This document shows positions 1 to 64,000 of a stretch of DNA of 64,000 nucleotides, one piece after another. Position 1 is the first letter of the stretch. Each line of letters starts with the position of its first letter. This DNA comes from Bacteroidaceae bacterium (GTDB lineage Bacteria; Bacteroidota; Bacteroidia; Bacteroidales; Bacteroidaceae): contig JAGCLA010000051.1 in NCBI GenBank assembly GCA_017647225.1, positions 1-64,000 of the forward strand, written 5' to 3'. The notes under the pieces are model-generated. The model was not told the DNA's origin. It saw nothing but the letters and a program-made list of their open reading frames with translations, and did no database searches. Both the position numbers and the translations under genes were made by a program.

Positions 1-205
1 CCTTTCCAATACTCGTCACACTATCGGGGATAACAATAGAGGTAAGGGAGGAGCAACCACTGAAAGCCTCCTTTCCAATACTCGTCACCGAATCGGGAAT
101 AGTGATGCTCTTAAGCGAGGTGCAATCAAAGAAAGCCCGATTTCCAATCTCGGTTGTTCCTTCGGGAATGATGGCTACGCCATCTTTAATCTCAAATTTT
201 GCCAT
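1..205 (-). CDS. BspA-like leucine-rich repeat protein, 3' end cut by window edge
   Basis: The visible 68 codons start [14 protein letters not shown] and run into 23-residue LRR_5 (BspA-type) repeats with the unit [17 protein letters not shown]. The start is almost identical to that of the next gene upstream (217-1116), from which it is separated by 11 nt, so the two are tandem paralogues in one transcript. There is no signal peptide, unlike the classical surface BspA proteins, which suggests a cytoplasmic repeat protein or an unusual export route. The family usually mediates protein or surface contacts; the ligand here is unknown. Confidence 0.85.
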
Positions 206-216
206 AATATTACTTG

Positions 217-1116
217 TTATTTCTTTGTTTTTGTTTTCTTTTCGGGTGCGAGTTCTACAATTTTGTCGTGCAACTTCTCGGGGAGACGTTCCTTGTAATA
301 GTCGGTCTTCTTGGCAGGAACATAGATTGTGGAGAGGGCAGAACATTCGTGAAATGCATTATAACTTATATGCTTAACTCCTACAGGTAATGTTACCGTA
401 GTCAGCGAGGTGCATCCTTCGAAAGTGCTCTCTTCAATCTCCGTAACCGACCCGGGAATAGCGACATTTTTTAGCGAGGTACAACCTGAGAAAGCGTTTC
501 CTTTAATCTCTGTTACCGACTCGGGAATAGAGATGCTCTTAAGCGAGGTGCAACCTTCGAAGGCATTCCATCCAATCACCTTTACCGACTCGGGAAGAGT
601 GATGCTCTCAAGCGCGGTACACCATCTGAAAGCGCCAACTCCAATATCCTTTACCGACTCGGGAATTGTAATACTCTCGAGCGAGGTGCAGTCATTGAAA
701 GCATAATGGTCAATCCTAGTTACCGAATTTGAGATAGTGATACTCTCGAGCAAGGTGCAGCCGCTGAATGCATTTTCTCCAAGGAAAGTTACCGAATCGG
801 GAAGAGTAATACTCTTTAGAGATGTACAACCAGTGAAAGCATACCATCCAATACTTGCCACCGAATCGGGAAGAGTGATACTCTCGAGCGATGAGCAGCC
901 ATCGAAAGCGTTATCCCCAATCTCCGTTACCGACTTAGGTATAGCAATATTTTTGAGCGAAGTACAACTAATGAAGGCGCAATTTCCAATCTCAGTTACC
1001 GACTCGGGGATTGTAACACTCTCAAGTGATGTGCAGTCACGGAAAGCCCTATCTCCAATCTCGGTTGTTCCTTCGGGAATGATGGCTACGCCATTCTTTA
1101 TCTCAAATTTTGCCAT
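217..1116 (-). CDS. BspA-like leucine-rich repeat protein (LRR_5)
   Basis: The 299-aa protein consists of about eleven 23-residue repeats of the form [20 protein letters not shown], covering residues about 15-270. It ends in a short lysine-rich tail (PEKKTKTKK). The start at 1116 gives [16 protein letters not shown], shared with the downstream paralogue. No signal peptide, lipobox or membrane segment is visible. It is probably the third or fourth gene of a minus-strand unit with 1335-1655 and 1147-1323, and is followed after 11 nt by the partial paralogue. The repeats are close to each other in DNA sequence, so recombination could change their number. Function beyond a binding scaffold cannot be read from the sequence. 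Confidence 0.88.
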
Positions 1117-1146
1117 AATATTGTCTATTTATATGTATTGAAAATT

Positions 1147-1323
1147 CTATTTAGAGTTCTTTATGTTTTGCACGAGAATCTTAACAAATTGGTAAGGCAA
1201 TGTCAGGCAATAGCCGGTAAATGCAAGAAGTGCCACTATGTCAATACAAGCAGACCTAATAGCCGCCGCAAACCCAAAGTTCTCATACACCCATTTGATG
1301 CGTCTTATGTTTAACATAGGCAT
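1147..1323 (-). CDS. small single-pass membrane protein, unknown
   Basis: An open frame of 58 codons begins MPMLNIRRIKWVYENFG and ends LVQNIKNSK. It lies in the same orientation 11 nt after the stop of 1335-1655 and 30 nt before the LRR gene, so it fits a compact operon. One hydrophobic stretch (residues about 27-47, CIDIVALLAFTGYCL core) flanked by basic residues looks like a single membrane helix with a cytoplasmic N-terminus. I do not recognise a family. An alternative start is Met3 at 1317. Operon placement and amino-acid composition support it being real, but it is short. Confidence 0.5.
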   Translation of the reverse strand: MPMLNIRRIKWVYENFGFAAAIRSACIDIVALLAFTGYCLTLPYQFVKILVQNIKNSK

Positions 1324-1334
1324 AATGTTGTTAA

Positions 1335-1655
1335 TTAGATAAGGTCCATAAATTCGTACGGAATATTAACCTCGTGCTCAAAGTCCAACTTATCTACTTC
1401 AGGCTTTCCGCAAGACCTAAGATACTCGTTATAAGTCTCAAGCGTTGCTTTGTAACACGCCTTATCCAGGATATCGTAAATATCGGGATATGTCTCTTTT
1501 AGACATAACCGTTCCACGTCGAGATATCCAGCATACATTATTAACCTTATGAGATTGCCGGCTTGCTCATCGTCAAGCTCAACCTCCCCACACCACTCAT
1601 CCGACCAATCCTGATCTTCGAGGTACAATTCACCGTATACAGTCAATTTTCTCAT
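1335..1655 (-). CDS. hypothetical protein, 106 aa
   Basis: I place the start at 1655 (MRKLTVYGELYLEDQ). An upstream Met at 1712 would add a hydrophobic stretch unlike the rest and overlap the possible small ORF at 1675-1767. The protein is acidic (DWSDEWCGEVELDDEQAG) with a tyrosine-rich C-terminal half (YPDIYDILDK, YNEYLRSCGKPEVD). No catalytic motif or membrane segment is visible. It resembles the gene at 1801-2397 in its opening (short beta-strand-like start, then an acidic DDEQ/NDEE run), so the two may be distant relatives. Function unknown. Confidence 0.65.
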   Translation of the reverse strand: MRKLTVYGELYLEDQDWSDEWCGEVELDDEQAGNLIRLIMYAGYLDVERLCLKETYPDIYDILDKACYKATLETYNEYLRSCGKPEVDKLDFEHEVNIPYEFMDLI

Positions 1656-1674
1656 AGCTATTTGTCGTTTTTTA

Positions 1675-1767
1675 TTATAGTTTACCAATAACAAAACCAT
1701 TTGGATAATCACGGGTTACTATCGTGTCAAGAGCAAAGTTTCCACGAAGCAAGCATTTCTTCTTCAT
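1675..1767 (-). CDS. possible 30-aa peptide
   Basis: An open frame starts MKKKCLLRGNFALDT and ends NGFVIGKL, 19 nt before the start of 1335-1655. A similar but startless peptide (TCLLSGDFRLMQT) can be read on the same strand at about 3733-3780, after the stop of 3786-4250. The shared CLL-G-F-L pattern could be a real peptide family or a shared nucleotide element. Too short for a firm call. Confidence 0.25.
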   Translation of the reverse strand: MKKKCLLRGNFALDTIVTRDYPNGFVIGKL

Positions 1768-1800
1768 ATTATTCGTTTTTTTTGTGATTCTTGAACAGCC

Positions 1801-2397
1801 TTAACCCTGATTATTCAAGAAAATAGTATAGTTTGCTTCATCTTCACGGCAGACTTCAATATTCAATCCTACTCGTTCAGCGACAAATTCATGGTCGTGT
1901 TCGCACACCCAAGAATAGTATTCATCCATATCATATTTCACATCATCATCAGCATCATTCTCATCGTCTTCGCAATCATCACAATCCTCTTCATCATCCT
2001 GACACTCGTTCTCATCCACATCGATCCAACTTTTGCCAAAACAATCAAAATCACTTTCCTCCTCAAGTAGCATTGGTGTGTAGATTCCACTGCTTATATC
2101 TTTCTCGATAGCTTCAGATAAAGACTCTTGCAAAAATTCATTATATGCTTCATATAACCAATACTCCTCTACCATATAATAAAATTTCTCCTCAAGTTGC
2201 TTATGTAGCGACTGTAATGTTGTTTCTCCATTTTTAATAGTCTTCACAACCGATGCACAAGATATTTTGTCAGTTCCCAAATTCCGAAGAGCGTTCAATT
2301 CTTCGTCATTGACTTCAATATCAATCACATCGTTGCTCGCATGGCTTATACCATCACAACTCAAAGCATACTCTAATTTTACATTAAGTCTTGCCAT
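1801..2397 (-). CDS. hypothetical acidic protein, 198 aa
   Basis: The start at 2397 gives MARLNVKLEYALSCDG; a Met at 2424 would lie in the promoter region (a -7 box, TATATTTG, is at 2422-2429 on this strand). The middle has a long acidic segment of Asp/Glu/Cys residues (residues about 137-160). The N-terminal 60 residues look like a small beta-rich domain and the centre is helical (YYMVEEYWLYEAYNEFLQE). No known motif, membrane segment or signal peptide is visible. It could be a nucleic-acid mimic or metal-binding acidic protein, but that is speculation. The gene is followed by the small ORFs and LRR genes. Confidence 0.7.
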   Translation of the reverse strand: MARLNVKLEYALSCDGISHASNDVIDIEVNDEELNALRNLGTDKISCASVVKTIKNGETTLQSLHKQLEEKFYYMVEEYWLYEAYNEFLQESLSEAIEKDISSGIYTPMLLEEESDFDCFGKSWIDVDENECQDDEEDCDDCEDDENDADDDVKYDMDEYYSWVCEHDHEFVAERVGLNIEVCREDEANYTIFLNNQG

Positions 2398-2421
2398 ACC
2401 AATTTTATTTTTCGTATAAAA

Positions 2422-2429
2422 CAAATATA
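2422..2429 (-). promoter_or_regulatory. -7 box for the 2397-1801 gene
   Basis: The plus strand reads CAAATATA, which is TATATTTG on the minus strand, a match to the Bacteroidetes TAnnTTTG box. It lies 25 nt before the chosen ATG at 2397. I see no clear TTG box 19-21 nt further upstream. Confidence 0.45.
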
Positions 2430-2494
2430 CCTGTTTTCTTATATACCATTATCATTAATCATTGTTACAAGGCAACAAGTTCTTTAAAACAGTT

Positions 2495-3106
2495 TTAACA
2501 ACACTCCTTCAATATTGATATAAACTCAAAAGCGTCATCAGGTAAGTTGTATTCTAATCCGCCATTCTCGCGCAGTTCCATGAGCAGGCGGCCAAGCAGA
2601 TTTGGGCCGGTGAAGTTGTCACCGTCGGGTTTCACTCCCCACGCGTCGGGCTTTTTCTTGCGCCAGGTCGTCTGGTCCTCCACAATAAAACGGCCGTGGC
2701 TCTCATGGAGTTTTTCACGGAAAGCGGCACACTGCTCATACTTCTTCTGCAAGCAGAACTTCATTGCATCGACTATCATTGAGCCCCAGTCCTCACGACG
2801 AAAATCCTTTTCATAACTCCTCGCGGTCTTCTTTATCTCGTAGCAGCGCTTGCCTTTGCTAGTAACCCCCTTCATGATATTGGAAACGACTGCCGGGTCT
2901 TTGAATTTCATCATCTGGAACAGATGTTCACTGCTTTTGAACACCACTCCATCGATCTCTATAGGCGTCTTGGCAAAGTTGCAGAAGATACCCCATTCCC
3001 CCTTGACCTTGTGAATGGTTACGCACTCACTTTTAGGATATGTTGCATAACCATAATATTGAGGATAGAACTCTTTTATATACTCCGAAATGCTATAGAA
3101 ACTCAT
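2495..3106 (-). CDS. NADAR-family protein (YbiA-like, DUF1768), probable ADP-ribosyl hydrolase/antitoxin
   Basis: The 203-aa protein has the NADAR layout. An N-terminal GEWGIFCNFAKTPIEIDG is followed by the FKSSEHLFQMMKF helix (residues about 56-68), then a W..MIVDAMKFCLQKKYEQ helix, a FIVEDQTTW strand, and the closing NFTGPNLLGRLLMELREN motif. In this family, members cleave N-glycosidic bonds of ADP-ribose or riboflavin intermediates, and some reverse ADP-ribosylation of guanine in DNA. The start ATG overlaps the stop of the ADP-ribosyltransferase gene by 4 nt (ATGA), so the two are translationally coupled. That supports an antitoxin role: removing the mark laid by its partner. Family assignment is firm; the target is inferred. 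Confidence 0.88.
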   Translation of the reverse strand: MSFYSISEYIKEFYPQYYGYATYPKSECVTIHKVKGEWGIFCNFAKTPIEIDGVVFKSSEHLFQMMKFKDPAVVSNIMKGVTSKGKRCYEIKKTARSYEKDFRREDWGSMIVDAMKFCLQKKYEQCAAFREKLHESHGRFIVEDQTTWRKKKPDAWGVKPDGDNFTGPNLLGRLLMELRENGGLEYNLPDDAFEFISILKECC

Positions 3107-3699
3107 AATGTAACCTCTTTTTGTGAGCCCTCAATAAGTTTATTCTTATCGTTGACCTCCACCTGTTCAACTTTCAAAATCTTTATCTTGTTTTCGTTCA
3201 ACACAGCACGATTTGTCTCACCGTCTGGTTTTGTCTGACTCTGTGGCCAAACGAGATAGTCTACACCAATCTCGTCAAGAAACTTTGATGCTGCATTCTC
3301 CGCGACAGCATCGGCCTTGCCCATCATCTTCTTGACTGTACCACGCTGATTGGTCAATAGGTTGCCAATATATTTGCGAAAGAGTTTGCCAGCCACCTTT
3401 ACTTCATCGGGAACTGATTCGCCTATAGCTTTTTCTGTCCTTTCTATTACCGATGCATCCACAGGCTTGCACGAAAATACATGATTATCGGCCTTAATAT
3501 CGGGTACTTCAACCGTGTAGATATATATATCATTGCAACAGTTTGCTTTGGCAGCCTTAGCTGCATAAAGTGCTGCCGTTGTGTAACTCGATGTAACGTA
3601 GATTCCCTGACCGAACTTTGACTTGCCCTCACCGGTACCTAAAAAGGAAAGAGAGAACTCTTTGAAAAGACGACAGGTTCCGTGATAAAATGTTTCCAT
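3103..3699 (-). CDS. ADP-ribosyltransferase-like protein, candidate toxin
   Basis: The 198-aa protein opens FYHGTCRLFKEFSLSFLG-TGEG-FGQGIYVTSS...A..YA. This is the start of ART (PARP/polyvalent-protein type) folds: H6 of YHGT for the NAD ribose, then the G-I-Y strand (Y34) and the A-rich helix. Near the C-terminus, DYLVWPQSQTKPDGETNRAV and KIKILKVEQV match the last ART strands, with E161 or Q153/Q155 as possible third catalytic positions. It is not the canonical DarT sequence. It overlaps the downstream NADAR gene by 4 nt, the usual spacing of toxin-antitoxin pairs. I infer a DNA-, RNA- or protein-directed toxin; the substrate cannot be told. Confidence 0.72.
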   Translation of the reverse strand: METFYHGTCRLFKEFSLSFLGTGEGKSKFGQGIYVTSSYTTAALYAAKAAKANCCNDIYIYTVEVPDIKADNHVFSCKPVDASVIERTEKAIGESVPDEVKVAGKLFRKYIGNLLTNQRGTVKKMMGKADAVAENAASKFLDEIGVDYLVWPQSQTKPDGETNRAVLNENKIKILKVEQVEVNDKNKLIEGSQKEVTL

Positions 3700-3785
3700 A
3701 ATATATTACTTTATGGTTTATTCTGTGCATCAATCATCTCATGTTTGCATCAAACGAAAATCCCCGCTAAGCAAGCAGGTTTCTT

Positions 3786-4250
3786 TTATAATTCTTTGTT
3801 TTTAAGACCTTGTTCAGCCTTTATTTTTATTTGAAGTTCTTTGTACACATCGTAGATATTCATGTGTAAGTTCTCTTGTTTAAGTTTCTTGGCACAAAGC
3901 CAGCTACCACCCTTAAATGCCACTGCAGGAGACTTCTCATCCGGAATATACAAGAACAGTTCTTGCTTTGCTGCATCCCACACGAGTGCTTCTTTATCTA
4001 AAAAACGTGAGTACAAGCCTGATGCAGAACGAGCACTTCTTAACGAAAGTATTTTTACTCCATCTGGCGTTTTACCATAGCTATTGCTATCCCAAATACC
4101 AGGCATACTTGATGCATATCCCTCCTCATTGCATTCAGGTGTCTTAAACGCATCTTCAAGACGTTCATCATTCAAAGCTTCAGGAAGTTTTGGTTCTACA
4201 GAAGAATTGATTTTATCTGCCAACATTTTCTTAATTGTATCAATATCCAT
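3786..4250 (-). CDS. hypothetical protein, 154 aa, first gene of the ART/NADAR unit
   Basis: The protein starts MDIDTIKKMLADKINSS and ends QGLKNKEL. It has a proline/glutamate-rich N-terminal third and a compact beta-like core (VKILSLRSARSASGLYSRF, ALVWDAAKQELFLYIPDE, GGSWLCAKKL) and a helical C-terminus. No recognised family, signal peptide or membrane segment. It follows a good promoter (4370-4400) and is 86 nt upstream of the ADP-ribosyltransferase gene on the same strand, so it may belong to that operon, possibly as a regulator or third component. That role is only inferred from position. Confidence 0.65.
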   Translation of the reverse strand: MDIDTIKKMLADKINSSVEPKLPEALNDERLEDAFKTPECNEEGYASSMPGIWDSNSYGKTPDGVKILSLRSARSASGLYSRFLDKEALVWDAAKQELFLYIPDEKSPAVAFKGGSWLCAKKLKQENLHMNIYDVYKELQIKIKAEQGLKNKEL

Positions 4251-4369
4251 AATTAAAGAATTTAATTATCACGTCCTTGAGTCGTGAGCATGTTCATTAT
4301 CCCAACCATAGTATCAGTTCTGTATGTAATTTATGCTTTGGATTGCTTACAACAATTGTCAAAATCATT

Positions 4370-4400
4370 CAAATATACATTTATTTCTATTTATGCCAAA
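4370..4400 (-). promoter_or_regulatory. promoter for 4250 -> ART -> NADAR
   Basis: On the minus strand TTTG (4397-4400) is followed after 19 nt by TATATTTG (4370-4377), a full Bacteroidetes promoter. Transcription would begin near 4363, giving a leader of about 110 nt before the ATG at 4250. Confidence 0.6.
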
Positions 4401-4456
4401 CAATTTATAAAATAATATGTAATATCAAAAAACAGATACTATTTTATATCCGGCTA

Positions 4457-5146
4457 TTATGGCAGTTCTGAAATTTTATGATATATACGCTCCATACATC
4501 CAAACCACCGCATCCATTGCCTTGAATTAGGATTTAGTTTCAATGTTTTTTCATTCATATACACCTTTTTGTTAACCTCAATCATTATTGATTTGTAATT
4601 AACATCAGTCTTTGGCGTGATTGAATTTGAGAATGGTTCGTTTACTGCAACTGAATAACTACTCTTTGTAAACTCGTTTATAATAATATCAACTATATCC
4701 TTATCATAAGAAAAATCATTATTAAAGCCGATACAAATATCACAATTATGTAATTTACTTGTAAATGAATGGCAGTCAATTATAACATCATTTTCTTTTA
4801 TATCCTTAACCAATTCGTTATGATGTTTTTCTCTTAATTCAAAAAGTAATTTTTCATTTACTTCACCTCTTTCATATCCCTTGTAATGAGTATAAATAAT
4901 ACCTTGTCCTTGACTTTCCATTTCATCATTCTCCAATCGTTCTACATCACAGACAAAGCGAGAATATGGAAAAACGACACTCTTTACCATAGGGTTTTGT
5001 GTTTTGAAAAGGAAATCGGTGTACCAATCAGTTAGTTCGTGAACACAATCATTTATGAAAAAAGGATTTTTCTCCCAACCACCGATATTGTCATCAAAAA
5101 CTCCGTTAATTGAAGAATGTGGTATGTTTAGTATTATATTTCTCAT
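4457..5146 (-). CDS. N-formylglutamate amidohydrolase-family protein
   Basis: The 229-aa protein shows the FGase family motifs in order: NIPHSS at residues 7-12, then RFVCDVERLEND (about 63-74, arginine plus acid cluster), DCHSF (about 125, metal-binding histidine), ICIGFNND, and a C-terminal VNYKSIMIEVNKKVYMN block. The family hydrolyses N-formylglutamate or related amides in histidine breakdown, but no hut genes are nearby, so the substrate may be a different acyl-amide. Composition is clearly more AT-rich than the flanking genes, as is the next gene upstream (5193-5723). This suggests the pair arrived together. Motifs are clear; role in this context unknown. Confidence 0.82.
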   Translation of the reverse strand: MRNIILNIPHSSINGVFDDNIGGWEKNPFFINDCVHELTDWYTDFLFKTQNPMVKSVVFPYSRFVCDVERLENDEMESQGQGIIYTHYKGYERGEVNEKLLFELREKHHNELVKDIKENDVIIDCHSFTSKLHNCDICIGFNNDFSYDKDIVDIIINEFTKSSYSVAVNEPFSNSITPKTDVNYKSIMIEVNKKVYMNEKTLKLNPNSRQWMRWFGCMERIYHKISELP

Positions 5147-5192
5147 AAAATATATTGACTACAAGAATATTCGCTATATATTTTTTATCCAA

Positions 5193-5723
5193 CTACTCGA
5201 AATAAGCACTGTGGTTCTGTACAAAAATGTATAATAAAGTTGCTAAAGACATCAGATACAAGATATTCATATCCCGCTTATGCTTCATCACTTTTTCATA
5301 GCTTTTGATAAATGAAACTTCGTTATCATTGTCTTCGGTTACTACTTTTTGTTTTGAGCGATAATCGATCATATGGTTATAGAAGTTACATAAATCATGA
5401 CCGCTCTCCATCTTTAATCTCAGGACGAAATACGATATATGGGCAATTGTTATAGCAATAAACGATACAACATTAAATACCATTACGGAACTTATGTCGA
5501 AGAACAGCAGGAAACATTCAACAGCAAAGTATAAAGAAACCAACATCACAAAGAACTGATACACCGCATTCAACAAATCACAGGCTTTCTGTTGCTTGAC
5601 AATGCGTTCAATACACATTTTGACTCTGTAATTATAAATATCGACATACATAATCAAAAACGACAACGATCTCAAAAAGAAGTAAACACTCAAACAAAAA
5701 ACAAACAAAACGAAATATTTCAT
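5193..5723 (-). CDS. multi-pass membrane protein, unknown
   Basis: The 176-aa protein has about four hydrophobic segments: residues 1-25 (MKYFVLFVFCLSVYFFLRSL), about 54-75, about 80-101, and a C-terminal one (LYLMSLATLLYIFV). A cytoplasmic loop between segments three and four is charged (YRSKQKVVTEDNDNE). I do not recognise the family. It precedes the FGase-like gene by 46 nt on the same strand and shares its AT-rich composition. Membrane effector or sensor roles are possible but not shown. Confidence 0.7.
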   Translation of the reverse strand: MKYFVLFVFCLSVYFFLRSLSFLIMYVDIYNYRVKMCIERIVKQQKACDLLNAVYQFFVMLVSLYFAVECFLLFFDISSVMVFNVVSFIAITIAHISYFVLRLKMESGHDLCNFYNHMIDYRSKQKVVTEDNDNEVSFIKSYEKVMKHKRDMNILYLMSLATLLYIFVQNHSAYFE

Positions 5724-5806
5724 ACCTAATAAATTTTAATGTTACGAATTATCAACAACCATATCACACCTTTTTCGTGTCTATAGAACCTGGACAAACA
5801 TTTCTG

Positions 5807-6217
5807 TCATCTGAACTCTATCACATTCTTTCGGAAGAAGTGACTCTCGTAATAAATATCCTGCCTGATTGGTTCATAGGCAGCAAGCACCTCCCACTTC
5901 ACAAGCTCCTCGGCTGCGGAATACTCGGCAATACCCAGCTCCACATAGAAGATCTCGGAATTCACCTTCTTGGACTGCAGCTCGGTATTGAAATCCATGA
6001 CCACGATTCTCTGTTCGTGTCTTGCATAGGGCATACATTCCATACAATTCTTCTCCTTGTCAAAAACCCTCAATTCATAGTAATCGAGTTCCTCACCGCT
6101 CCACTTTACATCAAAATACAATTCCTTGTGGCCGTTGGTGGAAACCGCAACACTCTCAATACTGTAACCGTTACCGCACTTTGCGGTATCCGAATTCTGT
6201 TCTGTTCTTATATTCAT
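5807..6217 (-). CDS. hypothetical protein downstream of AAA+ ATPase
   Basis: I prefer the start at 6217 (MNIRTEQNSDTAKCGNG), preceded by an A-rich Bacteroidetes-like leader; the frame is open to 6247, 5 nt after the ATPase stop. The 136-aa product looks beta-rich (YSIESVAVSTNGHKELYF, ELYFDVKWSGEELDYYELR, YVELGIAEYSAAEELVKW). It resembles small carbohydrate- or immunoglobulin-like folds without a recognised family. The tight spacing says it is co-expressed with the AAA+ ATPase and may be its substrate or adaptor. No signal peptide or membrane helix. Confidence 0.6.
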   Translation of the reverse strand: MNIRTEQNSDTAKCGNGYSIESVAVSTNGHKELYFDVKWSGEELDYYELRVFDKEKNCMECMPYARHEQRIVVMDFNTELQSKKVNSEIFYVELGIAEYSAAEELVKWEVLAAYEPIRQDIYYESHFFRKNVIEFR

Positions 6218-6252
6218 GACTCTATTTGTTTTATTAATGTTATACATTATTT

Positions 6253-7938
6253 TCAGAAACCAATACGTGGTCTATTATTACCTTGTGTATTCATCCTCTC
6301 CTGCAGACAGTAATGCCTCAACTTCTCAAGGGTAGACTGTTCGTTGTACAACACCTTGTCAACAAACTGCTTACGCATCACATTCTCAATCTGTCCACCG
6401 CTGAGGTCGAACTCATTGGCAAGTGCTGATGCATCGTTGTCGCTCAAACCGCAAATCATCGACTGCCATATGTTCTTCTTGGCCTCGGCATCGGGCTTGT
6501 GAAACTCCACCTTGTAGATGAAACGACGCTCAAATGCACTGTCCATATTGCTCGCGAGGTTAGTTGTCGCAATGAGAATTCCGTCAAGTATCTCAATCTC
6601 TTCGAGAATGATATTCTGTATGGCATTATACATCTTGTTGACACTATGGTCTACATCGCTGCTTCGCTTACTTATTATGGCATCGGCTTCGTTGAAGAGC
6701 AATATAGGTTTTACATCACATTTGTCACAATAGTTCCGGTAGCGACGGAAAATGTTTCTGATGTTCTTCTCGCTCTCACCCACATATTTGTTCTTGATGT
6801 CTGTTACATTTACCTGCATGATGTCGCGCCCTGTAGAACGTGCGAGTTGCAGAACGGTCTCTGTCTTGCCCGTACCCGGAGAGCCGTAGAACAAGCACGC
6901 AAAACCGGTACGCATACCACCCTCCTTCATTCGCTGCTGAATGCCAAGGAAGTTATCCTGAGCGAGCATATCCTGAAGTTTGGTGATGGAAGCACGTTCC
7001 TCATTGTTGTAATAGAGAACCTTTTCGGTTATATTCTCATATGTGAGCAAACCGACACGATGGTCTTTCTCGGGAGCTGTCCACGAGATTCCGAGTTCCT
7101 GGTTTATGTACTCGCGTATCTCTTCGGAAATGGCGACATTCTCGCGTGGCGAGAAGCCTTCGCCTTGAGCATCACCCAGCAGATTCTCCTTGTAAAGGTC
7201 GCCACGACGCGCGGAGATTGCGCTGCACAATGCACGAAAATCGTTATAGCTGAATATAGAACTGAATTCATGGTCGCATATGTTGAGGTCGCCTTCGCTC
7301 ACATATCTGTCGAGACAGAAGAAGAAGAGTGCGGTTTCACGAGGTTCGAGACTCTGGGTTTTCTTGTAGAGAAAGTGCTTCTTGTTGTTTTTCATTATGG
7401 CGGTAATCTCCTCAAGCATATCTTCGTTTGTTATGTTATCGTCTTCGGTCTCTCTGATTACCTCTGCCACTCTTTCCAGAAGTTTTCTTGTACAAAGGTT
7501 CTTGTCTGATACCGGAACATAAGCCACATTGTTCATATATGCAGAAAGAGCCTTTGGATTTATATGATAGCCATCTTCAAAGTCGTCCTTTTTGAAGCGT
7601 ACTATACGGGCATTCACAAGAGACGCAATCTCTTGCATATATGTAAGCATCCTGATATTCCTGATGCCAAGATAGCCACCCATTCTGGCTGTATCGAGAA
7701 CCGAGTTCGAATCTATAAGCATTGCAACCACCATCGACTGTATACGGCTAAACGAGAGTTTCTCTTCAAGAAAATCAAATGCCTCCTTTGCCTCGGAAAG
7801 AGCCTTGTCATCCAGTTCACTGCCCTTCGCGGCAAGCAGGACACTCTCAAATGCAGCAATAATGGTACCCGGACCACATTTTACATTGGCAATATCAAGA
7901 CATGTTTTTCCCTTTTTTCTTGTTTTCAGTTTTCTCAT
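6253..7938 (-). CDS. AAA+ ATPase, 561 aa
   Basis: The AAA+ core lies in residues about 340-520: Walker A GSPGTGKT (352-359), a Walker B-like ILLFNEAD (412-419) in which Asn replaces the usual Asp, sensor ATTN (457-460), and an arginine-finger region AFERRF. The N-terminal 330 residues are helical and of unknown family (LDTARMGGYLGIRNIRML). The family resembles lone FtsH/Cdc48-like remodelling ATPases seen in bacterial accessory regions, often with a small partner; here the next gene (5807-6217) follows after 5 nt. Substrate unknown. Start MRKLKTRKKG is the only good one. Confidence 0.82.
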   Translation of the reverse strand: MRKLKTRKKGKTCLDIANVKCGPGTIIAAFESVLLAAKGSELDDKALSEAKEAFDFLEEKLSFSRIQSMVVAMLIDSNSVLDTARMGGYLGIRNIRMLTYMQEIASLVNARIVRFKKDDFEDGYHINPKALSAYMNNVAYVPVSDKNLCTRKLLERVAEVIRETEDDNITNEDMLEEITAIMKNNKKHFLYKKTQSLEPRETALFFFCLDRYVSEGDLNICDHEFSSIFSYNDFRALCSAISARRGDLYKENLLGDAQGEGFSPRENVAISEEIREYINQELGISWTAPEKDHRVGLLTYENITEKVLYYNNEERASITKLQDMLAQDNFLGIQQRMKEGGMRTGFACLFYGSPGTGKTETVLQLARSTGRDIMQVNVTDIKNKYVGESEKNIRNIFRRYRNYCDKCDVKPILLFNEADAIISKRSSDVDHSVNKMYNAIQNIILEEIEILDGILIATTNLASNMDSAFERRFIYKVEFHKPDAEAKKNIWQSMICGLSDNDASALANEFDLSGGQIENVMRKQFVDKVLYNEQSTLEKLRHYCLQERMNTQGNNRPRIGF

Positions 7939-8030
7939 ATATGTTTGATTTTGTGATTTATATTAGTGTTTATACTCTTGTTCCGCACTTACGGCCTACT
8001 TTACAGAAATACTTTTACATGATGCAGCCT

Positions 8031-8810
8031 TCACACAAGCCCCTCATAACCATCCAGTAGCTCATGTACATAATCATTCATGCTCCAGTAAGTCAGCAAC
8101 TCCTTATTCTTGATATTCTCCTTGTCATTTTCTTCAATAAACTCTCCATCGACACTCAGAAAACCTCCGACATCACCCTTGCGGACATAAAGGAATTTAG
8201 GGCAGATATCGGCATCATCGAACTGCGGCTCAATATAACAGCCTCCCATTGTAAGGAAACCGATCTTGTTCCCTTTGGTAAAGTAGAGATATGTGCTGCC
8301 AACTCTGTCGCTTGGATCCTCCAACTCATCCATCTCACAAGGAACAACAAGTTCTCCGTTACTGTCCAGCACTCCAAAAAGGCTCTTGTCACCAATCTTC
8401 TTTTCACAGATGTAGAAATTCCTGCTACCACGAATGAATGATATAGCATCATACTCAAATCCGCAAAGCTGAGTACCCAAGCCATCGGGAGCCACCAGGG
8501 CATACTTGTCCTCGAAGTTGCAAACCGCCATAGGCAATGATTCGAAAGGAGTATATGCAAAAAGCTCCGGGCAATCTTTATATATAGCAGGTACAATTAT
8601 ACGGCCGGTAACGTCAACAACTCCAGTTTTGCCATTCTCCTCAAATACAGAGTCAAACAGGTCATAATCCTCTCTAATGGAGTCAAATTCATTGAGCAAA
8701 TCGCCATACTCCTTTTCATTCTCAGGCAGCATATACACAAGAATCTCCTTAATTCTGTTCTTGATAAACTGAATACGTTCACAAACTGTAGGTGTCACTT
8801 TCTTTTTCAT
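8031..8810 (-). CDS. WG-repeat protein
   Basis: The 259-aa protein carries WG-type (KWG-like) repeats, each a strand pair of the form KTGVVDVTGRIIVPAIYKD, with more at YALVAPDGLGTQLCGFEYD, LFGVLDSNGELVVPCEMDE and GGFLSVDGEFIEEND. The N-terminal 50 residues are helical (CERIQFIKNRIKEILVYML). WG repeats form beta-propeller-like scaffolds whose function is mostly unknown. Gene 9089-9814 is a paralogue with the same order of repeats and the same helical start, so they arose by duplication. The shared dyad promoter unit lies upstream at 8966-9006, in the right orientation. No export signal. Confidence 0.82.
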   Translation of the reverse strand: MKKKVTPTVCERIQFIKNRIKEILVYMLPENEKEYGDLLNEFDSIREDYDLFDSVFEENGKTGVVDVTGRIIVPAIYKDCPELFAYTPFESLPMAVCNFEDKYALVAPDGLGTQLCGFEYDAISFIRGSRNFYICEKKIGDKSLFGVLDSNGELVVPCEMDELEDPSDRVGSTYLYFTKGNKIGFLTMGGCYIEPQFDDADICPKFLYVRKGDVGGFLSVDGEFIEENDKENIKNKELLTYWSMNDYVHELLDGYEGLV

Positions 8811-8965
8811 ATGTCTGGTTCTATTTAATAATGATTATTCAAAATATGCAGTTCAAAAGTAGTATATGCATGTGTAATTATCCCGAAAAGTTAGGGAAAT
8901 CTTAGTAAGTTGCTTGACAAAACAAACATGCCGGCTACACGAATTCTGTTGGCAGGCTGTTCTTA

Positions 8966-9006
8966 TGCAAAGAAAAAGGACAAGTGTGCAGAAGTTGTGC
9001 ACAGAT
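8966..9006 (-). promoter_or_regulatory. dyad promoter unit, copy 1 (before WG-repeat gene)
   Basis: On the minus strand the unit reads ATCTGTGCA (9006-8998), a 7-nt spacer, TGCACA (8990-8985), then TTTTTCTTTGCA (8977-8966). It is the same composite element as at 9908, 10952, 22830, 23805 and 26726. The TTTG-containing end resembles a -7 box with the dyad lying where an activator or repressor would sit. Confidence 0.5.
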
Positions 9007-9088
9007 ATAAAATATTCAAAATTTTTCTTGAGAAAGAATATAATTTCTGTGCACCTGCTGCACCGTGGAGAACTGTCGCCCCGCCAAA

Positions 9089-9814
9089 TCAATACTCAAA
9101 CAAACAGAGCAGTTCTTCCTCGTCTATCCTATCCTCGTCGTTCTCGTCAATAAACTCACCTTTCCTGCTTATGTAACCCCAGATACCTTCCTTGCACACA
9201 TAAAGGTAACCATCCTTGTCCTCGACCTCGTCATACACAGGTTCAAGATAGAAGTTGTCCATTGTGATACCGCCGAACTTGCCGTCCTTCTCAATGACAG
9301 CGATATTGTTGGAGACAGCATATATGACATCCATCTCACATGGTACAAGCATGTTGCCATCGCAGTCCATGACACCTGCAAGAAGTTTGTCCCCCACCTT
9401 CTTCCAGCACCTATAAAGCGCGCAGCTGCCGAACATGAACTTTATCATCTCGTACTCGAAACCACACAAAGGAGTTCCGTTACCGTCACACTTCACAATA
9501 GCATACTTGTCGTTGAAATTACAGGCCGGTATAGGCATTACATAACCATATCTTCTATAGGTATAGGTTTCCGAGAAGTCCTTGTATAAGGCAGGTACCA
9601 GCACTTTGCCTGCCGCATTGCGTACACCCTTCTTGCCATCCTCTTCAAACACCTGGTCAAAGAGGTCATAAGACTCCATCAACTGGTTATACTCCTCGTA
9701 CAAAGCATTAATCTCGCTTCTCTTCATTGTCACTTCCTCATTAATGACTTTAGACAATGTATCAAGGATACAATCTACACGCTCAACTACTTCTTCTGTT
9801 GCAATCTTCTTCAT
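9089..9814 (-). CDS. WG-repeat protein, paralogue of 8031-8810
   Basis: The 241-aa protein follows its neighbour from end to end: helical start (VERVDCILDTLSKVINEEV), the phrase YDLFDQVFEEDGKKGV, YAIVKCDGNGTPLCGFEY, LLAGVMDCDGNMLVPCEMD, and WGYISRKGEFIDENDEDR. At least four WG-type repeat units are visible. The two genes are separated by about 280 nt that hold a copy of the dyad promoter unit, and another copy lies upstream of this gene (9908-9955). They are therefore separate transcripts under the same apparent control. Likely cytoplasmic scaffold; no enzymatic motif seen. Confidence 0.82.
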   Translation of the reverse strand: MKKIATEEVVERVDCILDTLSKVINEEVTMKRSEINALYEEYNQLMESYDLFDQVFEEDGKKGVRNAAGKVLVPALYKDFSETYTYRRYGYVMPIPACNFNDKYAIVKCDGNGTPLCGFEYEMIKFMFGSCALYRCWKKVGDKLLAGVMDCDGNMLVPCEMDVIYAVSNNIAVIEKDGKFGGITMDNFYLEPVYDEVEDKDGYLYVCKEGIWGYISRKGEFIDENDEDRIDEEELLCLFEY

Positions 9815-9907
9815 AAAATCTATTCTGTTTAAAGTTGTTTTTTTGTATCGTAAATATATTTCAATCTATAGAACGGTGCCATTCATTCCATTCACAGCAT
9901 TTTTTTC

Positions 9908-9955
9908 TTTTGCGTAGCAAACGTAATGCTCTGCAATGCAGAGGATATGCACAGC
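9908..9955 (-). promoter_or_regulatory. dyad promoter unit, copy 2 (before second WG-repeat gene)
   Basis: On the minus strand GCTGTGCAT (9955-9947) is followed by CTCTGCATTGCAGAG (9943-9929, itself a near-perfect palindrome) and a TACGTTTG -7 box (9925-9918), which here matches the TAnnTTTG consensus exactly. The stretch 9815-10215 otherwise holds no gene that I can see. Confidence 0.45.
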
Positions 9956-10158
9956 TAATAAAAAAACGATGACATGGATTATGAAATAAAGCTCATCCGT
10001 CAGTTTTGGTGGCGAAAGTAATTCAATAGATTATTAAAAATCCGGAAAGTCCAACATTTATTTGATGCACGAAAGTTGGTTTAAGATAGGTGCAAGCTAC
10101 AATGAAAAATGACCCACGTCGTGAAAGTTAGGATTTTCCACACTCCTCACAATAGCAA

Positions 10159-10189
10159 ATTTGCCCAAGGCGTAACGCTTTGGGCAAAT
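10159..10189 (-). terminator. long hairpin after divergent NADAR gene
   Basis: ATTTGCCCAA (10159-10168) pairs with TTGGGCAAAT (10180-10189), and the loop contains a further GCGT/ACGC pairing. It lies 27 nt beyond the stop of 10216-10935. No clear T-run follows on either strand, so it may be an RNA 3'-end stabiliser rather than a simple intrinsic terminator. Confidence 0.5.
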
Positions 10190-10215
10190 AGCAAGTGACC
10201 TGGGGTATATAACTG

Positions 10216-10935
10216 TCAAATATCCAGGATTGGCTCTCCAAAGAGATGCATGTCGGCAGGGAGCGAATACTCCAATCTGCCTTTTGAAGTGCGGAGTTTA
10301 GCGAGCAGCTTGCCAAGAACGTTGCAGCCAAAGTAGTACTTTTTGCCTTCAACCTCTACAAGCTTGGCTCCCCAGAATAGGTTCGATGCATAGTTAGTGG
10401 CTGTTGCATCCTCCACCGGAAGTAGCGTGGTTGAGTGAAGGTCGGTGCGGAAATCACTGTTATCCCTGTACTTGAGATTGAGGCAGTATTTCATCCACTC
10501 GGTCTGAATCTCTTTCCAGTCGGCGCGTTCCTGCCCCTTGAACTTGGCCTTGTACTCCTGCTTCTTACGGGCATCGACTCTTTGTTGGAACAAGTTGTCC
10601 TTGAGCCAGTTATGTGCCTCTGCGCTATCCATTCGGGCCATATTGTAGAGAATCTCAATCTGACGGAAACGGAAGTCGCCGTAGTGCATCCAAGTGGCAG
10701 GCTCCTTGAGGGGGAGCACCGACATGTTGTCGAGGGAATAGAAAGGAGTACCCTGCTTTGTAATAAACGGAACGCACTCCTCCACCGGGTAGAGACCGAA
10801 CTTCTGAAGCTGCTTGAATTCCTCTTCGCTCTCGGGAATGAGAGCCTCAACTGAAGAAACGACCTTCTTCAATTCACACTTCAACTTGTTGTCTGCGAGC
10901 TGGTTCTTGATAAATTCTAATTTCATGTTCTGCAT
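10216..10935 (-). CDS. divergent NADAR-like protein
   Basis: The C-terminal half fits NADAR: W-KEIQTEWMKYCLNLKYRD (helix with the K-Y contact), LLPVEDATATNYASNLFWG, and the closing FGCNVLGKLLAKLR block. The first half is degenerate (LDNMSVLPLKEPATWMHYG instead of LSNFYP.P), so activity is uncertain. Starts at 10935 (MQNMKLEF) or 10926 are both possible; 10977 would lie inside the dyad promoter unit. The gene is a single transcription unit under copy 3 of that unit. It could be an ADP-ribosyl glycohydrolase or a non-catalytic ADP-ribose binder. Confidence 0.68.
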   Translation of the reverse strand: MQNMKLEFIKNQLADNKLKCELKKVVSSVEALIPESEEEFKQLQKFGLYPVEECVPFITKQGTPFYSLDNMSVLPLKEPATWMHYGDFRFRQIEILYNMARMDSAEAHNWLKDNLFQQRVDARKKQEYKAKFKGQERADWKEIQTEWMKYCLNLKYRDNSDFRTDLHSTTLLPVEDATATNYASNLFWGAKLVEVEGKKYYFGCNVLGKLLAKLRTSKGRLEYSLPADMHLFGEPILDI

Positions 10936-10951
10936 AGATGTGAAAGTTTTT

Positions 10952-10992
10952 TGCAAACTAAAACCACAACTATGCAAGATTAATTCACAGAT
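10952..10992 (-). promoter_or_regulatory. dyad promoter unit, copy 3 (before divergent NADAR gene)
   Basis: On the minus strand ATCTGTG (10992-10986) is followed by a spacer, TTGCATAG, and TTTTAGTTTGCA (10963-10952). It aligns best with copy 5 at 23805-23845. The dyad is weaker than in the other copies. It ends 17-26 nt before the candidate start codons of the NADAR-like gene. Confidence 0.42.
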
Positions 10993-11004
10993 AACAAAAA
11001 AGAA

Positions 11005-11994
11005 TCATCTGTTATATTTTTCAAGATTCCTCTTTATGGCATCAATAATTTCTTCGCGTAAAGATGATGGCGACAACACCTCTACCTGTGGCATATAAGA
11101 GAAAATCTTTTGAATAAGTTCCTTGTTTTTCTTTACATGTATTTCAACAATGCACTCCTTCTCATCAATAATCTCCTGAGAATGATGCAAAGGTTTGGAC
11201 ACGACATACGGGAACCTGTCCGGGTCAAATTTCAACTTTATATCAAGAATTTCAGCATCTTCACCAGGAACCGTAACACCAATAATGTCCTTAAAATAGT
11301 CATCTACATCAAAGAAAACATTATCATAGAACTCCTTATTCGATTTCTTGACCCCACGGATTCTGTCGAGTGCAAAATTAGAAATTCGGCCATATTTAGA
11401 CTCATAACCGAGCACAAACCACCGTCCGTTATACTGCTTAACACAGTATGGGTGAAAACAATATGTCTCCTCGTGCCCACGGTACGAACGGTACACAACA
11501 TCAATTGCCTCATGGGCAACAGTGTACTTTATTATATCGCCCAGGAACTCAAGCCCCTTCAAGTTGCGGTTCTCGTCAAAGAACACAAGTTTCTCGGTGT
11601 TGGGTACAATATCGAAACGACACTCCAGATTGGTAATGACATCCTCCAACCACACATTGGACACCTTGTACTTTGCAAGCATCTCCAGGGTTGACTTTAG
11701 AACATTGTAATCCTGGTCCGAGATGCCCGACTTGAAGATTGAATAATCCTCATCGGCATAAACATAATAGCACTTACGCCCCCAATTGGGCTTTGCATCA
11801 ATGGGAGCATCGTAAATACTCCTCATATTCTTGATATCATCACGCAACTGCCTGAGGCTTATACCATACAAGCCCTGCGCATCAAGTTCGTCATTCACAA
11901 AATCGAGCAATTCATCAATGGAATACCTGACCGCCCCACTAAAACAGCGGTCTAATATCCTGTAACGTAAAAGAGCATTTTTTGTAACGGGCAT
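11005..11994 (-). CDS. WYL-domain transcriptional regulator
   Basis: The 329-aa protein has an N-terminal winged-helix-like part (residues about 1-70, LRYRILDRCF...ISLRQLRDDIKNM) and a WYL domain at about 145-240. The WYL part is seen in IDVVYRSYRGHEETYCFHPYCVKQ and in GRWFVLGYE...NFALDRI (here the W-Y-L positions are filled by W, Y and nearby residues). A C-terminal WCX-like part follows. WYL regulators are frequent beside defence loci, where they bind an operator and sense nucleic acid or nucleotide signals. It is divergent from the Druantia-like pair, with an inverted repeat between, so it probably controls that locus and itself. Confidence 0.85.
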   Translation of the reverse strand: MPVTKNALLRYRILDRCFSGAVRYSIDELLDFVNDELDAQGLYGISLRQLRDDIKNMRSIYDAPIDAKPNWGRKCYYVYADEDYSIFKSGISDQDYNVLKSTLEMLAKYKVSNVWLEDVITNLECRFDIVPNTEKLVFFDENRNLKGLEFLGDIIKYTVAHEAIDVVYRSYRGHEETYCFHPYCVKQYNGRWFVLGYESKYGRISNFALDRIRGVKKSNKEFYDNVFFDVDDYFKDIIGVTVPGEDAEILDIKLKFDPDRFPYVVSKPLHHSQEIIDEKECIVEIHVKKNKELIQKIFSYMPQVEVLSPSSLREEIIDAIKRNLEKYNR

Positions 11995-12033
11995 AGCTGA
12001 TACAGAGGTTTTCGTTTGAGTTAAATTTGATTA

Positions 12034-12079
12034 TTTTCGACACGGGCGCAGTCATATGCGCTATCGAAAAACAAATATA
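12034..12079 (-). promoter_or_regulatory. promoter and candidate operator of the WYL gene
   Basis: TATATTTG lies on the minus strand at 12079-12072, giving a start near 12065. Immediately downstream is an imperfect inverted repeat: TTTTCGA (12034-12040) with TCGAAAA (12064-12070), and inside it GCGCA (12046-12050) with TGCGC (12057-12061). Its position over the start site suits an autorepressing WYL regulator. Confidence 0.45.
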
Positions 12080-12198
12080 TAAAAAAATATCGAGAAAAGC
12101 AAGCTGGAGGAGTTCGAAAAGTTTATGACTCCCGATCCATGGCGCTACCGAAATCGACGATAGTAAAGTGAGTTGATGAATTGGACAAAGATTGACAA

Positions 12199-12225
12199 GG
12201 CGGATTTAGTCCGCCTTTTTCTTTT
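12199..12225 (+). terminator. intrinsic terminator in the WYL-druH gap
   Basis: GGCGGA (12199-12204), loop TTTAG, TCCGCC (12210-12215) and then a T-rich run. There is no complete plus-strand gene before it. A 22-codon open stretch ending at 12161 (KLEEFEKFMTPDPWRYRNRR) could be the tail of a lost gene. The rest of 11995-12439 holds only the promoters listed. Confidence 0.6.
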
Positions 12226-12240
12226 AATATCAAAAAAAAA

Positions 12241-12271
12241 TTTGTAATTTTACGATGAAAACTACTATTTG
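12241..12271 (+). promoter_or_regulatory. candidate promoter for druH-druE
   Basis: TTTG (12241-12244) is followed by TACTATTTG (12263-12271). The -7 box has one extra base compared with TAnnTTTG. Transcription near 12278 would give a leader of about 160 nt before the ATG at 12440. Confidence 0.35.
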
Positions 12272-12439
12272 CCGTAAATATGAATGGGGCTCGTATAATA
12301 AAGTCTATTAAAATCCATACTATTAAGCATCTCGTATGTGGTAAGTTTTAGCAACTTGACAAGTTCTTTTACTTATATGGCAGATATTATCTTATAGTTT
12401 ATAACGAAAGTAGAATAACATTTAACCACTGAATGAAAT

Positions 12440-15400
12440 ATGAGTTTCTTTGACAATATACTACGAAGTAGAAATATTAAATGGAATAATGATATTTATC
12501 TTTGGAGTTTGCGATTAAGTAATGATGAATATTACGAGTTGAAAGAAGCTCTAAAACACGGGGCTAAATATCGCGAGTTTACATCATTACGACGTGAAGC
12601 AACTTTATATTACGCAGAATGGTGGAGAAGAGAGTTTTCTGGGGGACACGCTAGCACAAAAGATGTTTGTGAGTCTATTTTTGGAGATGCACAACTGTCT
12701 GAAAAGCTATATGAAGCTGCAAAATGTGGAGCTAGAACTCTTAATATCCAGATAATACGAACACAAGGAGAGGAAAGAGATAGGGATAATATCAGATATT
12801 CCATATTCTACCAAGGTGGATTGCCTATGAATTATATCATCAGCGAGATTCAGAGAAGCAACTATTCAGCTTGGAACAGATTCTTCCGTAAACTTGTTTG
12901 GAAGTTGCATGACTACACTGATGTGAGTGAGAGTTTAGGAGTTACTGCACCGCTCAGTGATAGTATAAAAGCTTTCTGCGAGACATTAAGAATATCTGCT
13001 GATAGTCTTACGCCTAATCAACAGCCATACTATCATAATGAGGTCTGGTGGAATGTCATTATTAGAAACTTTGAAGAAGAGAAGCGTAAGCGTAAAGCGC
13101 GTTCTCCATTTGAATCAATATGGTTGTTTGGATTAGATGAAGTTGATAAAAAAATAAGTGTTGGATTCAAGTTCTCTGGTCCTCAGACTTTATCGGCCGA
13201 ATTTATTACCGAGCACAATCTTGTAGGGAAATCCTTTACGACATTTTCTTTACTAGTAAACAACGCTCCAGTGTTCACACCTGAATACGACAAGAGGTTC
13301 TATTGCCGTAGAAATGTTGAGAAGAATGTACTCTGCTCTGTAGGAGATACAATTACCGTGGTCATAAATGAAACAGGTGAGGTTATATCCAATAGGGATA
13401 TCAACTTCGATACACCTAAGGTAGCTTACTTAATCGATGAAGACAAGAACATATTTCGTCTAGGAGATACCCAACACCTCAAGGATGAGGTATGCAGAAT
13501 CATTGCAACAGAAGACTGGAACTGTGAATGCAAATTTGATATATTTACTATTGATGGAATTAACTACAAGGTCTTTTACCCAGAAATGGGAACAGATCAA
13601 ATGGTCTTTCACTCTGAAAGCAGAGCAGAAACTCGCACTATCAATCCAGGATCAGAATCACCTAAGACATTTATTGATTTTAGATGTGCGTTAAAACTTC
13701 AAGTACCCACAAAAGAAATTATATTTAATACAGAAGATACAGTACTTTTCTACGAGGCTTGCAATGAGACTGAAATTAATAGAGCTAGACCTTGCTCTGT
13801 ATATTATGCTGAAAAAGGAAGTCAGCAATGGATAAGTAGGCCCAAATTTGGCGAGATACGAGCAAGAGTTAGACGCTCTGATAACGAAGCTGTAGAACCT
13901 GTAAAGTTCTTAAACGCAGGAAATCTAAACATCTCATACATATCATCATCTCGTGATACATGTGAGATAAAGATAGACTGGAAGCACGGTAGCGTAGAAA
14001 CGGAGGACGCTAAAGTTGGGGAACGAGAGAATATTTGGGTTATCAATAGAAATACTTTGGCAGACCGCAGATATGCAAAATTTAAGTTTATTCCTTGCCC
14101 TGGACAAGGTTCGGAATTTACGTTGACAATACTTCCCCCGTTTTTCGGATTTAACATCTATGATAAAATGGACAGGAAGATGGGGACTAATTCCATCATT
14201 CCAATGGTAGATATCAATGATTTTAGATATTATTTCCATCTCCCTAGCATTATGCATTTGCACCCTAATGGTATTAGAGGTGATCTGAGATATGTATACT
14301 GCGAAGACAATCAAAATCACGGAAATAAAATTACTGAGTACCTATGTGGAAATAAGCAACGTAGTTCTTTCATTCCATATGAAGGTAGATTAGCATCAAT
14401 GTTCATTGATGGAAGTGAGCAGATACATAGAATGATCAATCACTCATGTTTATCTCTTCCAGATGCAGAGGCTAAGATTGCTTTCCAAGATGGGGCTAGA
14501 ACTCATATGCTAACATTTAAGGCATTTCCATACAGACTTAAGTATGAGACGGGAATGGTGATTGTAAAGAATACATCTGTACTCCCGCGTTACGACGATG
14601 ATCTTTTAGCTATCCCGATAGACACTCCCGAGTGTGAACCAGTTATCTTACAACAAAGCAAGGAACTCAGGAATTGCTATTTACTTCCTGATATAATCAC
14701 AAATAGCGCATACTCCCGCTGGCTGATATATGGAAGACTGCGTGGATATGTTCTTCCTTTTGCGATTGATACAAAAGAGGAGCTAGACAGAGGTAGAAGA
14801 GATGGTTTTAGAGCGAATAAAATCAATGAACTTAAGCACGAGTTCTTATCTGCACCAATATTTGACAGTATATGGAAAAGAGCTATCGATTGGTATAAAC
14901 GATTACCTTTAGGACGTATCCCTGGTACATCAATCCTTGAACTTGTTGCTATTGCTGATGACAATATGCTCATTAAGAAGTTTGCTTTACATCTGTGGTT
15001 TGATACATTAAACCGAAATGAATCAATGGATACGCTTAAGGCGTCTCTCATAGAATTTAGCGAGCAGATGTCATTCCTATGGGCTTGGGTAACAAATGAA
15101 AGTATCATTGACTTTGCAATAGATTACCTCAAGTCAGATGATTCCCAATTACTTAAGTATTACTATACATGGGTTCTATCACTACCAGATGATTCCAGCA
15201 AAAAACGGTATTTACTGACAAATCCAGCTCAAAAAAGAGCCGAATTTCTCTTATCTGAGTTTCAAGAGTGGCTCAATATTGTAATACAAGATGGTATGCC
15301 GCGTCAGAACCTGGAGTATCCTGATGTTAATACAAATGGTGATGGATTAATATCTAAGGAGGCAAAAGAGCACTTTGTTTGTGTCAGAGAAACAATAAGT

Positions 15401-15577
15401 AACTGGAAGAACTTAAGTCCTAACGAGCTCTGGATACAAGAAAGACATATGTTGTCTAATATTTTTCAAGCGGTATTGAACTTTGGCGATATCGATGGAA
15501 ACGAAAATATAAAGCGCGAAATACGCAAAAGCATAATTACAGGTTTAACATACAGCAATAATAGATATGAATTTTAA
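12440..15577 (+). CDS. druH: DruH-like protein of a Druantia type III-like defence locus
   Basis: This 1045-aa protein has no domain that I recognise. It begins MSFFDNILRSRNIKWNND, has a beta-rich central part (residues about 230-700) and a helical C-terminus (about 780-1045). The gene overlaps the start of the 2016-aa helicase gene by 11 nt, so the two are translationally coupled. In Druantia type III, a roughly 1000-aa uncharacterised protein (DruH) precedes a roughly 2000-aa DEAH/DUF1998 helicase (DruE). Order, size and coupling all fit; the name rests on that synteny and not on sequence motifs. Composition is AT-rich compared with the core genes. Known role of the family: anti-phage defence, mechanism unclear. 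Confidence 0.65.
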   Translation: MSFFDNILRSRNIKWNNDIYLWSLRLSNDEYYELKEALKHGAKYREFTSLRREATLYYAEWWRREFSGGHASTKDVCESIFGDAQLSEKLYEAAKCGARTLNIQIIRTQGEERDRDNIRYSIFYQGGLPMNYIISEIQRSNYSAWNRFFRKLVWKLHDYTDVSESLGVTAPLSDSIKAFCETLRISADSLTPNQQPYYHNEVWWNVIIRNFEEEKRKRKARSPFESIWLFGLDEVDKKISVGFKFSGPQTLSAEFITEHNLVGKSFTTFSLLVNNAPVFTPEYDKRFYCRRNVEKNVLCSVGDTITVVINETGEVISNRDINFDTPKVAYLIDEDKNIFRLGDTQHLKDEVCRIIATEDWNCECKFDIFTIDGINYKVFYPEMGTDQMVFHSESRAETRTINPGSESPKTFIDFRCALKLQVPTKEIIFNTEDTVLFYEACNETEINRARPCSVYYAEKGSQQWISRPKFGEIRARVRRSDNEAVEPVKFLNAGNLNISYISSSRDTCEIKIDWKHGSVETEDAKVGERENIWVINRNTLADRRYAKFKFIPCPGQGSEFTLTILPPFFGFNIYDKMDRKMGTNSIIPMVDINDFRYYFHLPSIMHLHPNGIRGDLRYVYCEDNQNHGNKITEYLCGNKQRSSFIPYEGRLASMFIDGSEQIHRMINHSCLSLPDAEAKIAFQDGARTHMLTFKAFPYRLKYETGMVIVKNTSVLPRYDDDLLAIPIDTPECEPVILQQSKELRNCYLLPDIITNSAYSRWLIYGRLRGYVLPFAIDTKEELDRGRRDGFRANKINELKHEFLSAPIFDSIWKRAIDWYKRLPLGRIPGTSILELVAIADDNMLIKKFALHLWFDTLNRNESMDTLKASLIEFSEQMSFLWAWVTNESIIDFAIDYLKSDDSQLLKYYYTWVLSLPDDSSKKRYLLTNPAQKRAEFLLSEFQEWLNIVIQDGMPRQNLEYPDVNTNGDGLISKEAKEHFVCVRETISNWKNLSPNELWIQERHMLSNIFQAVLNFGDIDGNENIKREIRKSIITGLTYSNNRYEF

Positions 15578-18500
15578 GAGTTTATATGCAGAAACTAAGG
15601 AGAACATAGAACTCGCTCTTCTTTCACTTTGGGCCCCGGCTAATCACAGAATGCGCAAAGTCATGACGGATTTAATAAGACGCGAACCACTCTTTGCTGA
15701 ACCAGTCTTTCAATCAATGTTTCCATGGAAGGATACAACTGACCCAAACTGGCGCAACTATATTGCTCCAGAAGTTGTTCAAATACAAGAAAAGAAGGCT
15801 GTGAAAAATGGATATGTGTATACACCTTTTGAGCACCAAACAAAAAGTTGGAAACAACTTAAGGATGGAAATAGTATAGTTGTAACTAGTGGTACAGGTT
15901 CAGGTAAAACAGAATGCTTTATGCTGCCTATCCTTAGTGATATTTATTCACGACGGAATAGCAACAACGGGAACGATCCTGTTGAGGCAATATTTCTTTA
16001 TCCATTAAATGCTTTAATGCAAGATCAGAAGGATAGATTGGGTTCTGATTGTCAAGAACTAGGCTTAAAATTCGCTGTTTATAATAGTTCGCTTAAGGAA
16101 AGCAAAGCAGTTGGGTCAGTAAACCCCAATTATCCCAATGCGGAGGTGAGGACTAGAACCTCTGTAAGAACAATGCAGAATAATGGAAGCCCATCTTGTC
16201 CACAGATACTCCTCACAAATCCAAGTATGCTGGAGTATATGCTTGTACGCAATAGCGACCAACCAATCTTTGAACGTTCAAAAGGTAAACTTAAATGGAT
16301 AGTTATTGATGAGGCTCATACATATACCGGATCTGCAGCTATAGAACTTGCATATCTTATTAAGCGAGTTCTTTCCGCATTTAATGTTAATCGAAGTGAT
16401 GTGCAGTTCGTTTGCACGAGTGCGACTATAGGAGACCCGAATAAGCCCCATGAGCTATTAGATTTTATTGAAACCATCACTGGAGAGATTCCTTCTGGAT
16501 GTAATCAGAGACTGGTTCATGTCGATGGAAATCGCATTGTGCCACCTATGCAGACGTCAGATGTGCAAATTGCGCTCAAGAATGTAGGATTAAGCAGTAT
16601 TTCGCCTACCAATGTCTTAAAACTTAGAGATGATATCAATAAACAACCGCTTAGTTTGTCAACGATATGGGCAACCTTATCAAATCAATCATACAGCGTA
16701 GAAAGTTGTCTAGATCTATTGGATAAACTTTGCAACATCAAGATAGACAATAATTATCTTTTGATGGCAAAAGGCCATTTTTTCATGAGAACCATAAATG
16801 GTCTATATGCTTGTGTAAACGAATGTTGTAGTGCTTATAAACTTGGAGAAGGTAGTGGATTCGGTTACCTAACAACCGAGAAAGGTGCTTCTAGATGTCC
16901 GCACTGTGGAGCGCAACTTTTGGAAGTTGTTCAATGCCGAGACTGTAAAGAGTTTATGATAGTTTGTGAGGAAAATGACAAGCATGAAGTACGCCCTACA
17001 TATGTTCTATCCGAGCAGATCAACATTGATGACGAGGATGATGGCGACAACGATGATAATGACACTGATGGAGGTATATTAACTGATGAAGGATGGCAAA
17101 AACTATATCTTGCTAATTTCGGCAATGGTCGTGTCTACACAAAACCACATCCAAACTATGAAGAATCTAAAATATCTATCAGTTGGGATGGAACAAGTCT
17201 TCTCGCTAGTGAATCCGTTAACTCTAATTGGTTCAGACTCGCAAACAACGAAAAGCTGTACTGCCCGAACTGCGTAAGCGGAAGCGGAGAAGAAGGCGCC
17301 AACTTCCGTAATTTCAGATTGTCTTCTAATTGGGTGAATGGTGTTATTGCTCCTGCTCTCCTTCAGGAGGGTCGCGATGATAATAATTATTGGGGTAAGT
17401 ATATTGCATTTACTGATAGTAGACAAGGTACTGCTATCAATGCTAAACGTTTCAATATTGACTCAGAAAGAAGTTATTCGAGAAGCCGAGTTGTTGATCA
17501 ACTCAGCGACCCAAGCAACCACCCGCAGATTAAGGGACTTATTAAGAATGGAGTATGTGGAGATACTTTGAAGCAAATTGTTGCTCTTCTGAACTTGGAT
17601 AATCAACTCCCTTTATTTAATCTCAAGTCATTTGCCGACTGTATCTTCAGTCAACATATTTTTGACCATGTTGACTATGATGCTAGCAAGCATTCTACAA
17701 GTGGTAGACACACGAAAGATGAAGAAGCATACAAAAATGCACTTCTTCGTAGCAATATTGGTAGACGACCAATGCACTTAGCCAGTCTTGAAAGCCTTGG
17801 TTTGATTACTATGTCATACCCATCAATCGAAAATGCCCAATTAACTAACAATTGGAGCAATGCAGGATTTACCCAAGAGGAATATCAAGCATTCCTTAAA
17901 ATCTGTGTAGATTTTCATATTAGAATGGGTAACCATATTCAGTGCTATTATCCAAATGAGATTCAGTATATAAGAGAGTCTAATAGGTCGACGCCATATG
18001 ATCCAGCTGATTGGCCTAAGGTTCATATTGAGAACGCACAGCCTAAAATTACTCAAAATAGATTAATCCTTTTGCTTTGTGCCGCTCTTGGTATTCACGA
18101 TATTGCATCTCTTGCACAAAACGAGCACAAGATTAACAACCTAATGAACGATGCGTGGATTTATCTTTCTACACACACTCTCAATAAGGTTGACACAAAC
18201 GATGCCTACTATAATGAGATTGATGACCAAGGTAATCACAAGTTTTATGGCTGGTACTATATTGACTTATCTCTAAATTCAGACAAGTGTAACATTAAGG
18301 CAGCACACACGCTACATGTGTGCCCGTTTAATTACAATCTGCTTGACACTACTTTTAGGGGGTATTCTCCTGCTATTAGAGGAACTGTCTGTGCAGAAAA
18401 TTTCAATAGATTCAAGTTGTCTGCTGACTCAAAGGTCTCTATGCCTATTTATAGGAGTAAAGATTTTGAAGATAAAAAGGCTGAGTTAATTTCAAAAGGA

Positions 18501-21500
18501 ATATGGAGTGATAGACATAAGTACGCTTATCAACTATCTAAGGACGGGTATCTAACTGCGGAACATTCAGGTCAGCAAGATAGAGGTATCTTGGATCATT
18601 ACACGGCACAATTTAAGTGCACACCACATAAATTAAATTTACTTCAGTGTTCAACAACTATGGAAATGGGTGTTGATATAGGTGATATTGATACTGTTCT
18701 TATGACCAGTGTACCTCCTACTAGTGCAAATTATCTTCAGCGTGCTGGTCGAGCAGGAAGACGTGGACAAAGTAAGGCTATCGCAATTTCTCTTTGTCCT
18801 CACACATCTATCGGTCTTCAAGCATTCCGCAATCCGATGAGGAATCTTATCAGCAGAAATCCTGCGATAAAGCCAGTTGAAAGTGCGATTATCGTACAAA
18901 GACATCTGAATTCATTCCTAATACGTGAGTATGTAACTGCAAACGATGTAGCATTCAATAAAGTTCATGAATGGTTGTATAAGAATGGCTTTTATAATGA
19001 ATTTAAGGATTGGATTGATGCCAGAAGAAATGATGTTAATATCAAAGATAAATTCACTAGAGTATTTGGAAATGTAAATATTTCCAATGCTATTTCTTCT
19101 GCTATAACCGCACTAGATACAATAGCATCAGATTATCAAGAAATCATTGATAATATAGAACGTGAAATCAGTAATTCCCAAGGTAATCAAGCAAAGATCG
19201 ATGCTCTATCTATTCAAGAAACAACACTTGGTAATCAAGAATTGAAGGGATATCTTGCAGAAAAACAATTCCTTCCTAATGCTGATATGCCGACGGGAGT
19301 AGTTGAATTCAATTATATTGATGCATACAACTATAAAACTTTAAAAGGAAAAATTAAAGAGTTAGAGGAGAAGAGAATAGAGCTTCAGAATGCAACATTG
19401 CGAGGTCAAGTTAACAATCTTAAGCATCGGATTCAAGAATTGGAAGAACAGATAGAAGATATTAAGAAAAAAACAGTGACATCTCGCGAAATCAAGGTTG
19501 CTCTTTCAGAGTACGCACCTGGTCAAATGGTTGTTATTAATGAACGAAACTATATTTCTGCTGGTATTGAATGGAAAAATAGTTTTGGTCAGCAACAGCC
19601 ATTGAAATATTTTTATCACTGTCCATCATGCGGTCGTTATGAATACACAGACGACTCAACATTGTCAACATGTGTTTGCGGTTCACTATATCGTAATATT
19701 CTAAATCCTAATAATCGTCAACAGTACTCTATGGCAATTGAACCGATAAGATTTAGAACTGATGTAAATAGAGGTATTAACCGCCAAGAGCATACAGTCA
19801 AGACATTCTATCAAATACAGACTGTACTTACAAATGTTGATTGGAGAAATTGTGTTGCTGGGCCTCAGTGTGATATTGTAGGATCTGACGATGCCCAAGG
19901 TGATATTGTATTCTATAATGTCGGTGCTGGCTCCGGATTCAGTTTGTGTCTTGATTGCGGTAAAATGGAGGTCACAAGATGTCAAAGAACAACAACTAAC
20001 TGGTTGCATAAGGATATTACACAACATGATGTTCCGTGTCCCGTCAACAATCCAAAGAATAATGTACTCCTTTCGGGTAAATTCCCAACCTCTTTTGTTT
20101 CATTAAGGTTCTATAAGGATGCATCACGAACAGAGTATGTAAATGACATCGACTTACTATATTCTCTTGGTGTTATTCTATGTAAATCATTGGTGCAAGT
20201 AATAGGCATTGATGATAATGAGGTTGATTTTGATGTTAGACAAGAGGGAAATTATTCATCTATTTATATCTATGATACCTCAAAAGGCGGTTGTGGCTAT
20301 TCAACCGAGTTGCTTGATAGTAGTATTCTTAATAAGACTTTCGACCTTGCAAAAGGTTTGCTTAGCTCATATACTTGCCATTGCGAGAATCAGGTTAACG
20401 GAGCTTGTGTAAGATGTCTTGTAGATAGGAACTCACAACGTTATGAGAAGAACCTCTCTAAATATAAGTTATTAGCGTGGTTTACAGGACAGACAATGTC
20501 AACGGCAGCCTCTAGCTCTGGCGCGATAGCTGTACCTATGCCGCTAAAACTTCTTGCGACTAACTTGTATTCTCGAGCGTCAAAACATGATTTCACATTC
20601 TGCGCAGATGCAAACAATATGAACGTTTTGGATTGGTCTAGCAAAGATGGTGCAATGGGAAGAATTATTCACGAGTGTATCAATAGAGGAAAGAATGTTA
20701 CGATTTTGGTATCAAATGTCCCTAATGCACAAAAAGGGGCAAAGTTAAGTGACATCATTCCATTCATAGATTTCCCATCTAAATTTCCTAATTGTATAGT
20801 AAAGGCAGTTGAGAGTTTGGAGACTTCGCCGTCTGTATATTCTGCGCTGATCATAAACAACAAAGAACATTACTTCACAGAAACAGAAGGTGTTCTTGAA
20901 TTTAATGAATACTGGGGAGACAAATGTACTCACTTATTTGAGGATAATAACATTCCATTATTTATGGATGGAATATTCCCTACATTTGATGATGTGATAG
21001 CCTTGACGCAACCAAATGAAATAACGCGTTCAGCCACATTAAAAAATCTAGGTAATGTAAGGCTTAACGAATTATATTCTATTATTAAGGGTTCATTATT
21101 TCATGGTAATGACGAACAAGATGTGTCAAGAATCTTGCATGGAAAGAAAGTGAATATAACTTTCAGCGACTCGTATGTTAATAGTGCTCTTGCAGCTCTA
21201 ATTCTAGTTAATCTTATAAAAGAGGTTAAAGAAACATACGACTTTGAAATCAATGAAGTTAATCTTCAGATTCAAGGCCCAAAGAGAAATTGTTATAATG
21301 ATAAATGGAGTAATTACACTTGGCTTTCTTGGTCGTTCCCTAACTCTAATGAGGCTGACAAATATCTTAGAGAGGTGTTTGAGGAGTACTTGGATATTAC
21401 ACCAAACTTTTCTCCAATTATCCCGGATCATTTTAGGTGGTTACGTTTCCAGCCGTTGGGCGAAAATAAATACATAGAGATTCGCCCTGATCATGGTATA

Positions 21501-21617
21501 CTTGGTGGATGGCAATCAAAGCAGGTATATGGTGATCTATATTACATAACAGAGTATAGCGAAATTGAATGTAAGGACAACATCTCAATTGTGTATTACC
21601 TTCTCATAAAAAAGTAG
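15567..21617 (+). CDS. druE: DruE-like giant helicase with DUF1998 (Druantia type III-like)
   Basis: The 2016-aa protein has a DEAD/DEAH helicase core: Walker A SGTGSGKTE (about 108-116), DEAH box VIDEAHTY (about 246-253), motif III TSATIGD (about 290), and in the second RecA domain TTMEMGVDIGDID and QRAGRAGRRG (about 1030-1070). Zinc-binding clusters lie at about 425-475 (CPHCGAQ, CRDCKEF) and about 1350 (CPSCGRY). A DUF1998-like region with GGCGYSTEL and the CHCENQVNGACVRCLVD cysteines is at about 1575-1620, and an additional 350-residue tail is unassigned. Length and architecture match DruE of Druantia; alternatives are other MrfA-like DUF1998 helicases. It is followed by a strong terminator. 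Confidence 0.8.
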   Translation: MNFKSLYAETKENIELALLSLWAPANHRMRKVMTDLIRREPLFAEPVFQSMFPWKDTTDPNWRNYIAPEVVQIQEKKAVKNGYVYTPFEHQTKSWKQLKDGNSIVVTSGTGSGKTECFMLPILSDIYSRRNSNNGNDPVEAIFLYPLNALMQDQKDRLGSDCQELGLKFAVYNSSLKESKAVGSVNPNYPNAEVRTRTSVRTMQNNGSPSCPQILLTNPSMLEYMLVRNSDQPIFERSKGKLKWIVIDEAHTYTGSAAIELAYLIKRVLSAFNVNRSDVQFVCTSATIGDPNKPHELLDFIETITGEIPSGCNQRLVHVDGNRIVPPMQTSDVQIALKNVGLSSISPTNVLKLRDDINKQPLSLSTIWATLSNQSYSVESCLDLLDKLCNIKIDNNYLLMAKGHFFMRTINGLYACVNECCSAYKLGEGSGFGYLTTEKGASRCPHCGAQLLEVVQCRDCKEFMIVCEENDKHEVRPTYVLSEQINIDDEDDGDNDDNDTDGGILTDEGWQKLYLANFGNGRVYTKPHPNYEESKISISWDGTSLLASESVNSNWFRLANNEKLYCPNCVSGSGEEGANFRNFRLSSNWVNGVIAPALLQEGRDDNNYWGKYIAFTDSRQGTAINAKRFNIDSERSYSRSRVVDQLSDPSNHPQIKGLIKNGVCGDTLKQIVALLNLDNQLPLFNLKSFADCIFSQHIFDHVDYDASKHSTSGRHTKDEEAYKNALLRSNIGRRPMHLASLESLGLITMSYPSIENAQLTNNWSNAGFTQEEYQAFLKICVDFHIRMGNHIQCYYPNEIQYIRESNRSTPYDPADWPKVHIENAQPKITQNRLILLLCAALGIHDIASLAQNEHKINNLMNDAWIYLSTHTLNKVDTNDAYYNEIDDQGNHKFYGWYYIDLSLNSDKCNIKAAHTLHVCPFNYNLLDTTFRGYSPAIRGTVCAENFNRFKLSADSKVSMPIYRSKDFEDKKAELISKGIWSDRHKYAYQLSKDGYLTAEHSGQQDRGILDHYTAQFKCTPHKLNLLQCSTTMEMGVDIGDIDTVLMTSVPPTSANYLQRAGRAGRRGQSKAIAISLCPHTSIGLQAFRNPMRNLISRNPAIKPVESAIIVQRHLNSFLIREYVTANDVAFNKVHEWLYKNGFYNEFKDWIDARRNDVNIKDKFTRVFGNVNISNAISSAITALDTIASDYQEIIDNIEREISNSQGNQAKIDALSIQETTLGNQELKGYLAEKQFLPNADMPTGVVEFNYIDAYNYKTLKGKIKELEEKRIELQNATLRGQVNNLKHRIQELEEQIEDIKKKTVTSREIKVALSEYAPGQMVVINERNYISAGIEWKNSFGQQQPLKYFYHCPSCGRYEYTDDSTLSTCVCGSLYRNILNPNNRQQYSMAIEPIRFRTDVNRGINRQEHTVKTFYQIQTVLTNVDWRNCVAGPQCDIVGSDDAQGDIVFYNVGAGSGFSLCLDCGKMEVTRCQRTTTNWLHKDITQHDVPCPVNNPKNNVLLSGKFPTSFVSLRFYKDASRTEYVNDIDLLYSLGVILCKSLVQVIGIDDNEVDFDVRQEGNYSSIYIYDTSKGGCGYSTELLDSSILNKTFDLAKGLLSSYTCHCENQVNGACVRCLVDRNSQRYEKNLSKYKLLAWFTGQTMSTAASSSGAIAVPMPLKLLATNLYSRASKHDFTFCADANNMNVLDWSSKDGAMGRIIHECINRGKNVTILVSNVPNAQKGAKLSDIIPFIDFPSKFPNCIVKAVESLETSPSVYSALIINNKEHYFTETEGVLEFNEYWGDKCTHLFEDNNIPLFMDGIFPTFDDVIALTQPNEITRSATLKNLGNVRLNELYSIIKGSLFHGNDEQDVSRILHGKKVNITFSDSYVNSALAALILVNLIKEVKETYDFEINEVNLQIQGPKRNCYNDKWSNYTWLSWSFPNSNEADKYLREVFEEYLDITPNFSPIIPDHFRWLRFQPLGENKYIEIRPDHGILGGWQSKQVYGDLYYITEYSEIECKDNISIVYYLLIKK

Positions 21618-21644
21618 TTAGCGAATGCCAAATATCGAATATGA

Positions 21645-21663
21645 CTAGTTTTAATAAAACTAG
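21645..21663. repeat. inverted repeat after druE
   Basis: CTAGTTTT (21645-21652), loop AAT, AAAACTAG (21656-21663). Perfect 8-bp arms 28 nt after the druE stop; may help protect the 3' end of the mRNA. Confidence 0.5.
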
Positions 21664-21718
21664 CAAAAATTTCAAAGTGGCAAAATGACTCTTTGAAGTA
21701 ATGCCTATTAAGACAACA

Positions 21719-21750
21719 AACTCGTGAGCGAACCTCACGAGTTGTTTTTT
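21719..21750 (+). terminator. intrinsic terminator of druH-druE
   Basis: AACTCGTGAG (21719-21728), loop CGAAC, CTCACGAGTT (21734-21743), then G and six T. Perfect 10-bp stem with a T-run: a strong rho-independent terminator. Confidence 0.85.
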
Positions 21751-21840
21751 ATTATTCACATTCTAAGTGGTAGTCACACTAATCAGTTGGACGGAATAGT
21801 TAATTGGTTGGTCTTACTAACTGACTACTAATCTTATCAA

Positions 21841-21977
21841 GTTGACTACAATTTGTAGTCAACTGCATTCCCCAAAATCAGTTGTATTCAATCTGTATAC
21901 AACTTAACATTCTACAATAGAAAGTGGATATTCACAACCCTCAAAAACCATATCGAACACAAGCAACATGGTTTTTG
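21841..21977. repeat. cluster of three inverted repeats in the druE-22279 gap
   Basis: Three hairpins follow each other: GTTGACTACA/TGTAGTCAAC (21841-21863, 3-nt loop), GTTGTAT/ATACAAC (21881-21903) and CAAAAACCAT/ATGGTTTTTG (21942-21977). The first two share the GTTG...CAAC frame, and unpaired GTTG words recur before them (21785-21810). No open frame of note is present. It could be a small RNA, a recombination site or a regulatory array; nothing decides between them. Confidence 0.45.
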
Positions 21978-22031
21978 GGGCTATGTTATTATTTATTTAA
22001 AATTTAACTCGTATTTTCTATGAAAAATCAC

Positions 22032-22254
22032 TATCTTTGTGTCAGAATTAGGGCGCCGAGCGGCAAAAGCGAGAAGTCGCCATTAGTCACAATTGCAAGG
22101 CTCAATTGATGCCCTTATTTCACCCACAACTTTGTAACTATCTGATTATCAAGGTTGTTTATTTTCTGCATAGGAAAGTAACCCACGATTATCAACAATT
22201 ATAAAATACTACTATTGATTATAAAGGCGTTGATTATCAGCGCCTTTTCTTTTT
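22032..22254 (+). promoter_or_regulatory. structured leader or small RNA before the 22279 gene
   Basis: A -7 box TATCTTTG (22032-22039) is followed by a foldable segment: AGGGC (22050-22054) pairs with GCCCT (22111-22115), with GGCG/CGCC pairing inside. Four copies of the word GATTAT(C/A)A follow (22144-22239). Then comes a terminator hairpin at 22223-22254, only 24 nt before the next ATG. This layout fits an attenuator-type leader or an independent RNA of about 200 nt. Confidence 0.35.
22223..22254 (+). terminator. hairpin with T-run just before the 22279 gene
   Basis: AAAGGCG (22223-22229) pairs with CGCCTTTT (22241-22248), with GAT/ATC pairing inside, followed by TTCTTTTT. It is placed like an attenuator. 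A perfect palindrome, GTCATATGAC (22255-22264), follows, and GTCATATG recurs over the start codon at 22274-22281. Confidence 0.55.
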
Positions 22255-22278
22255 GTCATATGACTAATATAACGTCAT

Positions 22279-22764
22279 ATGGAAAACGAAAAAACAAACG
22301 GATATGTATTCTCTTTTCACAGAGAAAAATACAATTGGGAAGAGATAAAGTCATTCACTCACGAGGAGTGCCTTGAAAGGGAAGAAAATGAAACATTTAC
22401 CGAATGGGAAGAGTTCTATAACTGCGTTGACTGTAGTGATTTTTGCTCCAGTGATATTGAATGTGATTACTACTACAGGTTCTTCCCGTTGGATGGAAGG
22501 GAGTATTATGTATATATGATAGATGGTGAACAGACTTGCACATTGGACAACGGAATGGAATGCTGTGTATGCGATGGTTTTTTCACGATATACGGACCAG
22601 AGGAAGATGACCGCGAACCGTACGACTCGTTGAATGTTCCACTCAACATACTGAAGGAGGTTGTAGAAAAATGTGAAGGTTCAAAAAGAGTCACTCTTGC
22701 TGAGTTTGAGGAGTTGTTTGCAAACGAAGATTTCCCCGCAACGCTTGTAATAAGAGACGAGTAA
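22279..22764 (+). CDS. hypothetical acidic cysteine-containing protein, 161 aa
   Basis: The protein opens MENEKTNGYVFSFHREKYNWEEIKSF and is strongly acidic with aromatic residues (EEFYNCVDCSDFC, ECDYYYRFFPLDGREYYVYM). Cysteines occur in CVDCSDFC and CCVCD groups. No known domain, signal peptide or membrane helix. The very acidic, tyrosine-rich composition resembles small immunity or inhibitor proteins, but that is only an impression. It is preceded by the structured leader and followed by copy 4 of the dyad promoter unit. Confidence 0.65.
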   Translation: MENEKTNGYVFSFHREKYNWEEIKSFTHEECLEREENETFTEWEEFYNCVDCSDFCSSDIECDYYYRFFPLDGREYYVYMIDGEQTCTLDNGMECCVCDGFFTIYGPEEDDREPYDSLNVPLNILKEVVEKCEGSKRVTLAEFEELFANEDFPATLVIRDE

Positions 22765-22829
22765 AGTGACTTATACAGGTATTTTAACCAGGCGTTCTAA
22801 AAAAGCATGCAACTTTTTCACAAAACACT

Positions 22830-22871
22830 CATCTGTGCACTTCCCATGCACAGATGATGTTTTTCTTTGCA
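22830..22871 (+). promoter_or_regulatory. dyad promoter unit, copy 4 (before small ORF and amber NADAR)
   Basis: CATCTGTGCA (22830-22839), 7-nt spacer, TGCACAGATG (22847-22856), then TTTTTCTTTGCA (22860-22871). This is the most perfect dyad of the family. The hairpin could also end transcription of the gene before it, but the T-run is displaced by 3 nt from the stem. Confidence 0.5.
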
Positions 22872-22941
22872 ATACGATTGGTTTTTTGTAACTTGTCGAA
22901 CACATTCGTATTTAGCCTAATCCTTATTATAATATAATGTT

Positions 22942-23103
22942 ATGAGTAATTCTGAAAGAAACAATCTCACTAAAGAGATGGAGAACGCTACCCTGCCATT
23001 GGGTGAGCCGGTATCAAAAGCTGATTTGCTTGAGGCTAATGCAAAGTTCCGTGATGAGATTCTTGCCTTCAAGCCACAGGAGTTGTTGAACGAGTGTAAA
23101 TAA
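22942..23103 (+). CDS. small hypothetical protein, 53 aa
   Basis: The frame reads MSNSERNNLTKEMENATLPL and ends PQELLNECK, with its stop 19 nt before the NADAR start at 23123. It is helical and charged with no membrane segment. Position between a promoter-like unit and an ADP-ribose gene suggests a coupled small regulator or antitoxin, but no family is recognised. No other frame in this stretch looks coding. Confidence 0.5.
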   Translation: MSNSERNNLTKEMENATLPLGEPVSKADLLEANAKFRDEILAFKPQELLNECK

Positions 23104-23122
23104 TTTTAAAAGGGTATATACT

Positions 23123-23767
23123 ATGGCATTTTTTGGAAAGATGAAACACTACTCTATTGAGAGTATGGATGAGTTGTTGGCAAGTGTTGGGCATCTGCGT
23201 CCCTATCTGCGCGTGTATGATGAGAAGGAGAGTATTCTCTTTAACTCCAGAAGCAGGGGCGAGAGCAAGATTCTTAGTAACTTTCATCCAAGCAGTGTTC
23301 CGCTTCCCTGGAGGGGTAAGTTGTTCAACAGCGTCGAGGCTATGATTTTCTATACCTATATTGAGGATAATTGCAAGAACCCCAAATGGGAGGAGAAGAA
23401 ACGCGAGGTTCTTGAACAGATTCTTGCCACCAATCATGGACGTGAGGTGAAGGAGATTAACCGCGAGTCGAAGCTCTACAGCAAGGTGCGTAAGGCTACA
23501 GTGTCCGAGATTGGTGAGGATAATTGGGATTTGTATGCCTGGAAGGTTGCCTGTGATGCCGTTAAGGTAAAGTATGAGCACTGCCCCGAGTTCCGCAGTT
23601 TTGTAGATGCCAACCACGGCAAGTCGTTCATCGAGAACAGTTGGTAGAAGAAGATTCCTAAGGCTGGTGTGTTGAAGGTCACTGATGAGGCAAGTCCTTA
23701 CTTCGGCAAATACATTGGTTGCAACTTCACCGGTGTTGCCATTCAGCGTTGCCTGGAGGATGGCTGA
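23123..23767 (+). pseudogene. NADAR-family gene interrupted by an in-frame TAG
   Basis: The first 174 codons give a clear NADAR protein: KILSNFHPSSVPLPW, then the FNSVEAMIFYTY helix, NWDLYAWKVACDAVKVKYE, and FVDANHGKSFIENSW. A TAG stop stands at 23645-23647. The same frame continues for 39 more codons to TGA at 23765-23767, reading KKIPKAGVLKV and YIGCNFTGVAIQRCLEDG, which is the conserved NADAR end (compare FTGPNLLGRLLMEL in 2495-3106). Alignment with that paralogue (TTWRKKKP versus NSW-stop-KKIP) shows that one residue is replaced by the stop. A single base change from AAG, CAG or TGG would do this. It is either a recent nonsense mutation, a sequencing error, or programmed readthrough. Confidence 0.75.
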
Positions 23768-23804
23768 TTTTTTTATCTTTTCCTAAACACACACAAAAAA
23801 TATT

Positions 23805-23845
23805 ATCTGTGCATTACCTCTGCATAGATGATGCTTTTCTTTGCA
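23805..23845 (+). promoter_or_regulatory. dyad promoter unit, copy 5 (before rmuC)
   Basis: ATCTGTGCA (23805-23813), 7-nt spacer, TGCATAGAT (23821-23829), then CTTTTCTTTGCA up to 23845. One G:T mismatch in the dyad. It lies about 120 nt before the rmuC start. Confidence 0.5.
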
Positions 23846-23963
23846 CCAAGAAACAAAAAAAGATGAGGGGGAGAGAATAAAAACTCAAAGATTTAGCTTG
23901 GATTTTATCGACTTGATATATTTTTACAACTGATTAAAATAACAAATAATCAAAAGGAATACT

Positions 23964-25364
23964 ATGGAAATAATTTTTGCAATCGTTTTGGGAGTGGTAT
24001 TGGGTGCGTTCATTGGCTTTGTAGTGGCACGTGGTAAGAATAAGGAGCAGCAGAACATCACCGACAAGCTACGTTGGCAATTGGAAAACGAAAAGTCCAA
24101 CGCAGAGCTTGTGTCACAGAGTCTGCAACGGCAGATTGCAAACACAAAGAGTGAGGCAAGGGAGCAGATAGAGAGCATAAAGGCAGACTGCGAGAAGCGT
24201 GTTGCAGAGATCAGGAGCGATGCCGAGAAGCAGAGCGCTGATGCTTTGGCAGCACAGGAGAAGAGACACGAGGAGGCCATCAAGGCACAACAGGGGCTCT
24301 TTGACGAGACTATGGCAAAGGTTACTGCACAGGTAAAGAGTGCTACCGATGATATGCTCAAGCAGCGCCAGAAGGAGTTTGCCGAGTCAAGCAACACCAA
24401 TCTGGGGCAGATTGTAAACCCGCTGCGCGAGACAATAGAGAAGATGAAGCAGACCATGAACGACAGCACGCTCAAGCAGACCGAGCTGAGCAGCGAGATG
24501 AAGGTTAACCTTGAGAACATGATGAAGCACAGTGAGGCTGCAAAGCAGAGCGCTGACGAACTTGCGCGTGTGTTCAAGCACAAAAGCAAGGTGCAGGGTG
24601 ACTGGGGCGAGCGTGTACTCGATGAGTTGCTCGCGTCACAGGGCTTGACACAAGGCATTCACTACGACATTCAGGCAACCATTCGTGATGCTGCCGGCAA
24701 CGTGGTGCGAACCGACACAGGTAGCAACTTGCGCCCCGATGTCATCATGCACATTGACAACAACCGCGAAATCATCATCGACTCAAAGGTGTCACTTACA
24801 GCCTTCTGGGACTACATCAATGCCGAGAATGAGGAGGACCGTCAGAAACACCTGAAGGCGCATATCGAAAGCATCCAGAGACATGTGAAGGAACTGTCTA
24901 AGAAGGACTACTCCTCATACATAAAGGCACCCAAGGTGAGAATGGACTATGTGATAATGTTTGTATCACACACCGGTGCCCTGTGGACAGCGCTGAACGC
25001 GCAGCCCGACCTTTGGCGCAAGGCTATGGAAATGAACGTGTTCATTGCCGACGAGCAGACTCTCTTTGCTGCGTTGAGAATGATAAGTCTCACCTGGGCA
25101 CATATTGCACAGGCCGAGAACCACGAAAAAGTATATGAGCTCGCGAACGAAATCCTTGACAGGGTTGGCAAGTTTATGAAGAGCTACGAGAATATCGGCA
25201 AGGCTATTGAGAGTGCCCAGAAGGCATACGAGGATGGAGAGAAGAAACTCACCCCTGGCGGACAAAGTATAATCAATACCTGTGCAAAGCTGGAAAAGCT
25301 CGGTGCAAAGCAGAGTTCAAAGAACCCTATCAGGCAGATTGAATCGGTCACAGGCATCGAGTAA
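23964..25364 (+). CDS. rmuC: DNA recombination protein RmuC family
   Basis: The 466-aa protein has an N-terminal membrane helix (residues 3-22, IIFAIVLGVVLGAFIGFVVA), a long coiled coil (about 25-190), and the RmuC domain (about 200-420) with KSKVQGDWGERVLDELLASQG, LRPDVIMHIDNNREIIIDSKV and YVIMFVSHTGALWTAL. The D-x-K pattern (IDSKVS) resembles a PD-(D/E)XK nuclease core. RmuC proteins limit recombination at inverted repeats and have been linked to DNA processing. Its placement here, inside accessory DNA, behind copy 5 of the dyad unit and followed after 95 nt by the ADP-ribosylglycohydrolase gene, suggests a role in the island rather than housekeeping; that is inference. Confidence 0.9.
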   Translation: MEIIFAIVLGVVLGAFIGFVVARGKNKEQQNITDKLRWQLENEKSNAELVSQSLQRQIANTKSEAREQIESIKADCEKRVAEIRSDAEKQSADALAAQEKRHEEAIKAQQGLFDETMAKVTAQVKSATDDMLKQRQKEFAESSNTNLGQIVNPLRETIEKMKQTMNDSTLKQTELSSEMKVNLENMMKHSEAAKQSADELARVFKHKSKVQGDWGERVLDELLASQGLTQGIHYDIQATIRDAAGNVVRTDTGSNLRPDVIMHIDNNREIIIDSKVSLTAFWDYINAENEEDRQKHLKAHIESIQRHVKELSKKDYSSYIKAPKVRMDYVIMFVSHTGALWTALNAQPDLWRKAMEMNVFIADEQTLFAALRMISLTWAHIAQAENHEKVYELANEILDRVGKFMKSYENIGKAIESAQKAYEDGEKKLTPGGQSIINTCAKLEKLGAKQSSKNPIRQIESVTGIE

Positions 25365-25459
25365 CCTTTGCAGGATATCATGCAAGAGAGAGTACTGGCA
25401 GAATTATGTTCAACAACAAGCCTATGCAGTAACAGGCAAGACAAAATCATTCAATCACA

Positions 25460-26707
25460 ATGACAAAAGATTCCAAAACCCGTATCATTGGCGCCATCAT
25501 TGGCGATGTCGTTGGCTCGACTTTTGAATTTGTCAACAAGATTCCCGCTAAGTTCAAACTCTTCAGAAATGCTTGTTCCTTTACCGATGACACGGTGCTG
25601 ACAGTTGCTATTGCAGACGCATTGTTGCATAACAGAACGTTTGCCGACGCTATTTGCGATTGGGGAGAGCGTTATACATACGCCGGCTTTGGTGGTTCAT
25701 TCCGCGAATGGAAAAAGCGTCGTAAGAAAGATCCTAATGCTACAAACAATAGCAAGGGAAACGGTTGTGGCATGAGGGTGAGCCCTGTAGGTTTTTGGGC
25801 AAAGTCGATTGACGAAGCGATGTCGCTTGCCAAAGAGAGTGCCATAATCACCCACAACTCGCCCGAAGGCATTGCCGGGGCGCAGGCTATTGCCACGGCG
25901 GTGTTTATGGCAAAGGAGCAGAGGGGCAAGGAGGAGATTAAGCAATTCGTGGAAAAGACGTTCGGATATGACCTCGATTTAAGCTACGAAGAGATTTGGA
26001 GCAAGGTAAACGAGTATGACAATGTAAACAAACTGCGTCGTGAACGTGAGTGGGCAGAGAACACCTGCCCGGTGGCAATCATAGCATTCCTGAATTCCAA
26101 CAGCTATGAGGAGACCATAAGAACTGCTATTTCATATGGCGGTGACGTTGATACCATTGCTTGTATGGCTGGCGGTATAGCAGCCGCATACTATGGTGTA
26201 CCCCAGGATATCATTGACGGCGTTGCACCATATTTGCCCCAGGATATCATTGATGTCGTAAATGAATTCGACGGCTTGACTCTTGTGAACCGAAACACAC
26301 CATCGCAGATTGACCGCTGGGTAAAGAAGGGACATGTACTTGTATATGGAAGCGGTAAAGATTTTGCAGGAAAGACAAAGAGCGGTAGCCTTCTGAGGAA
26401 TAATGAACCTGTCGGCTATATAGCCAACCGTCGCTTCGGGTCAAAGCACCAGTTGGAAGGTCTGGCAGGTAATTCCTATGCCATACCAACGGTTGGAGTC
26501 ACATTGGAAGAGATTGGCAAAGGAGTGGAAAGGTTTACTGCCTTTGTCAACGAACATCCCGACCTGGTTTTCCTTGTCACAAACATAGGATGCTCCCCAA
26601 AGGCGGGGTTCACACCAGCTGAGATTGCCCCATTATTCAGTTGCATTGCCGACAATGCGAACGTGATGCTTCCCAAGGAGTTCCGCGACATGATTGAAAA
26701 ATGTTGA
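25460..26707 (+). CDS. ADP-ribosylglycohydrolase with extra C-terminal domain
   Basis: Residues 8-280 form a DraG/ADP-ribosylglycohydrolase domain: IIGAIIGDVVGSTFEF, the metal motif FTDDTVLT (41-48), GNGCGMRVSPVGFW, ITHNSPEGI, and the second metal motif YGGDVDTIACMAGG (about 226-239). The C-terminal part (about 295-415) is a separate domain: VLVYGSGKDFAG, GLAGNSYAIPTVGVTLEEIGK, FLVTNIGCSPKAG, IAPLF and NVMLPKEF. This resembles a small alpha/beta family seen in phage and bacterial genomes, but it lacks a firm name here. The enzyme family removes ADP-ribose from proteins or DNA. The fusion suggests an ADP-ribose or nucleotide ligand shared by both parts. Confidence 0.85.
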   Translation: MTKDSKTRIIGAIIGDVVGSTFEFVNKIPAKFKLFRNACSFTDDTVLTVAIADALLHNRTFADAICDWGERYTYAGFGGSFREWKKRRKKDPNATNNSKGNGCGMRVSPVGFWAKSIDEAMSLAKESAIITHNSPEGIAGAQAIATAVFMAKEQRGKEEIKQFVEKTFGYDLDLSYEEIWSKVNEYDNVNKLRREREWAENTCPVAIIAFLNSNSYEETIRTAISYGGDVDTIACMAGGIAAAYYGVPQDIIDGVAPYLPQDIIDVVNEFDGLTLVNRNTPSQIDRWVKKGHVLVYGSGKDFAGKTKSGSLLRNNEPVGYIANRRFGSKHQLEGLAGNSYAIPTVGVTLEEIGKGVERFTAFVNEHPDLVFLVTNIGCSPKAGFTPAEIAPLFSCIADNANVMLPKEFRDMIEKC

Positions 26708-26725
26708 ACAAAATGTATTTTTCAC

Positions 26726-26767
26726 TTATCTGTGAGCAAAAACTGCACAGATAACATTTTCCTTCGC
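26726..26767 (+). promoter_or_regulatory. dyad promoter unit, copy 6 (before DUF1810-HD gene)
   Basis: TTATCTGTG (26726-26734) and CACAGATAA (26746-26754) are perfect 9-bp arms with an 11-nt spacer, followed by CATTTTCCTTCGCA. It sits between the ADP-ribosylglycohydrolase stop (26707) and the start at 26788. Confidence 0.48.
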
Positions 26768-26787
26768 ATAGACAAAAAACAGTACAC

Positions 26788-27792
26788 ATGAAAAGATTCA
26801 CCGAGGCACACAACAGAGATTTCAGAACTGCGCTTGCAGAGGTTAAGAACGGTCGCAAACAGACACACTGGATGTGGTACATTTTTCCACAGGTGGCAGG
26901 TCTTGGCAAAAGCGACAAATCTGCTTTCTATGCAATAAGGACACTCAGCGAAGCCAGGGCTTTCCTTGCCGACAGCACACTTGGGGTAAACCTAAATGAG
27001 ATATGCGAGGCTCTGCTTTCGCTCGAGGGCATACAGGCTGAGCGCATCTTTGGCAGGGGTGACGCAACCAAGCTACGTTCGTCAATGACCCTGTTCGATG
27101 CAGTTGCTCCCGACAGCATCTTCGGGAAGGTGTTGGAAAAATACTTCGACAACAAGCGTGACGCTAAAACCTTAGACTATCTGTCGCCCTACAGGCAAGT
27201 GACAGCTGCACTTGATTTCATTGGTGTCGATACAAAAGACTTCAACATAACCAGGCAGATGTACATTCACCGCAGCAGCAACCCAATGCACCTATTCAGC
27301 CATTTGTACAGGGTGATGATAGGCTGCGCGCTCATTGCCTGGAAACTAAATCAACCTCGTTTGGGATTATTGGCATTCATTGGCGCATTCATCCACGACC
27401 TTGCACGCCTCAACGATGGCGATGACCACCAACACGGACGCAGGGCCGCCACGGAGATACTGCCCAAACTCACGCATATCCTTGCAAAATACGATATAAC
27501 AGACGAGGAGCTCGACATTATAGCAAAAGCCGTCACATACCACAACGAGCACATCGACATGCGTTTGAGCAACCAGTGCTACATCACCGCAAAGATTCTG
27601 AAGGATGCCGATGCACTCGACCGTTGCAGGTTCAGAAACTCGGAAGCAAGCCTGAACACCCATTACTTGAAATACAAGGTAAGCCATGAATGCATAGATA
27701 CAATAGAGTACATATGCAAACAAAGCCGCAGAAAAAATTGTATCCACAACGAGATACCTTTCAAGGATTTCGTTGAGGCTACCATAATCTAA
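26788..27792 (+). CDS. DUF1810-HD domain fusion protein
   Basis: The N-terminal 140 residues are DUF1810: RFTEAHNRDFRTALAEVKNG, HWMWYIFPQVAGLGKSDKS, IFGRGDATKLRSSMTLFD. The C-terminal part (about 165-300) is an HD phosphohydrolase: HLFSHLYRVMIG (first H), AFIHDLARLNDGDDHQHG (the HD pair and following H), VTYHNEHIDM and ILKDADALDRCRF (last D). HD enzymes act on nucleotides or cyclic nucleotides. DUF1810 usually stands alone and has no established function that I can state. The fusion joins a probable nucleotide hydrolase to a family often found with ADP-ribose genes here. Copy 6 of the dyad unit precedes it. Confidence 0.85.
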   Translation: MKRFTEAHNRDFRTALAEVKNGRKQTHWMWYIFPQVAGLGKSDKSAFYAIRTLSEARAFLADSTLGVNLNEICEALLSLEGIQAERIFGRGDATKLRSSMTLFDAVAPDSIFGKVLEKYFDNKRDAKTLDYLSPYRQVTAALDFIGVDTKDFNITRQMYIHRSSNPMHLFSHLYRVMIGCALIAWKLNQPRLGLLAFIGAFIHDLARLNDGDDHQHGRRAATEILPKLTHILAKYDITDEELDIIAKAVTYHNEHIDMRLSNQCYITAKILKDADALDRCRFRNSEASLNTHYLKYKVSHECIDTIEYICKQSRRKNCIHNEIPFKDFVEATII

Positions 27793-27822
27793 ACAAGTTC
27801 AAAAGTTTAAAGCGCAAAATCC

Positions 27823-27860
27823 TTACCTGTGCAAGACACTGATGCCAACAGACGTTTTCC
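27823..27860 (+). repeat. degenerate copy of the dyad unit
   Basis: CTTACCTGTG, then CACTGATG-CAACAGAC and GTTTTCC line up with copy 6 (CTTATCTGTG...CACAGATAACATTTTCC) but the dyad has decayed. It is followed only by a gene-like remnant, as if the unit it drove was lost. Confidence 0.3.
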
Positions 27861-27873
27861 GGAAGGATATTGA

Positions 27874-28014
27874 GGCGCCCCCCAAAATAGCATAGACCGC
27901 TTCAAAAGTGAAGGTCTTATTGTCGCAAAGAGCCTTAATAGGAACAATGCCAACACTACAGAGGTTCTGAAACCTGATGCTTATGCAAGCAAACTATTAT
28001 ATCGTATGCTTTGA
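27874..28014 (+). pseudogene. possible gene remnant, 46 codons without start
   Basis: The frame after a TGA at 27871 reads SIDRFKSEGLIVAKSLN and DAYASKLLYRML before TGA at 28012. Composition looks coding and it follows the degenerate dyad unit. No usable start codon is present and I do not recognise a family. The rest of 27793-28330 holds a hairpin, a REP-like element and no other gene that I see. Confidence 0.25.
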
Positions 28015-28022
28015 AAATTACA

Positions 28023-28047
28023 TACAAGACATTCTTCTTGTCTTGTA
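28023..28047. terminator. hairpin without strong T-run
   Basis: TACAAGAC (28023-28030) pairs with GTCTTGTA (28040-28047) over a 9-nt loop and is followed by AAAATATAATC. On the minus strand it would be preceded by A/T-rich sequence. Function as a terminator is uncertain. Confidence 0.35.
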
Positions 28048-28200
28048 AAATATAATCAAATTTGATTTCTATTTTTACTTAGGTAATAATATAGATGTTG
28101 ACCCAAACATATAAAATACCGCGTTTTGTCATATCGAATCGAAGATCGACGCCCGAAGGGGCTAAAGTCAACGTATGTGAGATATCTCAAATACCGTTTT

Positions 28201-28239
28201 TAGAGATCCCTCGTCGCTCCGCTCTGTCGGGATGACATT
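28201..28239. repeat. REP-like intergenic element
   Basis: The segment GAGATCCCTCGTCGCTCCGC followed by TCTGTCGGGATGACA has the layout of the short dispersed elements (GATCCCTCG...CTC..GGGATGACA) common between genes in many bacteria. The outer ATCCC/GGGAT arms are complementary. Confidence 0.4.
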
Positions 28240-28330
28240 GACGGATAAAATCCGGGGCAACTGCTATATTGTTGCTTTTACTTATTTGCAATAAAACTGC
28301 ACAGAGAGGAATTGTCCAAAAGAAACTACA

Positions 28331-29296
28331 ATGATTAAGAGTGATAAAATATGTGAGTTACGTGTCGTTTGTCGCAACGACAGCGAAGGGAAGTATCCAT
28401 TCAGCATATACACAGCGGCCAAATACTTCTATCCATCTTTTGCTGCGGCAGAAGTAGCTATTCCTAATATGGTTGAAAAATATGCTTCTCAAAAGTGGAT
28501 GAATGTTTATCAGTATGTCATTTATACCTTTACACAAAACACAGAGATTACAGAAATGAGTAGAGATGCAGCAGACATTGCCGTATACCTACCCGATGGT
28601 TCTCCATGGATTCGTACAGGCGCAGAAGGCATAATACGAAAAGGAGAGATCTATGAACATATTGATGCCGGCAATAATGTTCACGTCTGTATTATAGAAG
28701 AAGAGGCCCGACATGATAATACTTGTGGTCATTTGATATTGAACAGCGACTATACAAAGGGTTGGAGTTATATAACAGATGTTATGCCATGCACATATCC
28801 TGTTTCTCATGAATACTCAGATGCTCTAAAATCTAAACTTGCGCGACATGACGAAGTTGAACAAAGAGTATTGACACCGACTCGCGGAGTACCTTATGCC
28901 ATTAAGACCAAGCATAATGAGGACATGAATGATTATCTGTATGTTCCGGCCTCTTTCTCAGGATTCAAATATGATTTATTCTTTGACTGCAATGCAGCTT
29001 ATCGAAAGAATATGCATCCGTTGTGGTTCTATGTCGCTCACCCTCTTGAGGATAAAATGATACTGTTACCTATAACTGTTTCGTCAGAACTTACATTGAT
29101 GTGGGAGGAGCATGGACATCTAATGTATGATTTGTGCATAACAGAAAACCTGATTGATTTCATACAGTCCAATCTTCAGGATATTATGAATTTGGCGGAT
29201 TGTCAATATGGACCTGATTATTTCTTGTGGAATATGATGAAGATGAACAACGTCACAAATATGCAAATCGGGGTGGAAGGTGAGAAAAATTTATAG
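28331..29296 (+). CDS. hypothetical protein, 321 aa
   Basis: The protein starts MIKSDKICELRVVCRNDSEG and shows no signal peptide or membrane helix. It contains YPFSIYTAAKYFYPSF at the N-terminus, a central beta-rich part (ICAEGIIRKGEIYEHID-like, WIRTGAEGIIRKGEIYEHI) and FYVAHPLEDKMILLPI toward the end. I do not recognise a family. It is a single gene in the accessory region, with a half-site of the dyad (CTGCACAGAG, 28297-28306) about 25 nt before its ATG. Function unknown. Confidence 0.7.
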   Translation: MIKSDKICELRVVCRNDSEGKYPFSIYTAAKYFYPSFAAAEVAIPNMVEKYASQKWMNVYQYVIYTFTQNTEITEMSRDAADIAVYLPDGSPWIRTGAEGIIRKGEIYEHIDAGNNVHVCIIEEEARHDNTCGHLILNSDYTKGWSYITDVMPCTYPVSHEYSDALKSKLARHDEVEQRVLTPTRGVPYAIKTKHNEDMNDYLYVPASFSGFKYDLFFDCNAAYRKNMHPLWFYVAHPLEDKMILLPITVSSELTLMWEEHGHLMYDLCITENLIDFIQSNLQDIMNLADCQYGPDYFLWNMMKMNNVTNMQIGVEGEKNL

Positions 29297-29313
29297 AACA
29301 TTCCGGCAGTAGC

Positions 29314-29321
29314 TACCTTTG
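29314..29321 (+). promoter_or_regulatory. -7 box before the DUF2493 gene
   Basis: TACCTTTG matches TAnnTTTG and lies 62 nt before the ATG at 29383. No clear TTG at the expected distance. Confidence 0.4.
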
Positions 29322-29382
29322 CACGAAATCATATTATAGCGAGCTCGAGCTGGATAGTATGTAATGAAATAATTTTTTGACT

Positions 29383-29823
29383 ATGGTATCAGAAAAAAAG
29401 ATGGATAATAGAAGTGAACAGTACAGAGAGGCTTATCTTAATGCTTGTCGAGTAATCGTTGCAGGAAGTCGCAGTTTTTACAATTACCGCTTGATGGAGC
29501 GTGAATTGGACAAGCTGTTCAACGAGAACGAAGAGTTTGCCGGCAGAGAGATTAAAATAATATCAGGAAGAGCTCTTGGGGCAGATACTTTGGCCACCGA
29601 TTATGCCGACAACCATAAATTGACAAAAATACTATTTCCTGCAAATTGGAAACGATATCCGCACATTGCCGGTTTTTTGCGCAATGAGGACATGCTGTCA
29701 GTTGCAACGCATCTTGTTGCCTTCTGGGATGGTATGTCTAATGGCACTCGCCATATGATTGAAATTGCAAAGGAAAAAGGAATTCCGGTCTGGGTTTTTC
29801 CGACTAGAAGAAATAAAGATTAA
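29383..29823 (+). CDS. SLOG-superfamily protein (DUF2493, YspA/YpsA-like)
   Basis: I start at ATG 29383 (MVSEKKMDNRSEQ) and not at the TTG 6 nt upstream. The motifs of DUF2493 are complete: VIVAGSRSFYNYRLM, IISGRALGADTLATDYA, FPANWKRYPHIAGFLRNEDML and THLVAFWDGMSNGTRHMI. SLOG domains bind or cut nucleotides such as NAD or ADP-ribose derivatives and are common in conflict systems. The zinc-ribbon gene follows after 24 nt. It fits the ADP-ribose theme of the region, but its own ligand is unknown. Confidence 0.85.
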   Translation: MVSEKKMDNRSEQYREAYLNACRVIVAGSRSFYNYRLMERELDKLFNENEEFAGREIKIISGRALGADTLATDYADNHKLTKILFPANWKRYPHIAGFLRNEDMLSVATHLVAFWDGMSNGTRHMIEIAKEKGIPVWVFPTRRNKD

Positions 29824-29847
29824 ACATTAACTTAAAAATCAAGAATT

Positions 29848-30030
29848 ATGAGCTATTTGATTCATTGTCATCATTGTGGTAAAGAGTTATCAACTAATTG
29901 GACGTGGTTTGTATGTGATAAGTGTGGTTTCAGAGTATGTCCTTCGTGTTTAAGTAAGCATAAAGGCCAGTACTCATCAGGTGGATTCAAGTGTAGTAAA
30001 TGTGCATTCGGGCAAATGAAACAGGAATAA
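29848..30030 (+). CDS. small zinc-ribbon protein, 60 aa
   Basis: The protein MSYLIHCHHCGKELSTNW carries four CxxC pairs: CHHC, CDKC, CPSC and CSKC, enough for two zinc sites. It is basic, with no membrane segment. It lies 24 nt after the SLOG gene on the same strand and is probably co-transcribed, so it may bind nucleic acid or act as an adaptor for it. No named family. Confidence 0.7.
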   Translation: MSYLIHCHHCGKELSTNWTWFVCDKCGFRVCPSCLSKHKGQYSSGGFKCSKCAFGQMKQE

Positions 30031-30146
30031 CCAAATTCAATACTATACATATATTTTGGGGGAATAAAGTGGACAAAACCAGAAAAAAGCATATCTTTGA
30101 TAAACTTTCTGGCGAAACATATTAAAAACAAAATACTATTATACTA

Positions 30147-30287
30147 TGGCAAAAATTACACGACGGCACATATTTCTTTTATAAGGAATGGGAACGTATG
30201 TGTATTTGTTTTCCAGAAAAGACATTGAGCGTAAACATTGCAAAGGGAAACGATAAATTCAATATCAGATTCTGTGGTTGGGAATAA
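30147..30287 (+). pseudogene. possible gene remnant with frameshift
   Basis: An ATG at 30146 opens a short frame (MAKITRRHIF...), but the +1 frame from the same point reads WQKLHDGTYFFYKEWERM and FNIRFCGWE up to TAA at 30285-30287 and looks much more like protein. It is probably a decayed gene. The remaining part of 30031-30431 contains only the rlmH promoter. Confidence 0.3.
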
Positions 30288-30375
30288 ATGGAGAATAACG
30301 ATAGTAAATACTGCATTCAACGCAACCCCTAAAGCTTATAGAAAAAGATTTTGGTTCGCACTTCATCTGCCAACT

Positions 30376-30408
30376 TTTGAAAAGTTTCGTTTCTTTATGC
30401 TATCTTCG
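30376..30408 (+). promoter_or_regulatory. rlmH promoter
   Basis: TTTG (30376-30379), 21-nt spacer, TATCTTCG (30401-30408). The ATG at 30432 follows closely, giving a leader of less than 20 nt. This marks the border between accessory DNA and core genes. Confidence 0.55.
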
Positions 30409-30431
30409 CGAGGTATTTAGAATATAGCATT

Positions 30432-30905
30432 ATGAAAATCACCTTACTCGTCGTAGGACGCACCGTTGACAACAACATCACTGCTGGTATAAAGGACTAC
30501 ACACAACGTGTGGGACACTTTGTACAATTCGATATGGAAGTGATTCCCGAATTGAAAAATGCCAAGAAGTTAAGCGAGGCGCAACAGAAAGAGATGGAGG
30601 GTGAGCTTATCCTAAAATCCATTATGCCGGGCGACCGTGTTGTATTGCTCGACGAGGGTGGAAAGGAGTTCCGTTCGACTGAATTTGCTTCATGGATAGA
30701 ACACAAGCAGAATATTTCGACCAAACGCTTGTTGTTTGTTGTTGGCGGCCCTTATGGATTTTCACAAAAGGTATATGATGCGGCACATGAAAAACTGTCG
30801 TTGTCTAAGATGACTTTCTCTCATCAGATGATACGTTTGCTGTTTATTGAACAGCTATACAGAGCATATACAATCATCAATCACCTGCCCTATCACCACG
30901 AATAA
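30432..30905 (+). CDS. rlmH: 23S rRNA (pseudouridine1915-N3)-methyltransferase RlmH
   Basis: The 157-aa protein has the usual RlmH length and its SPOUT-fold motifs: MKITLLVVGRT at the start, GDRVVLLDEGGKEFRSTEFA in the middle, LLFVVGGPYGFS (SAM-binding loop, about 97-108) and the C-terminal MTFSHQMIRLLFIEQLYRAY. It methylates pseudouridine 1915 of helix 69 in the mature ribosome using SAM. It is the first clear housekeeping gene after the island, has its own promoter, and is convergent with the lipoprotein gene (gap 3 nt). Confidence 0.95.
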   Translation: MKITLLVVGRTVDNNITAGIKDYTQRVGHFVQFDMEVIPELKNAKKLSEAQQKEMEGELILKSIMPGDRVVLLDEGGKEFRSTEFASWIEHKQNISTKRLLFVVGGPYGFSQKVYDAAHEKLSLSKMTFSHQMIRLLFIEQLYRAYTIINHLPYHHE

Positions 30906-30908
30906 GTT

Positions 30909-32363
30909 CTATTCGACAGGTTCTTCCAGAGGCACGAAGACATAGCATCCTGCATCAAGGTTTCCCGGCTCTCTGGGTACACCGTCAAGGTCGTAAGGCA
31001 TGGTTTCTACAAAGAGTTCCGAAGCTATTCCGCGTGCTGTCGATATTTCGGTCAGATGAAAATCGTAATCAAAGGCCTTGTTGTCTATTTTCAGGAAATG
31101 CTCTTTTGCAAAAGGCTCGGTTTCATGGTTGTCGTAAATGATATTTACAAAGCAGCTGTCATCTGTTTCAACTGTATTTATCAACGAATTTTCAAAATAG
31201 TAGTTTACGGCATTAGGCACTGTGTCGCCAAAAGCTGTAAAATACCCCATAAGTTCGTCTTCCTTTGTTCCTGTGATTATACAGTTCCTGAATGCAGCGC
31301 CATACAATGGCATAGGCTCACCCTCCAGGCTGTTATGCAAGGCAAGAGCCACGTCACGTTGTTTCCAAACATAAAAATTGGCAATGGTGCAATGGGTAAA
31401 CGACACATTACCTCCCACCACCTTCACGCAATTGCCTTGAGCATTGGCAATAAGAGAATTCTCGACATTTACATGCGCTGCATAGCTCTCAAGTGCATGG
31501 CCTGTAAAATTCTGCAATTTCGAAGAGCGTATCGACAAACGTTGCGCCGTAGTGTCGCCAAGTTCTACCTTTACACCATATTCGCCACTGTGTATATCGC
31601 AATGTTCAAGCATATTGCCATTGCTTGTTGAGGCAAAAACCACACCGCCCCACTTTCCCGGGACACGGTCGTATGGCAAATAGTCAAAAAGATTATCGGT
31701 CCTGTCGCCACGGAACACAACAGGAGCATCGGCTCTGCCTTTCACATTCAATGTTCCTTCAACCTTCAGGAATGCATTGTCATGGAAATAAAATGTTGCT
31801 CCCGGCTCAATGTTCAAAGTAGCTCCTGCATTGACACACAAACTGTCATACACGACATAATGCCCTGCAGATATTGTTGTGTCGGAAAGAATGCTGTCGC
31901 CATACATAAAAGTTACATCGCGACCATGCGCAACAAGCATGACCTTCTGCACTACACCGCTTTCCAAGGTAAAAAGCAACGAATCCTTTACCAGATGAGG
32001 GACATCAAGGCCATTCCTGTCAAGCTTTACCGAAGCAACCACAAACAGACTGTCCTTTGCACGTATTTCAAGATTTGTCATTGCCGTACCATATTGTCCG
32101 TCAACAATGATACTGAATCCCGAAGTACCGCCACTTGCCAGACGGGCATCGCTGATGCGCAAATCATTCTTATTCCTGTTATAAACAAGAAGTGCAGCCG
32201 AAGGTGATACACGGTCGGTAAAGAGCGTGTCAAAAGATATTGTGTCTGTCGAGAAAGCCAACCTCAACGACGGAGATGAAGAGAAGCCGGTATCCTCGTT
32301 GCAGGCAACGAAGAATACCGACATCAATAATATACAAAAGGCTAAAACCTGTCTTTTCATCAC
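30909..32363 (-). CDS. lipoprotein with parallel beta-helix repeats
   Basis: The 484-aa protein starts with a lipoprotein signal (MMKRQVLAFCILLMSVFFVAC, lipobox FVAC, Cys21). An immunoglobulin-like part follows (FDTLFTDRVSPSAALLVYN), then a right-handed beta-helix (about 170-400; GATLNIEPGATFYFHDNAF, LKVEGTLNVKGRADAPVVF, LEHCDIHSGEYGV), and a short C-terminal tail (DLDGVPREPGNLDAGCYVFVP). This resembles polysaccharide-associated or adhesin-like lipoproteins common in Bacteroidales. Probably on the outer membrane; ligand unknown. The next gene on this strand is pepD, 57 nt upstream of its start. Confidence 0.85.
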   Translation of the reverse strand: MMKRQVLAFCILLMSVFFVACNEDTGFSSSPSLRLAFSTDTISFDTLFTDRVSPSAALLVYNRNKNDLRISDARLASGGTSGFSIIVDGQYGTAMTNLEIRAKDSLFVVASVKLDRNGLDVPHLVKDSLLFTLESGVVQKVMLVAHGRDVTFMYGDSILSDTTISAGHYVVYDSLCVNAGATLNIEPGATFYFHDNAFLKVEGTLNVKGRADAPVVFRGDRTDNLFDYLPYDRVPGKWGGVVFASTSNGNMLEHCDIHSGEYGVKVELGDTTAQRLSIRSSKLQNFTGHALESYAAHVNVENSLIANAQGNCVKVVGGNVSFTHCTIANFYVWKQRDVALALHNSLEGEPMPLYGAAFRNCIITGTKEDELMGYFTAFGDTVPNAVNYYFENSLINTVETDDSCFVNIIYDNHETEPFAKEHFLKIDNKAFDYDFHLTEISTARGIASELFVETMPYDLDGVPREPGNLDAGCYVFVPLEEPVE

Positions 32364-32419
32364 ACGTACATATATTACATTATATGTAACGAGAAAAAAA
32401 TGTTTTTATTGCTTTTACA

Positions 32420-33877
32420 TCATTTCTTGGGAGCATTTTCAAGCAATGCCACCAGATGACGCCACCAACGCTCGGTCGAAGCAATGTCAAGACGTTCATC
32501 GGGAGAGTGAACACCGCGCATTGTAGGTCCAAACGAAATCATATCAAGATGCGGAGCCTTTTCAAGGAACAGGCCACATTCCAAACCGGCATGAATAGCC
32601 TTTATTTTTGCCTCGGCACCGAAGAGCTCCTTATATGTATCACAAGCAACCTTCAGGATATCAGATTTTACGTTAGGTTTCCAGCCCGGATATTTTCCCT
32701 TTGTCACGACAACCGCACCGGCCAATTCAAATGCGGCACGTACAGTATCCGACACATTATCACGTGCCGACTCTACAGAACTGCGCTGGCTCGCTGTAAC
32801 AAGCAAGGTGTTTTCACCTGTACGTTTTACCGAAGCAAGGTTGCTTGATGTCTCAACCAAGCCCGGCATATCCTCGCTCATGGCATACACGCCATTGAAC
32901 ACTGCCTGCAATGAGAGCAGAAGTTTTTTCGCAGAATCCCTATCAATAGCCTTTGCTACAGCATCGGTACTCTGCATAGTGAAACGTGCTGTCGGCTCTG
33001 TTGTAGGATATTCGCCCTGCACCTCTGCCGCAAAGATATTGAATTCGACACGTACAGGCTCTTTATCAGATGAGGGAACTGCAATGACAGCTGATGCGTC
33101 ACGTGGTATGGCATTATGCAGGCTACCACCACTGATGTCGCACAAGTAGCAATCATATTTCTCCGACACACGGTTCAGAAAACGCGCCATAAGTTTGTTG
33201 GCATTAGCCCTGTTCTTGTTTATGTCATCGCCCGAATGGCCACCGGTAAGGCTGTTGATGTCAATTTTCAGGAAGAAATAACCCTCGGGAACATCTATCC
33301 AGCCATGAGTGAATTCAGCATAATTGCATACACCACCTGCACAACCGATAAACATTTCGCCTTCGTCTTCCGAATCGAGGTTTACAAGAATATCACCCTG
33401 CAAAAACTCAGAAGTAAGCTTTTCAGCTCCTGTCAAGCCAGTTTCTTCATCTATGGTAAAAAGGCAATTTACGGCACCATGCTTCAAGTTCTTGTCAGCC
33501 AGCACAGCCATAGCTGCAGCAACACCAATACCGTTGTCTGCGCCGAGTGTAGTACCTTGTGCTTTAAGCCATCCACCATCGACATAAGGACGTATAGGGT
33601 CTTTTTTGAAATCATGCTCCACATCGGGACGCTTGTCGCAGACCATATCCATATGGCTTTGAAGTATTACAGTCTTGAGGTCTTCATAACCAGGATAAGC
33701 CGGTTTTTTAATAAGTACGTTACCGACCTCGTCCGCAATGGTTTCGTAACCGAGTCCTTTACCGAAATTCTGAAGATACTCCGAAATTTGCGCCTCATTT
33801 TTAGAGCCATGAGGTATTGCACATATCTGCAAGAAATAATCAAAAACCGCTTCCGGGTTTAATTTTAGCTGTTCCAT
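32420..33877 (-). CDS. pepD: aminoacyl-histidine (cytosol non-specific) dipeptidase PepD
   Basis: The 485-aa protein is an M20-family metallopeptidase. Metal ligands are visible: H75/D77 in LQSHMDMVCDKR, D114 in TTLGADNGIGV, E144/E145 in TIDEETGL, and a late HAGLECGLF. The lid domain lies between about 200 and 380. PepD cleaves Xaa-His and other dipeptides in the cytoplasm using two zinc ions. Length is as expected. It is the upstream neighbour of the lipoprotein gene and divergent from the small membrane gene at 34062. Confidence 0.93.
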   Translation of the reverse strand: MEQLKLNPEAVFDYFLQICAIPHGSKNEAQISEYLQNFGKGLGYETIADEVGNVLIKKPAYPGYEDLKTVILQSHMDMVCDKRPDVEHDFKKDPIRPYVDGGWLKAQGTTLGADNGIGVAAAMAVLADKNLKHGAVNCLFTIDEETGLTGAEKLTSEFLQGDILVNLDSEDEGEMFIGCAGGVCNYAEFTHGWIDVPEGYFFLKIDINSLTGGHSGDDINKNRANANKLMARFLNRVSEKYDCYLCDISGGSLHNAIPRDASAVIAVPSSDKEPVRVEFNIFAAEVQGEYPTTEPTARFTMQSTDAVAKAIDRDSAKKLLLSLQAVFNGVYAMSEDMPGLVETSSNLASVKRTGENTLLVTASQRSSVESARDNVSDTVRAAFELAGAVVVTKGKYPGWKPNVKSDILKVACDTYKELFGAEAKIKAIHAGLECGLFLEKAPHLDMISFGPTMRGVHSPDERLDIASTERWWRHLVALLENAPKK

Positions 33878-33997
33878 ATTATAAAAATTTGTTAATACGT
33901 TTACTTAAATTGCAAAAAATGCTTAATTTAATCTTTTTCAGCATTTATTTTTACATTTTTCACACAATCCATAAACAAAAAGTGCAGACAAAAATAG

Positions 33998-34005
33998 TAT
34001 ATTTG
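33998..34005 (+). promoter_or_regulatory. -7 box before 34062
   Basis: TATATTTG matches TAnnTTTG, 57 nt before the ATG at 34062. The -33 box is not clear. Confidence 0.45.
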
Positions 34006-34061
34006 TTGGCGAAAAGCCATCAAACGGCGCACCAAGTTTATTATTTACAAATATAATAGAA

Positions 34062-34277
34062 ATGTTCAAGACTTTATTGTTTACGTTGTTAATTATTGCA
34101 ATAAGCGTCATATTGCTTTCAATAACAATAATAATAAAGAAAAACGGCAAGTTCCCCAACACACATATAGGCGGAAACAAGAACATGCGCAAAAGGGGCA
34201 TCAAGTGCGCACAGTCGCAAGACAGGGACGCACGCAAGGAGAACCCGATGGCTGTTAAAGAGATAAATAAGAAATAA
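34062..34277 (+). CDS. conserved small membrane protein, 71 aa
   Basis: The protein has an N-terminal membrane helix (FKTLLFTLLIIAISVILLSI) followed by a basic cytoplasmic tail with FPNTHIGGNKNMRKRGIKC. I recall this tail as a conserved Bacteroidales signature, but its function is unknown. It is followed after 11 nt by the OmpH-like lipoprotein gene, so both are likely in one transcript. Confidence 0.75.
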   Translation: MFKTLLFTLLIIAISVILLSITIIIKKNGKFPNTHIGGNKNMRKRGIKCAQSQDRDARKENPMAVKEINKK

Positions 34278-34288
34278 ATATATCATCT

Positions 34289-34888
34289 ATGAAAAATTTC
34301 AAGAAAGACACTTTTTTTATTATTGCAATTGCTTCACTTTTCATTTTTACACAATGTACCCCAAAAGAGGCTGAGCCTGCTGTGTCATCAGAAATACAAC
34401 CTGCAGAGCAAATGGTACAAGGCCCTAAAATAGCATTTGTAAACCTCGACTCTTTAATGAGCAAATACAACCTTGCTCAGGACATCAACAAAGAGATGAT
34501 GCGCAAAGAAGAGGATATAAAGATGAAACTGACCGACAAGTACAAGGAACTGCAGGCAGACCAGGCTGATTTCGAGCGCAAGTACAAGAACAATGTATAT
34601 GCAACACCCGAAAGAGCGCAGAGCGAATACAACCGTATAGTACAGAAAGAGCAGGAAATCGTACAATATGAGCAGAGCCTTACCATTGAATTCGAGCAGG
34701 AAGGCTTGCAGCGCAACCAGGCTCTTCGCGACTCCATCAATAAATTCGTAAACGAATACAACAAGGTAAAGGGTTACGATTTCATCATCACCAAGCTCGG
34801 CGAGAACCTCCTATATGCAAACCCTGCATACGACATCACACAGGAAGTTGCCGACGGTTTGAACAAACGTTACAATTCAGAGCGTTAA
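34289..34888 (+). CDS. OmpH/Skp-family lipoprotein
   Basis: The 199-aa protein has a lipoprotein signal (IAIASLFIFTQC, Cys24) and the OmpH pattern: KIAFVNLDSLMSKYNLAQD, a long coiled coil (about 75-160) and the closing GYDFIITKLGENLLYANPAYDIT. Skp-type proteins are periplasmic chaperones for outer-membrane proteins. The lipid anchor is a Bacteroidetes variation. It follows the small membrane gene by 11 nt and ends before a shared terminator with aspA. Confidence 0.88.
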   Translation: MKNFKKDTFFIIAIASLFIFTQCTPKEAEPAVSSEIQPAEQMVQGPKIAFVNLDSLMSKYNLAQDINKEMMRKEEDIKMKLTDKYKELQADQADFERKYKNNVYATPERAQSEYNRIVQKEQEIVQYEQSLTIEFEQEGLQRNQALRDSINKFVNEYNKVKGYDFIITKLGENLLYANPAYDITQEVADGLNKRYNSER

Positions 34889-34910
34889 TAACTTTATGAG
34901 ATACATAAAA

Positions 34911-34943
34911 AAATGTCGAGCATTGCTGCTCGACATTTTTTTG
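34911..34943. terminator. bidirectional terminator between the OmpH-like gene and aspA
   Basis: TGTCGAGCA (34914-34922), loop TTGC, TGCTCGACA (34927-34935), with A-run before and T-run after, so it ends transcripts from both sides. Confidence 0.9.
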
Positions 34944-34945
34944 TT

Positions 34946-36364
34946 TTAATATCTCTTTTTGGTTGGCATCTTATGTGGAGAAATCATATTTTCAGGACGA
35001 AGCAATTCGTCAAGTTCCTCTTTAGAGAGCAAGCCCTCTTCAAGCACAAGGTCATATACGCTTCTATTCTCCTTCAATGCACGCTTCGCAATTTTAGCGC
35101 TGTTCTCATAACCAAGCACAGGGTTCAATGCCGTAACAATACCGATGCTACCCATAACAAGCTCCTTGCAGTGGCCCACATTGGCTGTTATGCCATCGAC
35201 GCACAACACGCGCAGACGTGTCATACCACGCAGCAACATACGTATAGAAGAGATTATGGCATGTACCATGACAGGCTCCATGACATTAAGCTGCAACTGA
35301 CCGGCCTCAGCCGCAAAGGTTACGGTAAGGTCGTTACCTATCACGCGGAAACATATCTGGTTAACAACCTCTGGAATCACAGGATTTACCTTACCCGGCA
35401 TAATACTTGAACCCGGCTGCATTGGAGGCAGATTTATCTCGTTCAAACCGCAACGAGGTCCGCTTGACAGCAAACGCAAGTCGTTACATATTTTAGAAAG
35501 CTTTACAGCCAGACGTTTAAGTGCCGAAGAATACATAACCGATGAACCGGCATCAGGAGTTGCCTCGACAAGGTTTCCTGCAAGCACAAACGGTTTGCCT
35601 GAAATGGCACGCAATGCATCGACACAAGCCTGAGCATAACCTGGTTCAGTGTTTATACCTGTACCGATAGCTGTAGCACCCATATTGACCTCAAGGAACA
35701 AACGCGCCATTTCGTTCAAACGGCTGACCTCTTCGTCAAGTGTTACTGCAAAAGCCTCAAATTCCTGACCGAGTGTCATAGGAACGGCATCCTGCAATTG
35801 GGTACGACCCATTTTTATAATACTGTCGAACTCTTTTCCCTTTACACGGAAAGCCTCGATAAGACGTTTAAGCTCACGCACCAGATCCTCGTTATGCAGA
35901 ATGTAACAGAGCTTGAAAGATGTAGGATATGCGTCATTTGTCGATTGCGACAAGTTGACATGGTCATTCGGGTGGCAATACTCGTATTCGCCTTTCTTAT
36001 GACCAAGTATCTCAAGAGCGCGGTTTGCCACCACCTCGTTGATGTTCATGTTTGTAGAAGTGCCGGCACCACCCTGTATCAAATCCACAGGGAACTGGTC
36101 AACCAAAGCACCTTCCATAATCTCTTCACAAGCCTTTTTAATGGCAACACCAATCTCCTCATCAAGCGTTCCAAGTGAAATGTTGGCATGAGCTGCAGCC
36201 CATTTTACCATAGCCAAAGCTTTGACATAATAAGGATGATCACTGATGGTTATACCACTGATATCCTTAAAATTCACCATTGCTCTCAATGTTTGCGCGC
36301 CATAATAGGCATCTGCGGGAACCTGAATCTCGCCTAACGAATCGTGTTCAAGACGTGTTTTCAT
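34946..36364 (-). CDS. aspA: aspartate ammonia-lyase
   Basis: The 472-aa protein is a fumarase/aspartase superfamily member: GAGTSTNMNINEVVANRA (about 100-117), NLSQSTNDAYPTSF (about 137-150), and the signature GSSIMPGKVNPVIPE (about 320-334, mobile catalytic loop with Ser). Presence of MPGKVNP with no fumarase-specific extension and start MKTRLEHDSLGEIQVPADAYYG favours aspartase. It deaminates L-aspartate to fumarate and ammonia, feeding the anaerobic fumarate pathway. Its transcript ends at the shared terminator with the OmpH-like gene. Confidence 0.93.
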   Translation of the reverse strand: MKTRLEHDSLGEIQVPADAYYGAQTLRAMVNFKDISGITISDHPYYVKALAMVKWAAAHANISLGTLDEEIGVAIKKACEEIMEGALVDQFPVDLIQGGAGTSTNMNINEVVANRALEILGHKKGEYEYCHPNDHVNLSQSTNDAYPTSFKLCYILHNEDLVRELKRLIEAFRVKGKEFDSIIKMGRTQLQDAVPMTLGQEFEAFAVTLDEEVSRLNEMARLFLEVNMGATAIGTGINTEPGYAQACVDALRAISGKPFVLAGNLVEATPDAGSSVMYSSALKRLAVKLSKICNDLRLLSSGPRCGLNEINLPPMQPGSSIMPGKVNPVIPEVVNQICFRVIGNDLTVTFAAEAGQLQLNVMEPVMVHAIISSIRMLLRGMTRLRVLCVDGITANVGHCKELVMGSIGIVTALNPVLGYENSAKIAKRALKENRSVYDLVLEEGLLSKEELDELLRPENMISPHKMPTKKRY

Positions 36365-36494
36365 ATATGAAGTTTTTTAATTGTTCGTTCTTAATATAAT
36401 AATTCAAATTACGGCATTTTGTTCTCAAGCCAAGACAAAAAGCCACCACAGAACATATATATACGCTTTCACAGCATACGTTCACGGTTTACCG

Positions 36495-36502
36495 CAAATA
36501 TA
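36495..36502 (-). promoter_or_regulatory. candidate aspA -7 box
   Basis: The plus strand CAAATATA is TATATTTG on the minus strand, about 130 nt before the aspA ATG. A TTG lies 22 nt further upstream (36527-36525), slightly long. Confidence 0.4.
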
Positions 36503-36586
36503 GGAATTAATTATTGTAAGGATGCAAGAAAAAAAGATAATTTTCTAAAAACCTCAATTATAAGCCGATTAAGCCGTATTTATGGA

Positions 36587-36614
36587 CAAAAAAAGAGAAC
36601 TCGATTGAGTTCTC
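36587..36614 (-). terminator. terminator of tRNA-fMet
   Basis: On the minus strand GAGAACTC (36614-36607), loop AATC, GAGTTCTC (36602-36595), then a T-run. It starts 5 nt after the tRNA. Confidence 0.85.
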
Positions 36615-36619
36615 CTGAG

Positions 36620-36691
36620 TAGCGGGGGAAGGGATCGAACCTCCGGCCTTTGGGTTATGAGCCCAACGAGCTACCACTGCTCCACCCCGCG
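36620..36691 (-). tRNA. tRNA-Met, initiator (anticodon CAT)
   Basis: The 72-nt sequence folds as a cloverleaf: acceptor CGCGGGG with CCCCGCT, D stem GAGC/GCTC, anticodon loop CTCATAA, T arm GGAGG-TTCGATC-CCTTC. The first acceptor position is unpaired (C1 with T72) and the anticodon stem has three G:C pairs (GGG/CCC), both marks of the initiator tRNA. CCA is not encoded. Confidence 0.95.
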
Positions 36692-36712
36692 ATGCGGTTT
36701 TCAAAACTGATG

Positions 36713-36744
36713 CAAAGGTATAGCTTTTTCCGTTATCCTCCAAA
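36713..36744 (-). promoter_or_regulatory. promoter of tRNA-fMet
   Basis: On the minus strand TTTG (36744-36741), 20-nt spacer, TACCTTTG (36720-36713): a complete Bacteroidetes promoter 22 nt before the tRNA. Confidence 0.75.
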
Positions 36745-36810
36745 TTTAAACAACACTTTTTTCCAAAAAGTTTCAAAAGCCACAATTGTCGACCTTTTTC
36801 TGCACCTTCT

Positions 36811-36842
36811 ATTGCACAACTGTGCAATAATGTGTAATTTTG
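36811..36842 (+). promoter_or_regulatory. promoter with operator before the TetR gene
   Basis: The palindrome ATTGCACA-AC-TGTGCAAT (36811-36828) covers the -33 TTG (36812-36814) of a promoter whose -7 box TAATTTTG is at 36835-36842 (20-nt spacer). The ATG follows at 36865. The geometry means binding would block transcription, as expected for TetR autorepression. Confidence 0.7.
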
Positions 36843-36864
36843 TTTTGTAAAACATTAAAAACAG

Positions 36865-37482
36865 ATGGCAACTACCGATACAAAAGAGCATCTCATAAAA
36901 GTAGCAAGAAAATTGTTTGCACAACAGGGCATCGGCAACATAACAATGAACGATATTGCAAAAGCCGCAAACAAAAGTCGCAGAACCGTATATACCTACT
37001 TCCAAAGCAAAGAAGAGCTACTTGAAGCCTCGATAGAGATGGAGGTAATGAAAATATCGAATGCGATGACAAAAGTTGCCATATCAACATTATCGCCTGA
37101 CAGAAAAATCATCAAGCTGATATTCGTACGTTTGGAACTTACACGAAGCATTGTACGCCGAAACAGTTGCCTTCACTCCGACTACATCGTCATTGTGGAA
37201 CACATACGCAAGAGCTTTGACGCAAAAGAGATAGCACTGTTCCGCCACATAATATCCGAAGGAAAGCAAAAAGGCATATTCAACACCGAAAGTCCCGACC
37301 TTGCCGCACGCTTCCTGCATTTCTGCCTTAAAGGAATAGAAATACCGTTCATAAACGGAATGGTAAGCAAGAACAACGACGATAAATTTGTCAACAATTT
37401 TACAGAAAAGGTCATACTCAACGCACTTGGTTATACCAAACCCATAAACAGCAACAACAATGAACGTACTATACGAGGATAA
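36865..37482 (+). CDS. TetR-family transcriptional regulator
   Basis: The 205-aa protein has a TetR helix-turn-helix at residues 9-55: LIKVARKLFAQQGIGNITMNDIAKAANKSRRTVYTYFQSKEELL. The remaining part is the helical ligand-binding domain (SPDRKIIKLIFVRLELTRS, FINGMVSKNNDDK). A perfect palindrome in its own promoter is a likely autorepression site. Its stop region overlaps the start of the RluA-type gene by 23 nt, so both are co-expressed. Ligand unknown. Confidence 0.9.
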   Translation: MATTDTKEHLIKVARKLFAQQGIGNITMNDIAKAANKSRRTVYTYFQSKEELLEASIEMEVMKISNAMTKVAISTLSPDRKIIKLIFVRLELTRSIVRRNSCLHSDYIVIVEHIRKSFDAKEIALFRHIISEGKQKGIFNTESPDLAARFLHFCLKGIEIPFINGMVSKNNDDKFVNNFTEKVILNALGYTKPINSNNNERTIRG

Positions 37483-38128
37483 TCATATAATTGTCATAAA
37501 CAAAGCAGCCGGCGAAATTGTACAGGGCGACAAAACCGGCGACAAGTCGCTATGCGACACAATGAAGGCCTTCCTGAAAGAGAAGTATGCCAAACCGGGC
37601 AATGTGTTTGTAGGACTACCCCACCGCCTTGACCGTCCAGTCAGCGGCGTTGTAGTATTTGCAAAGACAAGCAAGGCTCTCGAAAGGCTGAATACAATGT
37701 TCCGCGATGGCGCTGTAAAGAAGATATATTGGGCCATAACAAAGTCATGCCCTGTTCCCGCCGAAGGAGAAATCAGCAGCTGGATATTACGCAACGAGAA
37801 GATGAACAAGAGTTTCTCTTACCCCAAAGAGGTAAAAGGCAGCAAGCACGCCATTCTTTGCTACCGCATGATATCAGCATCACAGAACTACAACCTTATA
37901 GAAGTAGAACTAAAGACAGGACGACACCATCAGATACGATGCCAGCTGTCATCTATCGGATGCCCAATCAAAGGCGACCTCAAATACGGCTCAAAGCGTT
38001 CCAACCCCGACGGCAGCATATCGTTACACGCCCGCTATATCGAATTCATTCACCCTGTATCAAAAGAGCAAATAAAAGTAACAGCTCCCGTACCGCAGGA
38101 GAAGTTGTGGCAAAGTTTTGAGAAATAA
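37460..38128 (+). CDS. RluA-family pseudouridine synthase
   Basis: The 222-aa protein has the RluA motif LPHRLDRPVSGVVVFAKTSKAL with catalytic D58, then RNEKMNKSFSY, LIEVELKTGRHHQIRCQLS and SLHARYIEFIHPVS. It has no S4 domain and is short, so it may be an RluA-subgroup enzyme acting on rRNA or tRNA uridine; the exact site cannot be predicted. It overlaps the TetR gene and ends before a bidirectional hairpin terminator. Confidence 0.9.
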   Translation: MNVLYEDNHIIVINKAAGEIVQGDKTGDKSLCDTMKAFLKEKYAKPGNVFVGLPHRLDRPVSGVVVFAKTSKALERLNTMFRDGAVKKIYWAITKSCPVPAEGEISSWILRNEKMNKSFSYPKEVKGSKHAILCYRMISASQNYNLIEVELKTGRHHQIRCQLSSIGCPIKGDLKYGSKRSNPDGSISLHARYIEFIHPVSKEQIKVTAPVPQEKLWQSFEK

Positions 38129-38150
38129 AGAATAATGAATAAAGAATAAA

Positions 38151-38180
38151 AAAAAGCGAGAAACATGTTTCTCGCTTTTT
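38151..38180. terminator. bidirectional terminator between RluA gene and tRNA-Asn
   Basis: AGCGAGAAAC (38155-38164) pairs with GTTTCTCGCT (38167-38176) over a 2-nt centre, with A-run before and T-run after; ends the RluA transcript and the minus-strand tRNA transcript. Confidence 0.85.
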
Positions 38181-38181
38181 G

Positions 38182-38255
38182 CTCTTCAGGTAGGACTTGA
38201 ACCTACGACCCCCTGATTAACAGTCAGGTGCTCTAACCGACTGAGCTACTGAAGA
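38182..38255 (-). tRNA. tRNA-Asn (anticodon GTT), copy 1
   Basis: Cloverleaf of 74 nt: acceptor TCTTCAG/CTGAAGA, anticodon stem CCTGA/TCAGG with loop CTGTTAA, T arm GTAGG-TTCAAGT-CCTAC, discriminator G. Identical in sequence to the copy at 38299-38372. No promoter of its own is visible in the 43 nt between them. Confidence 0.95.
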
Positions 38256-38272
38256 ATGTCGGAGTCTTCATC

Positions 38273-38297
38273 AAAAAAGCGAGTTTCTTGCTCGCTT
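38273..38297 (-). terminator. hairpin between the two tRNA-Asn genes
   Basis: On the minus strand AAGCGAG (38297-38291), a 7-nt loop, CTCGCTT (38283-38277), then T residues. It could end part of the transcript after the first tRNA. Confidence 0.6.
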
Positions 38298-38298
38298 G

Positions 38299-38372
38299 CT
38301 CTTCAGGTAGGACTTGAACCTACGACCCCCTGATTAACAGTCAGGTGCTCTAACCGACTGAGCTACTGAAGA
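38299..38372 (-). tRNA. tRNA-Asn (anticodon GTT), copy 2
   Basis: Same 74-nt sequence as copy 1, nearest to the promoter at 38402-38432, so it is the first of the pair to be transcribed. CCA not encoded. Confidence 0.95.
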
Positions 38373-38401
38373 ATTTTGACTCCTTTGTCGTTTGACGAGT
38401 G

Positions 38402-38432
38402 CAAAGGTAGCATATCTTTTTTTTACATGCAA
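38402..38432 (-). promoter_or_regulatory. promoter of the tRNA-Asn pair
   Basis: On the minus strand TTG (38432-38430), 20-nt spacer, TACCTTTG (38409-38402), 30 nt before the tRNA. A plus-strand TATCTTTG box (38514-38521) also lies in this gap. Confidence 0.7.
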
Positions 38433-38616
38433 GTTTTTCGATTATTTTTTATGCAAAAATCACAAAAACGGGCAAAAAACATTTTTTATTTTACATCAGC
38501 CGTAAACATGGCATATCTTTGAACAGACAAACAAAGAAAAAGTCATATCTTCACCTTTTTCAATAAAAAAACATAAAAAAAACATACAGCATGGATATTA
38601 TAAGGTAATAAAAGAG

Positions 38617-38624
38617 TATTTTTG
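38617..38624 (+). promoter_or_regulatory. -7 box before the S41 protease
   Basis: TATTTTTG matches TAnnTTTG. Transcription near 38631 supports the ATG at 38649 as start and excludes the in-frame ATG at 38622. Confidence 0.5.
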
Positions 38625-38648
38625 CGTTACATAAATAAAAGAATAATC

Positions 38649-40307
38649 ATGAATAACAGAAACAGGATATTTTTAACCCTCATACTCGCAATTTGCTTTT
38701 CGGTTATAATCAAAGCCGACGACAAGCACCGTCAACACCTTGCGCGTCAGCTCTCCATATACAACAATATAATAAAAGAACTGGACCTCTTTTATGTTGA
38801 CAGCATCATGCCCGAAAAAATGATAAACAAGAGCATTGATGCAATGCTTCGGAATCTTGACCCGTACACAGAATACTACCCTGAAGACAAAAGCGAAGAC
38901 CTGAAGATGATGACTACCGGCAAATATGCCGGCATAGGTTCTGTGATACGTTTCCACACCGATAAGAACACAACAGCCATAGCAGAGCCATACGAAGATA
39001 TGCCTGCATACAAGGCAGGACTGAGAGCCGGTGACCTCATATTGGCTGTAAACGGTATCAACGTCGAAGGAATGAGCACCGACAGTGTAAGTGACTTGCT
39101 GCGTGGCGAACCTGGCACACCACTCGCTTTGGAAATAGAACGCCCGGGAAAGAAGGGAAAGATGAATGTCACTCTCGAAAGAGCAAGCATCGCTCTCCCT
39201 CCCATAGCCTATTACGGCATACAGAACGGGAACGTAGGTTACATTCTCCTTGAGAGCTTCACCGACGAATGTGCCAAAAAGATGCGTCGTGCCATAATAG
39301 ATTTGAAGAAACAGGGAGCAGAGTCCTTCATAATAGACCTGCGCGGCAACGGTGGCGGACTTTTGAACGAAGCCGTTGACATTGTAAACCTTTTTGTCCC
39401 CAAAGGCAAAGTAATCGTTACCACAAAAGGAAAGATAAAACAGTCGAACGAGACATACAAGACAACAAACGAGCCGATAGATACAGTTTCACCCATAGCG
39501 ATACTTGTCGATGGGCAGAGCGCCTCGGCTTCGGAGATTGTTGCCGGCTCACTTCAAGACCTCGACAGAGCCGTAATAATAGGCTCACGAACATTCGGAA
39601 AAGGACTTGTGCAAAGCACACGCCAGGTAAATTACGGTGGTTACCTAAAGCTGACAACCGCAAAATACTACATACCAAGCGGACGTTGTGTACAGGCACT
39701 CGACTATTCGCACATGATTGACGACGGCCGTTCAAGCCGTCTTCCCGACAGCCTGACCAACGTATTCCACACTGCTGCCGGCCGTGAGGTGCGCGATGGC
39801 GGCGGCATACGCCCCGACGTGGAGCCAAAGTCAGAAGAGTTGTCAACCCTACTCTACTATCTCATACAGGACATGGCGATATTCGACTTTGCCACAGAGT
39901 TCAAATTAAAGAACAAAGAAATAGCTGTAGCCGACAGCTTTGTCATAAGCGACGAGACATATGCAGATTTCCGCGAATATCTCAAGAAGAGAGGCTTTAC
40001 ATACGACCTACAGAGCGCGAAGATGCTCAAGGAACTGAAAAAGCTCATAGAGTTTGAAGGACTCGCCACCATCACAAAAGAGGAAGTAGAGGCTCTTGAG
40101 AAAAAACTGCATGCCAACCTCGACCACTCTCTCGACCACTTCAAGAAGGATGTCAAGGACCTTGTTGCCGACGAGATAATAAAACGCTACTATGGTCGCA
40201 AGGGCGAAATCATATACAGCCTGCGCGAAGACAGCGACCTTAAAGAGGCTTTTGCCATTCTCAAGGACAACGAACGTTACAGAAAAATTCTTACACCCAT
40301 AAAATAG
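38649..40307 (+). CDS. S41-family C-terminal processing peptidase
   Basis: The 552-aa protein begins with a signal peptide (NRIFLTLILAICFSVIIKAD), so it acts in the periplasm. Order: N-terminal helices, PDZ domain (about 85-170, YKAGLRAGDLILAVNGINV), S41 protease domain (FIIDLRGNGGG; SASASEIVAGSLQDLDRA with catalytic Ser about 293; SRTFGKGLVQS with catalytic Lys about 319), and a charged helical C-terminus. The family trims or degrades proteins by their C-termini. The start is set by the promoter at 38617-38624. Confidence 0.93.
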   Translation: MNNRNRIFLTLILAICFSVIIKADDKHRQHLARQLSIYNNIIKELDLFYVDSIMPEKMINKSIDAMLRNLDPYTEYYPEDKSEDLKMMTTGKYAGIGSVIRFHTDKNTTAIAEPYEDMPAYKAGLRAGDLILAVNGINVEGMSTDSVSDLLRGEPGTPLALEIERPGKKGKMNVTLERASIALPPIAYYGIQNGNVGYILLESFTDECAKKMRRAIIDLKKQGAESFIIDLRGNGGGLLNEAVDIVNLFVPKGKVIVTTKGKIKQSNETYKTTNEPIDTVSPIAILVDGQSASASEIVAGSLQDLDRAVIIGSRTFGKGLVQSTRQVNYGGYLKLTTAKYYIPSGRCVQALDYSHMIDDGRSSRLPDSLTNVFHTAAGREVRDGGGIRPDVEPKSEELSTLLYYLIQDMAIFDFATEFKLKNKEIAVADSFVISDETYADFREYLKKRGFTYDLQSAKMLKELKKLIEFEGLATITKEEVEALEKKLHANLDHSLDHFKKDVKDLVADEIIKRYYGRKGEIIYSLREDSDLKEAFAILKDNERYRKILTPIK

Positions 40308-40366
40308 GAATGACACAAAAACACGCGATAAAGTCTGAACATTAAGGAATAATTAAAAGAACTACT

Positions 40367-41557
40367 ATGAAAAAACTCTTATTACTTATACTTCTGTCAA
40401 CTGTGGCATCATTGGGCAAAGCACAGGACAAGACTATCATCATTACAGAATCAGACCTATCATATACCAACCAGACATGGTTCTATTCAGGCAAGGGAAA
40501 AGCATTACAAGAGGATAAAATCAAAAAGCATTGGAACCAGGAGGAGAGGAGAATCACATCTGCCGCCTACACCAAGAACGGCTGGTTCATTACAATGGCA
40601 AGAAACACCGGCATAGGAAAGCAGACATATTCCTATGCGATAAAATGGCCCGAAGAGTGGATAAAGAGCAAGTGGGAAGATGGCTATAGGATAACATCAA
40701 TTGCACGAGGAAAAGAGAAGTGGCTTGTAGTCATGTCAAAAGGACACGACTATACAGCGCAAAGCTACTGCCGCGACAATTTATCAAACATAAAAATATG
40801 GATAAAGCGCAATTGGGACAGAGGCATGTATATAACCAATGCGACATTTGACGGCACATTATGGACTGTAGTGATGAGCCGAACAGAGAATTTCGCTTCA
40901 CAAGGCTATTTCTTTGCCGACAATTACGACAACATGGCTGCCGAAATCAGAGAAGATGTCTGGGGTAAAGACCTTTGCGTGCAGCTGATAGAATCGGACG
41001 GAGATGACTACCTTGTGGTATATGGCAGATACATCGATGGCGACCGTGCACAGAACTACTCCGTAAACAATTCCGACGTAAGCAAATACATAAGAAAAAG
41101 ATGGGATAATTCATACCATATTTCTTACCTCGGCGGCGGTTCTTCAGGCCAGAGAAGCCAGACCTCGCCTTGCTATGACACCACATATTATGGCAAGCGC
41201 ACAGGACAGCTATATTACAGGAACGACAATTACCAAGTAGGTGATTTCAACTTCTATTTCCTGAATGACAAATACATGGTTGAGACAAGCCTGTCGGGCG
41301 TTGCGCACCGACATGCACAGCGTTACGTTCTGCACGAAGAGACTGACGATTCATACATATTCCGCCAATGCATATTACACAAGAACGGCAGAATCGAAGT
41401 TATGAATTATATGCCACGAATGATTGTTTCCAAAGACTGGGAACAGATATCGATAGAAAAGACGATATTAGGCAACGGAATAATCATGACAACGGAGATT
41501 TCTGAATCTGAATTTGACAAAATAAATCAGACAAAAGGCATCTTCCCGGAACAGTAA
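40367..41557 (+). CDS. secreted repeat protein (DUF7477-like)
   Basis: The 396-aa protein has a signal peptide (MKKLLLLILLSTVASLGKAQ) and several repeats of about 45 residues of the form W-x-x-GYRITSIARG-x-x-W-x-VVMS (ITSAAYTKNGWFITMAR, WEDGYRITSIARGKEKW, WDRGMYITNATFDGTLW). The last 100 residues are different (DFNFYFLNDKYMVETSL). Similar W..GY.I repeats occur in secreted Bacteroidales and in some plant kinases; function is unknown. It follows the S41 protease gene by 59 nt on the same strand and may share its transcript. Confidence 0.75.
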   Translation: MKKLLLLILLSTVASLGKAQDKTIIITESDLSYTNQTWFYSGKGKALQEDKIKKHWNQEERRITSAAYTKNGWFITMARNTGIGKQTYSYAIKWPEEWIKSKWEDGYRITSIARGKEKWLVVMSKGHDYTAQSYCRDNLSNIKIWIKRNWDRGMYITNATFDGTLWTVVMSRTENFASQGYFFADNYDNMAAEIREDVWGKDLCVQLIESDGDDYLVVYGRYIDGDRAQNYSVNNSDVSKYIRKRWDNSYHISYLGGGSSGQRSQTSPCYDTTYYGKRTGQLYYRNDNYQVGDFNFYFLNDKYMVETSLSGVAHRHAQRYVLHEETDDSYIFRQCILHKNGRIEVMNYMPRMIVSKDWEQISIEKTILGNGIIMTTEISESEFDKINQTKGIFPEQ

Positions 41558-41568
41558 CCGCAAGCAGT

Positions 41569-42021
41569 TCACTCCATTTCCGCAACGACTTTACCGCCTT
41601 GTATTCCAAGGCGTATATCGTTGTTTTCATAGACATTAATAATTGTCGGCACATTTGTTTTCCCATCAACAACAAACAGTGACGACGAGGAAGTGAAATG
41701 CGGCACTTTAATCACTGTGTCAATACCGGCAACATTGACAGGTTCTTCGGTAAAATAACGTTTCACACACAACACAGTGTCGGCATCAAACGGATTGCCG
41801 GCATAGAGCAGACTGTCATCAAGATAGACCGAATAATCAAGTCCTGAAAACTCCTGCGAGAAACTGACCGTATAAAAGTACTCCCTTTCAGGCGACTTAC
41901 GCCACGATTCGCGTAAGGCGTAATAGGTGAAAAGCATCACAGACAGTATTACCATCGCGAAGAAAAACACACCTCCGAAAAGGAATTTCATATTAGCATT
42001 GCTACTCTTTTTTGTACGCAT
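41569..42021 (-). CDS. membrane-anchored hypothetical protein, 150 aa
   Basis: One N-terminal membrane helix (residues 11-33, MKFLFGGVFFFAMVILSVMLF) is followed by a periplasmic beta-rich domain (DYSVYLDDSLLYAGNPFDADT, SLFVVDGKTNVPTIINVYEN). No named family. It is convergent with the preceding repeat protein (11 nt gap) and has its own promoter. Probably a small Bacteroidales envelope protein. Confidence 0.72.
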   Translation of the reverse strand: MRTKKSSNANMKFLFGGVFFFAMVILSVMLFTYYALRESWRKSPEREYFYTVSFSQEFSGLDYSVYLDDSLLYAGNPFDADTVLCVKRYFTEEPVNVAGIDTVIKVPHFTSSSSLFVVDGKTNVPTIINVYENNDIRLGIQGGKVVAEME

Positions 42022-42040
42022 ATTTCTTTATTTTCCGTTG

Positions 42041-42070
42041 CGAAGATAGCAAATTATACAAACAACACAA
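42041..42070 (-). promoter_or_regulatory. promoter of the 42021 gene
   Basis: On the minus strand TTG (42070-42068), 19-nt spacer, TATCTTCG (42048-42041). The ATG at 42021 follows 20 nt later. Confidence 0.55.
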
Positions 42071-42131
42071 AAAGCTTTCAGAATCCATATTAAAGAAATT
42101 ACCTTATTAATTAAATAAAAACGTCAAAAAC

Positions 42132-42162
42132 TTGCACATTACCGCTTTTATTTATATTTTTG
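42132..42162 (+). promoter_or_regulatory. promoter of the rimP-nusA-infB-suf operon
   Basis: TTG (42132-42134), 20-nt spacer, TATTTTTG (42155-42162). Start of transcription is expected near 42169, leaving a leader of about 80 nt before rimP. Confidence 0.65.
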
Positions 42163-42182
42163 CATTGGAATTGATGATGATG

Positions 42183-42200
42183 AGGGGCCTGCAAGCCCCT
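42183..42200 (+). promoter_or_regulatory. leader hairpin before rimP
   Basis: AGGGGC (42183-42188), loop CTGCAA, GCCCCT (42195-42200), then CTTTTCT. It lies in the first 30 nt of the mRNA and could act as a 5' stabiliser or weak attenuator. Confidence 0.5.
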
Positions 42201-42247
42201 CTTTTCTATATTAATACATCATACATCAAAAACAGAAGTTTAGCTAT

Positions 42248-42715
42248 ATGATTGAAAGACAACAGGTAATCGACTTAACAAACGAATGGCTCGCCGACAA
42301 GGAGTATTTTTTAGTAGATGTTGTTATCAGCAAGGATGACAAGATCACAGTTGAGATTGACCACGCCGAAGGTGTGTGGATTGAGGATTGTGCCGAGCTT
42401 AGCCGACACATTGAGAACGGTCTTAACGGCGAAACCGATGATTACGAGCTCGAGGTTGGCTCTGCCGGCCTTGGACAACCTTTCAAGGTTATCCAGCAGT
42501 ACAAGAACCATATTGGACTTGATGTTGAGGTTCTTACCAAAGACGGCAAGAAACTGAAAGGCATTCTCAAAGAAGCCAATGACTTTGAGTTTGCACTGAC
42601 AATAACCAAGAAAGAAAAGGTTGAGGGTGCAAAACGCCCACAGATTGTCGAAGAAGAACTACGTTTTGCCTACGACAATGTAAAGTACACGAAGTATATT
42701 ATAAATTTTAAATAA
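42248..42715 (+). CDS. rimP: ribosome maturation factor RimP
   Basis: The 155-aa protein has the RimP N-terminal alpha/beta domain (YFLVDVVISKDDKITVEID, IEDCAELSRHIENGL, YELEVGSAGLGQPFKV) and the C-terminal SH3-like part (LKGILKEANDFEFALTITKK). It helps 30S ribosome assembly. It is the first gene of the rimP-nusA-infB order, with nusA 1 nt after its stop. Slightly short but complete for Bacteroidetes. Confidence 0.93.
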   Translation: MIERQQVIDLTNEWLADKEYFLVDVVISKDDKITVEIDHAEGVWIEDCAELSRHIENGLNGETDDYELEVGSAGLGQPFKVIQQYKNHIGLDVEVLTKDGKKLKGILKEANDFEFALTITKKEKVEGAKRPQIVEEELRFAYDNVKYTKYIINFK

Positions 42716-42716
42716 A

Positions 42717-43976
42717 ATGGCAAAGAAAGAAGAAACAATCAGCCTTCTTGATACATTTCAAGAATTCAAGGAGTCGAAGAACATCGACCGTACAACAATG
42801 ATCAGCGTGCTCGAAGAGAGCTTCCGCAAAGTATTGGTAAACATTTTCGGTACAGACGAGAACTATTCAGTTATCGTAAACCCTGACCGTGGCGACTTTG
42901 AAATCCAGCGTCGTCGTGTAGTTGTTGCCGACAAAGATGTAAAGGACAGCAATTTCGAGATTAGCTTGAGCGAGGCTCAGCTCATTGACGATACTTTCGA
43001 AGAGGGCGAGGAGGTTAGCGAAATCGTAAACTTCGCAGAATTTGGCCGTCGTGCAATCCTCAACCTTCGCCAGACACTTGCTTCAAAGATTCTGGAACTT
43101 GAGAAAGACAGTCTTTACAACAAATACAGCGAGAGAATCGGTCAGATTGTAAGCGGTGAGGTTTACCAGATATGGAAGAAGGAACTCTTGCTTGTCGATG
43201 ACGAAGGCAACGAACTTATCCTTCCCAAGAGCGAGCAGATTCCAAGCGATTTCTACCGCAAGGGCGACAACGTACGCGCTGTAGTAGCACGTGTTGACAA
43301 CCAGAACAACAACCCAAAGATTATCTTGAGCCGTACATCTCCAATGTTCCTACAGCGTCTGTTCGAGCTTGAAGTACCTGAAATCAACGATGGTCTTATC
43401 ACTATCAAGAAAATCGCCCGCATCCCCGGTAAACGCGCAAAGATTGCTGTTGAGACATACGACGAGCGTATCGACCCGGTAGGTGCATGCGTTGGTGTAA
43501 AGGGTTCACGTATTCACGGTATCGTTCGCGAGCTCCGCAACGAGAATATCGACGTTATCCCATTCACATCAAACATCGAACTTTTCATCAAGCGTGCTTT
43601 GAGCCCTGCAAAGATTCAGGAAATCAAACTCGACGAGGAGAAACGTGTTGCAGATGTAAACCTCAAGAAAGAGGAAGTTTCACTTGCTATCGGTAAGGAC
43701 GGTCTGAACATCAAGCTCGCCAGCATGATTACAGAATATACAATCAACGTATATCGCGAAATCGATGCTCAGCAGGAGGATGATATCTACCTCGATGAAT
43801 TTGCTGATGAAATTGAAGAATGGGTAATCGAGGCTATCAAGAACATTGGCCTTGACACTGCAAAAGCAGTCTTGAACACACCTCGTGAGGTTCTTATCGA
43901 AAAGGCAGACCTTGAAGAGGATACAGTTGACCACCTCATTGAAGTTCTACAAGCAGAATTCGAGGACGAAGAATAA
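42717..43976 (+). CDS. nusA: transcription termination/antitermination factor NusA
   Basis: The 419-aa protein has the NusA N-terminal domain, an S1 domain (about 135-200, GQIVSGEVYQIWKKELLLVDD), KH domains (RIDPVGACVGVKGSRIHGIVRELRNE-type segment at about 250-280; SLAIGKDGLNIKLASMITEY) and a short acidic end. It lacks long C-terminal repeats, as usual in the phylum. It binds RNA polymerase and nascent RNA. infB starts 21 nt after its stop. Confidence 0.95.
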   Translation: MAKKEETISLLDTFQEFKESKNIDRTTMISVLEESFRKVLVNIFGTDENYSVIVNPDRGDFEIQRRRVVVADKDVKDSNFEISLSEAQLIDDTFEEGEEVSEIVNFAEFGRRAILNLRQTLASKILELEKDSLYNKYSERIGQIVSGEVYQIWKKELLLVDDEGNELILPKSEQIPSDFYRKGDNVRAVVARVDNQNNNPKIILSRTSPMFLQRLFELEVPEINDGLITIKKIARIPGKRAKIAVETYDERIDPVGACVGVKGSRIHGIVRELRNENIDVIPFTSNIELFIKRALSPAKIQEIKLDEEKRVADVNLKKEEVSLAIGKDGLNIKLASMITEYTINVYREIDAQQEDDIYLDEFADEIEEWVIEAIKNIGLDTAKAVLNTPREVLIEKADLEEDTVDHLIEVLQAEFEDEE

Positions 43977-43997
43977 TCCTAAAAGAATGTACCAAGA

Positions 43998-46799
43998 ATG
44001 AAGATAAGATTAAATAAAGTACAAAAAGAACTCAACCTCGGTTTGTCAACCATCGTGGAGTTTCTACAGAAGAACGGCTTCGACATTAAGGAAGACCCTA
44101 ATGCTGTAGTACCCGAAGAAGGTTACAACAAACTCATGGAGGAGTTCAGCGCTGACAAGAAGGCCCGAATACAGTCGGACAACTTCACCAAAGAGCGCCA
44201 GAACAAGGAGAAGCCAAAGGCTGCACCTGTAGTAGAAGAGAAACCTGTTGTAAACACCCCTGAGCCAAAAGTTGTAGCAGAGCCAAAAGTCACTGTAAAG
44301 ACTGAAGAGCCAAAGAAAGAGGAGTTTACATTGAAGGTTAAGGGACATATCGACCTCGACGCAATCAACAGAAAGAGCCAGCCCAACAAAAAGGAGGCAC
44401 CTAAAGCCAAGAATGAAGAGGTTAAGCCTGTTGTTGAAAAGCCTGTAGAGGCACCGGCAAAGCCTGTTGTTGAGGAGGTGAGCGCACCTGTAAGCAAAGA
44501 GCCACAGATACAGCTCACTCAGGTCGATGAGGTTGAAGCTCCTAAGCTTAAGATAATGGGCCAGATTGACCTTTCAGCAATCAACCAATCAACACGTCCA
44601 AAGAAAAAGAGCAAGGAAGAAAAGCGCAAGGAACGTGAAGAGAAAGACAAGCAGCGCGAGGAGCAGCGTAAACAGCAACGCGAAGCACAACGTCAGCAGA
44701 CCGGTGGCGAAGGTGGCGACAAGAAGAAGAAACGTCAGCGCATCAACAGCCAGCGCGTTGATATCAACGATGTAAAAGAGAACAATAACGAGAATAAAGA
44801 TTGGAGCGCAAACCGCAATAAGGGTTCAAATAACCCTTCACAGGGTAGCCGCAAAGATCGTGATCGTCAGCACAAGCGTTTCGACAAGAACGATGTCAGC
44901 GAGGAGGACGTATCAAAGCAGATTAAAGAGACACTCGACCGCTTGACAAACAGAGGTAAGGGTAACAAGTCTGCAAAATACCGTAAGGAAAAGCGCGATC
45001 TTGTAGCAGAACGTCAGATGCAACAGATGAGCGAAGAGATGGAACAGAGCAAAGTGCTTAAGCTCACAGAGTTCGTGACAGCGAACGAGCTTGCAAGCAT
45101 GATGAACATCTCTGTAACACAGGTCATCGCTACATGTATGAGCATTGGTATGATGGTATCAATCAACCAGCGTCTCGATGCTGAAACAATCAACATTGTT
45201 GCCGAAGAGTTCGGTTACACTACAGAATATGTAAGTGCAGAGGTTGCCAATGCAATCGAAGAAGATGTTGACACCGAAGAGGATTTGTTGCCACGCGCAC
45301 CAATCATCACTGTAATGGGTCACGTTGACCACGGTAAGACATCATTGCTCGACTATATCAGAAAGGCAAACGTTATTGCAGGAGAGGCCGGCGGTATTAC
45401 CCAGCACATCGGTGCTTACAACGTAAAGATGGAGAGTGGCAAGAAAATCACATTCCTTGACACTCCCGGTCACGAGGCCTTTACAGCCATGCGTGCACGT
45501 GGTGCGAAGATTACCGACATTGTAATCATCATCATTGCAGCCGATGACAATGTGATGCCACAGACAAAAGAGGCTATCAACCACGCTATGGCGGCCGGTG
45601 TACCTATCGTATTCGCCATCAACAAGTGCGACAAGCCTACAGCCGATCCAAACCGCATCAAGGAAGAATTGGCAAACCTCAATATGCTTGTAGAGGACTG
45701 GGGCGGTAAATACCAGTCACAGGAAATTTCTGCAAAGAAAGGTATGGGTGTAGAGGAACTTATGGAAAAGGTATTGCTCGAAGCCGAGTTGCTCGACCTC
45801 AAGGCTAATCCTAACCGTAAGGCTACTGGTTCTGTCATTGAGTCAACTCTTGACAAAGGTCGTGGATACGTTGCTACAGTTCTTGTACAGAACGGTACTC
45901 TCAAGGTTGGTGATATTGTTGTTGCAGGTACACAATGGGGTAAGGTTAAGGCAATCTTCAACGAGCGTAACCAGCGCATCAAGGAGATTAAGCCTGCAGA
46001 ACCCGCACTTATCCTCGGTTTGAACGGTGCTCCTGCCGCAGGTGACACATTCAACGTTGTTGAGAGCGAGCGCGAAGCACGCGAAATCACAGGTAAGCGC
46101 GAACAGTTGCAGCGCGAACAGGGCTTGCGTACACAGAAGATGCTTACACTTGACGAGGTTGGCCGTCGTATTGCTCTCGGTAACTTCCAGACACTCAACA
46201 TTATTGTCAAGGGTGACGTGGACGGCTCTATCGAGGCTCTAAGTGACTCACTCATCAAGTTGTCAACAGAAACTATCCAAATCAACGTTATACACAAGGC
46301 TGTAGGTCAGATTTCAGAAAGTGACGTAAGCCTTGCAGCGGCATCAGATGCCATTATCGTAGGTTTCCAGGTTCGTCCTTCGGTAACAGCACGTAAGGTT
46401 GCAGAGAACGAAGGTGTCGACATCCGTATCTACTCTATCATCTACGATGCCATTGAGGAGGTTAAGGCGGCTATGGAAGGTATGCTTGCTCCAATTGTCA
46501 AGGAGGAAATCACTGCGACAATTGAGGTTCGCGAAACATTCCACATCAGCAAGGTTGGTACTGTTGCCGGATGTATGGTACGTGAAGGTAAGGTTAAACG
46601 CACAGACCGTGCACGTCTTATCCGCGACGGTATCGTTATCCACACAGGCTCACTTGCTGCGCTTAAACGCTTCAAGGAGGATGTCAAAGAGGTCGGAACA
46701 AACTTCGAGTGTGGTATCAGCCTTACATCACAGGATGACATTAAGGTTGGCGACATCATCGAGACATTCGTTGAAGTTGAAGTTAAGCAGAAGCTATAA
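43998..46799 (+). CDS. infB: translation initiation factor IF-2
   Basis: The 933-aa protein has an N-terminal IF2N-like part ([21 protein letters not shown]), a long charged linker (about 60-330, rich in K/E/P/R), and the GTPase core: G1 [12 protein letters not shown] (about 440), G3 DTPGHEAF (about 488), G4 NKCD (about 541). Domains II-IV follow ([21 protein letters not shown] and [16 protein letters not shown]). It delivers initiator tRNA to the 30S subunit. The initiator tRNA-Met gene lies elsewhere in this window (36620). Confidence 0.96.
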
Positions 46800-46810
46800 A
46801 ACAGTACGAG

Positions 46811-47317
46811 ATGAATACATTAGACATAATTCTTCTTGTTGCGTCAGGTATAAGTATATTATACGGCCTCAAGACCGGATTAGTCAAGCAACTTACATTT
46901 GGAGCAGGCATTGTAATAGGCCTGCTCCAAGCTACAATATCCCACCAGCGGGCAGGCAATTACATAGAAGAGCTATCGGGTTGGGATGCCTGGATTTGTC
47001 AGGCACTCGGTTTTGTGGCTGTACTGCTGGCAGTAATGCTGATAATAAACCTTGCAGGTTTTCTATTGAGGTTGTTGCTTAAGGTTGTCTTACTGGCATG
47101 GGTTGACAGAATATTCGGAGCTATATTTTCGATATTCGTCGGAATAGTCATTGTTGTTTTTGGAGTCAAGATAAGTTGCGCAATTCTCCCCGACAACAAT
47201 ATAACAGGACAAACATCGCAACAGGAGTCTTTGTTATACAAAGAAGTAGCTGAAATAACTTTCACAATCATCGAAGAGGTAAAAGAAGATGTGAAGAACG
47301 AAATGAAGATTGATTGA
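46811..47317 (+). CDS. cvpA: CvpA-family membrane protein
   Basis: The 168-aa protein has four hydrophobic segments and the CvpA pattern at the start ([21 protein letters not shown], then [14 protein letters not shown]). CvpA proteins affect colicin V export in E. coli and envelope functions elsewhere; role here unknown. Starts 12 nt after infB, and its stop overlaps the sufB start by one base (TGATG). Confidence 0.85.
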
Positions 47318-48762
47318 TGAAGAAAAAAAACAATATATTGAAGAAGCTGGCAAATAAGGCCTACGAGTTCGGATTTGTCAGTAAAATCAAGACCGAAATA
47401 ATTGAAAGCGGACTTAACGAAGATATCATAAGGCTGATATCCAAAAAGAAGAATGAGCCTGAATGGTTGCTTGAGTTCCGCTTGACCGCATATCGTCATT
47501 GGCTGACACTGCAAATGCCGACATGGGCGCACCTGAATATTCCACCTATCGACTATCAGGCAATCTCATATTATGCCGACCCTTTGAAGAAGAACAAAGA
47601 GAACAGCAATAAGGAGATAGACCCGGAACTGATGAAAACGTTCGAGAAATTGGGCATTCCTCTTGAAGAACGTCTTGCACTCAGCGGTACTGCCGTCGAT
47701 GCCGTCATGGACTCGGTTTCGGTAAAGACCACCTTCAAGGAGGAACTGAAAGAGAAAGGAATCATATTCTGCTCAATGAGCGAGGCGGTACAGGAATATC
47801 CTGACCTTGTACGCAAGTATCTTGGCAGCGTGGTAAACTACCGCGATAATTTCTTTGCAGCGTTGAATACAGCCGTATTCAGCGACGGCTCGTTTGTATA
47901 TATCCCAAAAGGTGTACGTTGCCCGATGGAGTTATCGACATACTTCAGAATCAATGCAGCCAATACAGGACAGTTTGAACGCACACTCATTGTTGCCGAC
48001 GACAACAGCTATGTTTCATACCTCGAAGGATGTACAGCGCCGATGCGTGACGAGAACCAACTACACGCAGCCATTGTCGAGATTATCGTGAACGATAATG
48101 CCGAAGTAAAATACAGCACTGTGCAGAACTGGTATCCCGGTGATGCCGAGGGTAAAGGCGGTGTATATAATTTTGTAACCAAACGTGGCGATTGCAGAGG
48201 ACGTAACAGCAAATTGTCATGGACTCAGGTCGAGACAGGTTCTGCAATAACATGGAAATACCCGAGTTGTGTACTGCGTGGTGACAACTCACAGGGCGAA
48301 TTCTACTCTGTAGCACTTACCAACAACTATCAGCAGGCCGACACAGGTACAAAGATGATACATTTGGGCAAAAACACCCGAAGCACAATCATAAGCAAAG
48401 GTATATCAGCCGGCAAGAGCCAGAACTCATATCGTGGTCTTGTAAGAGTGAGCAAGAACGCTGATGGCGCACGTAACTACAGCCAATGCGATTCCCTATT
48501 GCTAGGAAACGAATGTGGAGCACACACATTCCCCTACATGGATATACACAATAATAGTGCTGTCATAGAACACGAAGCCACGACATCAAAGATATCGGAA
48601 GAGCAACTGTTCTACTGCAACCAACGAGGCATTGGAACCGAAGAGGCTATCGGTTTGATTGTCAACGGATATGCCAAGGAAGTCCTTAACAAGCTACCTA
48701 TGGAATTTGCCATAGAGGCACAAAAATTGTTGAGTGTGTCACTTGAAGGTGCAGTAGGATAA
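47317..48762 (+). CDS. sufB: Fe-S cluster assembly protein SufB
   Basis: The start is ATG at 47317, overlapping the cvpA stop; the TTG just before is less likely. The 481-aa protein carries SufB hallmarks: [74 protein letters not shown], and [10 protein letters not shown](G)TEEA. SufB is the scaffold part of SufBC2D. The remaining suf genes follow directly. Joining of suf to the nusA-infB operon is notable. Confidence 0.96.
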
Positions 48763-48777
48763 TAAAAGATTGAAGAA

Positions 48778-49533
48778 ATGGAAAATTTGCTTGAAATAAA
48801 GAACCTTCATGCCACAATTGATGGCAAAGAGATATTGAAAGGTATAAATCTTACAATAAAAGCAGGCGAAGTGCATGCCATAATGGGCCCTAACGGTTCA
48901 GGCAAAAGCACCCTGAGCAATGTGCTCGTGGGACACCCAGCCTACACTGTTACCGAAGGAGAAATCATATACAAAGGCAAGAATCTTCTTGAACTTTCTC
49001 CCGAAGACCGTAGCCACGAAGGATTGTTCCTTTCGTTCCAATACCCTGTCGAGATTCCGGGCGTAAGCATCACCAACTTCATGCGTGCAGCAATAAATGC
49101 CAAGCGCGAATATCTTGGACAGGAGCCAATGAACGCAACAGAATTCCTTAAAATGATGCGTGAAAAGAGAGCTATGGTAAACCTCGACAGTAAACTTGCC
49201 AACCGTTCGGTCAACGAAGGCTTCAGCGGTGGTGAGAAAAAGCGTAACGAGATATTCCAGATGGCTATGCTTGAGCCTACTTTGAGCATTCTTGACGAAA
49301 CGGATTCAGGACTCGACATTGACGCCCTACGTATTGTAGCAGAAGGTGTGAACAAGCTGAAACGTGAAGACACTTCAAGCATTGTCATCACACACTATCA
49401 GCGACTGCTTGACTATATCAAGCCCGACATCGTACATATTCTCTACAAAGGCAAAATTGTCAAGACAGCAGGCCCCGAGCTTGTCATGGAACTTGAAGAG
49501 CGCGGATACGATTGGATAAAAAACGAGAATTGA
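48778..49533 (+). CDS. sufC: Fe-S assembly ATPase SufC
   Basis: The 251-aa ATPase has Walker A GPNGSGKST (about 37-45), Q-loop LSFQYPVEIPGVS, signature NEGFSGGEKKRNEI (about 143-156) and Walker B LSILDETDSGLD, followed by VITHYQRLL. This is the SufC-specific ABC pattern. It powers SufBC2D in Fe-S cluster assembly. sufD begins 1 nt after its stop. Confidence 0.96.
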   Translation: MENLLEIKNLHATIDGKEILKGINLTIKAGEVHAIMGPNGSGKSTLSNVLVGHPAYTVTEGEIIYKGKNLLELSPEDRSHEGLFLSFQYPVEIPGVSITNFMRAAINAKREYLGQEPMNATEFLKMMREKRAMVNLDSKLANRSVNEGFSGGEKKRNEIFQMAMLEPTLSILDETDSGLDIDALRIVAEGVNKLKREDTSSIVITHYQRLLDYIKPDIVHILYKGKIVKTAGPELVMELEERGYDWIKNEN

Positions 49534-49534
49534 G

Positions 49535-50875
49535 ATGAATTGCGGAGAGGAATACATAGAACTGTTCGAGAAGAACAGAGAGCTGATTGACAAGCCCTGT
49601 ACAAGAAAACTCAACGATGAACGCGAAAAGGCCTTCATCAGTTTCAAAGCACAAGGTTTTCCGGGCATAAAGGATGAAAATTGGCTTCATACCAATGTTG
49701 CAAAGAAATTTGCGACCGATTATGGTATGGACCTCGCACGCAAGGCCAACACAAACGAAGTAAGAAACAGTTTCACCTGCGATGTACCCAACCTGAAGAC
49801 ATTCAAAGGGTATATAGTCAATGACTCGTTTGTTGCAGCAGACAATGGCGGAAAACAGCTGCCCCAAGGTGTCTTTATCGGTAGTATCAACAGCTTTGCC
49901 GAGAGCCATGCAGAACTTATTGACAGATACTACAACACCCTTGCACAAAAAGGTGACAGCGTTGTACAGTTCAACACCTCTTTTACACAAGAGTGTATAG
50001 TTCTGTATATTCCCAAAAACACTGTAATTGAAGAAACCATACAGATAGTTGCATTTCTACAGACCAATGTCGATATTCTGACCAACCGCAGAATGCTTGT
50101 AATTATGGAAGAGAACAGCAGTGCGAGCCTTTTGCTTTGCGACCACTCTTCGACCGACAAGAAATCGCTGTCAACAGAGGTAACGGAGATATTCATGGGA
50201 GGTGGTGCATCACTTGACCTGTATGAACTTGAAGAGACTACAGACAGCAACACCCGCTTGGGCAATCTGTTTGTAAAGCAGGAACATGACAGCCGTTTCA
50301 ACCACTGCAACATAACATTGACCAACGGATTTACACGCAATTACGTGGAAGTTGTCCTTGACGGCGAGGGAGCAGAAACAAACATCAACGGCTTGGCCAT
50401 AGGTGACAAGCACCAGCACATCGACAACCGCACGCTTGTTGACCACAGAAAAGGTCATTGCACAAGCAACGAGCTATACAAATATATCCTTGACGAGGAT
50501 TCGACAGGTGTGTTTGCCGGAAAGATGCTCATACGCACCGATGCGCAGCAGACCGTTTCGCAACAGACGAACAGGAACCTGTGCCTCACAAGTTGCGCAC
50601 ACATGTACGCACAGCCACAACTTGAGATATATGCCGATGATGTAAAGTGCAGTCACGGTTCAACGGTCGGACAGCTTGATGAAAGCGCACTCTTCTACAT
50701 GCAGCAACGCGGAATACCGGCAGACGAAGCACGTCACTTGCTGATGTATGCCTTTGCAGGAGAAGTTACAGACAACATCAAACTCGAAGCACTACGCGAG
50801 CGTTTGCACATTCTTGTAGAAAAGAGATTCCGTGGCGAGTTGAACCACTGCAAAAGATGTAACTTGTGTAAATGA
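49535..50875 (+). CDS. sufD: Fe-S cluster assembly protein SufD
   Basis: The 446-aa protein is related to SufB in the core: GDSVVQFNTSFTQECIVLYIPKN, HQHIDNRTLVDHRKGHCTSNELYKY, GVFAGKMLIRTDAQQT, SHGSTVGQLDESALFYMQQRGIPADEARHLL. The last segment is the usual SufD signature. N-terminal 150 residues are helical. It pairs with SufB and SufC. sufS follows after 16 nt. Confidence 0.95.
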   Translation: MNCGEEYIELFEKNRELIDKPCTRKLNDEREKAFISFKAQGFPGIKDENWLHTNVAKKFATDYGMDLARKANTNEVRNSFTCDVPNLKTFKGYIVNDSFVAADNGGKQLPQGVFIGSINSFAESHAELIDRYYNTLAQKGDSVVQFNTSFTQECIVLYIPKNTVIEETIQIVAFLQTNVDILTNRRMLVIMEENSSASLLLCDHSSTDKKSLSTEVTEIFMGGGASLDLYELEETTDSNTRLGNLFVKQEHDSRFNHCNITLTNGFTRNYVEVVLDGEGAETNINGLAIGDKHQHIDNRTLVDHRKGHCTSNELYKYILDEDSTGVFAGKMLIRTDAQQTVSQQTNRNLCLTSCAHMYAQPQLEIYADDVKCSHGSTVGQLDESALFYMQQRGIPADEARHLLMYAFAGEVTDNIKLEALRERLHILVEKRFRGELNHCKRCNLCK

Positions 50876-50891
50876 GATAAAAGAGAAGGTT

Positions 50892-52103
50892 ATGCTTGAT
50901 ATTAAGGATATACGCAAGGAATTCCCGATACTCGACAGCCAAATATACGGCAAGACGTTGATATATCTGGACAATGCAGCAACTACACAGAAACCCTTAT
51001 GTGTCATCGACACAATAAGCAATGTATATACCACGATGAACGCCAATGTACATCGTGGCATACACCACTTGTCACAGGTCGCAACGACAGCCATGGAAGG
51101 CAGCCGCGAGACTGTAAGGAAATTTATTGGTGCAGAGCATAGTCATGAGATTATCTTCACACGTGGCACAACAGAGAGCATCAACCTTGTTGCATCGTCG
51201 TTTGGCGGCACATACCTCAAAGCCGGCGACGAGGTAATCATATCCACTATGGAACATCACAGCAACATTGTACCTTGGCAGCTGCTTCAGGAGCGTATAG
51301 GCATAAAGTTGCGTATAATTCCATTGACCGCAGAGTGCGGGCTTGACATTGAAGCATACAAAAGACTTTTCAACGGACAGACAAGGCTTGTAAGCGTTGC
51401 CCACGTATCAAATGTACTTGGAGTCACCAATCCCGTAAAAGAGATTATAGAAATTGCTCATAGCCATGATGTTCCCGTACTCATTGACGGAGCGCAGAGC
51501 ATACCGCATACAAGAATTGATATACAGGAGCTTGATGCCGACTTTTTCGTATTCAGCGGACACAAGATATATGGTCCTACAGGCGTAGGAGTCCTTTATG
51601 GAAAAGAGAAATGGCTCAATGCCATGCAGCCATATCATGGTGGCGGAGAGATGATAAAAACCGTACGCTTTGAAAAGACGACATTCAACGAACTGCCATA
51701 CAAATTTGAAGCAGGCACACCCGACTATGTTGGCATAATTGCATTAGGCAAGGCGCTTGAATGGGTCGATTCGTTAGGTATTGAGAATATAGCCATGCAT
51801 GAGCATGAACTGACACGATATGCCGTTGAAAAATTGAACACAATTCCGGGAATACGCATATTCGGAAAGCCCGACGGAGCTGCACTATCATTTCTTATCG
51901 GAGATATTCACCCTGCAGATCTTGGCACTATTCTCGACCGTCTTGGCATAGCCATACGCACAGGACACCATTGCGCCCAACCGCTCATAGACTACTTGGG
52001 CATACCGGGAACAGCACGAGCATCATTTGCCGTATATAACACAAAAGAGGATATAGACATATTCATAAAAGGCGTTGAAAGAGCCGTCAAAATGTTATCA
52101 TAA
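50892..52103 (+). CDS. sufS: cysteine desulfurase SufS
   Basis: The 403-aa aminotransferase class V enzyme has [16 protein letters not shown], the PLP lysine in [19 protein letters not shown] (Lys about 225) and the catalytic cysteine in [10 protein letters not shown] (about 361). It supplies sulfur from cysteine. Start [15 protein letters not shown] is typical. Its last base overlaps the first base of rnhB. Confidence 0.96.
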
Positions 52104-52714
52104 TGTTAAAGCCATTCCAACGAGAAGGAGTCATAGAGGCCGGATGCGACGAAGCCGGACGCGGTTGTCTTGCAGGTGATGTATATGCTGCAGCCGTCAT
52201 TCTGCCACCCGATTTCAAGAACGACCTGCTCAACGACTCAAAACAGTTGACCGAAGCACAACGCTATCAGCTGCGAGAGATTATAGAACGCGAGGCTGTA
52301 GCATGGGCCGTAGGAATCGTAACCGCCGCCGAGATTGACAAGATAAACATTCTGCGCGCATCCATTCTTGCCATGCACAGGGCAGTCAATGCACTTGAAG
52401 TACGTCCCGAGCATCTGCTCATAGACGGAAACAAATTCAACCCCTACCCCGGGATAACACACAATACGGTCGTAAAAGGCGATGCCACATATATGAGTAT
52501 AGCGGCAGCTTCCATATTGGCAAAGACATATCGCGATGATTACATGATGCGTATAGCCGAAGAATTCCCCATGTATGATTGGCAAAGCAACAAAGGCTAC
52601 CCTACCGCCAAACATCGTGCCGCTATCAGAGAACATGGTGTTACACCATATCACCGCATGACATTCAACCTTTTAGGAGAAGAACCTTCACAATTGGAAC
52701 TTAATTTTGAATAA
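52103..52714 (+). CDS. rnhB: ribonuclease HII
   Basis: The 203-aa protein shows RNase HII motifs: [21 protein letters not shown] (catalytic D and E), [20 protein letters not shown] and [17 protein letters not shown], ending with HRMTFNLL. It removes RNA, including single ribonucleotides, from DNA. It is the last gene of the rimP-suf operon with a one-base overlap with sufS. Confidence 0.95.
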
Positions 52715-52729
52715 AAGTTTCTCAAACCG

Positions 52730-52759
52730 TTGAATGTTATACATTAATTGCTATATTCG
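52730..52759 (+). promoter_or_regulatory. promoter of the TM2/DUF2752 pair
   Basis: TTG (52730-52732), 19-nt spacer, TATATTCG (52752-52759), 30 nt before the ATG at 52789. Confidence 0.6.
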
Positions 52760-52788
52760 CATTGTATAATCAATAAAAATCAAGGAAT

Positions 52789-53094
52789 ATGTATTGCAAA
52801 CATTGTGGAAATGAGGTAAACGACAATGCTGTCATTTGTGTAAAGTGCGGTTGTTCACTCAAGGATGAACCGGCAGGTTTCAACAGCAACACACAGCAAT
52901 GGTTGGTTGTCATGTTATTGTGTTTCTTCCTTGGAACTTTGGGAGTACACCGTTTTTATGTAGGCAAGACCGGTACAGGTGTTGCACAATTACTGACATT
53001 CGGTGGTTGCGGTATCTGGACCTTAATCGATTTTATAATGATTCTTGTTGGTGCATTTACCGATGCGAAAGGCCGTCATATTACCCATAATTAA
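52789..53094 (+). CDS. zinc-ribbon TM2-domain protein
   Basis: The 101-aa protein has an N-terminal zinc ribbon (MYCKHCGNEVNDNAVICVKCG, two CxxC pairs) and a TM2 domain (about 37-95; GTLGVHRFYVGKTGTGVAQLL, GGCGIWTLIDFIMILVG) with two membrane helices. TM2 proteins are widespread small membrane proteins of uncertain role. The DUF2752 gene overlaps its 3' end by 32 nt. Confidence 0.9.
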   Translation: MYCKHCGNEVNDNAVICVKCGCSLKDEPAGFNSNTQQWLVVMLLCFFLGTLGVHRFYVGKTGTGVAQLLTFGGCGIWTLIDFIMILVGAFTDAKGRHITHN

Positions 53095-53377
53095 ACTTGG
53101 CATATATATTTTCATACCCATTTTTCTATGGTTCATTCCGCATGAACAGATAATGTCGGGTGAGAGTATATGTCTTTCCAAGCGTTTCTTCGGTAGAGAA
53201 TGTTGGGGATGTGGATTCACACGAGCCACATACCTTGTACTTCATGGTGACTTCTGTACTGCATGGGAGTATAATCACCTGATAATCATCACAATACCAT
53301 TAATTACCATTTTGTGGTTATGTGGTATTGTACGCCAAACAAAACTCTTGATAAAGGAGATTGGCTCGAATGATTGA
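53063..53377 (+). CDS. DUF2752 membrane protein
   Basis: I choose ATG 53063 (MRKAVILPIIKLGIYIFIP). The 104-aa protein has two membrane segments and the DUF2752 signature with cysteines: SICLSKRFFG..CWGCGFTRATYLVLHGD and EYNHL. Function unknown; often next to TM2 genes, as here, with a 32-nt overlap. It is convergent with the KdsC-like gene (30 nt gap). Confidence 0.82.
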   Translation: MRKAVILPIIKLGIYIFIPIFLWFIPHEQIMSGESICLSKRFFGRECWGCGFTRATYLVLHGDFCTAWEYNHLIIITIPLITILWLCGIVRQTKLLIKEIGSND

Positions 53378-53406
53378 ATATAGCGGAGGTGAGTTTTCCC
53401 CTGGGA

Positions 53407-53925
53407 TTACCAGGCATAAGCCAAGCCTTCATCCATCCACTTCCCTTGTGCGCGCAACACCTGCTCGACTACATCGCGTACACAACCCTCGCCACCGCGA
53501 AGCGAAGAGATATACTTTGACAATTGCTTTATCTCCACAGCAGCATCACAAGGACAAACAGGCAAGCCACAAATCTGCATCACCTCATAGTCAGGAATAT
53601 CATCACCCATATAAAGTATCTCTTCAGGTGACAGCTCATACATAAGCATCAGTTCCTCAAGGCAATCTTTTTTCACTGATGCTCCTGTGTAAATATCATT
53701 TATTCCAAGGCCTTTATAACGCACCTTTACAGCCTCATTGCGCGCGCCGGTTATTATAGCTACATGCAAGCCGCACTTCACGGCAAGCTGCAATGCATAT
53801 CCGTCCTTGATATTAGCTGTACGCATAGGCTCACCGCTTGTCGCTACCGGGATTGTTTCGCGACTGAGCACACCATCGACATCAAATACAAGTGCCTTTA
53901 TTTTTTTCAGGTCGTAGTTAATCAT
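53407..53925 (-). CDS. KdsC-like HAD phosphatase
   Basis: The 172-aa protein is a HAD type C0 phosphatase: motif [12 protein letters not shown] (about 11-21), motif [13 protein letters not shown] in [16 protein letters not shown] and motif [13 protein letters not shown], ending in [20 protein letters not shown]. This is the KDO-8-phosphate phosphatase group (lipopolysaccharide). It overlaps the ProC-like gene by 4 nt, forming one operon with the nitroreductase. Confidence 0.9.
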
Positions 53926-54701
53926 AGTCTGTTCCTCTTTTTTATATAATCACTCAGCTGTGAATATATCGCCGACAATTCGTCGTCGAGCATTGCTTTA
54001 TGGGCATTCATGACATTGCTGTCGCCACGTTTGGCAGGTCCTGTCTGTGCCTCACGCGGAGAGAGAGTATGCATCTTACGTGCAGCCTCATCTATAAGCG
54101 GCAACATCGATTCAAACGGCAAGCCATTTTTTTCAAGAATCTCTGCAGCCATATTATACACGGCATTTGAGAAGTTGCAGGCAAACACAGCTGCCACATG
54201 GAGAGAACAACGCTGCTCGCTTGTGGCATACACCACCTTGTTGCTTATTGTACGCGCAAGTCTTTCAACGTGTGCTGTAACATCATTGTCGCTACCCTCA
54301 ATAAATACCGTAACATCATTCAACGGCACGACATTTGTCTTGTTTACTGTCTGCATGGGGTAAAGCACGCCATAACGGTTTGCACCCGACTCATGCAAGG
54401 CACTCATCGGGATACTTCCTGCCGTATGCAGTATTATGGCATCGGGATACTTGCGCGCCACCTGCGCCGTTACCTGACGCAATGCGCTATCGACAATGGA
54501 TATTATCACTATGTCGGCTTGTGGCAGGGCATCAATATCACAGCACCACTCCGCGCCAACCCTGTCTGCAAGCATCTGAGCCGATTCCGATGTACGGCTC
54601 CACACCGCAAGCGGTGCATTTCCCGCACCGGCAAGAGCTACAGCAAGAGCTGTTGCCATATTACCTGCCCCGACAAGTACTATTTTATCATTTGCCTCCA
54701 A
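53922..54701 (-). CDS. ProC-like Rossmann protein with DUF2520
   Basis: The 259-aa protein starts [22 protein letters not shown] (NAD(P)-binding GxGxxA loop, residues 12-17) and the C-terminal half is DUF2520 ([39 protein letters not shown]). Such proteins resemble pyrroline-carboxylate reductase or ketopantoate reductase but no defined substrate is known. Overlaps both neighbours (14 nt with the nitroreductase, 4 nt with KdsC). Confidence 0.88.
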
Positions 54702-55224
54702 AGTTCCCTATATGTATTTTTTCCCACTGCATCTTTTCTTCATCGAAAGGCTTTGCCTCACGTGACTTATGGCCAACAGCCACAATAGATAGCACTGCAT
54801 AATGAGCCGGGATATCGAGCAGATTACGCACGTTATCCTCTGCCACATTGCCTTCGGCGTCCATACGACGACGTATCTGCACCCAGCAACTGCCCAAGCC
54901 AAGCTCTTCAGCAGCGAGTTGGAGTATAATAGTTGCAATAGAACAGTCCTCTATCCACACATCGGTCTTTGTAGTATCACCCAATACCACAATAGCCATT
55001 GCTGCACCCTCAAGAAGGCCTGCACCATGCTCCTTGCTTACCGAAAGTGCCTTCAGCATCTCCTTGTCATCAACAAGAATAAACTCCCAAGGATTTATAC
55101 GGTGACCCGATGGCGACATCAGTGCCGCTCTCATAAGGTCGCAAACAATTTCCTTATCAACAGGTTTATCTGTAAAAAGACGCGAACTGCGTCTGCGCTT
55201 CAAAAGTTCTAAAAAATTCTCCAT
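54688..55224 (-). CDS. nitroreductase-family protein
   Basis: The 178-aa protein has FMN-binding marks: KRRRSSRLFTDKPVDKEIV, MSPSGHRINPWEFILVDD, LGLGSCWVQIRRR and YAVLSIVAVGHKSREAKPFDE. Function: NAD(P)H-dependent reduction of an unknown substrate. First gene of the operon with the ProC-like and KdsC-like genes; a promoter lies at 55248-55278. Confidence 0.9.
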   Translation of the reverse strand: MENFLELLKRRRSSRLFTDKPVDKEIVCDLMRAALMSPSGHRINPWEFILVDDKEMLKALSVSKEHGAGLLEGAAMAIVVLGDTTKTDVWIEDCSIATIILQLAAEELGLGSCWVQIRRRMDAEGNVAEDNVRNLLDIPAHYAVLSIVAVGHKSREAKPFDEEKMQWEKIHIGNFGGK

Positions 55225-55247
55225 AACAATTCGTATGTAAATTATTG

Positions 55248-55278
55248 CGAAGGTAAGATTTTACGACGAATTCTCAAA
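55248..55278 (-). promoter_or_regulatory. promoter of the nitroreductase operon
   Basis: On the minus strand TTTG (55278-55275), 19-nt spacer, TACCTTCG (55255-55248), 24 nt before the ATG at 55224. Confidence 0.6.
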
Positions 55279-55356
55279 AGAGATTTTGAATAATAAGACT
55301 TAAAAGGAGTTGCAACAAACCATAAATGCCTTACATCTGTTATATATAAAAAAGTT

Positions 55357-56706
55357 ATGGACAAAAAATTGATGAAAAATGCTCTCGAATACCATTCCGA
55401 GGGCAAGGCGGGGAAGATTGAGGTCCAACCGAGCAAACAGGTCACCACACCCGAAGAGTTGTCGCTTGCCTACTCTCCCGGTGTAGCGGCTCCGGCAATA
55501 GAGATAGACAAGGAACGTTGGAAGGCATACCGTTACACCAATAAGGGCAACCTTGTTGCTGTCATATCGAACGGAAGCAGCGTCTTGGGACTTGGCGACA
55601 TAGGCGCATTGGCATCAAAACCTGTCATGGAAGGCAAGGCTATGCTTTTCAAGTTGTATGCCGACATTGATGCATTCGACATAGAGGTGAGTGACGAAGA
55701 GCCGGAACGTTTCATTGCCACAGTACAGGCACTATCGCCAACCTTCGGCGGAATAAACCTCGAAGACATAAAGGCGCCCGAATGTTTCTACATCGAGGAA
55801 CGGCTACGCTCATTGCTCGATATTCCTGTACTGCACGACGACCAGCATGGTACAGCCGTCACCGTTTCTGCGGCACTTATCAATGCCTGCCTGATAACAG
55901 GAAAGAATATCGGGGATATGAGCTGTGTCATTTGCGGAGCAGGCTCTGCAGGCATATCGACAGCAAAGATGTTGCTGACATTGGGTATTGACAAGAACAA
56001 GCTGACAATGGTTGACAGCAAGGGAGTTATAACACAAAACCGCACCGACCTTGACAAATACAAGAAACCGTTTGCCACAGAACGCGATATCGCAACCCTT
56101 GACGATGCCATAAAAGGGGCAGATATTTTCATAGGACTATCCAAAGGCGGAATTTTAAGCGACAGCAACATAATGTCAATGGCCAAGCGCCCGATAATAT
56201 TCGCACTTGCCAACCCGACACCCGAGATAGACTATCACCATGCAAAAGAGATACGCCCCGATGCCATTATTGCTACAGGCCGTAGCGACCTGCCGAACCA
56301 GATAAACAATGTATTGTCCTTTCCCTATCTGTTCCGTGGCGCTCTCGACACTTTATCGACAACCATAAACGAGGATATGAAACTTGCCGCTGCATATGCC
56401 ATAGCTGCCATAGCAAGGGAAAAGGCCCCAAGCGACATCGAAGAACGTTACAACTGTAAATTGTCATTCGGCAATGATTACCTTCTGCCCAAACCGGGTG
56501 ATATACGTCTGGTCACAGAGGTTTCAACCGCAGTAGCAAAGGCCGCAATGGATAGCGGTGTGGCAAGACGCAATATCGTTTCGTTCAAGGAGTATGCCGC
56601 CACATTGCTCGGGCGCATAGAACACGAGAATTTCTTCACGAAAGAGTTCCTTCGCCATAAGAAGATGAGAAGAAAGGACAACCACCCCCGAGAACGGAAA
56701 TTATAA
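55357..56706 (+). CDS. NAD(P)-dependent malic enzyme, single-domain form
   Basis: The 449-aa protein has malic enzyme motifs: LSLAYSPGVAAPAIEI, LVAVISNGSSVLGLGDIGAL, VLHDDQHGTAVTV (metal site), VICGAGSAGISTAKMLL (NAD(P) loop), IFALANPTPEI and INNVLSFPYLFRGALD. It decarboxylates malate to pyruvate. In Bacteroidetes the enzyme is usually about 760 aa with a C-terminal phosphotransacetylase-like half; this one stops at LRHKKMRRKDNHPRERKL without it, and no such half follows. Either natural short form or an old truncation. Confidence 0.9.
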   Translation: MDKKLMKNALEYHSEGKAGKIEVQPSKQVTTPEELSLAYSPGVAAPAIEIDKERWKAYRYTNKGNLVAVISNGSSVLGLGDIGALASKPVMEGKAMLFKLYADIDAFDIEVSDEEPERFIATVQALSPTFGGINLEDIKAPECFYIEERLRSLLDIPVLHDDQHGTAVTVSAALINACLITGKNIGDMSCVICGAGSAGISTAKMLLTLGIDKNKLTMVDSKGVITQNRTDLDKYKKPFATERDIATLDDAIKGADIFIGLSKGGILSDSNIMSMAKRPIIFALANPTPEIDYHHAKEIRPDAIIATGRSDLPNQINNVLSFPYLFRGALDTLSTTINEDMKLAAAYAIAAIAREKAPSDIEERYNCKLSFGNDYLLPKPGDIRLVTEVSTAVAKAAMDSGVARRNIVSFKEYAATLLGRIEHENFFTKEFLRHKKMRRKDNHPRERKL

Positions 56707-56721
56707 ATTTCAAACATATAC

Positions 56722-56946
56722 ATGATGACAAAAGAGGAGTATGAACTTATCGATGCATTGAGTCGCGAGACAGGCGAAGCAATGTCGCCTATTGAAGAGC
56801 TTGTCCTTTTAGGATTTTACGACGAAAATGACGGTTTCTTCCCTAAGTGCTACGAGGAATATGATTTCAATGAGAATGACGAACGATACAAATTACTAAC
56901 AAAGGTGCTGAGAATGAATAACGACCGTAGGAAATATTTTGCATAA
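56722..56946 (+). CDS. hypothetical small protein, 74 aa
   Basis: The protein MMTKEEYELIDALSRETGE is acidic and helical (EELVLLGFYDENDGFFPKCY). It follows the malic enzyme by 15 nt and is likely co-transcribed. No known family. The second ATG (56725) could be the start. Confidence 0.6.
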   Translation: MMTKEEYELIDALSRETGEAMSPIEELVLLGFYDENDGFFPKCYEEYDFNENDERYKLLTKVLRMNNDRRKYFA

Positions 56947-56987
56947 AAAAGCGGTAAAAAAAGGAGTGAAAAATCCCTTTCATTTAC

Positions 56988-57018
56988 TAACTTTGTAGTC
57001 GCGTGAAGAGGCGACTAC
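56988..57018 (+). promoter_or_regulatory. promoter and leader hairpin before DUF4494
   Basis: -7 box TAACTTTG (56988-56995); then GTAGTCGC (56995-57002), 8-nt loop, GCGACTAC (57011-57018) lies at the very start of the mRNA. Like the rimP leader, this places a stable hairpin at the 5' end. Confidence 0.5.
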
Positions 57019-57050
57019 ATTATTATTAACAGCAAAAAATATATTTTTAT

Positions 57051-57488
57051 ATGGTACAGAGTTGGTTTGAATGTAAGGTAACATACGAGCGTGCCGGCGA
57101 AAAAGGATTGAACACAAAGGTCAACGAAGTATATCTCGTTCAGGGATTCACATTCACCGAAGTGGAGAAACACCTTACACAGGAACTTCAGCCACAGGTG
57201 ACAGGCGAGTTCAACATCAACAAGATGGAACGCACCAAATACAACGAACTTGTTGACAGCAACAGCGAAACTGCTGACAAATGGTTCAAGTGTAAAATTT
57301 CAATGATAACAATCGACGAGGTTTCGGCAAAGGAGAAGAAATCGTCAGTAGTTATCCTTGTAAAGGCAGAAGACGTTACGGGTGCAGTAAAGAACCTCAC
57401 CAAGCATATGGAGGATTCCATCATGGATTACGACCTTGTTTCAGTCAACGAAAGCGCGATTGTGGATATATTCCATTATGAAGGCTAA
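57051..57488 (+). CDS. DUF4494 protein
   Basis: The 145-aa protein (MVQSWFECKVTYERAGEKG) is a Bacteroidetes family of unknown function; it shows two similar halves: WFECKVTYER...YLVQGFTFTEVEKHL and WFKCKISMIT...ILVKAEDVTGAVKNL, suggesting an internal duplication. Its 3' end overlaps the start of the YggS-type gene by 11 nt. Confidence 0.85.
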   Translation: MVQSWFECKVTYERAGEKGLNTKVNEVYLVQGFTFTEVEKHLTQELQPQVTGEFNINKMERTKYNELVDSNSETADKWFKCKISMITIDEVSAKEKKSSVVILVKAEDVTGAVKNLTKHMEDSIMDYDLVSVNESAIVDIFHYEG

Positions 57489-58152
57489 CAACAAAATAGC
57501 TGAACAGATAAAGAGCATAAGCGATACCCTGCCTTGCGGGGTAACGCTTATTGCCGTTTCAAAATACCACCCTGCCGAGGCCATAATGCAGGCTTACGAT
57601 GCGGGACAGCGGGAGTTCGGAGAGAGCAAGGCACAGGACCTTGTAAAAAAGCACGAGTGCTTGCCCAACGATATCAAATGGCATTTTATAGGACACCTGC
57701 AAAGCAACAAAATCAAATATATAGCTCCGTTTATCCACCTTATACACAGCATCGACAGTTACAGGCTGTTGCAAGAGGTAAACAGACATGGCGAAAAGCA
57801 TGGACGCAAAATAGGCTGTCTGTTGCAGATACATATAGCACAAGAGGAGAGCAAATTCGGCTTTACTCCCGAAGAGTGCCTTGCAATGCTTGCCGAAGGC
57901 GAATGGCAGGCACTTGAAAATATAGAGATACGCGGACTAATGTGCATGGCAAGCAACACCGATGACGAACAGCAGATTGGCGAAGAGTTTGCCACCATAC
58001 AGAAACTGTTCAACACCATCAAGACAAGCTATTTCCCAAACAACGACCGTTTCAACATATTGTCGGCGGGAATGAGCGACGACTACCCCATTGCCATAAA
58101 ATATGGAAGCACCCATATAAGGGTTGGCTCAAGAATTTTCAACGGCGAATAA
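57478..58152 (+). CDS. YggS-family pyridoxal-phosphate homeostasis protein
   Basis: I start at ATG 57478 (MKANNKIAEQIKSISD), giving 224 aa. PLP lysine in TLIAVSKYHPAEAI, FGESKAQDLVKKH, WHFIGHLQSNKIK, and the phosphate loop near LSAGMSDDYPIAI and STHIRVGSRIF. The family binds PLP and helps control its pool. It overlaps the DUF4494 gene and is convergent with the next. Confidence 0.93.
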   Translation: MKANNKIAEQIKSISDTLPCGVTLIAVSKYHPAEAIMQAYDAGQREFGESKAQDLVKKHECLPNDIKWHFIGHLQSNKIKYIAPFIHLIHSIDSYRLLQEVNRHGEKHGRKIGCLLQIHIAQEESKFGFTPEECLAMLAEGEWQALENIEIRGLMCMASNTDDEQQIGEEFATIQKLFNTIKTSYFPNNDRFNILSAGMSDDYPIAIKYGSTHIRVGSRIFNGE

Positions 58153-58163
58153 CAGGCAGAGCA

Positions 58164-58901
58164 TTATTCCTCTCTGCCATTACCAATCAGGCGCAACAAT
58201 ACTATATACAGGAACGGTATCATATAAATGATATCGGCCACGAACTGTGCAGAAGCACCGTCACTATTCCATAGAGCTATAACACCCGTATATTCCAAGC
58301 ATGGCACAATTCCCGAAGCAGGAATCAGGGCTATGAGCGCAGGAATAAAGAAAGAGAAGGTTTCTCCCATAGAACTTACAACGTCGAGCAAAGAACGGTA
58401 GTTGCCATACATGAATCCATAGACAAGGGAAAGCACCAATACTCCCACAAATGAGAAAACGGGCAAACCGTACATAAAAGGCGAGCCTGCAAAATTTCCC
58501 GTGACACTTGACAAAAGATTCAGCGGCGGCACCGTAGCCAAGAAAAGTATTGCAATATAAAAGAGTAAAGCAAGAACAGAAACCAGCAATGCCCGTTTTT
58601 CGTTCTTTGAAAGAGACTTGGCCGTAAAAACACGACACAGCACACGCATTATTCCGGCACCTTGCAATATGGCAATAATGACAATAGCCAACATTATTGT
58701 ACCCCAAGGAACATCGTTCAACGATAGCATGGCATTACGTGCAGCCCAACGCAATCCCTCGCCACTGACCAATGACTTTATGGCAAAAGTCCCTCCCGAG
58801 AACATCGCCGCCATATCGGCCACCCATGAGAAAAGCCAGACAAGCACCAACAGCAACGTGTATGCCAATACCGGATAGTAATACTCTCTTTTATTATTCA
58901 T
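58164..58901 (-). CDS. half-size AbgT-like membrane protein
   Basis: I start at 58901 (MNNKREYYYPVLAY), giving 245 aa with about six membrane segments. FAIKSLVSGEGLRWAARNAM and NFAGSPFMYGLPVFSFVGVLV resemble the AbgT transporter family, but AbgT proteins are about 500 aa, twice this size. The start overlaps the response regulator's stop by 8 nt. Transport function is not shown. Confidence 0.65.
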   Translation of the reverse strand: MNNKREYYYPVLAYTLLLVLVWLFSWVADMAAMFSGGTFAIKSLVSGEGLRWAARNAMLSLNDVPWGTIMLAIVIIAILQGAGIMRVLCRVFTAKSLSKNEKRALLVSVLALLFYIAILFLATVPPLNLLSSVTGNFAGSPFMYGLPVFSFVGVLVLSLVYGFMYGNYRSLLDVVSSMGETFSFFIPALIALIPASGIVPCLEYTGVIALWNSDGASAQFVADIIYMIPFLYIVLLRLIGNGREE

Positions 58902-59616
58902 CGGCTTCAAGATTTTCCACATCAATTATATGCAGCTCTATTGCACGTACCACAAGACGTGTAACATTTATGCCACGCTGTTCGCTTTCGGGGAAAAGGC
59001 GTGATATGAGGTCGGCCTGACGCTTTTCGAGCGACTTGACACCAAAAGGCATTGTCTTTAGCGAAGCTATCATATCCTTTGTATATCCCAACGCAAGATG
59101 ACGCAGGAAACACTCGTCATAACGGTCTATTTCATAGGCAACAATAGATTTACGATGTTCGGCATCGCGCATCACATTCTCACGGAAACGCTCCACAATC
59201 TTTTCGAGTATAGGCTGGTTGAAGACATTCTTTTTGCCCGACATCACCGCATATATCTCATTCTTTGTAAGCAGTTCGCCGGTCTTTAATGTTATGCCGT
59301 CTGCTCCCGCATCAAGAACATCGACCCACAACTTTTCATTGAGCAATTCACCTGTAAAGACAAGCACCTTCATTGCAGGATACTCCCCTTTCACACGCTT
59401 ACATATATCGACACCCACCGTTGTCGAGCCGCCAAGACCCAAGTCGAGCAGGAGGAGGTCGGGGACACGTTCTTTCAACAAGGTATCCAACTCTTTTTCA
59501 TTCGATGCTACTCCTATGATGTCGGCATCGGGAATATCGGTGCGGAAAATCTCTTCCGTACCCTTCAGTTCGAGCTTTGCATCCTCGACAATTATAACTG
59601 TAAATTTGTTGTCCAT
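58894..59616 (-). CDS. response regulator with LuxR-like C-terminus
   Basis: The 240-aa protein has a receiver domain (residues 1-125): acid pair E11/D12, phosphoacceptor D58 in LLLLDLGLGG, T88 and K111. The C-terminal part has a LuxR-like helix-turn-helix (ECFLRHLALGYTKDMIASL, VKSLEKRQADLISRLF). It lies 6 nt from the large histidine kinase gene and is its obvious partner. Its downstream gene is the AbgT-like membrane protein. Confidence 0.88.
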   Translation of the reverse strand: MDNKFTVIIVEDAKLELKGTEEIFRTDIPDADIIGVASNEKELDTLLKERVPDLLLLDLGLGGSTTVGVDICKRVKGEYPAMKVLVFTGELLNEKLWVDVLDAGADGITLKTGELLTKNEIYAVMSGKKNVFNQPILEKIVERFRENVMRDAEHRKSIVAYEIDRYDECFLRHLALGYTKDMIASLKTMPFGVKSLEKRQADLISRLFPESEQRGINVTRLVVRAIELHIIDVENLEADE

Positions 59617-59622
59617 ATGATT

Positions 59623-62600
59623 TTATTTAGGGAGAGTAAAAAGTATTACCGTTCCTGATACATCAGAACGGGCCTCCATACGCCCACCGTGTTTTCCTGT
59701 ATAATCTTCGTGTATTCTGACAATCTCCTTTGCAACAAGATACTCCATAGCATTCACACCACCGTCATCGCCTATATTGCGTTTTGTCGGTGTAAAAAGT
59801 TCTGCAACCTCATCGCTTGTAATCTCATAACGGTTATCGACCAGTTCCACCTTAACTACATCAACGGCATCAATAGCACGCAACAGCAATGTTCCGCTCT
59901 TCTTCACGCACAAAGCAGCTGTGAACAATTGTTCAAAAAGATAATCGACAAGGTCGATATCCGCCTTGATGACAATATCCGTTTTCTCACAGACGACATT
60001 GATGCCTACATTATTTTTCTTTGCCAAGCGTTCGGCATATCGTTTGGCATTTTCAAACAACACCGACAACTTCACGTTTGACAATGAGAAACTTGCGCTG
60101 TCAAGTTCACGTACAGCACAATTGCTCAAGATACCAAACACCGAACTGTAATAATCCATAAGCTCACGCATCTCGGTTACGATATCCATATTATCTGCTG
60201 CCGACGACAATGCCTGCCCTGCAAGTTCTCTTATACGGCTCGGGTAATATACCGTTTCGTGCTTTATCACAGAAAGGCAGTTATCCATGACCATATTCTG
60301 CACATGCATGCGATTTTCCTCATAGCTTATACGCTCCGCCTCATCTTCAAGCTCTTCGATAGCCATATATCCACTCGCCACCCTTACTGCCGAATGATAA
60401 GCTACCGATGCAAGATAGTTCGATACAAGTTCAAGGCTCACGACTTCATTATCGCTCAGAGGGCGCTCTGTAACTATTTCCAGCACACCGACCGACATTC
60501 GTTCACCGTCATTCACCGCATACAAAGGCATAACGCGTTCCATTCCTGACGGCAAGACTATCTGTTCTCCGCTATCAAGAACACGTTCCATATAAATCCC
60601 TGCACGACCCTGCATTGTGACAGCAGGAGCCTCAACAAGCACCTGTTCATTACCCTTACCGGAACTCAGCAGCATTGCCACGCTCTTTATACGCATTGTC
60701 TCACCCATGCAGGAGTACAGTTCATCAACAATATCCTGCGCAAGTTCCTGAGTCGTACGTCGGCCACTTTGCGTAGCCACATTCAACAAACGGCTGTTCA
60801 TCTCAAGCACAAGATGTTCATTTGTCTTTTCTATGATGTTATGACGTACAAAAGTTATTACAAAATAGACAAGAAGCAATAATATCAAAAAGCTCAAGAA
60901 GGCAATGGCAACCTCATAATGGTTGGCAACCTGTTTGATTGACGAATAGCGGTCGGCAATACCGTTATCCTCATCGACAAGCCTGTAAAGGTTTGAATAT
61001 ATGAAATTGTTATACCTGTATGCGTCCCACTTGTTCAAAGCCAAAGACGCGACAGCTACTTCGTTGCGTATATCAAGGATATTGAAGAAGACATCTTCTT
61101 TCAAGGAATCAGGATATAGCGACTCTCGCCACCACAAAATCTCTGCGGCATTACCCGATGATATCGTCAGCGTGTCGTTGCCACCAATCTCTCTCTTGTA
61201 ATAGTCGTTAAGAATATCCAATGCTTCCTGCGCCACAACAAAAGCCTCTTCGTGTTTCTCTTCGACATTACACATGAAGACAGAATCGGCATATACGTTG
61301 AGTCGGGCGAACATATTATTTTCGGCAGAAACTGATATAGGCAACAAAAGCAACAGCAACGACAGGAATCTCATGAAGCCCTTTGGCAAACGGAACGAGA
61401 AACGGCTACCGCTTCCCTTGGTGCTTGTTATGTCAAATGAACATACCGAATAAATAGGGTCTGTCTTACGATACTTTTCGATGATACCTTTACAGTTCAT
61501 CAGTCCAAAGCCACTACCCTTGCTCTTGGGTTTCATCAGTTCGTTGTCGGCACCTATGAGCGAGGCATCATAGACTTTTGAATCCAATATGCGGTCAATA
61601 TCGTTCTGCGACATGCCTATACCGGTATCGGTCACTGCAATTTCCACAAAACTGTCATCTTCAATGCTCTCAAGAACCACACACCCGCCCTTAGAGGTAA
61701 ATTTCGCAGCATTGTCAACAAGCGTGTTTATCATAAAGAGTGTAAGAGCCTTGTCAGCCTTTATTACGCTATCGGTCGGTTTGACCATCAGTGTAAGTCC
61801 ACGACTATCAAAGACCTTGCTGTTCTTTTCCATAATGGCAAAGAGGTCGGCAAGGGCAAAGTTTTCGATTCTTAAATTAAGTTCACCCTGACGTGTCTTT
61901 ATCCAGCGTTCGAGAATCACATTCAGGTCATCGAGTTTTTCGGTAAGTTCGGACACATATTGCAGTTTACGTCTGCAGTCTTCCACCGGCAACTGCCCCG
62001 AAAGCATCTTCAGTTCATTCGATATGCGGTCCATAAAAGGACGTATCCCTGAAACAATTGACACAGAAACCCTTTTCAGGACATTCTCACGCTTATGCCC
62101 GGCAAGATATATAGCCGAAGCACGCTTCATCTCCTCGACCTTTTCACGTTCCTCGCTTATATCGGAGAGGCGCAATCCCTCTTCTATGGCAACAGCAATA
62201 TACGGGACAAGCATTGCTATGAGATTTCTCTTGTCATCGTCAAGCGGCATTTCGGTCAAAACAGTAAGTTTGTCACTATCGGTCAAGTTCATATATTGTA
62301 TGTCAAAGACATCGATATACGACATACCTTCAGTGCAAGCTGTTTCCGAAACCACAAACAGGCTCTTTCCCGAGAAATTTTCCATTACCTCATTGAGTTT
62401 TGCCGATATTGCATCAAACAGTTGCTGCTTATTGTCGATATTATGAGGCAGTGATGACAACAGCATACGGCAAACCTTCAGCAGACGCTTACGCTGCATG
62501 GAATAAGACTTTTCTCTGCGCAAGCGGCGACGATGCACGAAGAGGAGCAACATCAACAGAACTACAAACAGCAGGAACAGGGCTACAGCTATAACCTTCA

Positions 62601-63879
62601 GATATACCACTTCCTTGTCTATAGCGGATATGCGACTTTCCAATTGTTTGTTCAGCCTTGTTGTACGCAACAGCTCAAGGTAAATATCACGATTGATGTA
62701 GGAAGCCTCCTTGTCACCCACACCTGCGTATGCACAACTCGCCTCACGACAAATGCTCAACAGACATTCAGGAATATGGTATATACCTTCATCGATATTT
62801 GTCACCGGCCCCTCGCCTGAATCAATTGAACAGAACAGGGAATCAGGATTTGAAAAAGAAGAATCCGGATAATACTCCTGATAATACTCAATTATATGGT
62901 CGTATGCCCCTGACAGCAACACAAGTGCTTCGTCATACTTCTCAAGCCTTACGCCACATGATGCCTGCACAGCCAAAGCCTCTATCATCATATATCTGTC
63001 GCCATACTCTCCAAAAGTATTGGCAGCATCTTCGGCAAGGACATACGGCAGATTTTCGGCAGTTACATCATTAGGGAGCAAGGATTGTGTACGCTCCGGA
63101 TACTCTTTTTGGAAGAGTTCGAGCACTTCATTGTCGCGCAACGCTATGGCAAGCAACAGTTTGTAATTCGCTTCGAGCCATTTCATGCCATTGTTTCCGG
63201 CAACGTCAATCCCCACAGCCAATGAGGAGAGTCGTTTATCCATGTCCGATTCGCTGTTGGCAATAATCATTCTTGCATAAAGGCGCAACGCCCTGTCATC
63301 GGCACTCTCCATATTACGTTCAAGATACTCAAGTACCTTAAACGATTCTTCATACATGGCAAGGTTCGAGAAATAGCAGACCGACACAATTCCATATTCC
63401 ACCTTCGCTCGGTTGAAACGTTCCTTGTCACCGGGCGAGAGAATATCATACTCTTCGTTTATTCTCCTTATCCTTGCCAATGCACTTGCCCTGTAATCGA
63501 AGAACTGCCTGTTGACCGAAACTCTGTAACATATCGTCATAAGACCTACATCAGCCACAAGACGTTCTATTTCACATTCCGAATTTTCACGTACCGAGCG
63601 ATAAAGTTGCACAGCACGTACGTAATCCATACGCATCATTGCCGAATATGCCGTTGCATTATCAACGACCATCTGCAATTCGGTGTCATCGTTCGATAAG
63701 GACGATAATTCGGAAACAAGAGCATCAAAATTTTCCATATCGGAATATCTCTCGTTTGAGATTTCCGAGCATAAAGAGTCAACAGGAAACAGTCCCATTC
63801 CCGTGTGCGAAAACCCGCTGAATGAGGTCAATGACAACATTATGGCAACAAGCCACATATATATCTGTTTCCTATCCAT
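59623..63879 (-). CDS. very large tandem histidine kinase-like protein, 1418 aa
   Basis: Order: signal peptide (MWLVAIMLSLTSFSGFS), TPR-like helices (about 40-410), membrane helix (about 420-445), GAF-like region, possible phosphoacceptor His in YLAGHKRENVLKR (about 597), HATPase with FMINTLVDNAAKF (N box), VTDTGIGMS and KGSGFGLMNCKGI (about 715-800). Then an internal signal-like stretch (FMRFLSLLLLLLPISVSAE, about 837), a second sensor, helix (about 1000), GAF-like part, second His in VIKHETVYYPSRI (about 1206) and a degenerate ATPase end. It looks like two sensor kinases fused. It signals to the adjacent response regulator. Confidence 0.82.
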   Translation of the reverse strand: MDRKQIYMWLVAIMLSLTSFSGFSHTGMGLFPVDSLCSEISNERYSDMENFDALVSELSSLSNDDTELQMVVDNATAYSAMMRMDYVRAVQLYRSVRENSECEIERLVADVGLMTICYRVSVNRQFFDYRASALARIRRINEEYDILSPGDKERFNRAKVEYGIVSVCYFSNLAMYEESFKVLEYLERNMESADDRALRLYARMIIANSESDMDKRLSSLAVGIDVAGNNGMKWLEANYKLLLAIALRDNEVLELFQKEYPERTQSLLPNDVTAENLPYVLAEDAANTFGEYGDRYMMIEALAVQASCGVRLEKYDEALVLLSGAYDHIIEYYQEYYPDSSFSNPDSLFCSIDSGEGPVTNIDEGIYHIPECLLSICREASCAYAGVGDKEASYINRDIYLELLRTTRLNKQLESRISAIDKEVVYLKVIAVALFLLFVVLLMLLLFVHRRRLRREKSYSMQRKRLLKVCRMLLSSLPHNIDNKQQLFDAISAKLNEVMENFSGKSLFVVSETACTEGMSYIDVFDIQYMNLTDSDKLTVLTEMPLDDDKRNLIAMLVPYIAVAIEEGLRLSDISEEREKVEEMKRASAIYLAGHKRENVLKRVSVSIVSGIRPFMDRISNELKMLSGQLPVEDCRRKLQYVSELTEKLDDLNVILERWIKTRQGELNLRIENFALADLFAIMEKNSKVFDSRGLTLMVKPTDSVIKADKALTLFMINTLVDNAAKFTSKGGCVVLESIEDDSFVEIAVTDTGIGMSQNDIDRILDSKVYDASLIGADNELMKPKSKGSGFGLMNCKGIIEKYRKTDPIYSVCSFDITSTKGSGSRFSFRLPKGFMRFLSLLLLLLPISVSAENNMFARLNVYADSVFMCNVEEKHEEAFVVAQEALDILNDYYKREIGGNDTLTISSGNAAEILWWRESLYPDSLKEDVFFNILDIRNEVAVASLALNKWDAYRYNNFIYSNLYRLVDEDNGIADRYSSIKQVANHYEVAIAFLSFLILLLLVYFVITFVRHNIIEKTNEHLVLEMNSRLLNVATQSGRRTTQELAQDIVDELYSCMGETMRIKSVAMLLSSGKGNEQVLVEAPAVTMQGRAGIYMERVLDSGEQIVLPSGMERVMPLYAVNDGERMSVGVLEIVTERPLSDNEVVSLELVSNYLASVAYHSAVRVASGYMAIEELEDEAERISYEENRMHVQNMVMDNCLSVIKHETVYYPSRIRELAGQALSSAADNMDIVTEMRELMDYYSSVFGILSNCAVRELDSASFSLSNVKLSVLFENAKRYAERLAKKNNVGINVVCEKTDIVIKADIDLVDYLFEQLFTAALCVKKSGTLLLRAIDAVDVVKVELVDNRYEITSDEVAELFTPTKRNIGDDGGVNAMEYLVAKEIVRIHEDYTGKHGGRMEARSDVSGTVILFTLPK

Positions 63880-63891
63880 AGGAAAATGTTT

Positions 63892-64000
63892 TTAATCCAA
63901 TGTGTGCATTATTTCCTCGATTACATGAGGGAAATGCTCATATTCAAGCGCATGCACCTTTGACGCAACATCCTCGTATGTATCGGTAGGCAATACGGGA
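63892..64000 (-). CDS. purN: phosphoribosylglycinamide formyltransferase, C-terminal end
   Basis: The last 35 codons read VLPTDTYEDVASKVHALEYE, then HFPHVIEEIMHTLD and stop, matching the end of PurN (de novo purine synthesis). The remaining part is beyond the window. The kinase gene starts 12 nt after its stop, so the two might share a transcript. Confidence 0.75.
   Translation of the reverse strand, partial: PVLPTDTYEDVASKVHALEYEHFPHVIEEIMHTLD

What the first reader, a model, noticed from the sequence alone, without database searches (positions are those of the whole stretch)
8966..26767. A shared dyad promoter unit links WG-repeat, NADAR, RmuC and DUF1810-HD genes into a probable regulon
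Six copies of a 41-48 nt composite (ATCTGTGCA, spacer, TGCACAGAT or close, then TTTTCTTTGCA or close) stand before genes at 8810(-), 9814(-), 10935(-), 22942(+), 23964(+) and 26788(+), each oriented toward the gene, on both sides of the Druantia-like locus. Copies on different strands follow gene direction, which argues for promoter/operator function and not for a random repeat. A decayed copy lies at 27823-27860 before a gene remnant. Half-sites occur before the ART gene (3722-3729) and before 28331. This joins ADP-ribose chemistry and scaffold genes into one control circuit.
Basis: partly seen in the sequence, partly recalled or inferred. Interest (0 to 1): 0.82.

Follow-up and report, generated by a model that had tools for sequence, protein, structure and literature searches.

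The report
Shared switch for bacterial defence genes
A short two-armed DNA site repeated before five or six genes in this gut-type bacterium is very probably the landing site of a WYL-domain gene switch encoded beside it, and the same switch-and-site pair sits next to many different anti-virus systems in related bacteria.

Summary
Observation mostly confirmed. Five copies of ATCTGTGCA-N7-TGCACAGAT + 5 nt + TTTTCTTTGCA are far above chance; a sixth (9956-9916, minus) is probable; the 'decayed' copy and the ART half-site are not supported. The dyad is confined to this island (5 of 7 genome places at <=3 mismatches). Its relatives carry the same composite: 51 of 76 named loci within 400 bp of the WYL gene, usually over its last codons, with a fixed-distance -7 box and an ATG a median 38 nt on. 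Genes behind it include type I RM, Druantia III, Thoeris, CBASS, PARIS-like, BrxA, DUF2130, LigT and WG genes; ADP-ribosylglycohydrolase/A1S_2505 genes recur nearby. So this is a WYL regulator-operator cassette for defence genes. The window is an expanded copy (5-6 promoters) over WG/AAA, NADAR, RmuC-ADP-ribosylglycohydrolase and DUF1810-HD units. The dyad takes the -33 position, as for the WYL activator DriD; activation is favoured, repression not excluded. No binding or expression was measured.

The parts
8966..9006 (-). composite operator-promoter before the WG-repeat gene 8031-8810 and, behind it, the AAA gene 6253-7938
   Evidence: 27/29; core 17/17; equivalent site before the WG-AAA block in L044
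9916..9956 (-). probable weak copy before WG-repeat gene 9089-9814; carries a TAnnTTTG -7 box
   Evidence: 20/29 (chance level) but core 15/17 in register
10952..10992 (-). composite copy before the NADAR gene, 12 nt after the WYL stop codon
   Evidence: 24/29; comparable place to the WYL-adjacent dyad of relatives
22831..22871 (+). composite copy before a 53-aa ORF (22942-23103) and an interrupted NADAR-like gene
   Evidence: 29/29
23805..23845 (+). composite copy before the RmuC - ADP-ribosylglycohydrolase pair
   Evidence: 28/29
26728..26768 (+). composite copy before the DUF1810-HD gene
   Evidence: 25/29; core 14/17
28282..28306 (+). dyad without -7 box before the 28331 gene; doubtful member
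   Evidence: core arms 11/12; -7 block 4/11
11005..11994 (-). WYL-WCX regulator (329 aa), proposed to bind the dyad
   Evidence: Pfam WYL 1.7e-12 and WCX 4.3e-12; relatives co-occur with the dyad
10216..10926 (-). NADAR-domain protein (target)
   Evidence: Pfam NADAR 1.1e-8; 59.5% homologue beside the WYL of L044
9089..9814 (-). WG-repeat protein (probable target)
   Evidence: Pfam WG_beta_rep
8031..8810 (-). WG-repeat protein (target)
   Evidence: Pfam WG_beta_rep; 42.5% identical to 9089-9814
6253..7938 (-). AAA ATPase, IetA/IteA-like; likely in the WG operon
   Evidence: PADLOC IetA 4.2e-28; 56% homologue behind WG in L044
5807..6247 (-). 146-aa protein behind the AAA gene; likely in the WG operon
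   Evidence: 72% homologue at the same place in L044
22942..23103 (+). 53-aa ORF, first ORF behind copy 22831
   Evidence: direct reading; no Pfam match
23123..23647 (+). NADAR-like gene with an in-frame stop (interrupted)
   Evidence: Pfam NADAR 0.00092, below cut-off
23964..25364 (+). RmuC protein, island copy; another rmuC lies elsewhere in the genome
   Evidence: Pfam RmuC 9.2e-81; second copy without composite
25460..26707 (+). ADP-ribosylglycohydrolase with a C-terminal A1S_2505 domain
   Evidence: Pfam 2e-43; NCBIfam A1S_2505 1.2e-18
26788..27792 (+). DUF1810-HD protein (target)
   Evidence: Pfam DUF1810 1.8e-49, HD 8e-8
12440..21617 (+). Druantia type III-like pair DruH/DruE between the two halves of the regulon; no composite in front
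   Evidence: PADLOC DruE3 E=0, DruH3 1.7e-17; no dyad

Best explanation
The repeated unit is an operator-promoter. CTGTGCA-N7-TGCACAG, a 21-bp dyad, is the binding site of a homodimer of the WYL-WCX protein encoded at 11005-11994(-). The TTTG(CA) block 13 nt downstream is the -7 box of the Bacteroidota main sigma factor. The dyad is centred near -32 and occupies the place of the -33 box, so RNA polymerase probably needs the WYL protein to fire (DriD-like activation). The regulator would sense a damage or infection ligand through its WYL/WCX domains and switch on WG/AAA, NADAR, RmuC-ADP-ribosylglycohydrolase and DUF1810-HD genes together. In most relatives that have it, the operator overlaps the last codons of the WYL gene, so regulator and operator travel as one cassette with whatever defence operon lies behind. 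The window is an expanded version in which the site stands before further promoters. Shown here by sequence: the site, its register with the -7 box, its restriction to the island, and its co-occurrence with the WYL gene. Inferred: binding, dimer, activation rather than repression (about 60:30), the ligand, and the defence role.
For: Genome-wide restriction: 5 of 7 places at <=3 mismatches in the island. Of 24 core composites (<=1 mismatch) in 19 WYL+ genomes, 21 lie within 13 kb of the WYL gene; 42 genus mates (G000 and G019 set aside) have 3 in all, one beside another WYL type. Of 24 WYL loci, 17 carry a composite of >=15/17 that none of 100 shuffles reaches. Four Druantia loci have arms of 11/12 at the WYL end, though shuffles reached their total score in 4-13 of 100; three of the four also have a 16/17 composite 32 nt before DruH (gene names). 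Named set: 51 of 76 within 400 bp of WYL, 0 in 588 kb of shuffles. Spacing N7 in 12 of 20 loci, N15 in 2, no other of N0-N20. TA of the -7 box, not used for selection, in 64 of 82 sites; TTG at -33 spacing in 3 of 82 against 40 of 132 dyad-less promoters, p=5e-7. Median 38 nt (near sites) and 37 nt (others) to ATG. Of 29 DUF1810 loci elsewhere none has a composite >=15, so the site follows the WYL, not the effector. DriD sites lie over a poor -35 at fixed distance from -10 (PMC12340889, passages). Best profile matches in the PDB: WYL proteins 7u02 and 7tzv (2.7e-5, 2.9e-5); 7TZV is a DriD complex according to PMC12340889.
Against: No binding, transcription start or ligand data. 25 of 76 named loci have no composite within 400 bp of the WYL; 18 of these have none anywhere in the stretch held. 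Of the 24 first-set loci L027, L043 and L148 have nothing convincing. The dyad's own letters forbid TTG at the commonest spacing, so the missing -33 box follows from the register and is not independent proof of activation; in Flavobacterium no -33 motif was found at all (PMC7366714). Known defence WYL regulators BrxR (E. fergusonii) and CapW repress. The -7 box in the five clear window copies is TTnnTTTG or weaker, not TAnnTTTG. PDB profile matches are weak. About 20 of the 76 named loci are contigs already in the first set (judged by eye from contig lengths), so the sets are not independent. 12 of 82 sites have no ATG ORF of >=80 aa within 200 nt.
Confidence: 0.78

Rival explanations
1. Same WYL protein and same operator, but it represses (BrxR/CapW-like): it blocks polymerase at -33 until a ligand releases it.
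For: E. fergusonii BrxR and CapW repress, and both bind repeats near promoters; the Acinetobacter BrxR site covers about -51 to -27; WYL/Nudix regulators of ADP-ribosylglycohydrolase systems were predicted to be negative (PMC9503650, passages).
Against: The Acinetobacter BrxR promoter has canonical -35 and -10 boxes. Here the -33 box is excluded by the dyad and the window -7 boxes are weak, so the promoter would be poor without help.
Confidence: 0.3
2. The unit is an intrinsic terminator or other RNA hairpin of the upstream gene (stem followed by a T-rich stretch).
For: Two window copies fold well (z -4.6 and -5.2) and are followed by T-rich DNA.
Against: The other six of eight folded copies have z -1.1 to -2.9; 15 of 26 sites have at least one broken arm pair of seven; what is conserved downstream is TA..TTTGC at fixed distance, not a T run; the site sits a median 38 nt before an ATG and often inside the upstream coding sequence.
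Confidence: 0.04
3. A promoter class read by some other factor (ECF sigma or unlinked regulator), with the WYL gene beside it by chance of gene order.
For: A few sites lie in stretches without a WYL gene, e.g. L124, L125 and L127, two of them on short or contig-end pieces.
Against: 21 of 24 strong sites in WYL+ genomes are in the WYL locus and genus mates without that WYL have few; the site stays at one place relative to the WYL gene in 30 of 47 loci of many genera.
Confidence: 0.08
4. The dyad is a by-product of a conserved C-terminal peptide (SVQxxCT) of the WYL protein.
For: In 36 of 47 sites on the WYL 3' side the whole dyad is in the WYL coding sequence.
Against: In the window the site lies after the stop codon or kilobases away; second copies stand before other operons in the same loci at the same distance to ATG; the -7 box has no coding reason. 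Codon counts at the site are circular because sites were chosen by sequence.
Confidence: 0.03

Closest known systems
BrxR family (PMC9122601: outline, abstract, passages; PMC9122589: passages)
   Same: WYL-domain dimeric regulators beside diverse defence systems, binding inverted repeats with a short spacer near promoters.
   Different: E. fergusonii BrxR represses; repeats of 10-11 bp with a 5-bp spacer upstream of brxR; predominantly in Proteobacteria. Here N7 spacing, Bacteroidales, site mostly at the 3' end of the regulator gene, no -33 box.
CapW (PMC9122588; passages)
   Same: WYL regulator of a defence operon (CBASS), palindromes of 19-24 bp.
   Different: Represses; palindrome covers the -10 site, not the -33 position.
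DriD (PMC12340889, a preprint; passages) and PafBC (abstract listing only)
   Same: WYL activators; the DriD palindrome overlaps a poor -35 at fixed distance from -10 and serves several promoters.
   Different: DNA-damage regulons in Caulobacter/mycobacteria; ssDNA ligand not tested here.
WYL/Nudix-controlled ADP-ribosylglycohydrolase systems predicted in PMC9503650 (passages)
   Same: WYL regulator placed with ADP-ribose-removing enzymes.
   Different: Prediction from gene neighbourhoods; the passages seen give no operator, and the text holds no RmuC or DUF1810.
WYL domains co-localised with defence genes in soil and gut genomes (PMC10924106; passages)
   Same: WYL genes beside defence genes, including PARIS, in gut bacteria.
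   Different: Co-localisation only in the passages seen; no site or promoter.

Membership tests
WYL-domain defence regulators (broad kind) | WYL domain followed by WCX domain | tested here: met
   Pfam WYL and WCX over gathering cut-offs
WYL-domain defence regulators (broad kind) | N-terminal DNA-binding winged helix | tested here: inconclusive
   No HTH model matched at E<=0.01; conserved N-terminal region in A1; structure prediction switched off
WYL-domain defence regulators (broad kind) | Gene beside anti-phage systems | tested here: met
   Druantia III here; RM, Druantia III, Thoeris, AriA-like, BrxA, CBASS genes in relatives
BrxR/CapW | Inverted repeat near the promoter of the controlled operon | tested here: met
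BrxR/CapW | Sequence membership | tested here: inconclusive
   Profile match to 7t8k (BrxR) E=0.67 and to 7qfz (WYL protein) E=0.0048, weaker than to 7u02/7tzv
BrxR/CapW | Acts as a repressor | not testable with these tools
   needs expression data
DriD/PafBC-type activator | Site over the -35 (-33) position, fixed distance to the proximal box, poor distal box | tested here: met
   against PMC12340889
DriD/PafBC-type activator | Activated by single-stranded DNA | not testable with these tools
   needs biochemistry
Bacteroidota main-sigma promoter | -7 box TAnnTTTG | tested here: met
   61 of 82 sites in relatives; in the window only the weak copy 9956-9916 is exact, the others are TTnnTTTG or weaker
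Intrinsic terminator | Stable stem directly followed by a T run | tested here: not met
   two of eight copies do fold well

The most novel reading that the evidence does not exclude
Bacteroidales carry a portable regulator-operator cassette. The 3' end of a WYL activator gene doubles as the activator's own operator and as the -33 replacement of the next operon's promoter, so any defence operon landing behind the gene is wired to the same inducing signal at once. Further copies of the site can then recruit extra operons, as in this window, where one signal would switch on defence and ADP-ribose-removing enzymes together.
Probability: 0.42. Interest if true: 0.8.

Novelty: new variant of a known kind. 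Interest (0 to 1): 0.66.

Why it matters
I know of little work on how Bacteroidales, dominant gut bacteria, switch on their anti-phage systems. A single recognisable site of 17 core letters marks promoters of many different defence operons and gives a regulator to purify and a reporter to build. It can also serve as bait: genes behind the site with no known role (WG-repeat, DUF2130, A1S_2505, DUF1810-HD proteins) become candidates for defence or recovery functions.

Tried and rejected
Rejected: 'decayed copy' at 27825 (one arm only) and ART half-site at 3721. The ATCTGTGCA arm alone is only moderately enriched (36 found at <=1 mismatch, 21 expected, sd 4.3), so half-sites prove little. Druantia as a regulon member in this window: no dyad before 12440. 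Terminator reading. A single-sequence scan for relatives of the WYL found none; the alignment scan worked. DUF1810 loci elsewhere as a test of a gene-family-bound site: of 54 other genomes with a match, the 29 loci handed out were scanned; none has a composite >=15, one has 14/17; the matches cover the DUF1810 domain only. WYL hits on plasmids (16 records, 28-37% identity) were not followed up. No paper on this site was seen in the listings (open-access library only).

Against my reading: 25 of 76 named loci lack a near composite; codon counts at the site are circular; the two locus sets overlap; the label tree shows some clustering (22 of 500 shuffles as low); no random-gene baseline for defence content was run; one core match elsewhere in the own genome (C3:65043) lies inside a gene.
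Full report
Check of the observation. The composite ATCTGTGCA-N7-TGCACAGAT-N5-TTTTCTTTGCA stands at 9006-8966(-), 10992-10952(-), 22831-22871(+), 23805-23845(+) and 26728-26768(+) with 24 to 29 of 29 letters. Twenty random 64-kb sequences of the same dinucleotide make-up gave on average 0.05 sites of 22 or more and none of 23 or more. The sixth claimed copy, 9956-9916(-), has 20 of 29, which chance alone gives about twice per window. Its core (TGTGCA-N7-TGCACA-N13-TTTGC) is however 15 of 17 in exact register and its -7 box is TACGTTTG, so I count it as probable. The 27825 copy and the 3721 half-site have one arm only. The 28331 half-site is a two-arm dyad without a -7 box.

Not a genome-wide repeat. 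In the 2.13-Mb, 88%-complete genome the dyad occurs at 7 places with up to 3 mismatches: 5 in this island and 2 elsewhere that lack a full TTTGC block. In 43 genus mates the matches with up to 2 mismatches are 4 places in 3 genomes, followed by at most 8 of the 11 letters of the -7 block.

The regulator. The gene between the NADAR and Druantia genes, 11005-11994(-), encodes a WYL-WCX protein (Pfam). Homologues at E<=1e-60 were found in 19 of 399 family genomes and 6 of 393 order genomes, each count including the own genome. In 24 WYL loci of 2.6-4 kb, 17 have a composite of at least 15/17 that 0 of 100 shuffles reached. Four Druantia loci have arms of 11/12 at the WYL end but no -7 block, a total that 4-13 of 100 shuffles reach. 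L027, L043 and L148 have nothing convincing. Three of the four Druantia loci also have a composite of 16/17 32 nt before DruH at the far end of the operon (L055, L056, L058). In the fourth genome (G266) the same composite lies about 2.2 kb upstream of DruH. Genome-wide, 24 core sites with at most 1 mismatch occur in the 19 WYL+ genomes and 21 of them lie within 13 kb of the WYL gene. The exceptions are one inside a gene (G019), one before an ORF that I take by eye for an aminotransferase (G370) and one before a SAVED-HNH gene of CBASS type (G084). In the 42 genus mates other than G000 and G019 there are 3 such sites: one beside a different, 301-aa WYL type, one before an HD-domain gene, one before a WG-like gene whose match is below Pfam's cut-off.

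A second, named set. A profile scan of one genome for each of 84,980 species gave 76 loci, by their titles nearly all Bacteroidales; about 20 are contigs already seen. A composite of at least 15/17 lies within 400 bp of the WYL in 51 of 76; 28 more sites lie elsewhere in the loci; 18 loci have none. Shuffles of 38 of these loci gave 0 in 588 kb. Of 82 distinct sites, 70 have an ATG-start ORF of at least 80 aa within 200 nt, at a median distance of 38 nt for the 47 sites near the WYL and 37 nt for the 23 others. Of 47 sites at the WYL 3' side, 40 have their left arm and 36 their whole dyad inside the WYL coding sequence; 30 of the 47 are centred at exactly the same place relative to the aligned protein end. 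In the window and in its genus mate L044 the site lies past the stop codon.

Promoter layout. In 26 hand-picked sites the letters after the dyad read TAnnTTTGCA on majority, which holds the -7 box of the Bacteroidota main sigma factor (TAnnTTTG, with TTTG near -33 in B. fragilis; PMC7366714, passages). In the 82 named sites TA is present in 64 although it was not used for selection. TTG at the -33 spacing (18-21 nt) occurs in 3 of 82, against 40 of 132 dyad-less promoters with a peak at 20 nt (Fisher p=5e-7). A first, smaller comparison gave 1 of 26 against 16 of 40. The dyad's own letters fill that place, so the exclusion is built into the register. The dyad centre falls near -32 if transcription starts about 5 nt after TTTG (inference). 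This is the layout of DriD sites, which lie over a poor -35 at a fixed distance from the -10 (PMC12340889, passages). CapW represses and covers the -10; E. fergusonii BrxR represses; the Acinetobacter BrxR site covers a canonical -35 (its direction of control was not in the passages seen). I therefore favour activation at about 60:30 over repression.

Cargo. First genes behind the 70 sites fall into 25 single-linkage sequence clusters, 18 of them single genes. Pfam N6-methylase matches 24 of 70, AAA_15 5, DUF2130 4, BrxA 2, SMODS 2, LigT 2, SAVED 1 (first 25 of 36 families shown); single PADLOC type I methyltransferase models match up to 19 of 70 and AriA 4 (first 25 of 197 families shown). 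ThsB and Druantia III DruH/DruE were seen in the first set. On a tree of 43 of the 74 near-full-length WYL proteins (those with a first gene behind a near site), the label 'largest, methylase-rich cluster behind it' needs 10 changes, of which well-supported branches force at least 6; shuffled labels need 13.1 on average and 22 of 500 are as low, so the label is partly clustered. The cassette has thus been paired with different operons repeatedly. Loci were fetched for their WYL gene and not for defence, but no random-gene baseline for defence content was run.

The ADP-ribose part. The same-genus locus L044 has NADAR, WYL, WG and AAA genes plus a 136-aa one, with sites on both sides of the WYL. 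Parts of the window ADP-ribosylglycohydrolase/A1S_2505 protein match proteins in 5 of the 76 loci, L184, L193, L197, L216 and L244, all of which have a composite. In L193 the match is the first gene behind a site; A1S_2505 was confirmed by NCBIfam in L197 and L216, and a fused ADP-ribosylglycohydrolase in L216. LigT-type phosphoesterases were confirmed by Pfam in L193, L216 and L051 (the same contig as L244), and look alike by eye in L197. DUF2130 is in L184 and L051. L051 also has NADAR and PARG genes and an ART-like gene below Pfam's cut-off. The window pair RmuC - ADP-ribosylglycohydrolase/A1S_2505 fits this pattern with RmuC in the place of DUF2130. NADARs remove ADP-ribose from guanosine in RNA and DNA, PARG-type enzymes from RNA 2'-OH (PMC11833690, passages). 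DUF1810 genes elsewhere (29 loci of 54 other genomes) do not carry a composite of 15/17 or more: the site follows the WYL, not the effector family. WYL control of ADP-ribosylglycohydrolase systems was predicted before (PMC9503650, passages).

Verdict. A real, island-restricted regulon with an identified candidate regulator, and an instance of a wider Bacteroidales defence-control cassette. New, as far as my searches show, are the operator, its place at the regulator gene's 3' end, and the multi-operon ADP-ribose/WG/RmuC regulon. The kind (WYL regulators of defence) is known. Binding, direction of control, ligand and defence activity remain to be measured.

Noticed in passing
window 2495-3699: An ART-PolyVal/DUF3990-like gene (below Pfam cut-off) directly before a NADAR gene; same pair (37% and 58.5% identical) in L051. 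Looks like a toxin-antitoxin pair of the DarT/NADAR kind; no supported dyad in front.
   Followed up: partly
window 23123-23770: NADAR-like gene interrupted by an in-frame TAG; the reading frame continues behind it.
   Followed up: partly
L133-L137 and L140: A second WYL type (300-301 aa, starting MISKTF; broken or cut in L140) in genus mates has TRTGCA-N7-TGCATA plus a TTTGC block 22 nt before its own gene, and in L134 and L135 a second dyad before a small gene: perhaps a sister, self-regulated system.
   Followed up: partly
window 25460-26707 and L216:876-2498: ADP-ribosylglycohydrolase fused to an A1S_2505 domain, in opposite domain order in the two genomes; the domain stands alone in L197.
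   Followed up: partly
window 5807-8810 and L044:10211-13160: Conserved WG-repeat + IetA-like AAA + 136-146-aa gene block, possibly an undescribed defence module.
   Followed up: partly
L127:706-1887: Perfect 17/17 site before a SAVED-HNH gene on a 3.8-kb contig without a WYL gene.
   Followed up: no
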